Assembly: GCA_026874595.1 (NCBI GenBank)
Contig: CM049306.1
Location: 61,014,019-61,078,018 of the forward strand
DNA from: Sipunculus nudus
Taxonomy: Eukaryota; Annelida; Sipuncula; Golfingiida; Sipunculidae
Length of the DNA: 64,000 nt
Direction of reading: 5' to 3'
In this document: piece after piece, positions 1 to 64,000 of the stretch
Layout: each line of letters opens with the position of its first letter
How positions within the stretch are numbered: position 1 is the stretch's first letter
Translations under genes and position numbers: made by a program
Notes under the pieces: model-generated
What the model was told of the DNA's origin: nothing
The model's input: the letters and a program-made list of their open reading frames with translations, nothing else
The model's database searches: none

Positions 1-108
1 AATAAATAGTTTTGAAATAATTCTGATGTTACATGCAATATGTTGCTCCAAAGTTCTCCTTTTACTAAGGCCTAAAATGCATGGATGCAAAAACTATGAC
101 TGTATATA

Positions 109-1150
109 CAGTCAAGCCCGCTTATTGTCATGTCAATGGTGCATGCTTAAATTATGATAATAACCAGGATGTGATATTATGCGGGCTTCAACATCAATGT
201 CCTTTTGAGTCAAAGAAAAAGCGATATGTCTAATGATATTAAATAAATCGTCAATAAAAAGGAAAAAGAAACATTTATGAATATTTTTTAAAGCACGACG
301 GCATATAAAATTACGTTTATGCGGACCTGACAATTTATTTCCTGTAAGTTTTATGCCGCAATAACTGACTAAAATTCAACTTGCCAACAAAAAGGGACGT
401 AGCGTCTGGGTCATGAGCTCAAATGTGTGGAAATATGCGGCACAGTTATAACGTTATGCATAGGCAAACTATTTTACTAGATAATTCTTTACCCACTATT
501 GCGCCTTATTTTCCTTACATGTAATGTATGACTCAAACTTCCATGATCATCTTTGTGATAGGACTGTTCGAGGAGCGGGTATCGTCAAGCCATTGTCAAC
601 ATTCTGAAGTTTCACGGTGATTGAGGTTTTCGACCAGGTATCTCCTCTAGTGCTCACAAAACCTCCAGCTTTTCGTTTACCCTTACAGGGGATTTCCAGT
701 CGTAAGCAAGGTTTACAGCTCGTGCTTCATATCATCCCAGTGAAATGTCACCGAGGTATAAACTGCGGTCTTTCAAAGGCCAGGAGTTCAATATGTTTGA
801 CATGTGATCGCAAACATTGCCTTTGATAATGTATAAAGAAATGCAATGATCTTAATTACCGTGGTATCTTAAGACGTTAATTTGCTAAGTGACGGGGAGT
901 GACCCTCATGCATCACTACACTTGCCTGCAGCACACGTGGGAGATGTGATGGTTTGATACGCCTGACCGAATACAGGCTTTGCCTCGTTGATTGAAAAGC
1001 ATGACAATAAACGGGATTATGACAATCTTCCATGATATTAAACGGTCAGATTTACTATTGTTTATATAGGAAATGGTTTGGGAATTCAGATTTTTGTGAC
1101 AACAAACAGGATTTTCTATTAACCAATATGACACACAATGGGCTTGACTG
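109..1150. mobile_element. Non-autonomous pogo/Tigger-like DNA transposon
   Basis: The ends form inverted repeats: CAGTCAAGCCCGCTTATTGT at 109-128, and the reverse complement of a similar stretch ending in GGGCTTGACTG at 1150. Both are flanked by TA (107-108 and 1151-1152), the target duplication of the Tc1/mariner-pogo group. No transposase frame is visible in the 1.04 kb interior. It lies beyond the last recognised exon, presumably in the next intron. Confidence 0.65.
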
Positions 1151-1525
1151 TATATAGATAACAGAACTATCACAAATGCATTGAATGAACACATTACATG
1201 ATTAAAGAATTCACAAAATCAACTGATGTAAATGTATAAACACTTAAACAAATTTTGCTAGTCACAATACACATCAATCATGGCACAAAATATGTATGTA
1301 TAATAAATATATCACATTTATGCTCCTCATAATGACTTCATTATAAGCATTTTACAATAAACATAGTTAGGCAGTATGAAATTGGTACTTCATAGTACAG
1401 CTTTTCATGTATATCATGAATATCAGGATACAATATCATGAGTGATGATTTTCAATATTGCATTTCAATACCATCTACATTCCAGTATTCACTTTTATTT
1501 TTGCCTGTAAGACCTATGACCTCAC
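1151..1525. other. Unassigned AT-rich intronic sequence
   Basis: No coding, RNA or mobile signature is recognisable here. A weak inverted stretch (CATGTATATCATG, near 1407-1419) is the only structure seen. Confidence 0.4.
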
Positions 1526-1621
1526 CTTTTCCTGTTACAGTTTGGGCAATGGCATTCCTCCATGTTAGGCTTGGTACCTTGCAGGATGTGCCTCATTGTC
1601 TCCTTGAACTGGACTTCGAAG
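1526..1621 (-). CDS. Exon 12, CxCxxC cluster, residues 466-498
   Basis: Acceptor CTTTGCTTAG supplies one base in phase 2, and donor AAAAG|GTGAGG leaves phase 2. The exon encodes FEVQFKETMRHILQG, then KPNMEECHCPNCNRKR with cysteines 489, 491 and 494, the same CxCxxC spacing as exon 5. No later exon is recognisable between 1525 and 1, so the rest of the gene must lie beyond the left edge. Confidence 0.8.
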
Positions 1622-4600
1622 CTAAGCAAAGAAAACAAAATGTTAGTATCAAAACACTTAGTCAAAGTGGGGTCATTTGCACATTGAGTATATGTTTCCC
1701 TGGTATAATTTGTCTTCCTGCTCACAACTGAAAGCTTATATAATCTATTAGTAAATGTAGTGTAGCTGAATCTCTCTAAATTGTTTTCAACAAAGCATTC
1801 AGAGATATCAATGCGAATCACTTATAGTATGCATTCATTTTTTATTCTCTTCTCATCTTTGGAGGAATTCCCTTTCAGCTAACATAAAATACATGTCCTC
1901 CCAAAGAATTACAAGTTCACAGCTCTTATAAGAGAGAATATTTAGACCAGGCTAGCTTTTTTATCTAGTAACAATACATGGCTTAACTGCATGGCTTTGA
2001 ATAAAGATGACAGACACACCTGGTCAATGGCTCAGCCTTCATCTCTGACTTTTATACAACCACAGCAGCAGTTTCAGATACTAATTATTAAGGAAGTTGT
2101 AGCATTATTTCAGTAAGCCTGCCATATAATGGTTATTTAGATATGCCTATTGTTTTAATCAATAATTAGGCATGTCAGCTGTTTTATTATTAGGTATGCC
2201 CACTGTTTTTACCATTATTTAGGGATGCATGCTGTTTTGACCAACACTAGTCATAACTGCTGTTTTAATCACTGTTTAGCAGGGTTGGGGGGGGGGGGGG
2301 GGGATTACATTGTAAATGTATGCAATTATGATTATGACTACTTAAATTCGAATGATAAAAATTACTATTACATGAAATATCAGTGTAGCTAATTATAATT
2401 ATAATTACTTTTACATGTTATCATGTCAGCACTATATTTATTACCAGATTATATGTATATCCACTCAATATAAGTCTGATATGACTACTGTGGTTGGCTT
2501 TATATTAACAGGGCTCAATTTTCGCGCTCAAGCAACTTTTGATAGTTTCACAGGGTTCAATTTTTGCGATAGGGCGTATATTTAAATTTTAATAAAACTC
2601 TCTATTACACAAAGTTACCTGATTGTATCCCCCCATTAACCATGCTCACGGCCCATGAATGTTTTGGTAAACTAAATAACGGGCATTTCCCCACTCTGGT
2701 CAGAGTTAATTACCACAGGGCATTTCCCCACAATGAGTACAAAATGATGCTCATGTTTTGCTCAAATAACAATAACCGTCACTGCCGTAACCTGGCGATG
2801 TCACTTCGCAGGGGCATTGGTTTCACAGCTTGGCCATTACATATCACTATAAATAGGCCCCCTTTCTCTACCTTGATCATATCGAGTTGGATTACGTTAT
2901 CAAAACATGGTTCAGTGGATATAACAAGTTGGTTGTGGAAGTTGCCATCCCTGAAGTGGCCGCGCAAGAAAGGTCTGCCTGATCCCCGTGAGTGTGAATG
3001 TGAAGAAAGAGCAGAGTCATTCCAAGTGGCAAATGATCAGATCAACCGACAGCTGACAGCGTAAGCAGGGAGAGTACAAGCAGTTTGACCAAGACAAACG
3101 GCTTGCGATCGCAAAGCCTGTCTTCAACATCTGACCAGAACTGTAGGTTGAGAACCAAGCATTTTTATATAAAACTTGACTGTGGACATGTCGCACGCTG
3201 TGATCAACATTATCATCATTTGGATTATAGTTATTTTCCACTAATGCCCACTATCGTTCCGTGGTGACTATGACAGAGACTATTTCCCAATGACAGCAAG
3301 GTTTCATAACTGCGTTGTTTTAATTCCATTGTTTTTTTTCCAATACTGCGAATATCGTGAATTTGAAACCACAGCAAATAACAAACCAACCACAGTAATT
3401 ATTATTTTGCATCAAAAGCTACTTTTAGTTTAAACAGAATCACTTTAAAACGTAGTGAAAAGTAATAACAGTAATCATCTATGATTATGATCATTTTTTT
3501 CAATTTAACTGACTACAATTACAATTACTCTACTCTGAAACAAAAATGTAATTGATAACTGTTACATTTTAAAATTCAACCATTTTTTGATTACAACTGA
3601 ATACAACTACTGATTATGATTATCCCAACCTTGCTGTTTACTGAGTTACTCAAGACTGCTACCCTGAAATCCCTCCCTCCATGACTTACTTATGAGCTGA
3701 GCTTCCTCCGTTACTGGTCTCCTCTCCCCCGTTATCCTGCAAGATGGTCTGTTCTAGCAATTTGCGCTGTGCCCTGAAAAACTCCCAATCCTCCTTCAGC
3801 ATCTTCTGCTTAGCCTTCATTGCAGCCTGAAGGAACATGACTCATGTGTTAAAACACTGAACACTCAATATCAGGAAGGTGTCTCCACTCATGTAACTTG
3901 GGCCTCATAGCAGCAGAACAATCATAATTTCACAGACAAAATAGTTATCTTACTGAAATGTATTACAGAGTATGGCTCTTGTGAATCCAAGCAACATCTT
4001 GGAAGCATTTGGTCATTATGATCTTACACCCTGATGGTTAATGTTACAAAATTAGGAGTATACACAAATGTGTGAATTGGAGCTTAATAACAGACTGAAG
4101 TGATTTTAATCCTTATCTTACTGCACCAATCATTTCAGCATTTCTGGCTATAGCAGAATCAACTGATACCACTGAGTCAAACAGTACATTTTGGTAAATC
4201 TGACACAGAAGAAGATACAACTCCTGAAACTCTGGATTAATGAAAATTAATTTTGATATCTGTAGTGGTATAATTTATGATGCCAGAATAATGACACACT
4301 TCAACTCATAAAAATATTTTTTTGGCTGTGATTTCTGAAAACATTAACAAATGAAACAAAGACGTCTCTAAGAAATCAATCCTTTAATACATTTTGATCT
4401 CTGCTTCTTAAATGTGAACTGAATACACAGAACAACAGGGAAGAGACCAAGATCAGCCATACCTGCTGTTCATGATATTCTTCTAAATGTTGCTGGCAGT
4501 CCCTCCAGACAACGGAGATCACAGACATCTCATCATCAAACTTCAGGTAGCGGTGCAGAATGTTTGGATATGCATCTTCATGGTAGGGCTCTTTAGAAGC

Positions 4601-7600
4601 CGCTCCCAATCTGTTAATCATGACAACATGGTGCATCAAGAATATAAATATTCACAAAATCAACCACAAAGATCAACACAATAGAACTTATTATTAATGT
4701 ATTTAGCAATAAAATTTAGTCACAGTTACATTACATATTTATAAATTTTAACACAGAAATACTCAAAATAAGTGAAAATCCTGTTTTTCTGTTCTGTTGA
4801 AATTTTACATTTGTTTTCCTTGTCCATGAACATCTTTGCTAATTCACCATCTCCCTAATCTGCTGAGCTCCTTTAAATAAAATCAGCCTATATTTGTGTT
4901 TAAAAAGTATGATAAGATATGACACACTATTTCTAGTACATGCTGAACCTGGCTGTTACAGATATCACTCACCTGAGCTGGGTTATGAGCATAGGCAGGG
5001 AATTCTGTACAAGAGGGTCAGTATAGATGATACTTTGAAACAGGTGCTTGTTGTGGAGTTCCCAGGTCAGGTTAAATCTCTTCAAATGCTCCTTCTCCTA
5101 AAGGTACACCAAAACACCCTAAACAACTAGTCATGTGTAACATACAAAACAGTCTATATATGTCCTTAAAAACATACAAATTTAGACAGTCTATGCAACT
5201 AGACAGACAGTCACATAAAAAACTTGCATAATTCATTAGAGGACAGTTAACACTGGAGGTTGAGAAAAGCACACTTCATATCACGAGAAGGAAGTTTGAC
5301 ATAACTGGTCTACTTCTATAAAGTACTAGTCTGCTGGAAGAATCAAGTACACAGGTTTTAAACTGCTTACAATGTGAGACAAAATCTGCAAAATTAACAG
5401 CTGATTTAATAATTGAGTGTAATTCCATCTCCCATGCTGATAAAATCAACACACAATGGAACACTAATTTATGGCATAATGTGCCATTTATCAGCAAGAA
5501 AAGATATACATCCATAAGGCCATACTTATTTAATTTTTCGTTTCTTAGACCCGCCGACCCTAAATTGTGACAATTTGGAAAATAAATATAACAGTGTCCC
5601 TGTCGTTATTTTTTTGCCGCCGTTATAAAATGTGTCCATGAGTCGTCATATAAATCCCCTTAAAAAAGTAAACTTGCAGTCACTTCTACAAAATGCGACA
5701 CACACGACAGAGTGGGTCGTTTTTTAAGTCACTGCATTTGCCGTGCCCAGTTGGTGAAACATTTCCCTTGTCTTTTTCATGATCATCTAAAATCCAAGGA
5801 TCTGCGGAGATAAAAAGATTTTCTTCGTCGCTCTTCCTCAAGTCAAACCGTTCAAATGTTCTCCTTCATACTTTCACGTTTCTTCACGATCTTACCCGAT
5901 TTCAGTTTTATGTTCTTCTTGTCATGATGGACTGCTTACGTTCAAAAACATTAAAGGTGCTGAATATACCGGCTTCTGTGGCTCAGGGGTAGAGCGCAGG
6001 GCTCAAAGTCAGGAGATCGTGAGTTCAAATCTCAGCCGAGCCGGTGAGATCTTTCACGGTCGACCCCTACCCAGGGTGAGCGCTCTGCAGGCTCAATGTG
6101 GAGACTGTACCCAACAGTCGGGTTTCACTCACAAAGGAGTGCGCCTTTCGGGGGTTCCTCGGTGTTATGACCCACCAATGGGGATGAGACACACCCAGGA
6201 CCCGCAGGAGTGATTTACCGAGCCTGGATTTCTTGATAAAATTAGCTACTTTCGATTATTTGGATAACCGATCGCTGTGTGTATGCTTGTGGCATTGCTT
6301 TTGAGAGCACAGGAATTGTTGCACACGGACAATTTCCCGCCATGAAATCACATGAATGAAACTTAACGCCCATGCGTGTAGTATCCTATGAATCTCTGAT
6401 TGGCTCTCTTTCTAGGGCTGCTGGGCGGGGTCTCTTTCCGCCAATCGCATTGAAGCCCTGACAGGTCTTCATATGCAAATAAAATCTTAACTCTCAATCA
6501 AATACTCACGCAATAAAATACTAACAAGGGACCTATGGGTCACTGTGCTCAGCTGACGTTAACCTTGAAGGTAAAAATCTAAATAATATCTAATGGAGAT
6601 AAAGTGTAAGAGGAAGAGGTAATAAAGGCCATGGTTGGTTTATATGATTGGTTTGTTTGATGAGCAAGAAATTGTTGCAAAAAATATTTTGTGACCTGAC
6701 CATGTGTTTCCTAATGTTGAAACTAAAGCATGTGAGCAGTTTGTGAACAAATGATCTGTACTATTACCATGATCATTAGTTGGTTTTTTGATTAACTGTT
6801 GACATTTCAGTAGTTTACACATTTGTTCAATTGAATCTATTTTTTTGTATAATATATATTATTAAATATATATGTATTTTTTTTATGAAATGTATACAGT
6901 TGAAATATAGCTAATTAACAACATAAAACAGGGCAAACAAAGCCTGATCTCAAATTCTGCTGAGGCAGGAAAATAATGAACAAATGTTTGTATTAAATCC
7001 TGATTTTTTTATCACATCAATTATTTTCTAATCTAAGTTTATATTTCTATACATTTCCAATATAACATATATATCTGAATATAAAAGTTGATTCATAATT
7101 CTCAATTGCATCATCATAAATCTCAATCTTGTCAGATAACACCACATCATGCATACAAATGTTTATTTATTTTTTACCACAAAAATATATCTTTTAAATC
7201 TGTAAAACAATAAATATCTAAAAATAATACTTGATTTAGATTTCACAATTTTTAATTGTGTCTTTATTTATCCATAATGTGCTTCATATTTTATAATAAT
7301 TTAAGCATACTGATGGGTTCATTTATATTTGTTGAAATCATTTAAAAGAAAATTGATTTCTTTAAAAATGCTACATTACACATTGCATTTTTCTGGATTA
7401 CACCTTGAATTATTTTTTCAAGGAAAGTTTTTGCATATCGGAGTGGAAAGAGCATTACAATTAAGGAGATACAGTGAAAACAATAACAGTTACTGCATAA
7501 CACTTGGGGGGGGGGGGGGATTTAGACAAACTAAATATTTATGATTACATGCAGTGAAAATTAAATCAATGGTGCTTACAGGGAAAAAACGTGCCATGGT

Positions 7601-10600
7601 CAAAGTTGGGCAAAATTTAAGGTACTGATTTTTTTTTATGCTAATAACTTAAAAAATTTACAAAATTCAGATCTAATTTTGGGTAAACAATTGAATCTTA
7701 ATTAAACATAGTTATATACTTGACAAAATTGACTCTAGTTTCAAAATTTTTCATGTTAAGTGAGTTATTATTTTTCCTGATTTTTTACAAAGTCCATTAT
7801 GTTTGGGCCCATAACTTTTTTAAATTATATAATACTGACTTAATATCTGGCATGTACATAGAAACTATATAGAGGAATTTTTATGGTAAATATGAGGAAA
7901 AACAGATGAGTGGTTTTGATATTAGGCAGTCCTGAAGTGTGAAAATAGGATTTTAATAAAAAATTGAGGTTTTTCCTTAATTTCTCAAAGGAACGAAGTC
8001 GCAAAGACCCAGTTTTCGGCTTGGTAGGAGATCTTGGAGACATAAAACATTATGCTGAATTTGGGATTCCTAGGTCTTACGGTTTCAAAACGTGCCACAT
8101 CTATAGACGGATGGACGGACGGATGGACAGACGGACGGACGACGGACAATGGACCACGACTATAGCTCAGATGACTTATAGTCAGCTGAGCTAAAAATAG
8201 CACTGGGCACATGTGTGTTGTTTTCAGAATGGCAAATACCGCGTTATGTACCGCTACCACGTTATACCCCTATTTTAAGGGCTCCGAAGTGTCTATCAAG
8301 TGACAGATGTACAAACCTTGTTGCAAACATTCTGAAATGATGTTCATCAATATATACTTACATATGATATATTTGTTTATATTAGCTTGATTTTTTCCCA
8401 CCTTGCAACTTACGTATGATATATTTGTTTATATTAGCTTGATTTTTTCCCACCTTGCAATTGTTTACATTTCTGAGGGGTAAAGTTTTACCTCATTTGA
8501 TATATTTGATTAAATTTCCGATGGGTATATTTTTACCAGATTTTTTATATAGTATTTTTTATTTTGTGTTTCTGAGGGCATTTTTTTCAATGATTGACAA
8601 CAGATAGATCCTATCTTAAAGATTATTTCAGTGATATTTTAAATAAAAAGGACTTTGCTTATTTTCTGACTGGGTGACCCTGATGAACCTTGATGTGCGC
8701 TTAATCATTTTTCATGGCTATTTTCATTTGCCTGAACTTTCCTTTATTGGTTGTAAGCTTTGTATTTCCACTGACCATAAAATATACTTCAAAATTAACA
8801 GTTTATTTTGCAACCAGTCTCCTGTACAGGTCACTTTAAACTTCCCAGCTGTTTTAGTAAGAAAGTGGACTGATTGGTTTTTCAAAAATATTAATTAAGT
8901 GGAAATTATTAATTTATCAATTGTTAATATAAATTGATAAATATTTATTTAAAAAGTAGAAAAATCATGATTTTTTTTACCAACCCTTCTAGAAAGTATT
9001 GAGGATATCCTGCAGATACAGAAAATACTATAGTTCACTTGACATTGTAGAAGGGCACATATAGTTCCTATATATTCATTTCATCATTTGTAAAATTTAT
9101 ATGGAAAAAATGGCACTTTTCATTTTTTAAATTTTGAATTATATTTATTTTTATTTTCCCTCCTCCTCCCCACCACTTTTCATTTCTTTGTCCGATAAAC
9201 TTTTTATTAAATAAGTAAGGCCTAATTATAACATTTCCTGTGGGTTACATAAAGTGGATTAAATATTAATGTAATTAATGCATCTAATCACCCTTCAATT
9301 AAGACATCTCTAATATATTATTATTATTATTATTATATTGCTGTGTGTAAACCTACCAATTCTGTAAGGAATGAAGCGAGTGTCTTGGCAGCAGCACACA
9401 GATTGGAGTACTCTTCTAACAGCATCGAGACAAACTGTTTGGCCTGAGGTGGCGTCTTGTGGCCAGAAGTCAGCTGTTTCAGGAGCCGCACCTTCATTTC
9501 TATTACATACTCCCGTCCCTGAGACTCCAGGCGCTGGTATAGCTGATGGGGATCTCTGGTCACAAGCCTGTAGCATAAGACAAGCAAAGACTATCTATGG
9601 TGGAAATCACCCACATGCAAGTGTTTGTTAACGTCTCTGTGTAATAGGATGATCTGACATACCTGGCAGATGTGTGGGATCAAGCCAGTTGTTGATGCTC
9701 ACAAAATAAACATTTAATCACATCACCAAGAAAACAAACTTCATCACTGAGTGTGTACCGATACAACCCTTATCTGATAATCATTTTTCCCAATATATGT
9801 TCCAAAAGAACCAGGATACTGTCCAAAGATCCATAAAAAGTCACCAGGCTCCACATTTTGTGTCATTATAGATCTACCTGATAAAGCATATTTTTTGCTC
9901 ACTTGTTCAGAAATCTATATTCTATGTAAACAAGTAACCCATGGGTCATGACGCTCAGCTGACCGGCATGTTGACAATATGTCCTTGCACAGGCAACTAA
10001 TTAAGATAATGTAGGTGGCACCATCGTTCATGCATATTAGCACACCAAATCTGAGGACAATTAAACTAGCCTTTCCAGAGGAATATGGCAATTTTTGTGT
10101 ATTTTCATTATTTCTGGGGTGCTCATACATACCCCAAAACTCTAAGAATATAGGTCAGAGTGACCCAATTTCAGGTTTCTTGGGAGAACTTTTGAGGAAC
10201 TCTCAGTTTGTTATGATATGTGCCCTACTTTGGTGTCAAATTTTCAGTTATTCTTAAAGGGTGCTTATAAGCCCATTAGCTCAGAGAATATGTGTAACAG
10301 GGACTTATTTCAAGTTTCCAAGGAGACTTTTCATGGACCTCCCAGGATTTCAGGTTAGAAGATTCAAGGTCCAATGGTTATGATTTGTGCCCTGCTTTGG
10401 TATCAAATTTTCAATTATGCTAGGGGGTGCTTACAAATAAGCCCCGTAGCTCAGAAAATATGGGTAACAAAGACCTAATTTTTCATGGCCCTCCGTGGAT
10501 GTCAAATAAGAAGATTCCAGGTCGAATGGTTCCGATTTGTGCCCTGTAAACAGATGATCGCATTTTTGAAGGTCTCAAAAATTAAGTAAAAATTCGTACA

Positions 10601-13600
10601 AAATTGAAAAAGTGCAGGTAGCGCCACCAGCCTGCAGGAACTGATGAAACATTCCATGATCAATATCCATGCAAAAAATTGTGGTGATCAATGCAATAGT
10701 TGTTCAGATACTTGAGCTTTTGTATCAAATTTTTCATTATTCTGGGGGGTACTTCAGAGCCCCATACCTTGAAGAATATGGGTAACAGAGACCTAATTTC
10801 AGGTTTCCATGGAGATTTTTCATGGACCTCCCTAGATATGAAGTTAAAAGATTCCAGAACCAACAGTTACGATTTATGCCTAGTCGGACAGACAGATGGA
10901 GGGACAGACGCCAGACAAAGAGTGATCGCTATAGCTCAGATGACTTTCAGTCAGCTGAGCTAAAAAGAAACATGTTCTGGTATAATACAGAATATTTTAA
11001 TCTGACATTATTGCACATTTTCTTGCTGATACACATAAACAAGGCCTACAGGCCTAATGCGAACCTGTGCAAAGTTTGGGAGTATGAATGGAGGTTTATT
11101 TTTAAATTTAATATTGATCCTTTTAAGTCCTGCATATCTACCTCAGTCATTATGATTTCAGCAAAATGGACATTTCGGACCTGCAAGTTTCAGACTAGGA
11201 CATTTTAAAACTAGAATATGGGTAGTCAAGCGACTATGTGTATCCACAGAAATCAGAGTGGGATGGGTGAAGTGAGGCATGGATTAAGTGGCAAAGGGAA
11301 TAGAGTGAGGTGTGTTGCATATTAGCATGGATGTCTGCAGCATAAACGTGAATGTAGGTGGTGCCACCTGTCATAAAATCGAGAAAATTGTCCAGGATGT
11401 ATAAACCTGCCAAATTTCAGGTGGATAAGTCAAACCACTGCTGAGATATGAGTGATATTATCCCAAGGCAGATGAACAGATGGACGGTGTTCATAAGTGG
11501 TTGCAGGTGGCGCCACCAGTTTTGCCTATGATGAAGAGGTATGCGAGATCTAAACACATGCAAAATTTTGGCCAAATTGGTCAAACAGTTCCCGAGATAT
11601 GAGCTTGGATGTCTGCAGAGTAAACGTGAATATAGGTGGCGCCACCTGTCATAAAATTGAGAAAGCTGTCCAGGATGTATAAACCTGCAAAATTTCAGGT
11701 GGAAAAGTCAAATCACTGCTGAGATATGAGTGATATTATCCCAAGGCAGATGATCAGGTGGATGCTGTGCATAAATGGTTGCAGGTGGCATCATCAGTTT
11801 TGCCTATGATGAAGAGCTATGTGAGATCTATACACATGCAAAATTTTGGCCTAATCGGTCAAACGGTTCCCTAGATATGAGCTTGGATGTCTGCAGAGTA
11901 AACGTGAATGTAGGTGACGCCATCTGTCATAAAATCGAGAAACCTGTCCAGGATGTATAAACCTGCAAATTTCATTTGGATAAGTCAAACCACTGCTGAG
12001 ATATGAGTAATTTTATCCCAAGGCAGATGAACAGATGGACGCTGTGCATAAGTGGTTGCAGGTGGCGCCACTAGTTTTGCTTATGATGAAGAGCTATGTG
12101 AGATCTATACACATGCAAGATTTTGGCCCAATCGGTCAAACGGTTCCCAAATATGAGCTTGGATGTCTGCAGAGTAAACGTGAATGTAGGTGGCGCCACC
12201 TGTCATAAAATCGAGAAAGCTGTCCTGGATGTATAAAACCTGCAAAATTTCAGGTGGATAAGCCAAACCACTGCTGAGATATGAGTAATTTTATCCCAAG
12301 GCAGATGAACAGATGGACGGTGTTCATAAGTGGTTGCAGGTGGTGCCATCAGTTTTGCTTATGATGAAGAGCTATGTAAGATCTATACACATGCAAAATT
12401 TTGGCCCAATCGGTCAGAAAGGTCAGAGGTCAACCAAAAATGAGGGCGCAGCAGTTCACATGTGACCTGATGATAAACCCAATTCGCTTAAAATGCAAAC
12501 CAAGTTTTTTCAAACAGTTGAAAGATATACCGTATTTATGCGTGTATAAGACGACCCCAATGTCGTGTCTTAAATTTTGATTCAAATTATTTTTCAGCAT
12601 CTTAAGTTGGAGCTGCCAGCTACTGAGGATCACTTTGTTGGCATAATGATCACTTTTACACTGATGATTGAAATGGGATTTTATAGTTCTTGATTCTTAA
12701 AATGGTCAATGGTATATTTTTTTTATGATGCTACAAGTGAAAACAGGAACGTAATATAGAAAGGTATGGTGCGGACCAAAACACATTAATTAAACATATC
12801 AAAGAATGAGTATTATGCAACAATTCAAATTAATATCATAAGAGACATTAAAGGGTCAATATTAGGGCCCAAATTTGGGTAATAAATTATTATCCAGGAG
12901 ATGGCACCTACTAAGAATTAACATGTCAAGAGAATGTGCATTACAGGGCATTGACACCTTCCTCTTTGAAAAAAATAAATTTATTTCAAAGAAATGTCAG
13001 TCTTCTGCATAATTTGAGAGAGATCACCCCAAACACCCACTGCATATCAGGGTCCACATCCACAAGTGGCTTAAGGTAGACAAGTGACAGCGCAGGAAAC
13101 CAAGGCTTCCATGATGCTTTACTTAACTAAGCTTCCTAATTTATTATTCCGTGTTAATCTTAAACTATCGAAAATTACATTTTCCTGGCCTGTCCACAAC
13201 CATGTCTAGGTCATCAAATTTTCCCACAAAATATATCACGTTTGCGTAAACGACGTCGGTCAGGTTCGAATTTATTCTGTTGTACCAGTGATGAAGGTAA
13301 AACCTAATAAGGTAATGACCCGGTAAGACTTTCGTGAAATACGTTATTTTACGACATTTAACTGTGTGCAAGTTCAATGCTACCTTGTAGAAACCAGGGT
13401 TTCCATTCGGTTACTATTTAATAGATCATTTCCCAAGAGGATATACGCACCAAATCCGGATTTCGTTATAAAATTGTGAGGAAATTCGTCATATTTATAT
13501 CCTGCGGAAACTCGGTCCCTTTTTTGAACTTTGTTGACCCGTTATAATATATTCATTTCTTGACGTAGTCCAATAATACAAGCTTGACAAACATTGAATT

Positions 13601-16600
13601 TTGCGTCACCTGAGGAAAGGGCGCTTCATTTTTATATAATTATAAAGCGCTACTGGTTGTCTTGTAATCGAAGTGCCATGTGCAAGTCTCCGTGTATGTC
13701 AGTGTGCAAGCCAGCTGACAGCGTCCGCATTCACTGGACTCGTGAACATTTTAGGCGGTAAATACGGCACCATATGAAAAAATCATCCTTGTATTAATAT
13801 GCATATTACGTGCTACTGGATGGCATTAGCAAGTTCCCAGAATCCCTTGCGCGAGCCCTGTACTCTTGGATCTTGAGTACATGGGTAAACCCCGCAAGCT
13901 GATAGCGGCTTCGACAATTATATCACTGCGTACCTGTTTACAGTGAATTGCCAAGATATTTTTTGGCAAAATATATTTTAAAACATATTTTCAGGATTGT
14001 GAATTCCGTTTCGGTCTGTCAGTTCCGCGAAGGGCTCTCATATATTGATTCCGTTAAAATTTCTGTGTCAATGCGGCAAAGGCAAACCTTTTCATATCAA
14101 TTATTTAACTATGTGCGCATGTAAATCTGACGATAAATATAAACGAAAACAAAGCACTGTAATGTTCTTTATTGAGTGTACATTACCACCATACGGACAT
14201 GATTACCGGTAATCACGCCGTCCAGTTCGACCGACGTAATAATGCTGATTGCAGTAAATTATCCTTGGCTGCCCTGAGGATGCTGAAAAACTTGTACCCT
14301 TGTATAAGACGGCCCCTCTTCTTTGCCAAATATTTTTAGGATAAAATTTGTCGTCCTGTACACGAACAAATACGGTGTTCCAATAATCTAGGAATTCTGC
14401 ATCTAAACATTGTGTCTAGACGTCTAGACGCTGTATCCTAGACGTCTAGACAATGTGTCTAGACACTCCCCCCAGAGCCAGGTCAGTTGCCATGGTGATG
14501 TCTGGACCCCACCTGTTTGTACTGAGTGACCTCTTGACTTGGCTGCTGAAACTCAAATCTGTTTTCAAATACAGAAAGCCTTTTTCAATTAGCTACAATG
14601 TTTTTTTAAAACTGTATTGACCCTATCTATTCTTATAAAACTGGCAGAACCCTACCATAGAATAATTCTTGTAAAGTTTAAACCAATCAGCTTAACAGTT
14701 TCATCATAAATCAGTGTATAAGCTAGAAGAGTTTAAAATTACATTTTCGCTTGTAAAAAACACATCAATGTAGGTGGCGCCACCAATGTCTCAAAATCAG
14801 ATATGACATATGTGACAAACATTGGTATAAAATTTAGTGATTATAGCTCTAGCCGTTTCTGAGATTTTAATTTTAGTATGCTTTTTTGGACAGATGACTA
14901 AGTTCAACCTCCTTTAACTCAGCAAAAAATCTCCGAACTGGAACCATTGGAACAAACTTGAGAGAGATTGTTCCAGGGATCATTTCTGTGAAATATTGGA
15001 CAATTTTGCTGGACAGTTTCAGAGAAGAAGATTTTTAACGGTTTTTAAGCTTTTTCTCTATAAAATCTAAATTAATGCAGATACCCAATAATAAGCTCCA
15101 GGGCACCAAGTTTCACATGTGACAAATTCTTACATGTAATTTGGAGCTGCTAGCTCCGACAGTTTCTGACTTACAGCCATGGACGGTGGAAAGCCAGCCC
15201 TGGACGGCGAACAGCGGACGGCTGACAGACGACGCTGCGCCATCGCATAAGCTCACAGGTTCGCTAAAAACAATCTTGCTGTCTTGGAGGCAAATTATTA
15301 CATCTGACTGACTGAACAGCGAGGACACTTCTAAGAAGGAATCTTTAACATTAATAATCAGGCCTGTTACAAGACCCTCAAGGTAACGATTCCTCTCTCA
15401 CCTGTGAACCAGTTCCTTCATCTTTTTAATATCTGGGAGGGCAGTTGTCTCTGTGTCATCTGACTCTGAGAGCCCAGTGCCCGCCTCTCTGTACACACAG
15501 CGAACTACATGACGTAACTCCATCCAGCACTGCTGTAGCTCCTGTGTTTCTTTTTCATGTTCTGCTTCTATTTGCCTGAAATACCACAAAATCAGACATA
15601 TTACAATTTTTGCCAGTCTGAATTTTCAGGATGCTCAAAATCATGTGTCAGTCTCATAGATTGCAGAATATTGTTAACAGTGACAAAATTTCACAGTTCC
15701 GACAAACTGGCCAGTGACCTTCCTGGATATTAGGTAACAAGCAAATTCATGGAATTTATGTCCACCCCCTTCCGCCTCTTGTTGTCCCCTGCTTGCCCTA
15801 TCAATATGTTTAAATTTTTATGGTTCCCTGAAGATGACTCCACATGTTTGAAATTTTTTGTTTTGGAGCTGTTGATCATAAATTGTCACACAGACACTTC
15901 AAAACCAATCTCAACTTAGGTATGCACAGGAGCAATCACTGACCCAAATTTGAATTAAATCTATATAATATTTAGGAAAGTTATCGCACTGAAACAAAAA
16001 CCTGACAGACAGACAAACCCAAATCAATGTCCCCCATTCCGAAGAAGTGGGGGAAAATAAGTTTCTAGGCTGAATGGATAAGATCTGTGCCATGCCTGAC
16101 TTAATGACTGCTCAATATCATGTTTTTGGCTTGCAACTCACAGAATATTGGCTATCATGACCTAATCTTGCCACACATGGAAACATTTGAAATTTAACAT
16201 TTATTTGATAAGCAAAATTGAAAGTACTGTGGAAACAGAATTTTGAAATAATTCTGTTAAATTTAAAGTCCATTCATTCATTTGCTCAAGGGAATCCTTG
16301 TGTATGATTTGAAGGCTCAAGTACTCTTTATTTTCCTATTTATCTGAATGAAAGTGGGAGAGACTGTTTTGAATCAAAGAAAGCTAAAACAGAAGGTGGC
16401 CCCACCTGCAGGTTATCACAACATTTTAGATTTTAATCAAAGAATGGGGGCAGGACATACGGACAGAAGGGTAGAAGAAGGGACAGACAGGGCAAATTTT
16501 AGTAGTCCTCTCTCCTACAGCAAGGGACTAGTAATGGGACCATATGCATCTAATTTAAACAAGGGACCCATGGGTCAGTGCTCAGCTGAAGTTGACCTTG

Positions 16601-19453
16601 AAGGTAAAAATCTAAAACAATATCAAATGGAGATAGTGTAAGAGGAAGAGGTAATATAGGCCATGGTTGGTTTATATGATTGGTTTGTATTGATGAGCAA
16701 GAAATTGTTGCAAATAGTATTTTGTGACCTGACCATGTGTTTCCTTATGTTGAAACTGAAGCATGTGAGCAGTTTGTGAACAAATGATCTGTACTATTAC
16801 CATGATCATTAGTTGGCTTTTTGATTAATTGTTGACATTTCAGTAGTTTACACATTTGTTCAATTGAATCTATTTTATTGTATAATCTTCTGGATTACAC
16901 CTTGAATTACTTTTTCAAGGAGTGGAAACAGCATTACAATTAAGGAGATACAGTGAAAACAACAACTAGAATACGGGTAGTCGACAAGCGACTACGTGTA
17001 TCCGCCTAAATCAGAGTGGAACGGGTGAAATGAGGCATGGATTGAGTGGCAAGGGGAAATAGAGTGTTGCATATTAGCATGGATGTCTGCAGCCAAATTG
17101 TGTATGTAGGTTGCCCCCCCTACCACAAAATCCAGAAAGCCATCCAAGTTGTATACATATGCAAAATTTAAGGCAGATGAGTCAAACCACTACATGTATA
17201 TGAGTGATTTTAGCCCGTGGCAGACAAACAGATGGACGCTGAGCAAAAATGGTTGCAGGTGACGCCACCAGATTTGCGTATAATAAAGAGCTATGTGAGA
17301 ACTATACAAATGCAAAACTTTGGCCCAATCGGTCAAACAGTTCCCAAGATATGAGCTTGGATGTCTGCGGCGTAAACGTGAATGTAGGTGGTGCCACCTG
17401 TCATAAAATCAGAAAAGCTATCCGAATTTATACGCATGCTGAATTTCAGGTGAATAAGTCAAGTCACAGCAGAGATATGAGTGATTTTAACCCTAGGCAG
17501 ACGAACAGATGGACACTGTGCAAACATGGTTGCAGGTGGCGCCACCATTTTTTGTGTATGTTATTAAGCTCTCCAAGGGCTACATTTGTGCAAAAAAAAT
17601 TTCCTGATCGGTCAAACGGTTCCCGAGATATGAGCTTGGATGTCTGCAGCATAAACATGAATGTAGGTGGCGCCACCTGTCATAAAATCAGAAAAGCTAT
17701 CCAGGATGTTTACGCATGCCGAATTTCAGGTGAATTAGTCATGTCACTGCAGAGATATGAGTGATTTTAACCCAAGGCAGATGAACAGATGGACACTGTG
17801 CAAACATGGTTGCAGGTGGCGCCACCATTTTTTGTGTATGTTATAAAACTCTCCAAGGGCTACATTTGTGCAAAAAAATTTTCCTGATCGGTCAAACAGT
17901 TCCCGAGATATGTGGGTTTATGTGTGGAAACAGACGCACAAACGGACGCAGAGCGCAGAGGAAAGGTCAGAGGTCAAAACACAATCGGGGCGCAGCAGTT
18001 CACATGTGACCCGAACATAATCCCAGGTTTCGTAAAATTCCGCCCAGGGGTTACGGAGGAGTTCTCTGGACACCTACGCCGCGGCGGCGTGCAGCTGAAA
18101 ACATAGTATCCGCAAAACTCTGTTTTGGCGGATACAATTACTTCACAACACTCTTGGTGGGTTGGGTTTGCAAGGGGGGGGGGGGTGATTGGGTGGTCAC
18201 TCCCCCCAGTGACTGATACAAATCAGAAACCCTGGCATAGCTGACTTTCAGTGACCTGGAGTGATACCCTGGATCTGTAATCTGTAATCAAAGCAAATGA
18301 CTACAATAGAGCCTCAAGAAAAAAATCAATAACTAGCTTAATTTTCAAGCTTTCATTTTCAAATTTTAGATTTAAACAAATTAACTATTTTTGTTTACAT
18401 TAAATCAATGGTACTTACAGGGAAAAAACGTGCCATGGTCAAAGTTGGGCAAAATTTAAGGTACTGATTTTATTTTTATGCTAATAACTTAAAAAAATTT
18501 ACAAAATTCAGATCTAATTTTAGGTAAACAATTGAATTTTAATTAAACATAGTTATATACTTGGGAAAATAGACTCTAGTCTTTAAATTTTTCATGTTAA
18601 GTGAGTAAATATTTTTCCTGATTTTTTACAAAGTCCATTATGTTCGGGCCCATAACTTAAAGAATTTATATTTAACAAACTTAATTTCTGGCATGTACAT
18701 AGGAACTATATGGAGGAATATTTATGGTAAATATGAGAAAAAACAGATGAGTGGTTTTGATATTAGGCAGTCTTGAACTGTGAAAATAGGTTTTTAATAA
18801 CAAGGGACCCATGGGTCACGGCGCTCAGCTGATTGTGATTGGACCATAAATGTTTCTCCATTGTGATACTATATCGAGTCGATAAAGCTTATGAATATTA
18901 TGGACATGTTGGGCTATTAAAAAGGAATGTAATTTAATATGTGAGTAAATAATAAATGAAATAACCTGACTGATTGATTAATAGAGTAAAATATAGTGGT
19001 TTATTTTTTATTTATTTAGGAGGGGTTGAAAATTGCGATATATCTGAGCAAATATGAATGCAATGACAGCAGTAATAAGCATTAGTAGAATGATGAATAG
19101 GCTATTTGTTGAAGGATCTATAGTGTATAGAAGTCTGCAAGATTTCAATTTGACAGATATGATGTAATGATTTATTATGCTGATGAGGGGATTTATGAAT
19201 TTGTTATTGTATGACACAATATTTCTTCAGTCTTGGCAATGTACATTATTTTGATGCCCACTATGTCTACATATTACACAATATTGACATAATTTCTGGC
19301 ATGTACATTGGTACCTATGGACGAATAGTTATACAAAATATTTAAGTATGAATATATCTGATTCATCTTGTTCTTGTTTACGGAGGCTGACATTGGGATG
19401 GGGATCAGAGAAGGGAACAGTGAGGCCAGCTATGAGGTGGATGAAGAGAGAAA

Positions 19454-19513
<60 letters not shown>

Positions 19514-20407
19514 AAGAGAGACAGAGAGAGGGGATGGAGCATTCAACAGTACTTAAACACCTAGAAGGTTAAAATATAAAATATTTGAAAAGCAGATAAA
19601 GTCTGATTGGAAAAGGTAATCTTGGCCATGGTTGGTTGATATGATTGAAGAAATTGTTGCAAATAATATTTTGAGATCTGACCATGTGCTTCCATTGGTT
19701 ACCTTTTTGATAAGCTGTTGACAGTTCAACAGTTTACAGATTTGTTTAATGAGATCCAATTATTTTAATAAACCTATTTTTCTATTTTATCATATATATA
19801 CAGTAGCCATAAAGTCCCCACTTAACAGGTGGAAGGATTGACTGGGGGGGGGGAGGGTGGGGGGGGGGGGGGGGAGGGAGTTATGATGGGAGTTAAAACG
19901 CCTCAGTATTTCTGTATATATTATCTTTAATTATTAAATTTTATGGAAAAGCAATAGAACTATTGTTCACAGTGCCAAAGAGCAAGGACTCTACGGGGTG
20001 GGGGAAGGGGATGGTGGGAGTTACAGCACCCTTGCATATTCATACAGGATATTTAATTGAATTCAAGTGCTTACAGAGAAAATGTTTATTCATAATTATT
20101 AAATATTTAAGCAGGCAGAAAAGGTGGAGAAACAAAGCAAATCATTTTTATTCCCATTCTACTGAACCAGGAAAAATTAACAATATTTGCCTTTATTCCT
20201 TTTTTTCAATACATCATTTTTTCCAGGTTTAAAAATGTAACTACACATTTACAGTATAACTTATATATATATATATATATATATGAATATATCAGTTGAT
20301 TCACATTTCTAAATTGCTTCAACATTCATAGCTAATTAATCTGGTTTATAGTACCTGTCAACAGAATGGGGTGCAGGGAGAATGGGAGGCTTAGGGGTGA
20401 GAGAGAA

Positions 20408-20443
<36 letters not shown>

Positions 20444-23400
20444 CTAGACTGTCATTGAGAGAGAGAGAGAGCATTAGAGAGAGATACAGACTGCCAGAGA
20501 GAGAGAGAGAGAGGCTCTCTGGTAATTACTGCCTGACCCAGCCTGACCCAGAAATAACAGAGGCAGTGGTTAGGTCAGAAGTTGAACTGGTTATGTAATA
20601 CTGCCCAAGCACACATTTCACTGACTAGATGAAAACAATCAAGGCATGGTGCTTGAAAATTTGAATGACATCTACAGTTTTTGATCTACTTGTTTCAAAT
20701 TTCAGATTTAACAGATAAAATGCTATGTGTACATGCTGTGAAAATTAAATCCACAGCACTAACACTAGTAACAGGAAATAAATGTCCACTGTAAGTCATG
20801 TTAATTATCATGCATGCTTTTTACAAAGGAGTTAACTGTTATTAAATAATTTCAGGTTGCCCATAGCCAAAAGTACCACTAGCACAAATGAAATGAGAGT
20901 TAAACTATTCATTAAAAATTAATTGGAATTATTGGGCAAAATATAATTTTAATTAAAAAATATTAACAGTAACATTTGAAAAGATTTCTTTTAATAATAT
21001 AATTGAAATAAATGATTAAAATAAAATTATAAAATATATTAATGAATGCATTAATGAATACATTTTGAAAGTATTTGCACTTAAATTCTTTCTTTTAACC
21101 TGTATTAGTATTTGTATTAATTTACATTATTGAACTATTGGATTTTTTTTAATCATATTTGAATACAATTATTAAGTATTCACTCAATATATTATACAAG
21201 GAGCAAACTGGAGTTGGGAATGTTTAATTTTATTAACTGAAATAAAGTTATCAGAAATATAAATTTTGATTATTTACCCAGTATCATGTAACAGCTGATA
21301 CAGCCATGAGTCTGAATGTTATTATTCAAACATACTGACATCTTTAATGAGCACTTGTCCGAGTAATTTTTTTAATTTTTGACATATTTCATTGTTTTTT
21401 TTTTTAAATTTTGTAATAAAAGAAACCCAACAAATTAAACACCTGGAAAAGACCTGGATATTTAGAATATTTAATATGATCAAATGCATCCTTGTCTATC
21501 ATTAACTTGCTTCACATAATCCCTTATAGTAAACAACAATTTTATTTAACTATTTATTTTTCATTTTTATTATTGAAATTAAAAAAATACCCAATGGTGA
21601 CTGCATGGTGTCATTTGAAATATATTTTCAGCAATCCATGAAAGATCCATAAAACATCAGTAATTGCAAGGTCCCTGTTACTCATTAACCATAAAATTCC
21701 TTTCCCATTTATTTTCTTAAAGTTGTTATTGTAAACCAATAATTTTATAAAATTATTGTTTATTGTTATGTTTTTGGCCAAACAATTACAAGAGGAGGGG
21801 GTTGAATAGCTATATCCAGCTGAGGCCACCCAAGAGCTGGCTAGCCTCGCTTCAAGCATGAAAGGTCAATATGGGGACATATGGTCTAGGTGTGACATGG
21901 TCTCATAAAAAATGTAATAAAAGCTACAGTTTTTGGTCAATTCCTTTCAAATTTCAGAATTTAGAAGCTGAAATCCTTACTTGTGCATGATATGAAAATT
22001 AAATCAACAGTACTGGGAAAAAACTTGCCATGCCCAAATATGGGCAAAATTTTAGGTACTGATTTCATATTTATGCGAATAACTTATAAAATTTGAAAAA
22101 TTTAGATCTAATTTTCGGTATACAATTGAATCTTGATTAAATGGAGTTATATCCCTGAAAAGAAGTCTCTAGCTTCAGCCATTTTTATGTTAAGTGAGTT
22201 CATATATTTCCTGATTTTTTTTTATGAGGTACTTTATGTTCCGGCCCATAACTTCAACAAATTACGTAATACTGACCTAATTTTGGGTATGTACATAGAA
22301 AATGTATGGAGGAATATGCAAATATTCACTATGATCAAAATCAGATCAGTGGTTTTGATATTAGGCAGTCTTGTAGTGTAACAAAGGTTTTTTTTTTATG
22401 GAAAATGGAGGTTTTTCCTTAATATCTCGAAGGAACGAAGTCCTAATGACCCAATTTTCGGTATGGTAGGAGATTTTGGGGACATCTAAGAATTTCGGAT
22501 TCATAGGTCTAACGGTTTCAAAACGTGCCAGTTTAACGGACGGACGGACGGACAGCCAAATGACTTATGGTCAGCTGAGCTAAAAACTAGATGTGTCGGA
22601 ACGACACGAATGCCCCCGCCTTGGGCAAATTAGAAACATTTGTAAAATTTGGAAAATTTTTTAAGTTCAGGAGGTGTCGTATGGTCAAAAGTAGGTCAAC
22701 AAGGGCAAAATGCAAACTCGATCTGTAACGGGTCATTATCAAGCAACACACCAAAAATCATGCCAGTATATGCAGGCATTGTGAAAAAAAGTCCATACAT
22801 GTGCATTTTCCATAAAAATTTCTGTCTTTCATGAAATTTTCTATGTTTAGGAGCCGTAAAACGGTCAAAAATAGGTCAACCGGGACGAAACGCGAACTCG
22901 ATCTGTAACTGGTCTATATCTGTCCACACACCAAAAATCAGGCCAACATCTGCAGGCAATGCGAAAAAAAATCTGTACATGTGTATTTGTCATGAAATTT
23001 CATATTTTACATGAAATTTTCTATGTTCAGGAGCCGTAAAACAGTCAAAAGTAGGTCAACCGGGACGAAATGCGAACTCCATCTGTAACTGGTCAATATC
23101 TGCCAACACCAAAAATCAGGCCAATATCTGCAGGCATTGCCAAAAAAGGTCCGTACATGTGTATTTGTCATGAAATTTCATATTTTTCATGAAATTTTCT
23201 ATGTTCAGGAGCCTTAAAACGGTCAAAAGTAGGTCAGCCGGGACGAAATGCGAACTCGATCTGTAACTGGTCTATATCTGCCCACACATCAAAAATTAGG
23301 CCAATTTCTGCAGGCATTGCGAAAAAAAGTCTGTACATGTGTATCTGTCATGATTATTTCTATTTTTCATGAAATTTTCTAAGTTTAGGAGCCGTAAAAC

Positions 23401-26400
23401 GGTCAAAAGTAGGTCAACCAGGACGAAACATGAACTCAATCTGTAACTGGTCTATATCTGCCCACACACCAAAAATCAGGCCAATATCTGCAGGCACTGC
23501 GAAAAAAAGTCCGTACATGTGTATCTGTCATGAATATTTCTATTTTTCATGAAAATTTCTAAGTTTAGGAGCCGTTAAACGGTCAAAAGTAGGTCAACCG
23601 GGACGAAACGCGAACTCCATCTGTAACTGGTCTATATCTGTCCACACACCAAAAATCAGGCCAACATCTGCAGGCACTGCGTAAAAAAGTCCGTACATGT
23701 GTATTTGTCATGAAATTTCATATTTTTCATGAAAATTTCTAAGTTTAGGATCCGTAAAACGGTCAAAAGTAGGTCAACCTAGAAGAAACGCGAACTCGAT
23801 CTGTAACTGGTCTATATCTGCTCACACACCTAAAATCAGGCCAATATCTGCAGGCATTGAGAAAAAAAGTCCGTACATGTGTATCTGTCATGAATATTTC
23901 TATTTTTCATGAAATTTTCTAAGTTTAGAAGCCGTAAAACGGTCAAAAGTAGGTCAACCGGGACGAAACGCGAACTCGATCTGTAACCGGTCTATATCTG
24001 CCCACACAAAAAATCAGGCCAATATCTGCAGGCATTGCGAAAAAAAGTCCGTACAACTGTTTGATTTCGGAAGGACGGAAGGACGGAAGGACAGAATGAC
24101 GGACATGGGTAAAACTATATGCCCCGGCCACTTTGTGGTGGGGGCATAAAAAGAAGGGTATATTAAATACAAACAAGTGACCCATGGGTCATGATGCTCA
24201 GCCAACTGACATGTTGATAATATGTCCTTGCACAGACAACTAATTAAGATAGGTGGCATCATTGTTCATGCATATTAGCTTAAGTTCATCAAGACCCATA
24301 AGCACAACAAATTTGATGACAATCCAACCAGCCTTTCATGAGGAATCTGGCAATTTGTGTGTATTTTGCATTATTTCTTGGGTGCTCAAACATACCCCAA
24401 AACTCTGAGAATATAGGTCACTGAGACCCAATTTCAGGTTTCTGGGGAGAACTTTTGAAGAACACTCAGGATGTCAAGTTAGAAGATTCTGGGCCCCATG
24501 GTTATGATTTGCGCCTTATTTTTGTATCACATTTTAAATAATTCTGGGGTGCAGGGGGGGTACTTCTGAGCCCCACAGCTCGGACAATATGGGTGTCAGA
24601 AAACTTATTTCAGGATTCCAAGGAGACTTTTCATGGGCCTCCCAGCATGTCAAGCAAGAGATTCCAGGTCCAGCGGTTATGATTTGTGCCCTGTGACAGA
24701 TGACAGCATCTTTTGAGGTCTAAAAAAATTGAGAAAAAAAATTGTAAAAAAATATAAAAAATACAGGTGGCACCACCAGTCTGCAGAAACTAATTAAACA
24801 CTCCATGATCAATATCCATGCAAAAAATCATGGGGATCAATGCATTTGTTGTTCAGATTTTTGAGCTTTTGTATTCAATTTTTCATTATTCTGGGGGGGG
24901 GGGGGTGCTTCGGAGCCCCATAGCTTAAAGAATATGGGTAACAGAGACCTAATTCCAAGTTTCAAAGGAGATTTTTCATGGACCTCTCTTGACGTAAAGT
25001 AAGAAGATTCCAGGCCCAGTGGTTAAGTTTTGTGCCTTGTTAACGGACAGACGGTCGGATGGCCAGATAGACAACCGACAGAGTGATCAGATGACTTACA
25101 GTCAGCTGAGCTAAAAAGGTCAAATGATTTTGCACACCAAAGTGCTATACCATGCTAAAACAAGGGACCTATGGGTCACGACGCTCAGCTGTTATATATG
25201 ATAAAAAAATATTTTTTAGAAATGAGGCACATGCTGGTTTTGTGTGGTAATAAATATAAGCTGTATTATGAGTTGTATGTATGATTTTGATAGTATCTTT
25301 GGAGACAGGGAAGAAGATTGATTTCATTTATTTTATTAACAAATGGAGTGCTATTGTCACACAGATTTTGACTTGGCCATATAACTTATAAGCAGAACAT
25401 ATAATATAAGAGTTTAACTATTTATTAAAAAAATTACAAATATTGTCCCAAATATAATTTTTATTAAAAATAATAAGAGAATCATGATTTTTTAAAATGA
25501 AATATAACTGATATGATTATTAAAATAATATTAAAGAATATATTCATGAATGCATTCATGAATACATTTTGAAAGTATTTGCACGAGTATTCATATACTT
25601 TCATTTTTACCTGAATTCCCATTCTTTATGCAAGAAATTTTATAATGGAGTACATAATCATATTCGTATTTAAATACAATTACAAAGTATTTGCACCATG
25701 TCTGGTATTTATTCAGTTTTCACCAAACAATGATTTTGAGAATCCAGAATATACAAAATTCACACATGTCAATAATGATCATAAGTACCTGGTTTTATGG
25801 CTTTTATTTATATTAAAAAATAACTGTAAAAAATTCATTTTGGACTAATTTCACATCAATGTACACACTAGACACAGTAGGAATCTAGATTAATATTATC
25901 AACTGCATCTTTGTCTATCATTAATTTCCTTCATATAATCCCTAATGATTAGTAATGAATAATATGATTTACTTCTTTATCATTAAAAGTGAACTGAAAA
26001 ATGACATAGGTGACTGCATGGTGTTATTTGGAATATGTGACATTCTACCCATCGATACAAGATTCTTATATCATCAGTAACTGCAAGTTAATTTCCTGTT
26101 ATTATAAACTAACAAATTCCTTTTCTATTTTTCTTTAATTTGTTATTAAAAACCAAGAAAAATTTATTAATTTATTGTTTATTGTTATGTTGTTGGTTAA
26201 AACTACTAGATGAGTTGGGTTGGACACCTGGATCAACTGTGGCTGGCCATAAGCTGCCTGGATTCTCGCCTCAAGCGTGCATAATTTGATGAAAGGTCAA
26301 CAAGGTCAACATACAGGTGACTCAAGAGGGGCTGGAGAGAGCCAAAGTCTGACAGGGTCTCATAAAAAACATTAATAAAAGCTACAATATTTGGCCAATT

Positions 26401-29400
26401 TCTTTCAGCTTTCTAAACTAAAAAGCTGAAATCCTTATGTGTGCATGATATGAAAATTATATCAACAGTGCTCTCAGGAAACAAACGTGCCATGGTCACA
26501 GTTGGGCAAAATTTAAGGTACTAATTTTATATTTAAACTAATAACTTATAAAATTTGAAAAATTCAGAACTAATTTTGGGTATTCAATTGAATGTTGATT
26601 AAATAATGTTACATCCCTGACAATAAAATCTCTAGCTTCAGCAATGCCCTTGTTAAGGGAGTAAATATATTTCTTGATTTTTTACAAAGTGCATTATGTT
26701 TGGGCCCATAACTTAAAAAAAATACACAATACTGACATCATTTCTGGCATGTGCATAGCGAATGTATAGAAAAATATGTATATTATATATGATCAAAGTC
26801 AGATCAGTGGTTTTGATATTAGGCAGTCTTAAAAAGTAACAATGAGTTTTTAATGGAAAAATGAAGTTTTTCATTGATATCTCGAAGGAATTAAGTCCTA
26901 GTGACCAAATTCTTGGCATGGTAGGGGATTTTGGAGAAATCTAACTGTATGCCAAATTTAAGGAACTTAGAGCTGAAGCTCAGGAGCTGAGCTCTAGCAA
27001 ACTGCATAACACTAGCAATATGTGACATGGTGCTTGAAAACTTGAATAAAATCTACAGTTTTTGATCAACTGGTTTCAAATTTTTGGTGTTAACAGTTGA
27101 AATGCTAACAAAAACATGCTGTGAAAATTAAATCCACAGCAGTTAAAGCAAAAAAACGTGCCATGGTCAAAGTTGGGCAAAATTTAAGGTACCAATTTTT
27201 TATTTTTGCTAATATTTTAAAAAATTTAAAAGACTTGATCTAGTTTTGGGTATACAATTTAATTTTGATTAATAAAAGTAATATTACTGGAAAAAAAGTG
27301 CTTAGCTTTAACAAGTTTTGTGTTAAGTGATAAAATTTCTTTCCTGATTATTTACAAAATGCATTATGTTTGGGCCCATAACTTTTTTAAATTATACAAT
27401 ACAGACCTAATTTCTGGCATGTACATAGGAATTATATAGAGGATTATTTATAGGAAATATGAGGGAAAACAGATGAGTGGTTTTGATATTAGGCAGTCAT
27501 GAAGTGTGAAAATATGTTTTTAATAAAAAAACTGAGGTTTTTCCTTAATTTCTCAAAGGAATGAAATTCGCAAAGACCCAGTTTTCAGCTTGGTAGGAGA
27601 TCTTGGGGACATCTAACATTATGCTGAATTTTGGATTCCTAGGTCTTACGGTTTCAAAACGTGCCACATCTACGGACGGACGGACGGACTGACGGACGGA
27701 CAGACGGACGGACGACGGACAATGGACCACGACTATAGCTCAGATGACTTATAGTCAGCTGAGCTAAAAATCCTCCAACAAAAACCTTATAAGGAAACCC
27801 TTTAGAACAGAGACTGGACAAATCGTTTGGCATTCAACAAAATTTCTGACGACTCACCTCCTTTCTGTGCAAGCTTCACAGTTACAGATTCAAAAAAAAA
27901 TTTCTGATGACTCACCTCCTTTCTGTGCAAGCTTCACAGTTACAGACAGCAGCACCAGAGGGCTCTGCCTCTGCAGGATCCATTTCTGGAAAGAAAGGTG
28001 GCTCCATTCCCAAATCAGGCTCCTGCAAAATTAAAGTTTTCCAGTTATGAACTACCATTAATACACAAAACTGTGAATATGTACATGTGTGACCAAATAT
28101 TTAAGAAATGCTGTCATTTGACAAAACTTGAAAAGGATATGACTATAACACTAAGGTTTAAAGGGCCAGCAAAAATTCAAGGAACGAGTTAAGAGTCCCA
28201 CCATTTGTAGTCACATTTCGTCTTGTCCCCCCCCCTCCCCGAGTACATACAGAAACATACACGTACTCACCAGAACTTTTTTATCTTCTTCTTCCACTGT
28301 CTTCTTACAATCAGCACAAACATAAAGCTACAAAATATTGCAATGATGAAATTATCAGGATGCACTGTCTATATTGTATAAACATGCCAATAAAATACCC
28401 ACAGACTTGTTTATTTATCCTGTAATCCTATCTATTTAAACTTACTGAGCTTTATGTCCTGTTGATGGTGACATCAGTTCAGAAACAAGGCAAAAAGATT
28501 ATGGTTCTTTGCTTGTTTTTTTTTCTTTACTTGTTTTATCATTGCTTGTTTATTTCATTGCTCCTGACAAGAACTAAAAAGAATTTATTGTCCAAAAAGA
28601 TTTATCTACAGATGATGAAAAACACTGGTACAAACCTGGGGAAAGCCACCTCCTTCTTTCCCATCTCCTTCATCCCCTGCTAAAAGACACACATAACTGG
28701 TTAGAAAAAGGTGGTTGCACAGTCACAAAATTTCACATTAAATGTAGAAATCACAATTGATTTATGGACAGTCTTGATGGACACATTAGCTGCATCAGCT
28801 AGTGACTGGTGCCTACTTGCATTAGCTGCATCCACTAGTACCCACTTATATTAGCTGCATCAAACAGTGCCCACTCACATTCACTGGATCAAATAATCCC
28901 CTATTCACATTAGCTGGATCAAACAGTGCCCACCTTACCCACTTAAAATTTGCTTAATCAAATATTGCCCACTAAGATCTAAATACGAATTTAAAACCAC
29001 TCTGACTTATAAATTCGTAGAATGTTTATAAAATTGTTTTTGTCAGTCACAGACTAATCTGTGGAAAAAGAACAGAAAAGAGCTAGCAAATGCCCTATAA
29101 ATGTGAAGTCATAATAAGAAAGCACACCCCTTCAGTGTACAATTATCAATTTTCCTTATCTTTATTGGCCAAAACTTGGCACCAGCCCTCTTAGTTACCA
29201 TCCAGTTGATCAATCCCAGTTCCCATTCTCGAGGAAATATGATGAGACTGGCTTATGACCGGGGAGGTGACCAATTAGACATACAATGTCTATGATACAA
29301 AGTTAAATCACAAAAACAGATCACTGGGAATTGATATGTTTCATAAAATAATCTATCCCAGGAATGATTCAGACTGAGGAATGGGTATGATTTAATCATG

Positions 29401-32400
29401 AAACAATCAATTTTTCAGTTTGCAATCTCTGTTTCATTACCAGCTGCTAATGACTTATGTAATGTAACTTACATAATGTAACTTATGTTTGACAAGCTAA
29501 ATCCCTCAAATAAAAATTAAAAATATACTGGACATAAATATTGTAGGAAATAAACAAAAAATCAATTTGATAATCAAAGGGGTTAGAATTGGCAAGAAAG
29601 AGTAGAGCATCAACCTCAGTGTTTATTACATGGTAACAAGATGGTAACTAAACCTCTCTCATGCATCCTGCTGTTAACATATAAAGGCTCTATTTTAATA
29701 ACATTAGTCTATGTGATAAACATATTGCATGTACTTCATTAATAAATCATTCATAACATTAAACCAAATACTGATCAGTACATGACACCAACCTTGATCC
29801 CCAGCCTCAGACTTGGGAGCATCAGGATTTTCACATCGACACAGCAGACACCGCTCCCTGCCCAGGTACGGCAGCGGACCTCCTTTAGCGAGCTTTGAAG
29901 GATGGTGTTCCACTCCATCTTCCTCATCCATCAACCGCTCCAGCTCCTCAATATCCTTGGCCTGGAAAACATAAGGTTGAAACCTTTAGAAACCTTGTCA
30001 AGGTCAAAATCTTGAATAACCTCAAAAAGTATCTAAAGTGGAGCATTCCCTAGCATGGGAGTATAATTAGACTGGGTGTCTTAAACAGTGAAAATCAGAA
30101 GGTCAGTTCTGTGACCTTGACTCTAACACTCTGACCTCTAAGTTGACAGGCTTCTTCATCTTTCAGTATGTGGGCGATATTTAAAAGAAAATTTAATTTA
30201 AAATGCTTCCACAAACTTCATCTAGAAGTGGATCCTAAGCCTTAACCTTTGACCCCATGATCTCACAATCTATAGGGTTCTTCCTGTGTGGGTGGGTGAG
30301 CCACATATCAAAGACAGAAGGTTTGGGGTTAAAGCTGTTGCTTAAAATGGGCCCACTAGCTTTTGCAAGAAGTGGGTCCTGTGGCCTTGACCTTTGACCA
30401 AATGACCTCAACACTGATAGGTTTCTCTGTGTGGATGAATGAGTGATACCTGCAAGATGAAAGGTTTTGATCAAAAGGTTTGGCTTTAAATGGGTGCACA
30501 AGTTTTTTCAAGAAGTGGGCCCTGTGGCTGTGACCTTTGACCCCATGACCTAAAATCGAAAAGTATCTGCATCAATAGGTGGGTGACCCATATTTGCAAG
30601 ATAAAAGGTTTTGGTCAAAAGTTTGGCTTAAAATGGGTCCACAAGTTTTTTCAAAAAGTGGGCCATGTGGCCTTGACCTCTGACCCCATGACCTGAAAAT
30701 TCAAGGGACATAATCAGGAGCAATATTATTCCTATTCTTTCAGACTATCAGTTCAGTTTTGCTTTATACAAAAGTTTCCAGCGAAACCATTCCCACACAC
30801 AGTCACATTTCCTCTCAGCAACTGTTTAACACCTTGTTATAGCCCTGCGTGTTGGTAAACAGTCTGTTTACAATAACAAGACTGCATGATCAGAGGTCCG
30901 ATTAAGAGGTGCAACACGCGGTGTTTCAGCCAGCAAGAAAATGTATTACAGTTTTTAAGCCAAGTCAGTCAGGGCATCTCCTGATTGGAACGTGTTATGG
31001 CTCCGCGCAGCACATGGCCAGACACACTATGTTTATGTTGACACCTGCGATACCGCCTGGTTCACTGTTTTTAAAACTCGTTTACAGGAGTAAGCAAACA
31101 GTTTCAAGGCAATATTCTGGCAGGTACAGATTTATTTTAAAGGGAAGAAGCTATTTTTCGTGTTTACTCAACATTCTTTATAGGTGATTGGGTCCCTTTA
31201 ATAGGCTTCTCCATTCATGGATTGGTGAGTGATACCTGCAAGTTGAAAGGTTTTGGTCAAAAGGTTTGGCATAAAAATGGGTCCACAAGTTTTTTCAAGA
31301 AGTGGGACCTGTGGCCTTGACCCCTTGTCCTCAAAATTGAAAGGGTTCTTCATCCATGGGTGGGTGAGCCATATGTGCAAAATGAAAGGTTTTGGTCAAA
31401 TGGTTTGACTTTAAATAGGTCCACAATTTTTTTTTCAAGAAGTTGGCCCTGTGGCTGTGACCTTTGACCCTGTGACCTCAAAATCGATAGGGTTCTTTAT
31501 TTCAATGGGTGGCTGAGATGAATTGAAAGGTTTTGGTCAAACTGTTTGGCTTGAAATTAATCCACAAGCCAATTCCAGATAGACTGACAGATGCACAAAC
31601 TGAGGCATTACTATATCCCTTTTGCAAGGCGTTGTGAGGGGATAATAGGGTCAAAATCTTAAGTAACCTCTACAAGTGTCAACCAGGGACCTATGGGTCA
31701 CGTCTCTCAGCTGAATTTTGGAAAATTAAGCAAATGCAAAATAAACTTATTTCTTTCAGTTTTTCATATAAATTAGCATTTGAAGCTAAGAGGAAATGGC
31801 AATGCTCAAATGAAACCCTGTACAGTATAGAATAATGGACATAAGCCAAAATAAAATAATAAACATTAATTTATAAACTGAAATAAAATGCTGTAAAAAA
31901 AGGGTCTGCAGGATCTGATGAAACACTCCATGATGAATGCGCATGCAAAGAATTATGGTGATGAATAGATTATGTGTTCAGAATCTGGAGGTTCTGTATC
32001 AAGTTTTTAATTATACTGAGGGGTACTTACAAGCCCTATAGCTCAAAGGATATGGGTCACAGAGACCTAATTTTCAGGTTTCCAAGGAGATTTTGCACGG
32101 ACCTCCAAGGATGTCCAGTTAGAAGATTCCAAGACTGTGGTCCAGTGGTTAAGATTTGTGCCCTGTTAAGTGACAGACAGACAGATGGACAAAAGAAAAA
32201 AGAGTGATAGCTATAGCTCAGATGACTATCAGTCAACTGAGCTAAAAACTTGTTGTGCTCCAAAAACATATATTGGCCAACCAAAAACACAAGGGGTAAA
32301 AATATTCTCAAAACAATGAATCTAGATTTCAACAGATCTGACCTATAAGGGAAAGAGACAGAAGAATATTAGCCAGATGACTGTGGCAACACATCTGAAT

Positions 32401-35400
32401 GTTGGAGCTGGCCTATTCTCAATACAGGGAGTCTGCTGTAAGAATCACAATTTACTCAAACTGAGTCAATAGTAATAACATTATCAGCCCTAACTGGTGA
32501 ATGTCACTGACAGCATGAATACCTGCATGAAGACGTCACTGATGATACCAGCATCTACAGGCACCAGTTGTGCTATTAACACATACAGTCTGCTGTGTAA
32601 ATAGTGATACCAGAAATGACTCTCACACACTGCCCATCAGCAGTGACACTGACTTGAAGCTGCTTGGCCAGTCAGTGATAATATCAGCAGCTGATGTGAT
32701 ATTACAAGGCCTATCAGCAGTGACACCACCTTGAAGATTCTTGGCTGGTCCTGTTGCAAAGGCTTGACAGTCTGAATCTGTGTTCATGAAATGTACATCT
32801 TTGATAATTCAGCTGTTTGGAGAAATTAAATTATTTGTTTCAAATGTTAGGAATTAACAGAAAAAAAATGAAATGCTATTGTAGTGCATGCAAAATCTAT
32901 GTTTTGCTACAGAAATGTCAAGACTTGGCAATCCAGGATCTGCAGCAGTACCAATGCTCAAAACAACCCATGCCATTCTTCATGATTCTTGAGATATCTG
33001 TTTTGTGTAATATTCTAACAAAATGGACTGATTTCAGGGCAAGATCTTTTACTGTCAACATTAGGTTGTCAAAAGATGGAAGCAGTCACTGGGGAATACA
33101 GCTCAATATAACCTGTCATATGGCCAGGCAACAAGTAAAGACAGAAGCCAACTGCTGGCTCACCAGGTTCTAAATAAGTGTTCTCTTCACTTTACTGGGT
33201 CCACATGTAAGCTCCCACAGGCAAGTTATTTATCAAGTTATTTACTGAGCATTGTTATAAACACCTTGCTCTCTATCCCTGGAAGCACTTTCTTCCCTAA
33301 GGCCCAGATATTATACAGTATATGACTTAACCAACTGCTAACATTTTTTTTTTTCACTTGTATCATCATAATGGAAAATTTACATATTTTATTTAGATGC
33401 AACAACAGTCATATCCTTTCAACAGGGTAATATAATCAGCTGAACCTAAACATGGGTGACACAACTTAATAATTTGTGTAAGCCAGCTTTTCATGCACAA
33501 GGTCTTGGCATTGTAAACTAGGGACCCATGGGTCACCCCACTCACCTGAATTTGACTATGACATATATTTATCAAATCCTGCATACAAAAAAGCTGAGTT
33601 TTCGTTTACAAATAACAATGCTGCACTGTGTATCCTAATGCTACTTTGGCAATATTTTTAATTAGCCTGTCCTCCATGTATAGACTCCTTTCAGTTTCAC
33701 TAAGTTCCCAAGACGTAAAGTTGCTTAGGCACCTAAAATGGTTATACATGTCGAGACATGAATAAGGAATATGTTTGTTTCTATCCCAATATTTTGTAAT
33801 TTTTTTTTCAGTTTTTAGAATATTTGTATAAATAAACAAGGGACCCATGGGTCACAGCGCTCAGCAGAACTTTGGAAAAATTTTAGCAAATCCAAAATGA
33901 ACTTTTTTTTGTATATACATTAGCATTTGAAAAGCTAAAAGGAGATTGCCCTCTTATATGGTGTTTTCAAATATTAATTATAAATATGCCAAACTTATTC
34001 TGTGCACTTTTATGGACTATATCAAGGATGCAGGAGTCTCTTAGGAAAGCAGAGAGAGCTACACTGAATGACCTCCAGTGACCAAAGTTGTTTGCTGACA
34101 ATGGAAGTGAACACAATAAGAGTCTACAAAAAATTCAATAACTAGCCTAAATAATTTTTTAGCTTTTATTTTTAGATAAAACCATTTTATATGTGTACAT
34201 GCTGTGAAATTGAATCCACAGTACTTATATGAAATAATGTGCCATGCTCAAAGTTGTGCTAAATTTAAGGTATTGATTTTATAATTATGCTAATAACTTA
34301 AAAAAAATTACAAAATTCTGATCTGAATCTGCTATATAATTAAATTTTTATGAAAAAAAAGATATATCCTGGGTAAGAAAAGCCTCAAGATTACACTATT
34401 ATCTTGTTAGGCGAGTAAATATATTTCTTGTTCTTTTTTTTTACAAAGTGCATTATGTTTGAGCCCAAAACTTCAACAATTTATGCAATATTGACCTAAT
34501 TAACAACATGTACAAAGGAATTATATGCAGGAATGGTTATATGAACCATGAATATATTAACACTAGTGGTTTTCATAGTTGGCAGTTTTGAAGTGTAAGG
34601 CCAAAAAAAATAAAAGGTATGGTTCTCAGGCACCGCCCGCGTCAATTTTAATCCCCTGCATTAAAAATTTTTATTTTGATTTTCAACAGAAACTTACCAA
34701 TTTTGAACTGCAGCCACTCGGACATTTATTTCAAGAAGATAGAATCATACAATTTTGATTAAATTTTCTTTGTTATGTAGTGTTTTTACGTGTTTAGCAA
34801 AATAAATCTGTTAGTATCACGCTTTTCCCTTATCATTTGCATTTTTATCGAAACATACAAAAAAATTAAAAATAAAAAAACCTACCGCCCGCAATGATTT
34901 CTGAAAAAAAGTGCCTGAGAACCAAAACTTATTTTTTTTTGGCCTAACAATAGGTTTTTACTGGAAAAAGGAGGTTTCCCCTTAATTTCTCAAAGGAACA
35001 AAGTTACAGTGTCTCAGTTTTTGGTTTGGTAGAAGAACTAACTAACTAGATTTTTGGACCAATCATTGCATCCCTTATTGAGATATTTAAGATTTTGTTT
35101 GATTTTTACCAATATTGAAATATTCAAGGTTAAGGCCACTCTCATAAGAAAAATCATGACCCAATTTAAATATACCTCATCCCATCATCCATATCTATGT
35201 ATATGCATAATAATGAAGAAATCTGTCCATTAGTTTTTGACCAATAATGCTCACAGTATTGTCAAGTGACAATGGAGTATTAAAAGGCGCAAAAGCAAGG
35301 AAAGGATAATAGGTGCCGCCTCCAATTTTAGGTACATAAAGTTCTTCAGTCATCTTGATTTTTGGATCAATCCATGCAAGATTTCTTGAGATATTTTAGA

Positions 35401-38400
35401 ATTTGTTAATTTTTTCCCAAAAATGGACCTATTCGAGGTCAAGGTAACTCTTCTAGTAAAGGTCATGACCCCATTTGAAATAGGCTTCGTCCTCACATCC
35501 ATATCTATTCACAAGTCAAAGTTTGGTAAAGATCTGTGAAATATTTTTTTTAGAGATATCACGTAAACAAGATTTATTTGTGGCAGAGGCGGCGGGACCA
35601 ACATTAAACCATAGTATTCCCAGACTTAGTCTGGGTATACAATGATAGCTGATGTTTTTTGTGACCCTACATGCAAACATGCAAGGCGAGGCAGTTGAGA
35701 AAAGCTAGAGGATAATGGAGGTCATATGACCAAGAATCTGGTGCAAATATATCAAGATGAACCATTGGGTGCCCGAACAGAGGTCAGAGAGGTCATAGCT
35801 GGCTCAGATCAATTTGTGAATGGTCCATGAGGGGTTGCACAGCTTGCACTTCAGTCATTTGACCAGATGACATGATCTCACAAGCTTCAGGTACCCTCAC
35901 TTTTATCCAACTGCATCATCCATTGTTTTGATGTATGTCACTGGAGTGTCAGTCTCTTCTTTCTGACACTGCACCCTATTACCCTAACTGACAATTGCCA
36001 GTATTAGTGTTGGGACGATATGGGTTTTTTGATATCATGATAATTATTCAAATTTTATCGCGATATACCGTGATATCGCGATATTTTTAATTATATATAG
36101 TGGCATTAATAAGCCATCAATAATGATATTTATAACAACCGCCTTTAAAGTCTTGACTTTATACAAGGGGTTAAGTATTAATATCATTTATACCTATTGG
36201 CCAGTACCACAGATTGACTCATTAAGTGATGTAAGTTGCATGAAGGTCCTGCAGGTGTGCAAGCTTGAGGCGCGGGAAGTCCTGCCCCCATCGTTGAATC
36301 ACGCTTGTCAGAACTTTCCATCAGTTTCCTATAGCTACATAAAAGCCGGAGAATCCCGGCGAATTTTCGGAGAGCGTGTCATACCAATCATGGCTAAATA
36401 TACCATCCCAATTGTATATGGCAAAATATGCAACCCGTATGGAATGTTCGATTCAGTGGTGACACTTTTATGTTGACATTTTCGTTCCATGCAATAAAAG
36501 CATAAACATGTGTATTTATTGCTCTTTCATTATAATGTTATTTTCTCCCGGATTTCTCAAGCTTTTGTCCTCTGATTCATCCTGCTACTTTCGGACATTT
36601 CCGACTAATCCCGAAGTCTGTAAGCACACGGTTCCACCCATACGCGTGTATTCAAATACATGTGGTTTATAAAAATAAATGTGATTCTTTGAAATAAATT
36701 TATTTTGAACTTCAAGGGCTTGCTTGTGAACCAAAATCGTGAACAAATATTGATATCGTGATATCGAGATAATAGGAAAGTTGACGGTATGATAACCGTA
36801 GCTGTCAGATATCGTGATAATACCGTATACCGGTAACCGTCCCAACCCTAGCCAGTATACCTTACAAACATATGTTCATGCTGACTGACCTTCTTGGATG
36901 AATTTGAGGTTAAATATCCAATTTTTTAAACTAGTCTTTTCTGCAGCAACATCTTACATGATGAAATGTACAAGGCAAGACACAATGGTGCAGTCATAAT
37001 AGACGTTACGCACAAAGAGGCACCCATATTCATGGGACCAATGATCAAGAGCTGCTGACCCTTGTCAGGGATGTGCTCAGAATAATTTGAGTGCCGGGCA
37101 GGCCGTGCACGTGAAATATTGGGGAGGGGGGGGGGGGGGGGGGGTGCATGGGATATTTAAACTTTTTTTCTAGACGTGAATTGTGATATTTCAGTTTCAT
37201 GAACAAATTATTAGTAATACTATTAAGTATTATTAATTTCCAAAATGCCGACAGCAATTTGGCCACTGAGAGCAAATTAGATTGTAAAACACAGTCACGG
37301 CATTGTGAATTCATCTGTCAGTTCAGATTCTGTCAGTCAGGATTTGTTGCAGATTATTTCCATATCATATGGATATAAGAAGGGACCGTATTCAGTTTCA
37401 CATGCTTAAAATCTGATACCAAACATCATATTCCATTCCTACAGCAGTTTGGCCTCATCAGGAATTGTGACCTTTCAAATATATTTGAATATTCACGCTG
37501 ATCATCAATGACAGTCAATCAAAAACATTGTTTGGCGCATCATGTGATTTCATAGAAGCTGATATGAGCATTAATCTTTTATACAGATACAAGGTGGTGC
37601 TACCATAGCAACTACTTTCACAACTTTCATACCAAATTTTATTCAATGACATTTACTCAATACGGCACATTGTGAAAGAGTACCTTCTATTAAATTATTC
37701 ATTTAAGGTGCCACTGGATGTCATCTAACATGGCAGACATAGTGACATATACCCAGATATATCCGACAGGGTCACTGTCAGTGACTAATGGCAATACAGG
37801 TAAAACACCGCAAGATAAACTTACATGTGTGAATTTTTGTTCATGGCATAAGCAATTTTAAAATGTTACTATCGAGCAGGCACTGACACATTCCAGTCAA
37901 GTACCAGGTGGCAGGAAAGACAGCCAGGCGCACCCACCCACAATGCCCGGCGTCAGCACATCCCTGCCCTGTGTACAATAAGGTTCAAATTCACCTCATG
38001 CACACGCTTCTTTTGTTATGTCATGACCATAACCCTGAAGGATAAACGATGGTCACTTGTTAGGGATGCCATGAACCACGGATGTAAATTCGAGACATGT
38101 CAACCAGGCAGTGAGGTGAATTTAATATTTATACCATAAGTAGGCGAGGTACCAAAAATTTACACAAATTCTTCTTTTTGCTGTAAGTGCAAAATTTGTT
38201 TGGCAAGTTATCTGGAGATAATGGCAAAAAATCTGGTGAACCGGTAGCTACAGGCCTGTAATGCAAAGAATTCTTATTCAATTGTCCTTGTTTGCGTTAC
38301 AGCTCCTAAGGAAAAGAGTTTGCCCTATAAACCTTGGTCAGAACTGACCAAAGTAGTTGAGACCACGATATATGCCGTTCAGCACGAGACATGCAATAAC

Positions 38401-40114
38401 CCCTACAAACTGTACATAATACAGTTGTGTTGACTGATTATTCAGTATTTATGAACATAATGGCACTTACTCTCAAGAAAACCAGATAATTGTTACCTTC
38501 ATTGGTTCTTGATTACAGCCTGGCAAGGCATGCTAGGAAGACTTAGGAAAGGTATTCTTGGGCGATGTCAGGGGGTTTTTGACAAAAAAAAAAAACGTGG
38601 CGTAGGTATCAAGTTCCACGGATACCTGCCACATAAAAAAACTTCAAGAAAACTAGATAATATAAATCTTGTACCTGACAAAAAAACATATAAAATCAAA
38701 TATTGTTTGTATGACAAGGAAACTTGTGGATTGGGGGCAGAAAATGTTTATGTATTCAAATGAATAAGAAATTTCACCTAAATTCCTGCTTTAGAGCCTT
38801 AAGCATGAAGATATGTAAAACTTTATCACATGACTCCCTAAACCGTACCCAACTAAACGTTTAACTTCCCTGGACCTGACAGTTGTTGTTCCTTAAGTCA
38901 TGACAATCACTAGGTGGAGCATTTGATGCATCATTCTCCATACAGAAGATTTATCATGAATGTCAAGGATTTATAAAACACACCAGATCTTAACTCTGCA
39001 GTGGAGGTTGATGACAGGTATGTTTATTTTGGGGAAATCCCCTCCAGACATGTTTGTTTTTACCGCTTGAGATGGACACCTACCTGATTCAATTGTTTAA
39101 GGTACATAATTTAAAATTGGCATGTTATGTTACCAGTTTTCAAACACCTTTTACTAGGGCTTTCTAATAATGGAGGGAACTGAAGTGTAGGGAGAGTGTA
39201 TGGAGGCTAGGGCTATGGCAATCTATGTGGGAATAATATCTACTGGATATTATTAAGTTATTTGCATAGATTCCCCTTTTAATATTCATAAGGTTTCAGT
39301 TTGGGGTTGGGGAAACTCTCCCTGACAGGTGTTCAGACTCCATTCTTGAATGGAGGCTGAATGTTCAGACTAGTGGACAGGGGTGGTGGAACATAATAAA
39401 GTGATCTATGAGGACCATTCTGTGGCAAAGATTCATCAAGTAATCTGTTCTGATATTCCAACTTGGAAGCAGGGTCTGACCGTTAGCTGTCACACTCCTT
39501 AACAGTTGCATCACATGACTCCCTAAAAGGAATAATAATTGTTATGGAGTTAACATTCTGACATATACTGTAAGCTAATACATTCAAGCCATTTCTACTT
39601 TCAGTATTTGTTTACAAAATGGGCTTCTGCTATTGAAGATTTAGTCTTCTTAAAGCAAATAGCCAGATAATCAACTACCTTTGAAAAGCTGCATAATTTA
39701 TGCTCAGATCTGCAGGAGCATTTCTGCATCAGTTTTGGTGATCCAGTGACTGACTGCAAATAAAATAGCTATCCAAAAACTGAATGAAGTCCACTCAAAT
39801 CATTATTAACTGTTTGGTCCATTCGGCCAGTTAGCATGACATTCCAACTGCATACCAAACTTGTCTCGTCTTGCTGCGACTTATCCAGCGGACCTGCGCA
39901 TAACACATGGGGTTTTCTATTAAACTAAAATTGAGATTGTTATCATTTATGATTTTATCTGTAGTTAAGATGTTGAGATTTATGTTTTTACCTCTAAAGT
40001 TGGTTCTTTTGTCACAGTTTGTTGACTGGGCACACTCCCATTCTGGCCACTGGAAATTTTGGCAGCTTTCCTGCTCTTCTTTCGCTTCCCTTTTCGGCTG
40101 TCAGCAGCGCTCAT
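1526..40114 (-). CDS. FAM193-like multi-exon gene, N-terminal 497 codons (3' end outside window)
   Basis: Twelve exons on the minus strand (40114-39992, 29961-29793, 28679-28636, 28327-28271, 28022-27916, 15575-15402, 9567-9357, 5097-4973, 4610-4463, 4223-4122, 3826-3690, 1621-1526) join into one open frame of 1493 nt. Each junction has AG/GT boundaries, and all eleven intron phases match between neighbouring exons, which is strong internal proof. The product starts basic and Lys-rich, then carries cysteine clusters at residues 79-84 (CxxCxC), 116-119 (CxxC), 158-163 (CxCxxC) and 489-494 (CxCxxC), probably zinc-binding. Residues 168-460 are charged and largely helical. The layout fits the FAM193A/B family, whose molecular role is poorly known; this call comes from memory, not from an alignment. 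The end of the protein, including the conserved FAM193 C-terminus, would lie left of position 1. Small in-frame exons could have been missed in the long introns. Confidence 0.8.
2280..3633. mobile_element. hAT-family DNA transposon (non-autonomous or decayed)
   Basis: The left end CAGGGTTGGGG (2280) and right end CCCAACCTTG (3633) are inverted repeats of the hAT type. The 8-bp flanks CTGTTTAG (2272-2279) and CTGTTTAC (3634-3641) match at seven of eight positions, as expected for a hAT target duplication. The left end carries an expanded poly-G run. Interior subterminal regions are rich in AATTAT-type repeats on both sides. A 140-codon open frame at 2642-3064 (plus strand) is not recognisable as transposase. 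The element lies in intron 11. Confidence 0.72.
3690..3826 (-). CDS. Exon 11, residues 421-466
   Basis: Acceptor GTTCCTTCAG and consensus donor AA|GTAAGT (phase 2) bound a strongly charged helix, AAMKAKQKMLKEDWEFFRAQ and RKLLEQTILQDN. It is followed by a Gly/Ser/Asn-rich linker (GGEETSNGGSSAH). The lysine-rich helix is likely coiled coil. The following intron holds a 1.35-kb hAT element (2280-3633). Confidence 0.83.
4122..4223 (-). CDS. Exon 10, residues 387-420
   Basis: This 102-nt phase 0-0 exon lies between acceptor GAGTTTCAG and donor GCA|GTAAGA. It encodes ELYLLLCQIYQNVLFDSVVS followed by VDSAIARNAEMIGA. The hydrophobic helix contains one Cys. It is shorter than the usual ORF cut-off, so only splice signals and phase define it. 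A second AG lies eight bases upstream, but using it breaks the frame. Confidence 0.8.
4463..4610 (-). CDS. Exon 9, residues 337-386
   Basis: Acceptor TGATTAACAG supplies one base to finish an Arg codon, and donor CAG CAG|GTATGG leaves in phase 0. The exon encodes LGAASKEPYHEDAYPNILHR, then RYLKFDDEMSVISVVWRDCQ and ends LEEYHEQQ. It continues the helical domain of exons 7-8. The donor is a weaker GTATGG type. Confidence 0.83.
4973..5097 (-). CDS. Exon 8, conserved core, residues 296-337
   Basis: Acceptor ACCTTTAG and donor CAG CTC AG|GTGAGT (phase 2) bound a sequence starting EKEHLKRFNLTWELHNKHLF and ending SLPMLITQL. The Trp, His and aromatic residues in a regular pattern point to a packed helical domain. 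This segment is the part that most brings FAM193 proteins to mind, a judgement from memory. Confidence 0.83.
5098..5968. other. Intron 7 segment, no feature recognised
   Basis: This AT-rich stretch follows the exon 8 acceptor in genomic order. It has short CG-containing segments near 5560-5720 but no frame, repeat or RNA signature that I can support. Confidence 0.4.
5969..6231 (+). mobile_element. tRNA-derived SINE
   Basis: The head carries a pol III A box (TGGCTCAGGGGTAGAGCG, 5979-5996) and B box (GAGTTCAAATCTC, 6021-6033) at tRNA spacing. The outer ends ACCGGCT and AGCCGGT can pair. A GC-richer, unrelated body of about 185 bp follows, and the tRNA acceptor and T stems are imperfect, so this is a retroposon head and not a working tRNA. 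No poly-A tail or clear target duplication is visible. A 64-codon frame across it is not a gene. Confidence 0.6.
6523..8196 (+). mobile_element. HINE/pearl-like element, family 1 (copy 1, full length)
   Basis: The element begins AACAAGGGACCTATGGGTCA, a near-palindrome, followed by GTGCTCAGCTGA. It ends with a hairpin whose arms are GCTCAGATGAC and GTCAGCTGAGC, then TAAAAA (8170-8196). GCTCAGCTGA at the start and TCAGCTGAGC at the end form a subterminal inverted repeat. A GGAC-type microsatellite (8106-8150) sits just before the hairpin. The interior has no transposase frame. This copy is the reference for comparing the interrupted copies. Confidence 0.65.
8356..8460. repeat. 52-bp tandem duplication
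   Basis: Two near-identical units start at 8356 and 8408, differing at one base (ACTTACATATG versus ACTTACGTATG). The high identity indicates a recent local duplication within intron 7. Confidence 0.85.
9357..9567 (-). CDS. Exon 7, helical region, residues 225-295
   Basis: This is the longest exon (211 nt), with acceptor TGCTACAG and donor TTG|GTAGGT (phase 0). It encodes LVTRDPHQLYQRLESQGREY, continues through VRLLKQLTSGHKTPPQAKQF and a Leu/Ala-rich helix, and ends SFLTEL. Codon use and amphipathic patterning mark it as a genuine coding exon. The open frame seen on the plus strand here is its antisense shadow. Confidence 0.85.
9929..10966 (+). mobile_element. HINE/pearl-like element, family 1b (copy 2)
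   Basis: The start AACAAGTAACCCATGGGTCA and the end GTCAGCTGAGCTAAAAA (10950-10966) match family 1, but the interior differs. It contains modules with AGGTGGCACCATC and repeated paragraphs ending in phrases like AACAGAGACCTAATTTCAGG. A short GGACAGACAGATGGAGGGAC stretch lies near 10886-10905. The copy at 24172 shares this interior. Confidence 0.6.
11209..12529 (+). mobile_element. HINE-like element, family 2 (copy 1, 3' end lost or displaced)
   Basis: The element starts AACTAGAATATGGGTAGTC, with the inverted arms TAGTC and GACTA, then a spacer and four tandem units of about 278 bp. Its tail AGGTCAGAGGTCAAC (near 12421) and GCGCAGCAGTTCACATGTGA match the complete copy at 16964-18135. The characteristic 3' hairpin is missing; the TA-flanked element at 12530 begins where the tail should continue. 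Confidence 0.55.
11331..12420 (+). repeat. 278-bp tandem array built of two diverged half-units
   Basis: ATGTCTGCAG recurs at 11331, 11609, 11887 and 12163. Within each unit, the palindrome GGTGGCGCCACC or a variant occurs twice, about 130-147 bp apart. Each is followed by a related text ending GAGATATGAG, showing an older duplication inside the unit. Confidence 0.8.
12530..14375. mobile_element. TA-flanked DNA transposon, decayed
   Basis: The ends CCGTATTTATGCGTGTATAA (12530) and, in reverse complement from 14375, CCGTATTTGTTCGTGTACAG form an imperfect inverted repeat of about 30 bp. The left flank is TA and the right TG, suggesting a mutated TA duplication (Tc1/mariner-pogo type). A further CCGTATTTACC-like end occurs internally near 13755-13766 in reverse orientation. 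A 70-codon minus-strand frame (13165-13377) inside it is unrecognised. Confidence 0.5.
14408..14455. repeat. Palindromic GTCTAGAC cluster with long hairpin
   Basis: GTCTAGACGTCTAGAC (14414-14429) is a perfect 16-bp palindrome. A second TAGACGTCTAGAC follows at 14439-14451. The outer sequences CATTGTGTCTAGACGTCTAG and CTAGACGTCTAGACAATG pair with one 2-nt bulge around a short loop. A further GTGTCTAGACAC-type palindrome sits at 14455-14466. Confidence 0.8.
14767..15270 (+). mobile_element. HINE-like element, family 5 (3' part)
   Basis: The module TAGGTGGCGCCACC (14772) is followed by the ATTGGTATAAAATTTAGTG and GCCGTTTCTGAGATT text seen in related families. A GGACGG-rich stretch (15180-15235) comes next, then the end AAGCTCAC, a short loop, GTTCGCTAAAAA (15250-15270). 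The 5' end could not be fixed. Confidence 0.45.
15402..15575 (-). CDS. Exon 6, start of helical region, residues 167-225
   Basis: Acceptor TGGTATTTCAG accepts phase 2, and donor CACAG|GTGAGA leaves in phase 2. The exon encodes a charged helix beginning QIEAEHEKETQELQQCWMEL, then RHVVRCVYREAG, a Ser/Asp/Thr loop, and DIKKMKELVHR. Heptad-like hydrophobic spacing suggests a coiled coil. The preceding intron is about 12.3 kb and almost entirely repeat DNA. Confidence 0.82.
15576..16557. other. Intron 5 segment, no clear feature
   Basis: The stretch holds short paragraphs resembling the interiors of the HINE-like families (for example around 15900-16140 and 16330-16540) but no recognisable ends. 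It may be old, eroded copies. Confidence 0.35.
16964..18135 (+). mobile_element. HINE-like element, family 2 (copy 2, complete)
   Basis: The start is AACTAGAATACGGGTAGTCG with arms TAGTCG and CGACTA. GTATCCGCC near the start is mirrored by GGCGGATAC at the end. The terminal hairpin arms are GTATCCGCAAAAC and GTTTTGGCGGATAC (18106-18135). Three 278/279-bp units (17083, 17361, 17640) fill the interior. It sits inside a family 1 copy, whose paralogue at 6523 provides the uninterrupted comparison. Confidence 0.65.
17083..17920 (+). repeat. 278/279-bp tandem array (second locus)
   Basis: Three units are related to the array at 11331-12420, with the same palindrome and half-unit structure. Because one period is 279 bp (93 codons), an open frame of 171 codons spans units at 17249-17764; it is a by-product of the repeat. 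Confidence 0.78.
19455..19530. repeat. (GA)n microsatellite
   Basis: About 75 bp of GA with a few interruptions, inside family 1 copy 4. The two overlapping plus-strand open frames here are repeat artefacts. Confidence 0.95.
20400..20513. repeat. Interrupted (GA)n microsatellite
   Basis: GAGAGA blocks are separated by short unique words such as CTAGACTGTCATT and GATACAGACTGCC. This is a compound and probably older tract. Confidence 0.9.
22585..24152 (+). mobile_element. HINE-like element, family 3, with 180-bp array
   Basis: The start is AACTAGATGTGTCGGAACGAC, with hairpin arms GTGTCG and CGACAC. GAATGCCCCCGCC follows, mirrored by GGTGGGGGCAT at the end (24136-24146). A GGACGGAAGGACGG run (24073-24105) precedes the terminal hairpin, and AAAAA follows. 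The element starts within the AAAAAC left by family 1 copy 4, so the two abut directly. Confidence 0.65.
22669..24055 (+). repeat. 180-bp tandem array, eight units
   Basis: Units begin with AGGAGCCGTAAAACGGTC or close variants at 22669, 22849, 23029, 23207, 23387, 23567, 23747 and 23927. Spacing is 178-180 bp. Each unit contains GTAGGTCAACCGGGACGAAA and CTGCAGGCATTGCG-like words. Confidence 0.88.
24172..25117 (+). mobile_element. HINE/pearl-like element, family 1b (copy 6)
   Basis: It starts AACAAGTGACCCATGGGTCA and ends GTCAGCTGAGCTAAAAA (25101-25117). The interior parallels copy 2 at 9929 paragraph by paragraph, including the CAGGTGGCACCACCAG module near 24764. A poly-G run sits at 24893-24905. 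Confidence 0.62.
25159..27770 (+). mobile_element. HINE/pearl-like element, family 1 (copy 7, two internal modules)
   Basis: It starts AACAAGGGACCTATGGGTCA and ends GTCAGCTGAGCTAAAAA (27754-27770), with a GGAC microsatellite at 27667-27720. The module containing CGTGCCATGGTCA and GTTGGGCAAAATTTAAGG occurs twice, near 26485 and 27158. The copy therefore holds an internal duplication of about 680 bp. Confidence 0.6.
27841..27946 (-). repeat. 58-bp tandem duplication of the exon 5 end and donor
   Basis: The block 27899-27946, containing the last 31 coding bases of exon 5 and its GTGAGT donor, is repeated at 27841-27888 with one substitution beyond the donor (GTGAGTCATC versus GTGAGTCGTC). The two donors are identical. 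Using the distal one would include an in-frame TGA. Confidence 0.88.
27916..28022 (-). CDS. Exon 5, CxCxxC exon, residues 132-167
   Basis: Acceptor TTTTGCAG leads into a Pro/Glu-rich segment (EPDLGMEPPFFPEMDPAEAE). The third cysteine cluster follows, C158-N-C160-EA-C163, ending TERR at donor AG|GTGAGT (phase 2). The last 31 bases of the exon plus its donor are duplicated 58 bp further downstream in the intron (27841-27888), creating a decoy donor. The junction codon is read AGG; readthrough into the intron meets TGA at once. Confidence 0.78.
28271..28327 (-). CDS. Exon 4, CxxC exon, residues 113-131
   Basis: This 57-nt phase 0-0 exon lies between acceptor ATTTTGTAG and donor CTG|GTGAGT. It encodes LYVCADCKKTVEEEDKKVL, with the second cysteine pair C116-C119 followed by an acidic-basic helix. 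The CxxC set after a hydrophobic residue looks like one knuckle of a zinc ribbon. Because the length is a multiple of three, the exon can be skipped without a frame change. Confidence 0.75.
28636..28679 (-). CDS. Exon 3, 44-nt micro-exon, residues 98-112
   Basis: This small Gly/Asp/Glu-rich exon reads AGDEGDGKEGGGFPQ and ends at CAG|GTTTGT in phase 0. It supplies two bases to the split codon left by exon 2. The acceptor is TTTTAGCAG, a NAGNAG tandem acceptor: splicing after the first AG starts at 28679, and after the second at 28676, dropping one codon without a frame change. The sequence is low in complexity, so the main support is phase agreement on both sides and the clean splice sites. 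Confidence 0.65.
28785..28975. repeat. Degenerate ~38-bp minisatellite
   Basis: About five diverged units carry CATTAGCTGCATC or CATTAGCTGGATC followed by AAACAGTGCCCAC. It lies in the intron between exons 2 and 3. Confidence 0.65.
28976..29792. other. Intron 2 sequence, no feature recognised
   Basis: Ordinary AT-rich sequence. A short inverted stretch, CTTATGTAATGTAACTTACAT with ATAATGTAACTTATG (29454-29489), is visible but has no assigned role. Confidence 0.4.
29793..29961 (-). CDS. Exon 2, acidic stretch plus CxxCxC cluster, residues 42-98
   Basis: The acceptor TTTTCCAG is followed by AKDIEELERLMDEEDGVEHH, and the exon ends at donor CAAG|GTTGGT in phase 1. The acidic, helical start leads into a cysteine cluster, C79-LL-C82-R-C84, in the context GRERCLLCRCENPDAPK. 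This is the first of four cysteine groups and probably half of a zinc-binding site. It is one of the better-conserved-looking segments of the gene. Confidence 0.8.
29997..31684. repeat. 143-bp tandem array (family 6 element) with flanking direct repeats
   Basis: Units recur every 143-144 bp, marked by ACCTTTGACC at 30244, 30390, 30533, 30676 (variant) and 31460. The unit carries GGTTTTGGTCAAAAGGTTTG and AAGTGGGCCCTGTGG words. The 3' end has the arms ATATCCC and GGGGATA around CAAGGCGTTG (31614-31650). A ~33-bp direct repeat beginning GGTCAAAATCTT flanks the whole block (from 30001 and from 31650). It lies in intron 1. Confidence 0.7.
30703..31199. mobile_element. MITE-like insertion inside the 143-bp array
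   Basis: The ends AAGGGACATAATCA (30703) and, in reverse complement, AAAGGGACCCAATCA (31199) are imperfect inverted repeats. The insertion splits one 143-bp unit between AAAATT and ATAGGCTTCTC, so neighbouring units show the empty site. The interior is GC-richer and unrelated to the array. A 92-codon frame inside is unrecognised. No clean target duplication was found. Confidence 0.55.
31681..32248 (+). mobile_element. HINE/pearl-like element, family 1b (copy 8, short)
   Basis: It starts AACCAGGGACCTATGGGTCA and ends GTCAACTGAGCTAAAAA. The 568-bp copy keeps both ends and a degenerate GACAGACAGACAGATGGAC tract, with most of the interior deleted. Confidence 0.6.
32249..33515. other. Intron 1 segment, repetitive words but no element ends
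   Basis: TATCAGCAGTGACAC and related words recur around 32530-32740, suggesting an eroded minisatellite. A 118-codon open frame (32817-33173) has no recognisable domain. Confidence 0.35.
33516..33834 (+). mobile_element. Family 1 element, 5' fragment (copy 9)
   Basis: AACTAGGGACCCATGGGTCA marks a family 1 start, but no 3' hairpin follows before the next start at 33835. It is a truncated copy. Confidence 0.45.
33835..35040 (+). mobile_element. Family 1 element (copy 10), MITE-interrupted and 3' truncated
   Basis: It starts AACAAGGGACCCATGGGTCA, and its interior follows copy 1 (GTGAAATTGAATCC, TGCCATGCTCAAAGTTG, TTTCTCAAAGGAAC). It is broken by a TAA-flanked MITE at 34599-34944. The match to family 1 fades near 35040, where a different element begins. 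Confidence 0.5.
34599..34944. mobile_element. 346-bp MITE with TAA target duplication (PIF/Harbinger-like)
   Basis: GGCCAAAAAAAATAA and GGTTCTCAGGCAC at the left end reappear in reverse complement at the right end (GTGCCTGAGAACC, then TTTTGGCC). TAA lies on both sides (34596-34598 and 34945-34947). Related family 1 copies at 22377 and 26836 read GTAACAA at this point, showing the empty site. A 3-bp TAA duplication suits PIF/Harbinger. Confidence 0.75.
35041..35641 (+). mobile_element. HINE-like element, family 4 (two diverged modules)
   Basis: Two related paragraphs (35041-35300 and 35330-35590) contain ATTTTTGGACCAATC or ATTTTTGGATCAATCC, with CATGACCCAATTTAA or CATGACCCCATTTGAA. The 3' end is the hairpin CCCAGACTTAGTCTGGG (35620-35636). 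Confidence 0.45.
36005..36850. mobile_element. hAT-family DNA transposon, 846 bp, non-autonomous
   Basis: TAGTGTTGGGACGATA (36005) and, in reverse complement, TAGGGTTGGGACGGTTA (36850) are the inverted ends. A perfect 8-bp target duplication GCCAGTAT flanks them (35997-36004 and 36851-36858). The subterminal regions are full of GATATCG-type palindromes. The interior has no transposase. Confidence 0.88.
36859..39991. other. Intron 1 near exon 1, mostly unique sequence
   Basis: Apart from a poly-G run (37126-37144) I see no element ends. An 84-codon plus-strand frame (38509-38763) is unrecognised. The paucity of HINE-like copies here contrasts with the rest of the intron. Confidence 0.4.
39992..40114 (-). 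CDS. Exon 1 (start codon), residues 1-41
   Basis: The exon opens with ATG at 40114-40112 and encodes MSAADSRKGKRKKSRK followed by a Ser/Gln/Thr-rich tail ending TKEPTLE. It ends with donor GAG|GTAAAA in phase 0. The first residues are strongly basic and could act as a nuclear localisation signal (inference). I chose this ATG because it opens the only frame leading to a good donor, and a TATA-less promoter-like segment lies about 130 bp upstream. The next recognised exon starts in phase 0 about 10 kb away, so the join is consistent, but an extra small exon in intron 1 cannot be excluded. Confidence 0.72.
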
Positions 40115-40234
40115 TCTCACTGTTACACTTGGCGATATAACACATATATCACGCGTCTCTGTATGAGACGAAAATTAAACTGGCTAGGTAAATAACATTA
40201 CGAAATGGTAGAACAATCGACCGATTCGGGTGCC

Positions 40235-40290
40235 AGACTTCAATATGGCGGACACTTGGTCGAAGTTCCCATGATGCTACACTGCGTGGT
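40235..40290 (-). promoter_or_regulatory. Probable TATA-less promoter of the FAM193-like gene
   Basis: About 130 bp upstream of the ATG lies CAATATGGCGGAC (40241-40253), close to the YY1 consensus often found at transcription starts of housekeeping genes. Next to it is TTCCCATGATGC (40265-40276), distantly like the ZNF143 type of promoter motif. No TATA box is present. Location and motif content support a promoter, but no start site can be read from sequence alone. Confidence 0.4.
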
Positions 40291-41540
40291 TTACATAGTC
40301 TACACCAGGGGAATATACGAATGGTGCAATCTCATTCCTAACTTGAAAGAAGCCGAGGATGAAATGAAATGTCTTTTACAGCATAACCTCATGTATTTTT
40401 TATTAGCCTTAAGACTCCGAATCTTAAGTCCATATGTCCGCAGTATTTTAGCAGATAACTCGAACTTTGTAAAATTTACCATGTGGTCTGCTTCATGAAA
40501 GTTACGTTTCCTACCAATAGATGGCGCTTTTAAGGGGGGGGGGGGCATATATCTAGGCCTGCATATGCCAAACAGTGGGGGACTGGTGGAGGTTACAAGC
40601 AGTTGATACACCATTTCCATCTCTCCGTAGAAATATATTTCAAATATATTTTCATTTCTTATCGTATACAGAAGTTTGATCTCCAGATATGAGGATCTTG
40701 AATAATCATAGCAATTAAAAATATACAAAATTTAATATATATTAATTTAATAAAAGCAGCAATCTTTAGAGATTTTGGAGAACAGGGTCGAAAATAAAAA
40801 TAAAATAATTTTCTAAACATATAAATAAATAAAAAGTTACAAATAAGGCGCACCGCACACACACGTGCACACAGCGTTCATCAGAATCGACCCTCTAAAT
40901 TACGGGGATTTTTTTTACGATAAAATTTATTTCAGTGAATGGATTTCAATTATCGGCAGTGTTACTATTGGGCTCCATGTCTTCATCCCTTCAAAGAAAT
41001 CCTGTGTGACATGTATAAATGAAAATGGATTGAATTTTGAGTTCTCAAACATGCACCATTTTACAAATTTAAGCACTAGCACATATGTTGTAGGTATATG
41101 CTATCTACAAGCAGACTAATTTGCAAAGATTTCGTCTTGACCGGTAAAGAATTCGTCATCGTCCTCCATATCCTGTTTGTCCTCCATTCTGCAGAACATT
41201 TTTTTTGTGACTATACCCCCCTGTCTTTATTTAATTTCCCATAAATTCTTATTTTAGTAGGCCCACACACTGCTGCCACCTAGAGGGACAATATAAGGCA
41301 TTGCACGTAAATTGCTGTGCAAATGTGAAAAGGAAATTGATTTATTTTCAAGATATATTCGGCCTTGGAGTGAAACATTGAAAAACTGATCGATATTGAC
41401 ACGAAAGTCACAATTTTACTTGATTTTTGCATTTTTGGGCCAATATTTTCAAATAACAATCATGAAATGTTGGTTGCATTAGCCTACTTGCATGTCTTGT
41501 ATTCACGAACACATACACAATATTAACTGATATCTTTATT

Positions 41541-42230
41541 TAAATGTGGTATATCCTCCTCAGTTCACATTCCTGATGATATATCATTATAAATGTGGTA
41601 TATATCCTCCTCAGTTCACATTCCTGATGATATATCATTATAAATGTGGTATATATCCTCCTCAGTTCACATTCCTGATGATATATCATTATAAATGTGG
41701 TATATATCCTCCTCAGTTCACATTCCTGAAGATATATCATTATAAATGTGGTATATCCTCCTCAGTTCACATTCCTGATGATATATCATTATAAATGTGG
41801 TATATCCTCCTCAGTTCACATTCCTGATGATATATCATTATAAATGTGGTATATCCTCCACAGTTCACATTCCTGATGATATATCATTATAAATGTGGTA
41901 TATCCTCCTCAGTTCACATTCCTGATGATATATCATTATAAATGTGGTATATCCTCCTCAGTTCACATTCCTGATGATATATCATTATAAATGTGGTATA
42001 TCCTCCTCAGTTCACATTCCTGATGATATATCATTATAAATGTGGTATATCCTCCACAGTTCACATTCATGATATTATTAAAAATATGGTATATGCTCCA
42101 CGGTTCACATTCATGATATTATTAAAAATATGGTATATGCTCCACGGTTCACATTCCTGATGATATCATTATAAACGTGACATCCACCACAATGCATATT
42201 TCTAATGCTGTCATTATAAATGTGACACGC
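41541..42230. repeat. 49/51-bp satellite array
   Basis: Units read AAATGTGGTATATCCTCCTC, then AGTTCACATTCCTGATGATA and TATCATTAT. The first few units are 51 bp (TATATATCC) and later ones 49 bp (TATATCC). Degenerate units continue to about 42230. The 51-bp units keep open frames on both strands (41540-41794), which explains the repetitive predicted peptides. Confidence 0.93.
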
Positions 42231-42949
42231 TTTGCAATTCCCCTCCTACATGCAGTTCCGTATGAATTGAATCGATTTATAAGTTTATATAGTTATAAAA
42301 CAAAGTTTATACATGCAAAGCATACATTGCTTTATATTTTTTTCCACATGCTATATTGAGGATCATGGTTCTTTTAAACTGAAATTATGACCGTAAAGAA
42401 GTCGAATGTAAAAGAATAAGACCAGCTATATATATATATGTACAGAATATTAATTAAACATATATAGTTATAGATGCATGTATCTCGCGTGTAGGAAACT
42501 ACAACTTTAGAAACCCTTTGATACTTATATATATTATATAGATGAGTTTCTGTAGCGACAGTATATCCGTCAGGAAAAACGGTCTTTGGGGTGGGGGGAT
42601 TTACTTATTAAAACATAGTTATACATGGTATAGCCCCTTTAGACAAGATTGTCTGATCTGCCACAGGACCCTGTTGGGATATACAGTTTATTCAATGTAT
42701 AAAACATGTAAAATGCAATCAGAATTAATAAAGTGACTAAAGATAAAATTATGCAGCAAAATGGGATATTACACATGAAAATATATAATTATGACATTAA
42801 CGAAATATACAGCAAGATGTGATATTAAACATGAATATAAAACTCTGACATGCAACGCAATATACAAGGCAATCATGAGTGTTATATAAATATGAAATAT
42901 AACAGAGTTTGAAATATAGCATGCAATATATGTCATAAAAAGCACAGAG

Positions 42950-44350
42950 GTTTATTACATGACACTTTTTTTAAAGACCTATAAGGAGGAGCAGTTTCTT
43001 TGAGATTCATTTAATGTGTTCCACAAAGTAGGACCTCAGCATAAAAATGATTTCTCTAAATAGTCTGTCCGAGGTTTGGGTACATATAATTTATTGGAAT
43101 AGCTATTGTGTGTATCATGTTTGTGGACTTGGCGAACAAAAGTGAACCGGTCGGTCATATAGGATGGACTTCAGTTATTCAGACATTTAAACATTAGGAT
43201 GCGAGTCAGATATTCATGTCGTTGTTCAACTGATTTAATGCCAAGGGACTGACGGATAACTGTTATGCTATACATTCATGAATAAAATTGCGGCTTATAA
43301 TACGTGCGACTCGATTTTGAAGATTTTGAATAGGAGTAAGACAAGAAGAAGACCGCATTTCCCCAGATTGTGAGGCCGTATAGTCAATATGTGGCTGAAT
43401 CAAGCCAGTGTACATTTTCGATGCGGTGTCTTGAGGTATGTATCGACTGCACCTAAAGAGTGCACCTACTTTATAGAGGAGAGCTTTTTGCATACTTGTT
43501 CAGAGTGATCCGTCCATGTTAGGTTTTCATTAAGCACTAATCCTAAGTATAAGTGATACTATTAGATTGTTTGATGGGCTGGTCAAATGCTGTGATATTA
43601 AGGTCCAAAGTCTCCATAAAACGGGATCTGAAGAGGATGGTTGATGATTTTTCGATATTGATTTAGAGCTTATTATTATTAAAACATTTAGATAAAGTAG
43701 TGACGCCGTGTTGAAGTTCCTGTCTAATTTTGTAAGAATCATTACTTGTATAGTAAATAATGGTGTCATCCGCAAAAAGATTACATTGACGATTGCCAGT
43801 GTTTCCAGTAACAGAAGCTGATCGGGGGGGGGGGGGGGGGGTCCAGGGGGTCCGGACCCCCCCCCCCTTTTTCACCGGAAACAACGTTTTTTTAAGGGCT
43901 TCAGACAAAATTTTTGCGGTCTGGACCCCCCCCCCCCTTTTCCAGACCTGGGGACATTTTTTAGGGTTTCATTAGTCCTTCGGGGTTTGACCCCCCCCCC
44001 CCTTTCCCAAATCCTGGATCCGCCCCTGCAGTAATATCATTTACATAAATTAAAAATAATATGGGTCCTAATACAGAAATTAGGTGTGTTCCATTTTTTA
44101 ACAGGATGGTGTGAAGATACTGCGTTAGCTTTTTTTTGCAGCAGAGATCTGTCGGAGAGATAGTTCTAAATTAGTTCATGTGATTTACCATGGAAACCGT
44201 AATTATTTAATTTTTCTAAGAGAATGCCATGACTGATATTGTGGATACATTTCTTGAGATCGAAGAAGCAAGCCCCTGTGAAACGTTTAGTATCAATTGC
44301 ATGGAGCCAATTGTCCACAACAGAAAGTAGATTGATCATGAGTTATCATG
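42950..44350 (-). pseudogene. 5'-truncated, decayed LINE reverse transcriptase (CR1/Jockey-like)
   Basis: Reading on the minus strand, degenerate RT text appears in order. First comes FTGACFFDLKKC near 44280. GPILFLIYVNDIT follows near 44050. After the MITE insertion, NLFADDTIIYY near 43775 carries the FADD catalytic motif. ALLYKVGALFRCSRYIP and IQNLQNRVARIIS come next (43490-43290). Finally a tail like KLYVPKPRTDYLEKSF and GPTLWNTLNES lies near 43090-43020. Frameshifts and stops separate the pieces. The clade is inferred from the motif style. Confidence 0.75.
43814..44028. mobile_element. hAT-like MITE (copy A) inserted in the LINE
   Basis: One end is CAGGGGCGGATCC (read on the minus strand from 44028), and the other is GATCAGCTTC. 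CAGTAACA (43806-43813) and CAGTAATA (44029-44036) flank it, a 7/8 match to an 8-bp duplication. The 215-bp body is dominated by poly-C and poly-G runs. Removing it restores RT reading across NDIT and GNRQC. Confidence 0.72.
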
Positions 44351-45404
44351 TTATGCTGATTTAAGTGGTATAGAATTTTAGCATATAATATGGCAGATTA
44401 AATTTAAGTTCCGTAATACATTTCCGAGTTTAAAGAATAGCTTCCGCTCTCTCACAATTGGATGTGTACTCCTGAATGTGAAGCAGACATTGACCTCTCT
44501 TGGTTTCCTGACTAGCCTTTCATGTGTTATCAAACACGCTCTTGTGGCTTGCGCTCTTGTGGCTTGCCGCTACGTTGGGCGTAGTCATCTTGATCTGTGG
44601 TCTGATAATTGATAAGCAGTTTTAAGGTAGGTACGTGCTGACATCTAGTGGATAAATGTCGAACTGTTTCATTTGCATTGCGGTCACAGCTGTGTCATGC
44701 GAATATGCCTAGAGGTCGACGAGTTCTGAACAAGAACGAGACCATATGATAAACATTTGTTGATCACTATTTATTTACTTTGGGCCACCCAAAGACAAAG
44801 GTGTGCATTTTAGACCAATTGTAGTAGGCGTTTTAATTGTTTTCATTCAGGCTTTTATTTGGAAAGGAGATACAGCCTGGTCCAATTCTTCTTACCCTCG
44901 TTTAATAGTCAGAAAAAGGTTATATGTCAGAGTTTACTTGTGAAGCTGTATATATATACACTAAGAGTAGCCTCTTCATAAAGGATATACATATATCTCC
45001 TGACTTTTTTTTTGTTTTATTAATGCTTCTTATACTCCAATGAAAAAAAAATTGATGATTTAACAATTGCATATAAAATTATGTGAAACTGCTTTATGAG
45101 TTTATTTTGGATCATTTCTTTCAGACATATATGTTAATACTTTAAAGTATTATCATCAGTAGTTTATTAGAAATTTACTTCTAAAGATGGTGTAATTGGC
45201 TGAAATACTGATTTAAAAATGTCAGTTAATGTTTAGGAATAGTTCTTGTTGGCAAATTGAAATCTGAACTCAAGTAAGATCCATATAACATGAATCCATA
45301 TTATTATTTGCTTTCATTTTACATTCCTGCAATGAGTTATTCTTAATGATTTATTGTATATAGAAAAAATATATTAATACCAAATGTCAAGTGTGTAAGT
45401 GCCA
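44351..45404. other. AT-rich intergenic sequence, no feature recognised
   Basis: Unique AT-rich sequence with no long frame or repeat. TACTTTAAAGTA-type palindromes occur near 45142. Confidence 0.4.
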
Positions 45405-45690
45405 AACTCAGAAGGAGGCGGAGATAGTGATCTCTTCACCTGTTCACTAGTAATTAGGTTATCCGATAATCCTGGCTTGCACTAATCATTGTCAATTACA
45501 GGGTCAAGCATTTCAAAGGTAAGCTGCGTTTGCCGGCCATTTGCCGGGATATCGCTAATGCAGCTTCTCCTGTAGATGGAGGAGAAAAACGACTGGCTGG
45601 CGTAGCAGGAAGCCCGTTTTTGCAGGCAAGCGTGATTCAACCGGACACTCATTAGCACGGACGAAACTGACAGTCCCCACTTTGTTAGCT
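45405..45690. promoter_or_regulatory. Candidate regulatory block
   Basis: A complex, higher-GC island in AT-rich DNA. It contains CACCTG (45438), TAATTAGG (45451) and GATAATCC (45465), the last a paired-type K50 homeodomain site, plus CATTGTCAATTAC. The function is inferred only from composition and motifs. Confidence 0.25.
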
Positions 45691-47855
45691 TATATACGCT
45701 ATAGACTCTTAATTAATTTATATATTCATCGAATAAATACAATTGGTTACAATTGTTTGGTACCAGAATGTACGATAAAATTCAAGAAAACTTGCAAAAT
45801 TTGACTTTATCAATGACTGAAACACCCTGTGTACATTCCCTTATGTTATGTCATCCTACAAGGCAGTTGATTTAAGATCAAATTCTAATGCAAACCGTGC
45901 CGAATGCAGCAATTTCCGATGTCTTTTCGTGTTTCTGTGATCCGTTTTAACACAGCATAATAAATATGATAAATAATAAGTATCAGAATGATCGGCAGTT
46001 AAGCAAATTAGGCTGGACGCTAGGGGGCACTAGTTGTTTGCCTGCAGTTTTTCAAGCAGACAGTCATTTACTGCCTCCACACACGAGAGTATCGGTATTA
46101 GCGATATCCCGTATTGTAGGATGTGTTGGTTCTCGTAGGACATATTAATGTAGCAATGGATATTCCCAATGTAGGGTGGACAAGTAAGTTGAAATGGCAC
46201 TTTTTCTTAATTGAGAACTATAATTGATATCAGGACATTTTTATACCAAGAAAGATTTAATAACGACCCAGCAGTTGAACCATTAATATTCTGTAAAAAA
46301 TACATTTTACGATTTTAGATGATACCAAGACCTTATGATAGTTCACCAAAATACGTTGTGATTTAAATCTAGTAATGTATGTGCCTCTCGTGATAAATAT
46401 TCTATAATGCTAATTTAATTGCCTTTAAAATGTATATGTAACAATGCCATAGGGCCCGCTCCCATTGTGCGTTAAAAATAGGAATGGTTATGCTCGCTAG
46501 ATGGCGCCCGCGCTGAGGCATAATGATACAAAATCCGCCCATTAAAAAGTCTTCTGAACAAACAATGTATATGAACGCCTAGGGCTGAATAAATTAAGTT
46601 ATTAACATAATATGGACACACTCAGCTTAAGTTGCCTAATTTTGCCCTGACAACATCTTCCGCAGTTGTCTCGTTGCAGTCCTTCTGTGCTCTGTTCCAC
46701 CAACCTGTGTCCACCTGTTTTAAGAGACAACTTTCTGGAAAAAAGTTCATGTTACTCAATAATTGCCTAGAAGGGTGTATATAGAAGTGAATAGCTTGTA
46801 TAACGATAAAAAAAGTCTCCCGTTTATGTAAAAGTCTCCCGTTTATGTTTCAAAGCCTTTTGGACTCTTTTCAATGATCTGACAGTTCTGACGTATGTCT
46901 TGCTCCCTACATGAGCAGCCATCTTTGTTTTCAAGCTGTCAACCTTTTTTGCATAATATGACCTTGACTGCTGTATTTTGAAATGTAGACTGATTTCTCA
47001 TATTTAAAAAAATACATTTGTTATTCTGTTTCTGGAGTAATGTGCGAGGTAGGTATTTATTTCCCTAGTTGAAAATAAGCAAAAAAAAATAAAATAAAAT
47101 ATTAGTAATAATAATTAGGTGGACCAGATGTGACTGGATGATTAGCCAAAAGAATGTAGTAAGACCAATGCGTATAAGGCGTGTACACCCAATCAGAGTA
47201 GTTTTGTCGGGGAAATTATCCTTTTTCTGTCTAAATGACATTACCACGGTATCGCTAAAGAAATTTATCTTTTCTGTGATCCGTAGTTGTTGTTACATAT
47301 TTCCGCCGCCTAACACAAACTTCTAGTCGCAAACAAACGCCGCAGTCACAAATAAAACCTATGTTGCTGCGGGAATCTGGATATAATAGGGAAGGGGGGG
47401 GGGGGGGGGGGGGCTCATCGTGATGCCTATGCGAGGGATTCAGTTTAAGGGGTTGTCCCCTCTCACAGAAAATTATTTAAAACAATTGCACTCTCAACAG
47501 GTTGGTTTTAGGCGCATAAAAAGAATCTTCAAGCAAAATATATGGTGCCGAAATTTATAATTTCCAAATTTCTTTATGCCTACTGATTTGTTGATAAACC
47601 AGACAATCTTAAATGAAAAAGAAAGAAAATATATGAAATACATCGATATATCTTAATTATTTGTCTTGTTGTTTTGTATGAATAAAAAGTTTAAACAAAT
47701 TGCGTGAATGGCCAGATGACCATGCCCAAATGACCATAATGGAAATATTGTTTACTTCAAAATGCAAATCGTACCCTTGACCATTATCAAGACTCACTGC
47801 ATGGCAAAATAACCGGGTATCAGACAGTCGATAACAAATTATATTCATTCGGTCT

Positions 47856-47892
47856 CCACCAGATGGCGCTGGAGATGCTGGCACTGTGCCAG
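47856..47892 (+). promoter_or_regulatory. CTCF-like site followed by NFI-like palindrome
   Basis: CCACCAGATGGCGCTGG (47856-47872) matches the CTCF core at every constrained position. Six bases later, CTGGCACTGTGCCAG (47878-47892) is a perfect inverted repeat with the NFI layout TGGC-N5-GCCA. Confidence 0.45.
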
Positions 47893-48484
47893 GGCACCAC
47901 CTGACGACCCAATTTTCCTCCAAAGGAAATTAAGATATAACAATGGATCTACCGACACAGTAAATAAAATAAAAGGGTTTATGAGTACAGTCTTGTTATA
48001 ATACTATTATGTTTTGTCTTGAGTCTAAGGTTATACGTTTTCCCTTGGCTGGTTTGTCTGTTAGGAACTTTACGAAAATCTTATAATCGATTTGGATGAA
48101 ATTTGTCATGGGTTATAGAGTAACACCCGAGTTACAAACAGTCAAATGCTGGAGATACTAAGGATCACCGTCACATTAAAAAAAAATACAAATGATTATA
48201 TACCATTTAGACACATGATGATTCCAAAGAAATCGTAGGTTTCTCTGAGAGTACGCCATGGCCTGTTCAGTTTCTGTTAGTAAATATAAACATGTCTACA
48301 GTGTTATTTCGTAAACAAACTATGCACTGTCCAATCAATCTTCAGAGTTATTCATTAAGACCTAGATGTAGATATCCCCCCCCCAAAAAAAACCTTTTTC
48401 TTGATTAAAATATTGTTTAACTTCTAAAGCAAAGATTTTCACATTATTTTGAATTTGACATGACTCATTTAACCCACTGGGTCT

Positions 48485-48664
48485 CAGGGGCGGATCCAGG
48501 ATTTAGGAAAGGGGGGGGGGGGGGGGGGGTTTAACCCAGGAGGACTAATGAAAAACCTAAAACTTTTGCCGGGAACTCTTAAAAGAAGGTTGCTTTGGAT
48601 TAAAAATAGGGGGGGGGGGGGGGAGTCCGGACCCCCTGGGACCCCCCCCCCCCGGGATCTGCTT
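48485..48664. mobile_element. hAT-like MITE (copy B)
   Basis: It starts CAGGGGCGGATCCAGG and ends GATCTGCTT, with long poly-G and poly-C runs. CTGGGTCT (48477-48484) and CTTGGTCT (48665-48672) flank it, again a 7/8 match. It lies in opposite orientation to copy A. Confidence 0.65.
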
Positions 48665-48672
48665 CTTGGTCT

Positions 48673-51600
48673 AGTGAACTTAATTCATTGATTGGTCGAC
48701 ATGAAAGTTCAAGTCCATTGGTACATTATGGTTGTCCATGCAGTGTAAATTGATATATAGTGAAAATCCATCAGGCCGGCCATGATCATGTGGACTTATA
48801 GCGACAGCTTGTCACCCCAAACGTCGATTTTAGATGAACTGAAGACGATGGGCCCTATCAGTTTATTTCCGAAGGCCTGAGTGTCATGTTGTCATGGCTA
48901 GTGGACTTACTGATCTTTGTTATCTATGATTTTTTTACAGAAATAAAACCCGCTAAACTGCATCCGGGACAGCTTTTTTTGTTTATGTAATAATAATGTA
49001 GCAATGCATGCGAAAGTTCTTTATTTTTTTACTTTCATGTTTCACGTACGTTGATTTACAATTTCAGGTTTACATTTGTCAAAGTTTGTGAAGAAAACCT
49101 GTAAACAATATCATATATAATAATTGGGGGAAAATTAAATATTAGAATTTTAAAATAGTTGTCTTATTACTTTTTGCAATCATATGTAATTGTCTTGAAT
49201 AAAAAACCGTCAGCGACCCTTCTTCTGGACTCTTCCTCGTTTTCCTCGATCACACGGATAAAAAAATATTTTCAAACAAATCAGTCCTGGTGGCTATTGT
49301 TGAATTACACTTGTATTTTCAACGATGAGAGGATTTGATTTGTGTTTCTGTTTTTCACGTCTCATTGCATGATTTTAACTGTTTATGGCTCCCGATATGG
49401 TACCATTGTATCCATGGGAACTTCTTATATAGACAGAATAGATAGGATATAGATAAAGCTGGGTCGCAAACCTGAAAATTAGGATAGTTGGTTCAATTCC
49501 AAGCAGATGGCGCTCAAGATGTAAATGTACGTCGCTGCTTCGCCAAAGCATGACTTGATAACCAAGCATTTCTTTCATGGAAATCTAGATATTACGTCGC
49601 GTAGATCTGTCAGCAGAGTAAGTTACATATAACGGCTTTATGGTGAATATTATCTTCAATTTATTCCTTTAAATACCAGTGTCTATTTCTTCTGATAAAT
49701 TGTACACTCAGATTAGTGGTATTGATTTTATTAATTAAACTCGGCATGAGGCTGAAAGTGTTTACTTTAATTTAAAAAGAAGTTGTGTGAATAAGTATTA
49801 CCTTCTTTAAGCAAATGCTTTCTTTTTATTTTGATTTTGATATGAATCATTAGCCCCCTAGCTCTGAAACGCTTGGTTCATTGATTGAACGTGCAAGTCT
49901 ATCCGTTGATTAGTTTCACAGATTGGACGATGTGATAGTTAATATTTAATAATATGACAAAAAATATCCGCTTAAATACATCCGAACACATTTTATTACA
50001 TATAACAATAATGTATGGCATGTTGCTTACGTATTTTTCAGTTGACTTTTTTTTGCCCTTCCGTGAATCGACAGAATCATAAACACGTTATACCAGCATT
50101 ATCTGTTAAACATCTATATAAGTAAACATTCTGCATGTTATGTTTTTGGCCATTTCAGTATATGTGAGATCCTTGTCTCTTTTTTTGTATGAATGGTCTT
50201 TTCTTATTATGGCCATTTAGTAAATATAGATATATATTTGTTACCGTGCTGAAAATTAAAGTCTTCCGGCATTGTAGACATGTGCCAGGAGAAAGAAACA
50301 GTCTTTGAAGAAAGCTCCCTGAACTCTTTATATAAGCATACATTGGACAAATGTGCATACACAGATGTAAATTGATACACTTCTATTTAAATCATGTTCA
50401 CTGTAACTCGACATAATTTCGTAATTATAATATATACCTTAAACAAATTAATAAATCATAAGTTGAAAATAGATGTGTTTACGACTAAACCTGCATGGAT
50501 ACCTCAAATCAAGCTTGCATGTGGTGTATTGCAGTGTAACGCTTCAGTAATACATGCATGTGCAGGTCCCCGGGTCAGTTGTCGAACAAATGGTTCCCCT
50601 ATATAATACCTATGAATGAATCGCCAGCTATGATACAAAGGTTTGTAATCCTCTGATGTACAGCTATATTATGGTGGACCGGTAAGATAACCTGCAAGAT
50701 GGCCATTGATTGTTCCTTGTGTGGACTGTTCCCTAACCCTCCCGAAAATATAAAAAATTCATCAAAATAACCCTTTGCATAAAGTTGGTAACAGACAAAC
50801 AAGAAACCAAGGGGAAAACGTGGCCGAGCAGTTTTCATAAAATCTAAACAATAACACGTATAAATAGACCATGAAAAACACTCGGTATATATACTGTTTT
50901 GATGCAGCCTGGCGTAGCCTCAGGTAAAGTATACAGTGATATACACATGCCATGCGCGCCCCCTCCTTCCACCCTGTAATGGAGGAGGCTTCCCGTTTCG
51001 TGAGGGTCTCTACACATCACCATTAGAGAGCCAATTACCAAGACTCGCCCTTATCCGCAGAACGTGCCGCTGCATATGTTACGTCCCCTATTGCTAAGGC
51101 GCAACAAATGAAACACATTATTTCTGTCCTCCGCAAATATTTTGATGGACAAAGACACCCCTTCATGAAACGAGCGCTAAGCAGATGTTCAGGTGATGAG
51201 TAAATAGTTTAGCGGGATTACCACAGTATCAGCTCATACTTTAACACGTCTTCTGCAAAGTAATTATTTTGTAATATTATCCAAGGTATTCAGAGTGAAA
51301 TTTTGTGTATTTACGGTATTATGAGGAATGCAGGGGGTTTGGTGAAGGATGTCGCCGAAAAATAAACCCGGAAAAATAGGTTCACGAAAGGGGCCCTGGC
51401 TGCAGCTCGTGTCTGTTCACTAATGTGTAGGCATATCCTTGAACGAGATACGGTAAAATCCACATTGTGACAATGCACACAAAATTTCTAAAAACTCCAT
51501 ACACGTGAGCGTTCGTGTTTTCTGATTGATATACGAACAGTTTGTAAGATTCAACAGTTTCTGTACATGTTAATTTCAAATTGATGAAAAACTACAGATT

Positions 51601-52155
51601 TGTATACGTACTGATATATCTGCGAGAAAAAATAAAAACACACCTATATACACACATGCATAGATTATTTTATTATTTTGTAAACCATATATCTTCGTTA
51701 GTATTAATGATAAAACTTCAGAGAATACCTAATTCAACTGTAAAAATTGGAATGTATCATGATAGAAATTAAGAACTGTGAAAATTAGACAACTAAACTG
51801 GTATCCAAAATACATCTGAAGCGAAAAAAATATGAACCAAAAAATTAATGTTAACGTACACTTCAAATCTAAAATAGCAAAACTGATTAAGAATAATATA
51901 TAGAAATATAGTTTATTTGATAATAGGCTGACGCCTTGTATATGTAATTACTAATGGTTACCTCGGATTACATATCGTATATGCATGGCATGTATACATT
52001 TTGGAAGCCTTATACATATCTTAATATATACGTATATATACTAATATACTTTTTTTTTTATCATTTCAGCTTTATTTATTGATTTTATATAATTCTCTTA
52101 TAAATCCTATATTCGATTTATATAAGTTTACATTGTGGCAGATACATGCATGCAC

Positions 52156-52217
<62 letters not shown>

Positions 52218-53178
52218 CCTATACAGAGTATGTCTGCGTATAGGAATTCACCAGGTCTTCCCTGCACGCTGTTCCTTGCATGGTTAGGGAATTTTGTTAC
52301 ATGGATGAAAATAATTATTCCTTCTTCAGATATATATATATATCGTCTCTAGTAAATATACGGCAAATACTATGGTAACCTCATATATGTATCATATATG
52401 CTCGCATATAATTTTGCATGTATATTTAACACATGCTTTTATAAAATACTATATATAAAACGGTCTTTTCCCAAGCTTCGATCAATCTGACTTTCTAAGG
52501 TGCCATTTATCATGCCAACTATCACTATATTTTGCATCTTCAGGCGAACTTGTATAATTGTAATACTGAACGCTATGCGCAAATCTTCACTCTGTCTTAG
52601 TCTTGTATGCTTTCTGTCTACAGGAGACATTCAATATATTGAGTTTATATGCATTACAATGAATATTAATTAATATAACTAGATTGAAATCGATAAAATT
52701 AATATATAAATGATTATAAATAGATTTAAATAAATAAAAGTAATATAAAATATATAAAAATATTAAAATTTATAAAAAGAAAATAAATATAAATTAATCT
52801 AAATAAAAACAAATTAATATAAATTTATATAAATCAAAGAAAACTGCCAGTAAATTAGAAGAGTATGACATAATGAAATTGGATAAAATTTACTTAACAT
52901 TTTTTTGTTATATTTTGGTACTGATTTTTTTTCTTACAATACATTTCATTGATTCGAAATTGGAGAAAATGATCTCATAAGGCACAAGTTCATGTTTAAA
53001 ATTACGTAAAATAAATTTACAAGAACTATACAGTCAGATAATAAATAGAATGATATGACTGAATAATTATGATACTTTTAAAAATTATTCACCTTTTAAT
53101 AATGACAAATTTTGTTGACCATTTATATTGTCAGATTTGACCATTTATTTGTAGTAAATCTTAGCTACATGCAAAAAC
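48673..53178. other. Intergenic region with scattered microsatellites
   Basis: No gene is recognisable. Short open frames show no domains or splice context. A CTCF-like AGCAGATGGCGCTCAAG lies at 49503. A long AT run is at 52159-52215, and an almost G/C-free stretch at about 52660-52850. Confidence 0.4.
52159..52215. repeat. (AT)n microsatellite
   Basis: A near-perfect 57-bp AT run; the repetitive Tyr-Ile frame across it is an artefact. Confidence 0.95.
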
Positions 53179-53383
53179 CAGGGGTGGATCCAGTATTTAG
53201 GAAAAGGAGGGGTCCAAACAAGAAGGACTAATGAAAAAAAAACTCTAAAAAATGTTAGCTAGTCAGGAAAAGGGGGGGGGGGGGGTTCTATGCAGGCCGC
53301 AAAACTGATCTGTAAAAAATGTTTGCGACAGCTGAAAAAAAGGGAGGGTCTGGACTCACCCGCCACCCTCGGATCGGCTCCTG
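53179..53383. mobile_element. hAT-like MITE (copy C, diverged)
   Basis: CAGGGGTGGATCCAGTATTT at the left and GGATCGGCTCCTG at the right correspond to the ends of copies A and B. The body shares AAGGACTAATGAAAAA and a poly-G run. No target duplication is left. Confidence 0.55.
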
Positions 53384-53466
53384 AATAGTAAATGTAAATG
53401 AAAAATGCTATATGCTTAGTTGTTTAGGTGGAGGGGAGCAAAGGATGTTGACACGGTCATGCGATG

Positions 53467-53578
53467 TATATAAACGTATACAGGTGCCCAGATCGTTTGT
53501 GTGTACACAGCTCCTGATGATGACGGAGGGGAATGCCCAGGGTGCCGGTCAAGATGTATCATTAATCCTGGTAAAGAG
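53467..53578 (+). promoter_or_regulatory. Weak candidate: TATA box plus first coding exon
   Basis: TATATAAA (53467-53474) lies 43 bp upstream of ATGATG at 53517, in a locally GC-richer island. From that ATG a frame reads MMTEGNAQGAGQDVSLILVK and meets a good donor, AG|GTGAGC at 53579. GGGGCGGGGC (53640-53649), a GC box, follows. No matching downstream exon was identified, so this could be chance. Confidence 0.2.
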
Positions 53579-54478
53579 GTGAGCTAACACACAACGGACA
53601 GCACCTCCCCCGGGAGAGATACAGACCGGCTAAGTCAGCGGGGCGGGGCACCCTAAAAACAACATCTGTATAGTCCCACCCCGCTCAGTGGAGCGAGAGA
53701 AACGGACGGACACGCATATCTATACTCACGACCGCTCCTCTGCACACACATACACACATAGACACGGATTTCATATTGCCTTATATCAAGCAATTCCATG
53801 CAAATATAAAGATGTAAATTTCCATGACTGACTATTCATTTCAAAACGTTTCTGACTTTATATCGAAAAATAGTAAAGTTATATTGGCAAGTTCCTTTTT
53901 ATTTTAACTCATAATTGTGTCATCATTTTTATTTGAGAGGATGCCTGAATTAAAAAATCCCTACATGCTGCGCCTATCTCTACCTTAAGTCTTTTAATGA
54001 TAAAATGAAAAAAAAAAATGCGAAATACAATTTTCCCTTATTATTCAGTTTATCATAACGGAGTATACATTAATACATGCATATATGTGCTTTCCTTTAA
54101 AAAATACGTATTATATTTAGACCCCCGATACATGCACAAACGTATTTATAAGTACGTGCATATATATACATATATAAAATATATGTCAAAGTGTACGTTA
54201 TACAGGTGTTTTCAGAAAAGAGAAAAGAGATCAAGTTTATATTCCGATGTTTCATAATTTTAGTCCTGACAAGTAGCGGTTTTCTGCACATATATAATAG
54301 AAATATTACATCCCATTGGTGGATATATCTTCAGATCTTATTGCATGGCATAACATTTTTGTGCATGCATTATAATTTTAATCTTCAGGTGTTTGCAGCA
54401 TTTTACAAATGAAAAAGACAATTTTATGATGTTATGATTGAAATTCTGTCCAAATAACCATGCATATTATTATTAGGG

Positions 54479-54592
54479 ATAATAATAATAATAATTATTA
54501 TAAGAAGAAGAAGAAGAAGAACATCAACAACATCAACAACCATCAATTATTATTATTAATATTATTATTATTATAATAATAAATATTTTTAT
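54479..54592. repeat. Compound triplet microsatellite
   Basis: (AAT)n, (AAG)n, CATCAACAA units and (ATT)n follow each other. The AAT and ATT blocks are mutually complementary and could form a hairpin. Confidence 0.85.
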
Positions 54593-55079
54593 TATCATGT
54601 AAACCACTTCAAATGTTTTTTATCAAGATTTTTATAATTCGCTCATGGTTTCATAAAAGAAATTTCTTGTCCTTGATGTTATACAAGCGGTTCCTGTAAA
54701 GATCTAAGCGCTTCCCTTCCCTGTTTACCTTTCAAGAGCTTAAAGATGCGGTAAAGGCGTTCACAGGAGTCACTTATCTGTGGTGACGTTAGTAATGATG
54801 TATATTCTGTCATACTCAGTGTCTATGAGCAGATGCATAACCTTAATCTTGATAAATATGCAATCCCGTGTAAATGTTAAGGCAAAGTTGACCGTATTAA
54901 ATGGATATGTATGGAACCTTTCCACTTTGTTCGGCTTGTTCCGGCGCCAGCAGAGTTCGTCTGCTGAAATATTGCGTTCCCTCACGGTCGTTTGGGCCAA
55001 TTTGCCGCTACCATAAATATGATAAAATGGGGAAAAGATGTTCACATGATGAGAAAAGTAACGCTCTTCGCGTGACTAG

Positions 55080-55740
55080 ATGCAGCCCTGTCGGCCACAA
55101 CCTAACCACTTTATTATGAGAAATTGCTGATAATTACCAAACATTTTCTTGCTCCCACTTTTGTCATTTTGAAGCCGTCTCGTGCTCAAATTGGAAAAGC
55201 AAACACCCCCTTTCAAAAGCGGGCCAACGTCTCTATAAATCTGTATGTTGCGTGCAGTTGCGCATATCTGTCAATGCGCTAAGCGAGCAATTGACTAAGT
55301 AAACGAGAAAATTGCCACTGACACCCATGTGCCGTAATTTAGGGGAATAAATGCCTTCATAATTTCAAATTACACCCAATTTGGTCGCACAATGGGAGTG
55401 CCGAGGTAAGCTTGAGGATAATTTATATTGAACTTAGGCGGATCATTCATCCTACTTGTTGCTTATTGTGTGCGAGGCGCGATGTGCCCACAGCAAATGG
55501 CCACAGTCATTATGATAATTGCGCAGATCAAACATTTAATATTTCTTCCAATCCGACCAATCCAAACATTTGCTGCGGGCTGCTTTAACTTTGTACCTTC
55601 GCTGACACTCGTTTGATAATGAGTACTCGGTGACACGCAAAACGGCTCTAATTTCTTATCATTTTTTTCACCCATCAATTCGAACGAACAAAGAAAGTTT
55701 GCAAACGTTTCTACAAATGTTTCACGCACGTATTCCGTGC
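55080..55740. promoter_or_regulatory. Candidate regulatory block, non-repetitive
   Basis: About 650 bp of complex sequence without low-complexity tracts, in a region otherwise full of them. It holds several homeodomain-like AATTA/TAATT words and CCAAT boxes (CCAATCCGACCAATCC, 55549-55564). No splice-consistent coding frame was found. Confidence 0.25.
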
Positions 55741-56057
55741 TTTTATGTCACCTTTGCATGTCAAAGTATATATGCACATTTGTTGATCCCATTATGAGAA
55801 CATGAGAAAGATGAATTGATTTTTTAATGAAGAATTTGCCGGAGAACAGAGAAAACCCCGAACACATGCATTGGTGTATGCATGCTCATCTATAAATAAA
55901 AAAATATATGTGATATCATGCATCTGTCACGGGAATATATATACATTCAAGTATATGTATACATTAATCTATTAATGAAATGGATTTGATATATCTATAT
56001 ACTGCAATCAAAATGCATAGTGAACTCCATTGCAAATTATAATGCTTTGCCGTCTTT

Positions 56058-56062
<5 letters not shown>

Positions 56063-56119
<57 letters not shown>
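56063..56119. repeat. (AT)n microsatellite
   Basis: A 57-bp AT run. Confidence 0.95.
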
Positions 56120-56122
<3 letters not shown>

Positions 56123-56869
56123 TGCTCAGACGAAAACTGCCCATGCACGCACAAAGCAATTGCCCACAATCATTAATGAGAAAGAAGATTATGGATCATG
56201 CATTTTTCTCATTATAGATCTATATATAGTATTATTCAGAGGACCTATATTTATGTATACCATGCAGGTATACCGCATATATATTACCTATACATAGAAA
56301 ATAGCATATACTCCTTAAAATATTACGGTATCTGTAAATTATTTCGTTCTAAAGGTGTTTCCTTATACTCCTGTACACATGCATGTGGTAAAAGCTTGCA
56401 CCAGACGCGATTAGTGGAAAAAAAAAACAAAAACAATAACAAAAAAAACATAGTGCCCATGCCGCCTGGTGGTCGTACCGTGAAACTTCACAAATTAAGT
56501 TTTTTTAACTTTCCAACCAGAGTTGTTTAAGAAGCGTGGTGCGCGCATGCATGCGCATGATCGGACCTCTGGTCTGCAGTCTTCATATGGTAAACATGCA
56601 AACACATGAATGTTTACTATGTTTACTCACTCACAGAACCATTATAACGTATATAAAACCATCGAATCGGAGATATTCAGCCCTAAGGTTTTGCTGGGGA
56701 ACTTTGGTTTTTCAACCAAAATGAGCTAATACACATCACGTAACAATAAAATTATTATAATGAATACCTAACAAGTACAAAAGAATAAAGTAATACTGAT
56801 CGAAGCTGCATGTTCATTTGGGATATAAACTTATTTATTTTAAATGGATTGCAGAACTATTGAAAATAA

Positions 56870-57064
56870 CTATAATACGAGGTACTTTTCTTGGATCGGA
56901 TGGTGACATATAGTCTCTAAATAGGTGCATGGTGGAAACCGGAGGACGCGAAGAATACCTTGGATGCCCTCATAGCCATGCCGGAGATCGAACCCGGTAT
57001 AGGGTTGCCATGTGCAGAGGAAAGCACCGAGCGTTTTTTTCCATGCAATGAAGTGTCCAGTCAC
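56870..57064 (-). mobile_element. Possible tRNA-derived SINE (degenerate)
   Basis: A good pol III B box (GGGTTCGATCTCC, 56996-56984) is present on the minus strand in CCGGGTTCGATCTCCGG context. The A-box region upstream (TTGCATGG plus an A run, then CGCTCGGTGC) is degraded. The open frame here is probably incidental. Confidence 0.3.
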
Positions 57065-58119
57065 CTTTTACTTTTATAACATTACTTTGTTTCTTTTGTA
57101 TAATAATATAGTCTGTGATAATTCGATAGTTTATGTTTTTTTTTTCATTTTAAAGATTAATTCATTTAATGAATTTGGGTGCGTGTGTGATTGTATGTGT
57201 GTGTGTGTGTGGGGGGGGGGGGATGGCGTGCTGGGCGTAAATTCTCGCCTTAATTTATTGATTCGTCTATTTTCGTCAGGTTTGCAGTTTTCAATTGCCT
57301 AGTAAACATTACGTATAGTTATAAAGTATTAAATTGAAATTTCTTGCATACAATTGACCAAGAGACTCATATATAAAAACTGATTGATCGCAGTGGAGCG
57401 AGCTAAAGTTAAGAGATGCCCGCATCCTGATGACCACGAATGCGGCATCTGCATGTACCATCTGTCTCACGGGTCTCATGTCACCCGACCTTGAACCGAT
57501 ATTTTAATGCAAATTTGACACACTATGAAGCTAACAGGTTCAGTCCTTGTAAAGAAGACTCAACGAATTTAACTGATGGGATCTTTATACAATTAACAGA
57601 AATAATGTATGTGTACTACAAGATAAATCTGCATAAGAATTAATAATCAGGTGGGAGTCGAGAGGCAAACTTGATGGTATATATACATAAAAATGGTTTA
57701 AAATTAAAATACACACGATATTTGTCATAAAATAAGATACCTACCTTATCTCGTAAAGTCTCGACTTTCAAACCACGCCGTTAGCTTCATTCTAACCATA
57801 TTCACCTAATGATCGGGTCGCATCCCGTGAAACAGACTGTTGTGAATTTTTAAGTGTTGTTTTTCTCCAGATATATATATATATATATATGCAAACGCAT
57901 GCCCACACAGATGAATGTGCACGCCTGCAAGCGTTTTGTCGGAGCATGTATATATATATCATAAATATGCATGTTCAAATATATTTATTTATAAATAGCC
58001 AAGCTTGATTATTCATATGTGCATATATATAGGCACATTTGCCTTATTTATGTTGCATATACATGTATATCATTAAGAATCAAATGGGAAAGCAAACTGA
58101 AACATATGCTGCTATACCT

Positions 58120-58424
58120 ATATATATATGTAACTATATTCCTGTTTATACCTATGCACCTGCATGCTCTAACTTTTATATATACCTACCTACCTTATGC
58201 TTCATAATGAGCTAATATATAAACACCTTAATACGTCACCTATCTTATCTAACTTACACACACAATATACCTATATATATATAAAACTGTACACACCTGA
58301 TCCGCTTATTTATCTATATATAACCACCCTTTTATCTATATATCTATCAATCTTTGCATGCATGGCTACCTTATGGATACCTACCTATACCCATATATCT
58401 ATATAAATGTACTGTATATACCTA

Positions 58425-58474
<50 letters not shown>

Positions 58475-58760
58475 AGCTATACCTTATATATCCACCAAAC
58501 TATCTATCTATAGCTACTTTTTCTGACTGGTTACCCATATATATACCTTCTATGTGCCTATACCCATCTGTATGCATCGGTTTATCAATCTGTCTATAGC
58601 TATACCTACATATGTCTATCTCCCTATATGGTTACCTTAATCTATTTATCCTGTATCTATTATCTATTTATTTATTTATCTATATCTATAGCTATCCTAA
58701 CCTGCCTATTAATCTTAATACCTTATCTGATGTCTACATACCTATTCCTACACTTATATC
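58120..58760. repeat. Degenerate CTATA/TATC simple-sequence region
   Basis: Imperfect CCTATATA, TATCTATC and TACCTACC words continue for over 600 bp, with a pure AT run at 58429-58470. The Tyr/Ile/Leu-rich open frames here reflect composition. Confidence 0.8.
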
Positions 58761-58859
58761 AACATACTCTAGCATGCCGCTTACACAAGTGTTCATTAAA
58801 CGAATATACTCCACAACATCAACATACAAAAACATTATATAATGAAATATATCTATGTA

Positions 58860-59610
58860 TATAAATTCATCGGCAAGATCCCACAGGTGACTGTTTAAAT
58901 ATACCAAGGCCCGTTGTATGTCCACATAATTGCATGTACAGGAAGCGATCATAATTTATCAGAGTATTTATACACAACGAGCCGGGGACTGAATGGGGAT
59001 TGAGACTTCTATTATGGAATCATTCACATTAGCATCATGCACATATTATAAACCGCCCCCCACGGTTCATGCCCCGGGTTGGCACGTTTGGGACTGCCAT
59101 GTAAGGACCAGCCGTGGCCTTTTGCTCTCGGCGCTGTAATTAGGTGCAATTTAAGCAAATTCATCATCAGAGAGATGCAAAGGCACATCGCATTTTCTGA
59201 AAGACCTGACACAGACGCACCACGGCGTGGCTAAACAGTCTATCAGACGGGCATATGTATAATATACGCCCGCAGAATTGATGTGTTGTACGGCACGGTG
59301 TTAAGGTATTAGATTGCCATATGTACACAGTTAACAAAGCCGAGGTGTCACACGTTATTTATGAGTTGTCCTTATAAATCTGCGTGTTGCTGCCGCTGCT
59401 TGAGGTGTGAAGCATTTCACTCGGGCCACTAAAAACCCTCATCCGTGGATGATGTATTGGTCTCAGGGTCCAAGGAGTTTTACTTATATACACATTAGTC
59501 CTCTATTAGCACCTCCCGCAACAAATGCTTCCTGCCTCCGAATAAAGCACCGTACATACCTGCACTACATGACTAATTTTCGGTAATTAACTTATGGTAT
59601 ATAGCCATAA
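58860..59610. promoter_or_regulatory. Candidate regulatory block, non-repetitive
   Basis: This complex 750-bp island between two simple-sequence regions contains TGTAATTAGG (59135), GCCATATGTAC and CACCGTGCC-like words, with higher GC. No coding frame with splice support was found. The contrast with its flanks suggests selective constraint (inference). Confidence 0.28.
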
Positions 59611-59816
59611 AATATACACTTATTCACGGTATGTTTTTTATGAGAGCCCACCACCATATTATCTTGTCTGCATATCTTGGTTCCCTCCATCCACTGTCTA
59701 TAGATGTTAGATACAAAAAGTCAGCACATGGCAAGGAACATACGAGGAGCTACTCATACCTGTGTTCCAGGATCATCACAACTCGATCCACACACCTTAT
59801 CTGCATGTCCCATCTT

Positions 59817-61942
59817 ATAACGACCGATCAACACACCTGTTCTATAGTATATATATATACATACGACTGTTCCACACACCTGAACTATTGTATAAATGTC
59901 TAATCTACATACGACCGATCCACACACCTGATCTATTGTATACATGTCTTATCTACATATATATACGACCGATCCACACACCTGATCTATAGTATACATG
60001 TCTGAATTACATACGACTGATCCACACATCTGATTTACATGTTATATTAACATACGACCGATCCACACATCTGATCTACATGTTTGATTAACATACGACC
60101 GATCCATACATATGATTTAGATGAAAGATTTACATAAGACCGATCCACATATCTGCATCTATATGTTTGATTAATATACGACCGATCTACACATCTGATC
60201 TATATGTAAGATTTACATATGACCGATTCACACATCTGATCTACATGTTTGATTTACAAACGACCAATCCACACGTCTGATCTCAATGTACGATTTACAT
60301 ACGACCGATCCAGACATCTGATCTACATGTTAGATTAACATACGACCGATCTACACATCTGATCTACATGTTTGATTTACATACGACCGATCCATGCATT
60401 TGATCATCATGTTTGATTTACATACGACCGATCTACACATCTGATCTATATGTTAGATTAACATACGACCGATCTACACATCTGATCTACATGTTTGTTT
60501 TACATACGACCGATCCATGCATTTGATCATCATGTACGATTTACATACGACCGATCCATACATATGATTTAGATGAAAGATTTACATACGACCGATCCAC
60601 ATATCTGCATCTACATGTTTGATTAATATACGACCGATCTACACATCTGATCTATATGTAAGATTTACATATGACCGATTCACACATCTGATCTACATGT
60701 TTGATTTACAAACGACCAATCCACACGTCTGATCTCAATGTACGATTTACATACGACCGATCCAGACATCTGATCTACATGTTAGATTAACATACGACCG
60801 ATCTACACATCTGATCTACATGTTTGATTTACATACGACCGATCCATGCATTTGATCATCATGTTTGATTTACATACGACCGATCTACACATCTGATCTA
60901 CATGTTAAATTAACATACGACCGATCTACACATCTGATCTTCATGTTTGATTTACATACGACCGATCCATGCATTTGATCATCATGTTTGATTTACATAC
61001 GACCGATCCACACATCTGATCTAAATGTACGATTTACATACGACCGATCCATGCATTTGATCATCATGTTTGATTTACATACGTTCGATCTACACATCTG
61101 ATCTACTTGTTTGATTTATATACGACCGATCCACACATCTGATCTACATGTTTGATTTACAAATGACCGATCCACACATCTGATCTACATGTTTGATTTA
61201 AATATGAGTGATACGACCGATCCAGACATCTGAATTAAATGTACGATTTACATACGACCGATCCAGACATCTGATCTACATGTTAGATTAACATACGACC
61301 GATCTACACATCTGATCTACATGTTTGATTTACATACGACCGATCCATGCATTTGATCATCATGTTTGATTTACATACGACCGATCCACACATCTGATCT
61401 ATATACATGTTAGATTTACATACGTTCGATCTACACACCTGATCTATTTGTTTGATTTACATACGACCGATCCACACATCTGATCTACATGTTTGATTTA
61501 CATACGACCGATCCATGCATTTGATCATCATTTTTGATTTACATACGACCGATCAACACATCTGATCTACATGTTAGATTAACATACGACCGATCTACAC
61601 ATCTGATCTACATGTTTGATTTACATATGACCGATCCACACATCTGATCTGCATGTTTGATTTACCTACGACCGATCCACACATCTGATCTGCATGTTTG
61701 ATTAACATACGACCGATCCACACATCTGATCTACATGTTTGATTTACATACGACCAATCCACTCATCTGATCTACATGTTAGATTAACATACGACCGATC
61801 TACACATCTGATCTACATGTTTGATTTACATATGACCGATCCACACATCTGATCTGCATGTTTGATTTACATACGACCAATCCACATATCTGATCAACAT
61901 ACATACATGTTTGATTTTTATGTGACTGATCTACATACGACT
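59817..61942. repeat. 41-bp satellite array (~50 units) with higher-order repeats
   Basis: The unit reads CATACGACCGATCCACACAT, then CTGATCTACATGTTTGATTT and A. Variants (TTAGATTAA ends, CCATGCATTTGATCATC units) recur in fixed order. The block from 60101 is repeated from 60553, an offset of 452 bp or eleven units. Nothing suggests CRISPR: there are no unique spacers. Confidence 0.93.
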
Positions 61943-62189
61943 GTGGGTTTCTTTAAGAAATATCTCTCTAAATGCTAGGTAATCGGCTGAAGAACTGTTT
62001 CGGGAGATTAATCAAAAGCCGCTTAGGGAGATTTATGATTATACTCCTGGCTGTAGAACGTGGATGCCGGTATAAGCTCTTTAACATACTTCCAAATGAT
62101 CCCCTGCATGGTTTGATTTCTTCACTCTTGTATTGGTCTTCATAATTCATTATGTGTAAACACTGATTTTTGTACAAAATGTCTCATGT

Positions 62190-62480
62190 TTTTTAAGTTA
62201 AAATTAAGATGGAGGCGAGAGGAAGCTTATGATCCCAGGGTAATTAGGTCACCAGGCTGCAAAAGCTTGCATGATATAGCGTCAATAAATAAGAAGGCCC
62301 AAATAATAAAGATAAGCAGTACCCCAACTCAAACACCCGCTGCTTCCTGCAGGTCGCAGTCCTAGGTGTCAATCAACTGTCAATCAAATATTACGTGATT
62401 GGCTGACCAATTATCAATTGAAGAATGCTGGTTCTCTCATGCAGGATAAATATTTGGTTTTGTATACAATCCAAGTAGGA
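62190..62480. promoter_or_regulatory. Candidate enhancer with tandem PBX-MEIS-like sites
   Basis: TGTCAATCA (62367-62375) and CTGTCAATCA (62377-62386) are adjacent. The second is the exact reverse complement of the PBX-MEIS/PREP decamer TGATTGACAG. GATTGGCTGACCAATTATC (62397-62415) adds opposed CCAAT boxes, and GGTAATTAGG lies at 62239. No coding sequence is seen. Confidence 0.35.
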
Positions 62481-63637
62481 TTAAAAAGCTTATTGAAAGG
62501 CTATTCTTCTTCCATGATAAACCATAATATATCAACGCATTCCTGTGACAAGCTGCATGGGGTATAGTGTAGTTCACTAACTTTCTTGAATAAAATTTTC
62601 ATCATTTTAGAGGAGAGTAGAATCTTAATCTTAAACTTTGATCAATTAAGAGTGATCTATACCATATTAGGTGTGCTTCTCTGGTTCAAGCTGATGCATG
62701 ATCCATTCACACCTGGAAATTCACACCATTAATATATTGTATTCTTCTTTGATATCCGTTCGTCAGTTTTTGTCATTTTCTTTCATGACAATCGTTGTCT
62801 TGAATTAAATATCAACACTTGCATCGTTTACTGTTTTGTTTTTGCTTTGGTTCTATTCATAATGAATACATTCGCAATTCTAATACGTGTGAATATATAA
62901 TTTTAGGTAAAATATGTAATTAAGGATTATGTATACATAGGAATATGTATAACGTGTTTAAGGTAAGAGATAAAATGTTTTATGAAAAGGAGACTGAGCC
63001 ATATATACATATACATACATGCGATAGAAATTCGTCACTTTAGTTCTATAAATATCTTACTATGCACACTTGGATCAATAAAGCACTTCGGTCCGTTAAA
63101 TTAAACATAAAAGTAGTTTACGTCTTCGTAAGTAAAGAATAAATTCATGTAGATAATTATAGCGGAGTAAGAGGGGGAACCAATGGTCTCGGAGTCAGAA
63201 ATTCGGCCTTTGATCTGTCCATGCTGTGATTACTGGGTTCATGAGAACTATGTTCCTGCATGTGAACTATACGGCGGCCTCACGTCATGTCAGCTGACAC
63301 CGAACAAAATGTGATCAACTACATAAGTGTAAAAGGGTGTCTCTTGTGTACTTGGCTTTCTGACCTTTGGAATATTTTAGAAGTGTTGACCCCTCACATC
63401 GCAACATCGCATGCCCCTTTGCACAGCATGGTTTTATACGCGTCTGTCATATATATAAATAGGGCGATATGTAAATAGTATATGTCTATAGAGAGCTTCA
63501 TATATTCTTGGGAACAGAATGATAGAATAAAAAAAAACTATGCCGTTTATGCATGCACACTCACGGACACACAAAACTCCATGTTCTGATTGAACGATCG
63601 AACGATCTTGATGACATGTTGAAGCTTCGTATATACA
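62481..63637. other. AT-rich intergenic sequence, no feature recognised
   Basis: Unique sequence with short frames lacking domains. It leads into AT microsatellites at the right end. Confidence 0.4.
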
Positions 63638-63642
63638 TATAC

Positions 63643-63643
<1 letters not shown>

Positions 63644-63697
<54 letters not shown>

Positions 63698-63845
63698 TAT
63701 ATAAAAGAAAATGTACATAAGGAATTATATAACCTAAACCAACTTTATAATCTGATTACATTTGTGCAAGAAATCGTTTTCTCATCAAAGTCCTTCCTTT
63801 CTTATATATATATATATATATATCGAGATGTTATAATAATGAACG

Positions 63846-63889
<44 letters not shown>
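63644..63889. repeat. (AT)n microsatellites at the right end
   Basis: AT runs occupy 63644-63703, 63804-63823 and 63850-63889, separated by short unique segments. Confidence 0.93.
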
Positions 63890-63891
<2 letters not shown>

Positions 63892-64000
63892 CTTTCATTG
63901 AAAGTAACATTTATACCGACTGTATATACGTATACAATATTATAAATACATATACCTATATACATACACAAAAATACATGATATACATTATATATATGAG

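Follow-up and report, generated by a model that had tools for sequence, protein, structure and literature searches.

The window analysed here, a stretch of 64,000 nucleotides from Sipunculus nudus (GCA_026874595.1, contig CM049306.1, positions 61,014,019-61,078,018 of the forward strand), carries repeats of six families (Table 1), namely 1 (6523), 2 (11209/16964), 3 (22585), 4 (35041), 5 (14767) and 6 (29997), and Pfam searches with five exon or ORF translations from it returned nothing above the cut-off. The strands in the table follow the HINE convention, which places the 5' hairpin at the high coordinate, whereas an earlier note on this DNA had read the elements on the plus strand. That polarity has to be turned around: the AAC(A/T)AG with its palindrome, taken there as the opening of the elements, is the 3' end (palindrome, then CT(A/T)G followed by TT), and the supposed terminal hairpin and A-rich end form the 5' end.

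Table 1. Repeat elements in the window (left and right as in forward reading)
Feature	Coordinates	Strand	Observations
Family 1 element, complete	6523..8197	-	left end 6523, right end 8170-8197; GACG microsatellite 8106-8147
Family 1 element, subtype, complete	9929..10966	-	both ends; similarity to 24152-25118
Family 2 element, partial	11209..12424	-	four ~278-bp modules and the 3' end (window left); no 5' hairpin end found
Family 5, partial	14753..15270	-	module with GGTGGCGCCACC, degenerate microsatellite, TTCGCTAAAAA end; without hairpin
Family 1 copy, interrupted	16558..18803	-	family 2 element inside at 16964; another family 1 end closes at 18799
Family 2 element, complete	16964..18137	-	nested in family 1; ends; no target duplication; hairpin z -7.8
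Family 1 composite	18799..22586	-	left end 18799, right end 22586
Family 3 element, complete	22585..24151	-	180-bp modules; CGGAAGGA microsatellite; hairpin z -3.9
Family 1 element	24172..25117	-	ends and similarity
Family 1 element	25159..27770	-	two ~670-bp module copies; ACGG microsatellite 27672-27720
Family 6 repeat	30035..31629		~143-bp modules; departs from the plan; contains TIR element 30700-31201
Family 1 element, short, decayed	31681..32248	-	ends and similarity
Family 1, decayed 3' end alone (window left end)	33516..33548	-	5 differences
Family 1 element, body with window left end	33835..35039	-	right end not found
Family 4	35041..35644	-	two similar stretches ~310 bp apart; strong hairpin 35610-35644; left end without mirrored word

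In forward reading, the left end of family 1 consists of AACAAG, the palindrome GACC(C/T)ATGGGTC and GCTCAGCTGA, and its right end of GCTCAGATGACTTATAGTCAGCTGAGC and TAAAAA. The window has nine left ends and six right ends, which all read on the plus strand, and four minus-strand matches fall on the same right-end hairpins. The interrupted family 1 copy is 89% identical to 6523-6899 and to 7519-7962, and the family 3 element sits in the A/T run of the adjoining family 1 end. Family 2 had been named after 11209, where the left end and modules alone are present, the complete copy being the nested one. The families hold up genome-wide: searched for in 1.43 Gb, the exact end words of families 1, 2 and 3 were found 4355, 2248 and 1678 times, respectively, and the reversed end words, used as a control, gave 0 matches for each.

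The claim that all six families share one end plan stands in part, as both ends conform in three of the six (6523, 11209/16964 and 22585). For 35041, only the hairpin end, which is strong (z -5.1), agrees with the plan, and the mirrored word looked for near its AACTAG was not found. For 14767, agreement is confined to the A-rich microsatellite end, which does not fold as a hairpin (z 0.05); its left end was ruled out as an example of the plan, 14767 being an interior start beyond which sister copies extend further left. The repeat at 29997 has modules, but it was ruled out altogether, having neither a mirrored word nor a strong hairpin (z -1.2). A similarity of about 30 bases on both sides of this repeat (29998 and 31647, by eye) was not seen in a sister copy.

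The plan also predicts, since a scan built on it and the flank of a Helentron gene each yielded another family. Four Markov controls gave 0-4 matches on a strand, against 13 plus-strand and 5 minus-strand matches in the scan of 264 kb. Of these 18, several seem to be due to chance, and two are copies of a previously unseen family, family 7, outside the window, the exact ends of which occur in 554+534 = 1088 copies (reversed control 0). Family 8 came to light next to the ORF of a Helentron; its exact ends number 420+507, against 0 in the control, and form same-strand clusters.

The 5' hairpins of families 1, 2, 3, 7 and 8 fold with z scores of -5.8, -7.8, -3.9, -5.9 and -5.9, respectively, each of them outfolding all of its 200 shuffles. 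An inner stem with a loop of 3-4 nt is present in 5/5 of these hairpins (families 7 and 8 being measured with arms of 6 and 9) versus 28/394 background hairpins from the 264 kb (arms of 8 bp, spacing of 11-16 nt), and the inner stem, the spacing (27-32 nt) and the position of the break are common to all five despite their unrelated words. A 3' palindrome is present in the same five families and folds weakly as a single strand (z 0.7, -1.9, -3.1, -2.2 and -1.8, in the same order). The terminal tetranucleotide is identical in families 2, 3 and 7 (CTAG), with a one-base variant, CTTG, in families 1 and 8.

With regard to insertion, the joined flanks of the family 2 element nested in family 1 are 65/75 identical to an uninterrupted copy, and those of family 3 at locus L020 are 80/87 identical, with no target duplication in either case. 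The other family 3 sites among the matches listed differ from uninterrupted copies by a few extra A. AAAA follows 16/17 family 3 copies whose 5' end is intact, two of the family 3 copies (L023 and L024) having common flanks, so that they may be one insertion, and the AA that precedes CTAG in these copies was part of the query and is therefore selected, not discovered.

Taken together, families 6523, 11209/16964 and 22585 are very probably HINEs, i.e. non-autonomous passengers of Helentrons, as the earlier note had suggested. Consistent with that assignment (HINE/pearl) are the subterminal inverted repeats, 5' hairpin, 3' palindrome, GTCC-type microsatellite and central tandem modules, as well as the insertion in A/T runs, the lack of target duplication at the compared sites and the Helentron-type Rep-helicase-endonuclease genes of the genome. 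The microsatellite is accompanied by central tandem repeats, also in family 7; in family 2 it is only vestigial. Subterminal inverted repeats are found at both ends in families 1, 2, 3 and 7, and the words of family 8 are present at both kinds of end; families 4 and 6 do not have the pair. Canonical Helitrons begin with 5' TC, end with 3' CTRR and insert between A and T. The present elements differ from them in having a 5' hairpin after a T run in place of TC and in inserting in A/T runs; CTAG fits CTRR in families 2, 3 and 7 only, the CTTG of families 1 and 8 departing from it. The hairpin end plan that unrelated-looking families share would be explained by their status as non-coding passengers, the carriers being rolling-circle transposons.

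Pearl elements carry a tetranucleotide microsatellite. Among the closest published counterparts is Cg_HINE of Crassostrea gigas, described as eleven elements, some of them unrelated in every module (PMC7492417). By description, not by sequence comparison, the likeness extends to the 5' subTIR with its complementary IR, the GTCY/GTCC microsatellite, the central tandem repeats, the 3' subTIR with palindrome, the T-rich target and the absence of target duplication, and there too autonomous Helentrons could not be related to the HINEs (PMC7492417). Cg_HINE differs in that its integration is described in both orientations, and local strand coherence is not reported in the available text of that source (PMC7492417). 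Pearl of bivalves is similar, again by description only, in the short central-repeat arrays of its HINE-classed elements (PMC7492417). HINE and DINE-1 elements are described as having subTIRs close to the 5' end and, on the 3' side, 38-60 bp from the terminus, a 3' palindrome, a T-rich target without target modification, and partners that encode Rep, PIF1 helicase and endonuclease; unlike here, where no such parent was found, some HINEs of mites could be traced to known Helentrons from which they derive by deletion (PMC4067079). Helitron2 (FoHeli) of Fusarium, in the part of the account available, resembles the present elements in its terminal inverted repeat, which is asymmetric and has a 5' hairpin, in the inverted copy lying some tens of bp inward from the 3' end and in the discussion of self-insertion and duplicated ends, but is classed with Helitron2, not with endonuclease-bearing Helentrons, and has other target and terminal words (PMC5148889). 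The question of anatomy is therefore largely settled by known biology, and the kind of element is not new, unrelated HINE families with one architecture being already known from the oyster.

A rolling-circle transposon of the Helentron type encodes a protein in which Rep nuclease, PIF1 helicase and AP-like endonuclease are combined. In the genome, with 150 of 195 candidates scored, a Helitron Rep model gave 143 matches, some of them pieces of one gene, and open frames reach up to 2426 aa. A 2235-aa frame on contig C11 contains Helitron_like_N, PIF1, OTU and Exo_endo_phos and reads RGSPHAH, thereby combining the RGS(P/L)H Rep motif, described as the Helentron form (PMC4067079), with a PIF1 helicase and a C-terminal endonuclease. 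In the 264 kb around the window there is only a single weak endonuclease match (E 1.6e-6), and the search found no element that both encodes a Rep and carries the ends of one of these families. In the 22 kb around one Helentron ORF, the only one read on both sides, family 8 ends occur on one side only; family 8 was accordingly rejected as the end of the C11 Helentron, its hairpins lying 5.4 and 6.7 kb after the ORF with no matching end in the 8 kb before it. Neither a hairpin scan nor comparison with a second Helentron gave an end for the C11 element, the ~4 kb after each of the two ORFs having in common one 140-base match in opposite orientation.

We infer that the Helentrons of this genome move these families. 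In the corrected polarity, families 1, 2 and 3 each show a T run, a 5' hairpin of about 30 nt built on the family word, and a GTCC-like microsatellite ahead of the tandem modules; then come the word in inverted form, a further palindrome and, against TT of the target, CT(A/T)G as terminus. Movement would probably start with the Helentron Rep opening the strand at this hairpin. The helicase would then peel off a single strand, with the 3' palindrome and CT(A/T)G as the stop and cut site, and the peeled strand would enter a T run, leaving no target duplication. The family word may vary provided that the hairpin keeps its geometry and the opposite end its inverted copy of the word, and therefore unrelated sequences could be carried.

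How many machineries are at work is a separate matter. There is close to an even chance that several Helentron lineages are involved, the Rep of each being sequence-specific for its family word and the geometry reflecting common ancestry of the ends. The own word at both ends of each family points this way, as do the widely spread scores of the Rep matches and the lone match shared by the two Helentrons, whereas the recurrence of stem, spacing and break over unrelated words argues against it. A model close to that of the earlier note, in which all families depend on one Helentron machinery that reads the hairpin shape together with CT(A/T)G at the terminus, is slightly less likely. It fits the nearly uniform terminus and the way in which families interleave and nest in each other, and it stands to the extent that one 5' hairpin geometry is kept over five unrelated words, which supports recognition of the shape together with the 4-base terminus and offers a concrete hypothesis for the recognition target of the Helentron Rep. 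The further statement that structure and not sequence is read is consistent with this geometry, but the terminus with its TT is common as well and each family has its own word; a single machinery is not proven, a common autonomous partner was not found, and for Helraiser the left end is described as essential and the right end with its hairpin as not strictly required (PMC4778049). A reading of the families as ordinary repeats of TIR or SINE-like type, their hairpins being due to chance, as the two of six named families without the plan (14767 and 29997) might suggest, is very improbable and already contradicted for families 1, 2, 3, 7 and 8 by exact end copies that number in the hundreds to thousands, with 0 for the reversed control, and by the lack of target duplication at the compared sites.

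The new part is that neighbouring copies, even across families, tend to point the same way over some 50,000 bases. Counts were made on the first 100 places listed per family, with the HINE families on contig C1 only; family 8 contributes 67 places on C1, collapsed into clusters (33 on C2 being left out), and this collapse and a distance thinning of family 1 are the only handling of duplicated blocks. Among the matches listed, copies of different families less than 20 kb apart lie on the same strand in 45/49 pairs, and the agreement weakens beyond 50 kb without a sharp stop there: at 50-200 kb, 118/179 pairs of families 1, 3, 7 and 8 agree (p 0.0008). Family 2, held out and searched afterwards, replicated the agreement; at 50-200 kb it gives 90/163 (p 0.2), and with itself below 100 kb only 10/17 pairs agree, both among the matches listed. 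Thinned family 1 gives 58/85 agreeing neighbours (p 0.009), and the 0-3.3 Mb span, picked after seeing the result, has 37/41 on one strand, both among the matches listed. The permutation p values are guides, since pairs share elements. A control TIR element agrees with the HINEs in 6/14 pairs below 20 kb, with family 2 in 7/16 (20-100 kb) and with itself, in few pairs, in 7/14 below 200 kb on C1 (9/18 with C2); this sparse repeat is not clean at 20-100 kb because 34/45 pairs agree with families 1, 3, 7 and 8. Asymmetry of A/T runs was rejected as the cause, A versus T runs numbering 355 versus 326 in the cluster and 184 versus 126 inside nine elements, which is too weak for 9/9 on the same strand.

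A rather doubtful explanation is that Helentron passengers insert strand-coherently, elements of unrelated families sharing a strand over domains of about 50 kb. The machinery would use single-stranded DNA exposed one way, either as template for the lagging strand at a replication fork or as the non-template strand within a transcription unit. Should that be so, thousands of insertions per genome would be a fossil record of replication or transcription direction, comparable with that of IS200/IS605 elements in bacteria.

In their interiors the families are less unrelated than they look, as the 12-bp palindrome GGTGGCGCCACC recurs inside the modules of several of them, which is a lead on the gain or retention of satellite-like modules.

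The earlier note had placed six unrelated-looking repeat families of the window under one plan (AAC(A/T)AG with a palindrome, a word mirrored near the other end, tandem modules, a microsatellite, a terminal hairpin and an A-rich end) and had read them as non-autonomous Helentrons (HINE/pearl elements), the passengers of a rolling-circle transposon. That reading is right in kind and the main families are real, the elements being additional members of this already known type; the plan holds for families 1 (6523), 2 (11209) and 3 (22585), with its fit incomplete or absent in families 4, 5 and 6. Approximate end-word matching in the window gave nine left and six right ends for family 1, two left and one right for family 2, and the complete pair for family 3. 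All of these read on the plus strand; the minus-strand matches are the right-end hairpins already counted, except for one with eight differences within the family 2 element. Family 4, at 35041, closes on the right with a hairpin of similar geometry (z −5.1), and a mirrored word was looked for at its left end and not found. The window copy of family 5 (14767) begins mid-element and its right end, a degenerate microsatellite and an A-rich tail, folds no better than shuffled sequence; family 6 (29997) has modules, with neither a mirrored word nor a strong hairpin.

A scan by structure only, in which AAC(A/T)AG had to be followed by a word found again no more than 4.5 kb away in a hairpin trailed by A-rich sequence, gave 14 plus-strand and 2 minus-strand matches against 0–4 per strand in 12 Markov controls, and a GC-filtered scan of the 264 kb around the window (C1:60914019-61178018) gave 13 and 5 against 0–4 in four such controls. 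Several of these 18 matches look like chance, and two are copies of a previously unnamed family, family 7. The genome searched (1.43 Gb, 153 contigs) contains 554 forward and 534 reverse copies of its 33-base end, and 0 of the reversed word. Because a scan built on the plan yielded a family with so many genomic copies, the plan is both real and predictive.

The polarity originally assigned is reversed. In the available parts of the published descriptions (PMC7492417, PMC4067079), the HINE 5′ end is a subTIR with a complementary inverted repeat, followed by a microsatellite, and the 3′ end is an inverted subTIR followed by a palindrome. The window elements match this order on the minus strand only: a T run leads into the hairpin and a GTCC-like microsatellite, the modules come next, and the inverted word and then the palindrome precede CT(A/T)G and TT. 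Read on the other strand, CT(A/T)GTT becomes AAC(A/T)AG, of which the first two bases probably belong to the target.

Folded as single-stranded DNA in this polarity, families 1, 2, 3, 7 and 8 (the last met beside a Helentron open reading frame on contig C11) have 5′-end z values of −5.8, −7.8, −3.9, −5.9 and −5.9, with 0 of 200 shuffles equally stable in each; the 3′ palindromes fold more weakly (z 0.7 to −3.1). Each 5′ hairpin spans 27–32 nt, with an outer stem of 6–9 bp, a break of 1–2 bases, an inner stem of 4–6 bp and a loop of 3–4. The inner stem is present in all five families versus 28 of 394 hairpins from one strand of the 264 kb, a set with 8-bp arms and 11–16 nt spacing that counts the HINE ends in, the arms of families 7 and 8 being 6 and 9. 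The five hairpin words bear no sequence relation to one another, and this shared geometry is the best evidence for the suggestion that structure and not sequence is recognized, within the limit that families 7 and 8 were discovered partly via their own hairpins. Sequence matters within a family, since the two ends of each share that family's own word. A single machinery serving all families is a hypothesis for which the geometry is the one argument.

Nor are the modules all unrelated, because the 12-bp palindrome GGTGGCGCCACC is common to several families. It occurs 38 times in the 264 kb (21 exact, 17 with one change); the 29 other palindromes of equal composition, sampled at random 197 times, reached a count of 1 at most. 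Its sites are the modules of families 1 (a subtype), 2, 5 and 7, as well as other repeats, and a longer common context often surrounds it; 0 of the 38 lie within the window's family 3 or family 6, and a full-text literature search with the 12-mer found nothing related.

Features of the window and related loci (window coordinates unless a contig is named; family 8 clusters are among the matches listed)
Feature	Location	Remark
Family 2, complete copy	16964-18137	
Family 7, layout		AACTAG-AATATCAGCAGAAGCTGAC-AAAA-GCCCTCAGCC ... GGACGGACGGAC ... CCATCAGCCTAAGGGCTGAGGGC-TAAAA
Palindrome GGTGGCGCCACC	10617, 11357-12189, 14773, 17258-17815, 24766	also outside the window
Family 1 subtype array	134.8-137.6 kb (~820-3640 of stretch L036)	long; ~337-bp module, GGTGGCGCCACC in most units
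TIR element, ~500 bp	30700-31201	AAGGGACATAATCAGG ends; within family 6; genome-wide count of its 19-mer 419+414
Element, ~1.85 kb	12529-14378	long inverted ends (CCGTATTTATGCGTGTATAAGACGAC and near complement), by eye
Satellite-like array, 49-bp unit	41541-42179	apparently no relation to HINEs
Satellite-like array, 41-bp unit	59820-61900	apparently no relation to HINEs
Exon-like frames	~9.4 to 30 kb	minus strand, by eye; putative gene
Family 8 same-strand cluster	C1:64761021-64777637	8 places; end spacing mostly 1.7-3.6 kb
Family 8 same-strand cluster	C1:105182947-105207134	10 places; spacing ≤7 kb
Family 8 same-strand cluster	C2:3518484-3556250	spacing ≤20 kb

Insertion sites were read in 20 family 3 copies from outside and the window copy. 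The 5′ end is intact in 17, degenerate in one and absent from the stretch read in three; AAAA follows in 16 of the 17, two of these sharing flanks and maybe representing one duplicated insertion, and the AA at the other end is contained in the query itself. Where a family 2 element is nested in a family 1 copy, 65 of 75 positions of the joined flanks agree with an uninterrupted relative; the junction is one base shorter and shows no target duplication. The joined flanks of a family 3 element in stretch L020 are identical at 80 of 87 positions with one extra A, other family 3 sites (among those listed: L014, L023, L024, L028) show a few extra A against related repeats, and the copy at 22585 lies straight in the A/T run ending a family 1 element. 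At the sole family 8 junction read (C11, L053), two ends adjoin with AA alone between them.

With 150 of 195 candidates scored, the Helitron Rep model gave at least 143 matches genome-wide; some are fragments of a single gene, and open frames reach 2426 aa. A 2235-aa frame on C11 combines the domains Helitron_like_N, PIF1, OTU and Exo_endo_phos with the RGSPHAH motif, a form given as diagnostic for Helentrons in the available part of PMC4067079. The ends of this Helentron were looked for in 22 kb and not found, and a link of any window family to a Rep gene was sought and not obtained; the same gap is described in oyster, where, in the accessible portion of PMC7492417, 0 of ten autonomous elements are related to the HINEs. 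Downstream of the C11 frame (L049, L050, L053) come long, imperfect repeats together with satellite-like modules of 148 bp that terminate in family 8 hairpins, the matching other end not being found.

It is the strand coherence of these elements that deserves specialist attention. In the 264-kb stretch, tallied with each hairpin counted on one face only, the ends of families 1–3 are all plus in the window and at 77 to 138 kb, all minus at 150 to 163 kb, and plus with one exception before the window. Genome-wide exact end counts are balanced between strands (2115/2240, 856/822 and 1157/1091 for families 1, 3 and 2). On C1, among the matches listed (100 per family; all pair counts here are so limited), different-family pairs of families 1, 3, 7 and 8 share a strand in 21 of 21 cases at <20 kb (p 0.0002); at 50–200 kb the figure is 118 of 179. 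Family 2, a hold-out searched after coherence had been seen in those four, agrees with them in 24/28 at <20 kb (p 0.001), 28/36 at 20–50 kb (p 0.003) and 90/163 at 50–200 kb (p 0.2), and with itself in 10/17 at <100 kb. Across the five families, different-family pairs agree in 45/49 at <20 kb, 49/69 at 20–50 kb, 77/126 at 50–100 kb, 131/216 at 100–200 kb and 886/1604 at 0.2–1 Mb; the same-strand excess within ~50 kb is far above chance. A control TIR element agrees with the HINEs in 6 of 14 pairs at <20 kb and, at 20–100 kb, where this sparse control is not clean, in 34 of 45 against families 1, 3, 7 and 8 and 7 of 16 against family 2.

An asymmetry of A/T runs is too small to be the source of the coherence. 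One candidate cause is insertion into DNA with a strand exposed by a fork or in a transcription unit; others are selection acting within introns and the duplication of blocks. A literature search, covering the available parts of its sources, found no account of Helitron or Helentron orientation; in bacteria, the orientation of IS200/IS605 and Tn7 is tied to replication, according to sources that include PMC5371812. Pfam named none of five translations from the window's frames, and the HINE strand is, in this single case, that of the exon-like frames.
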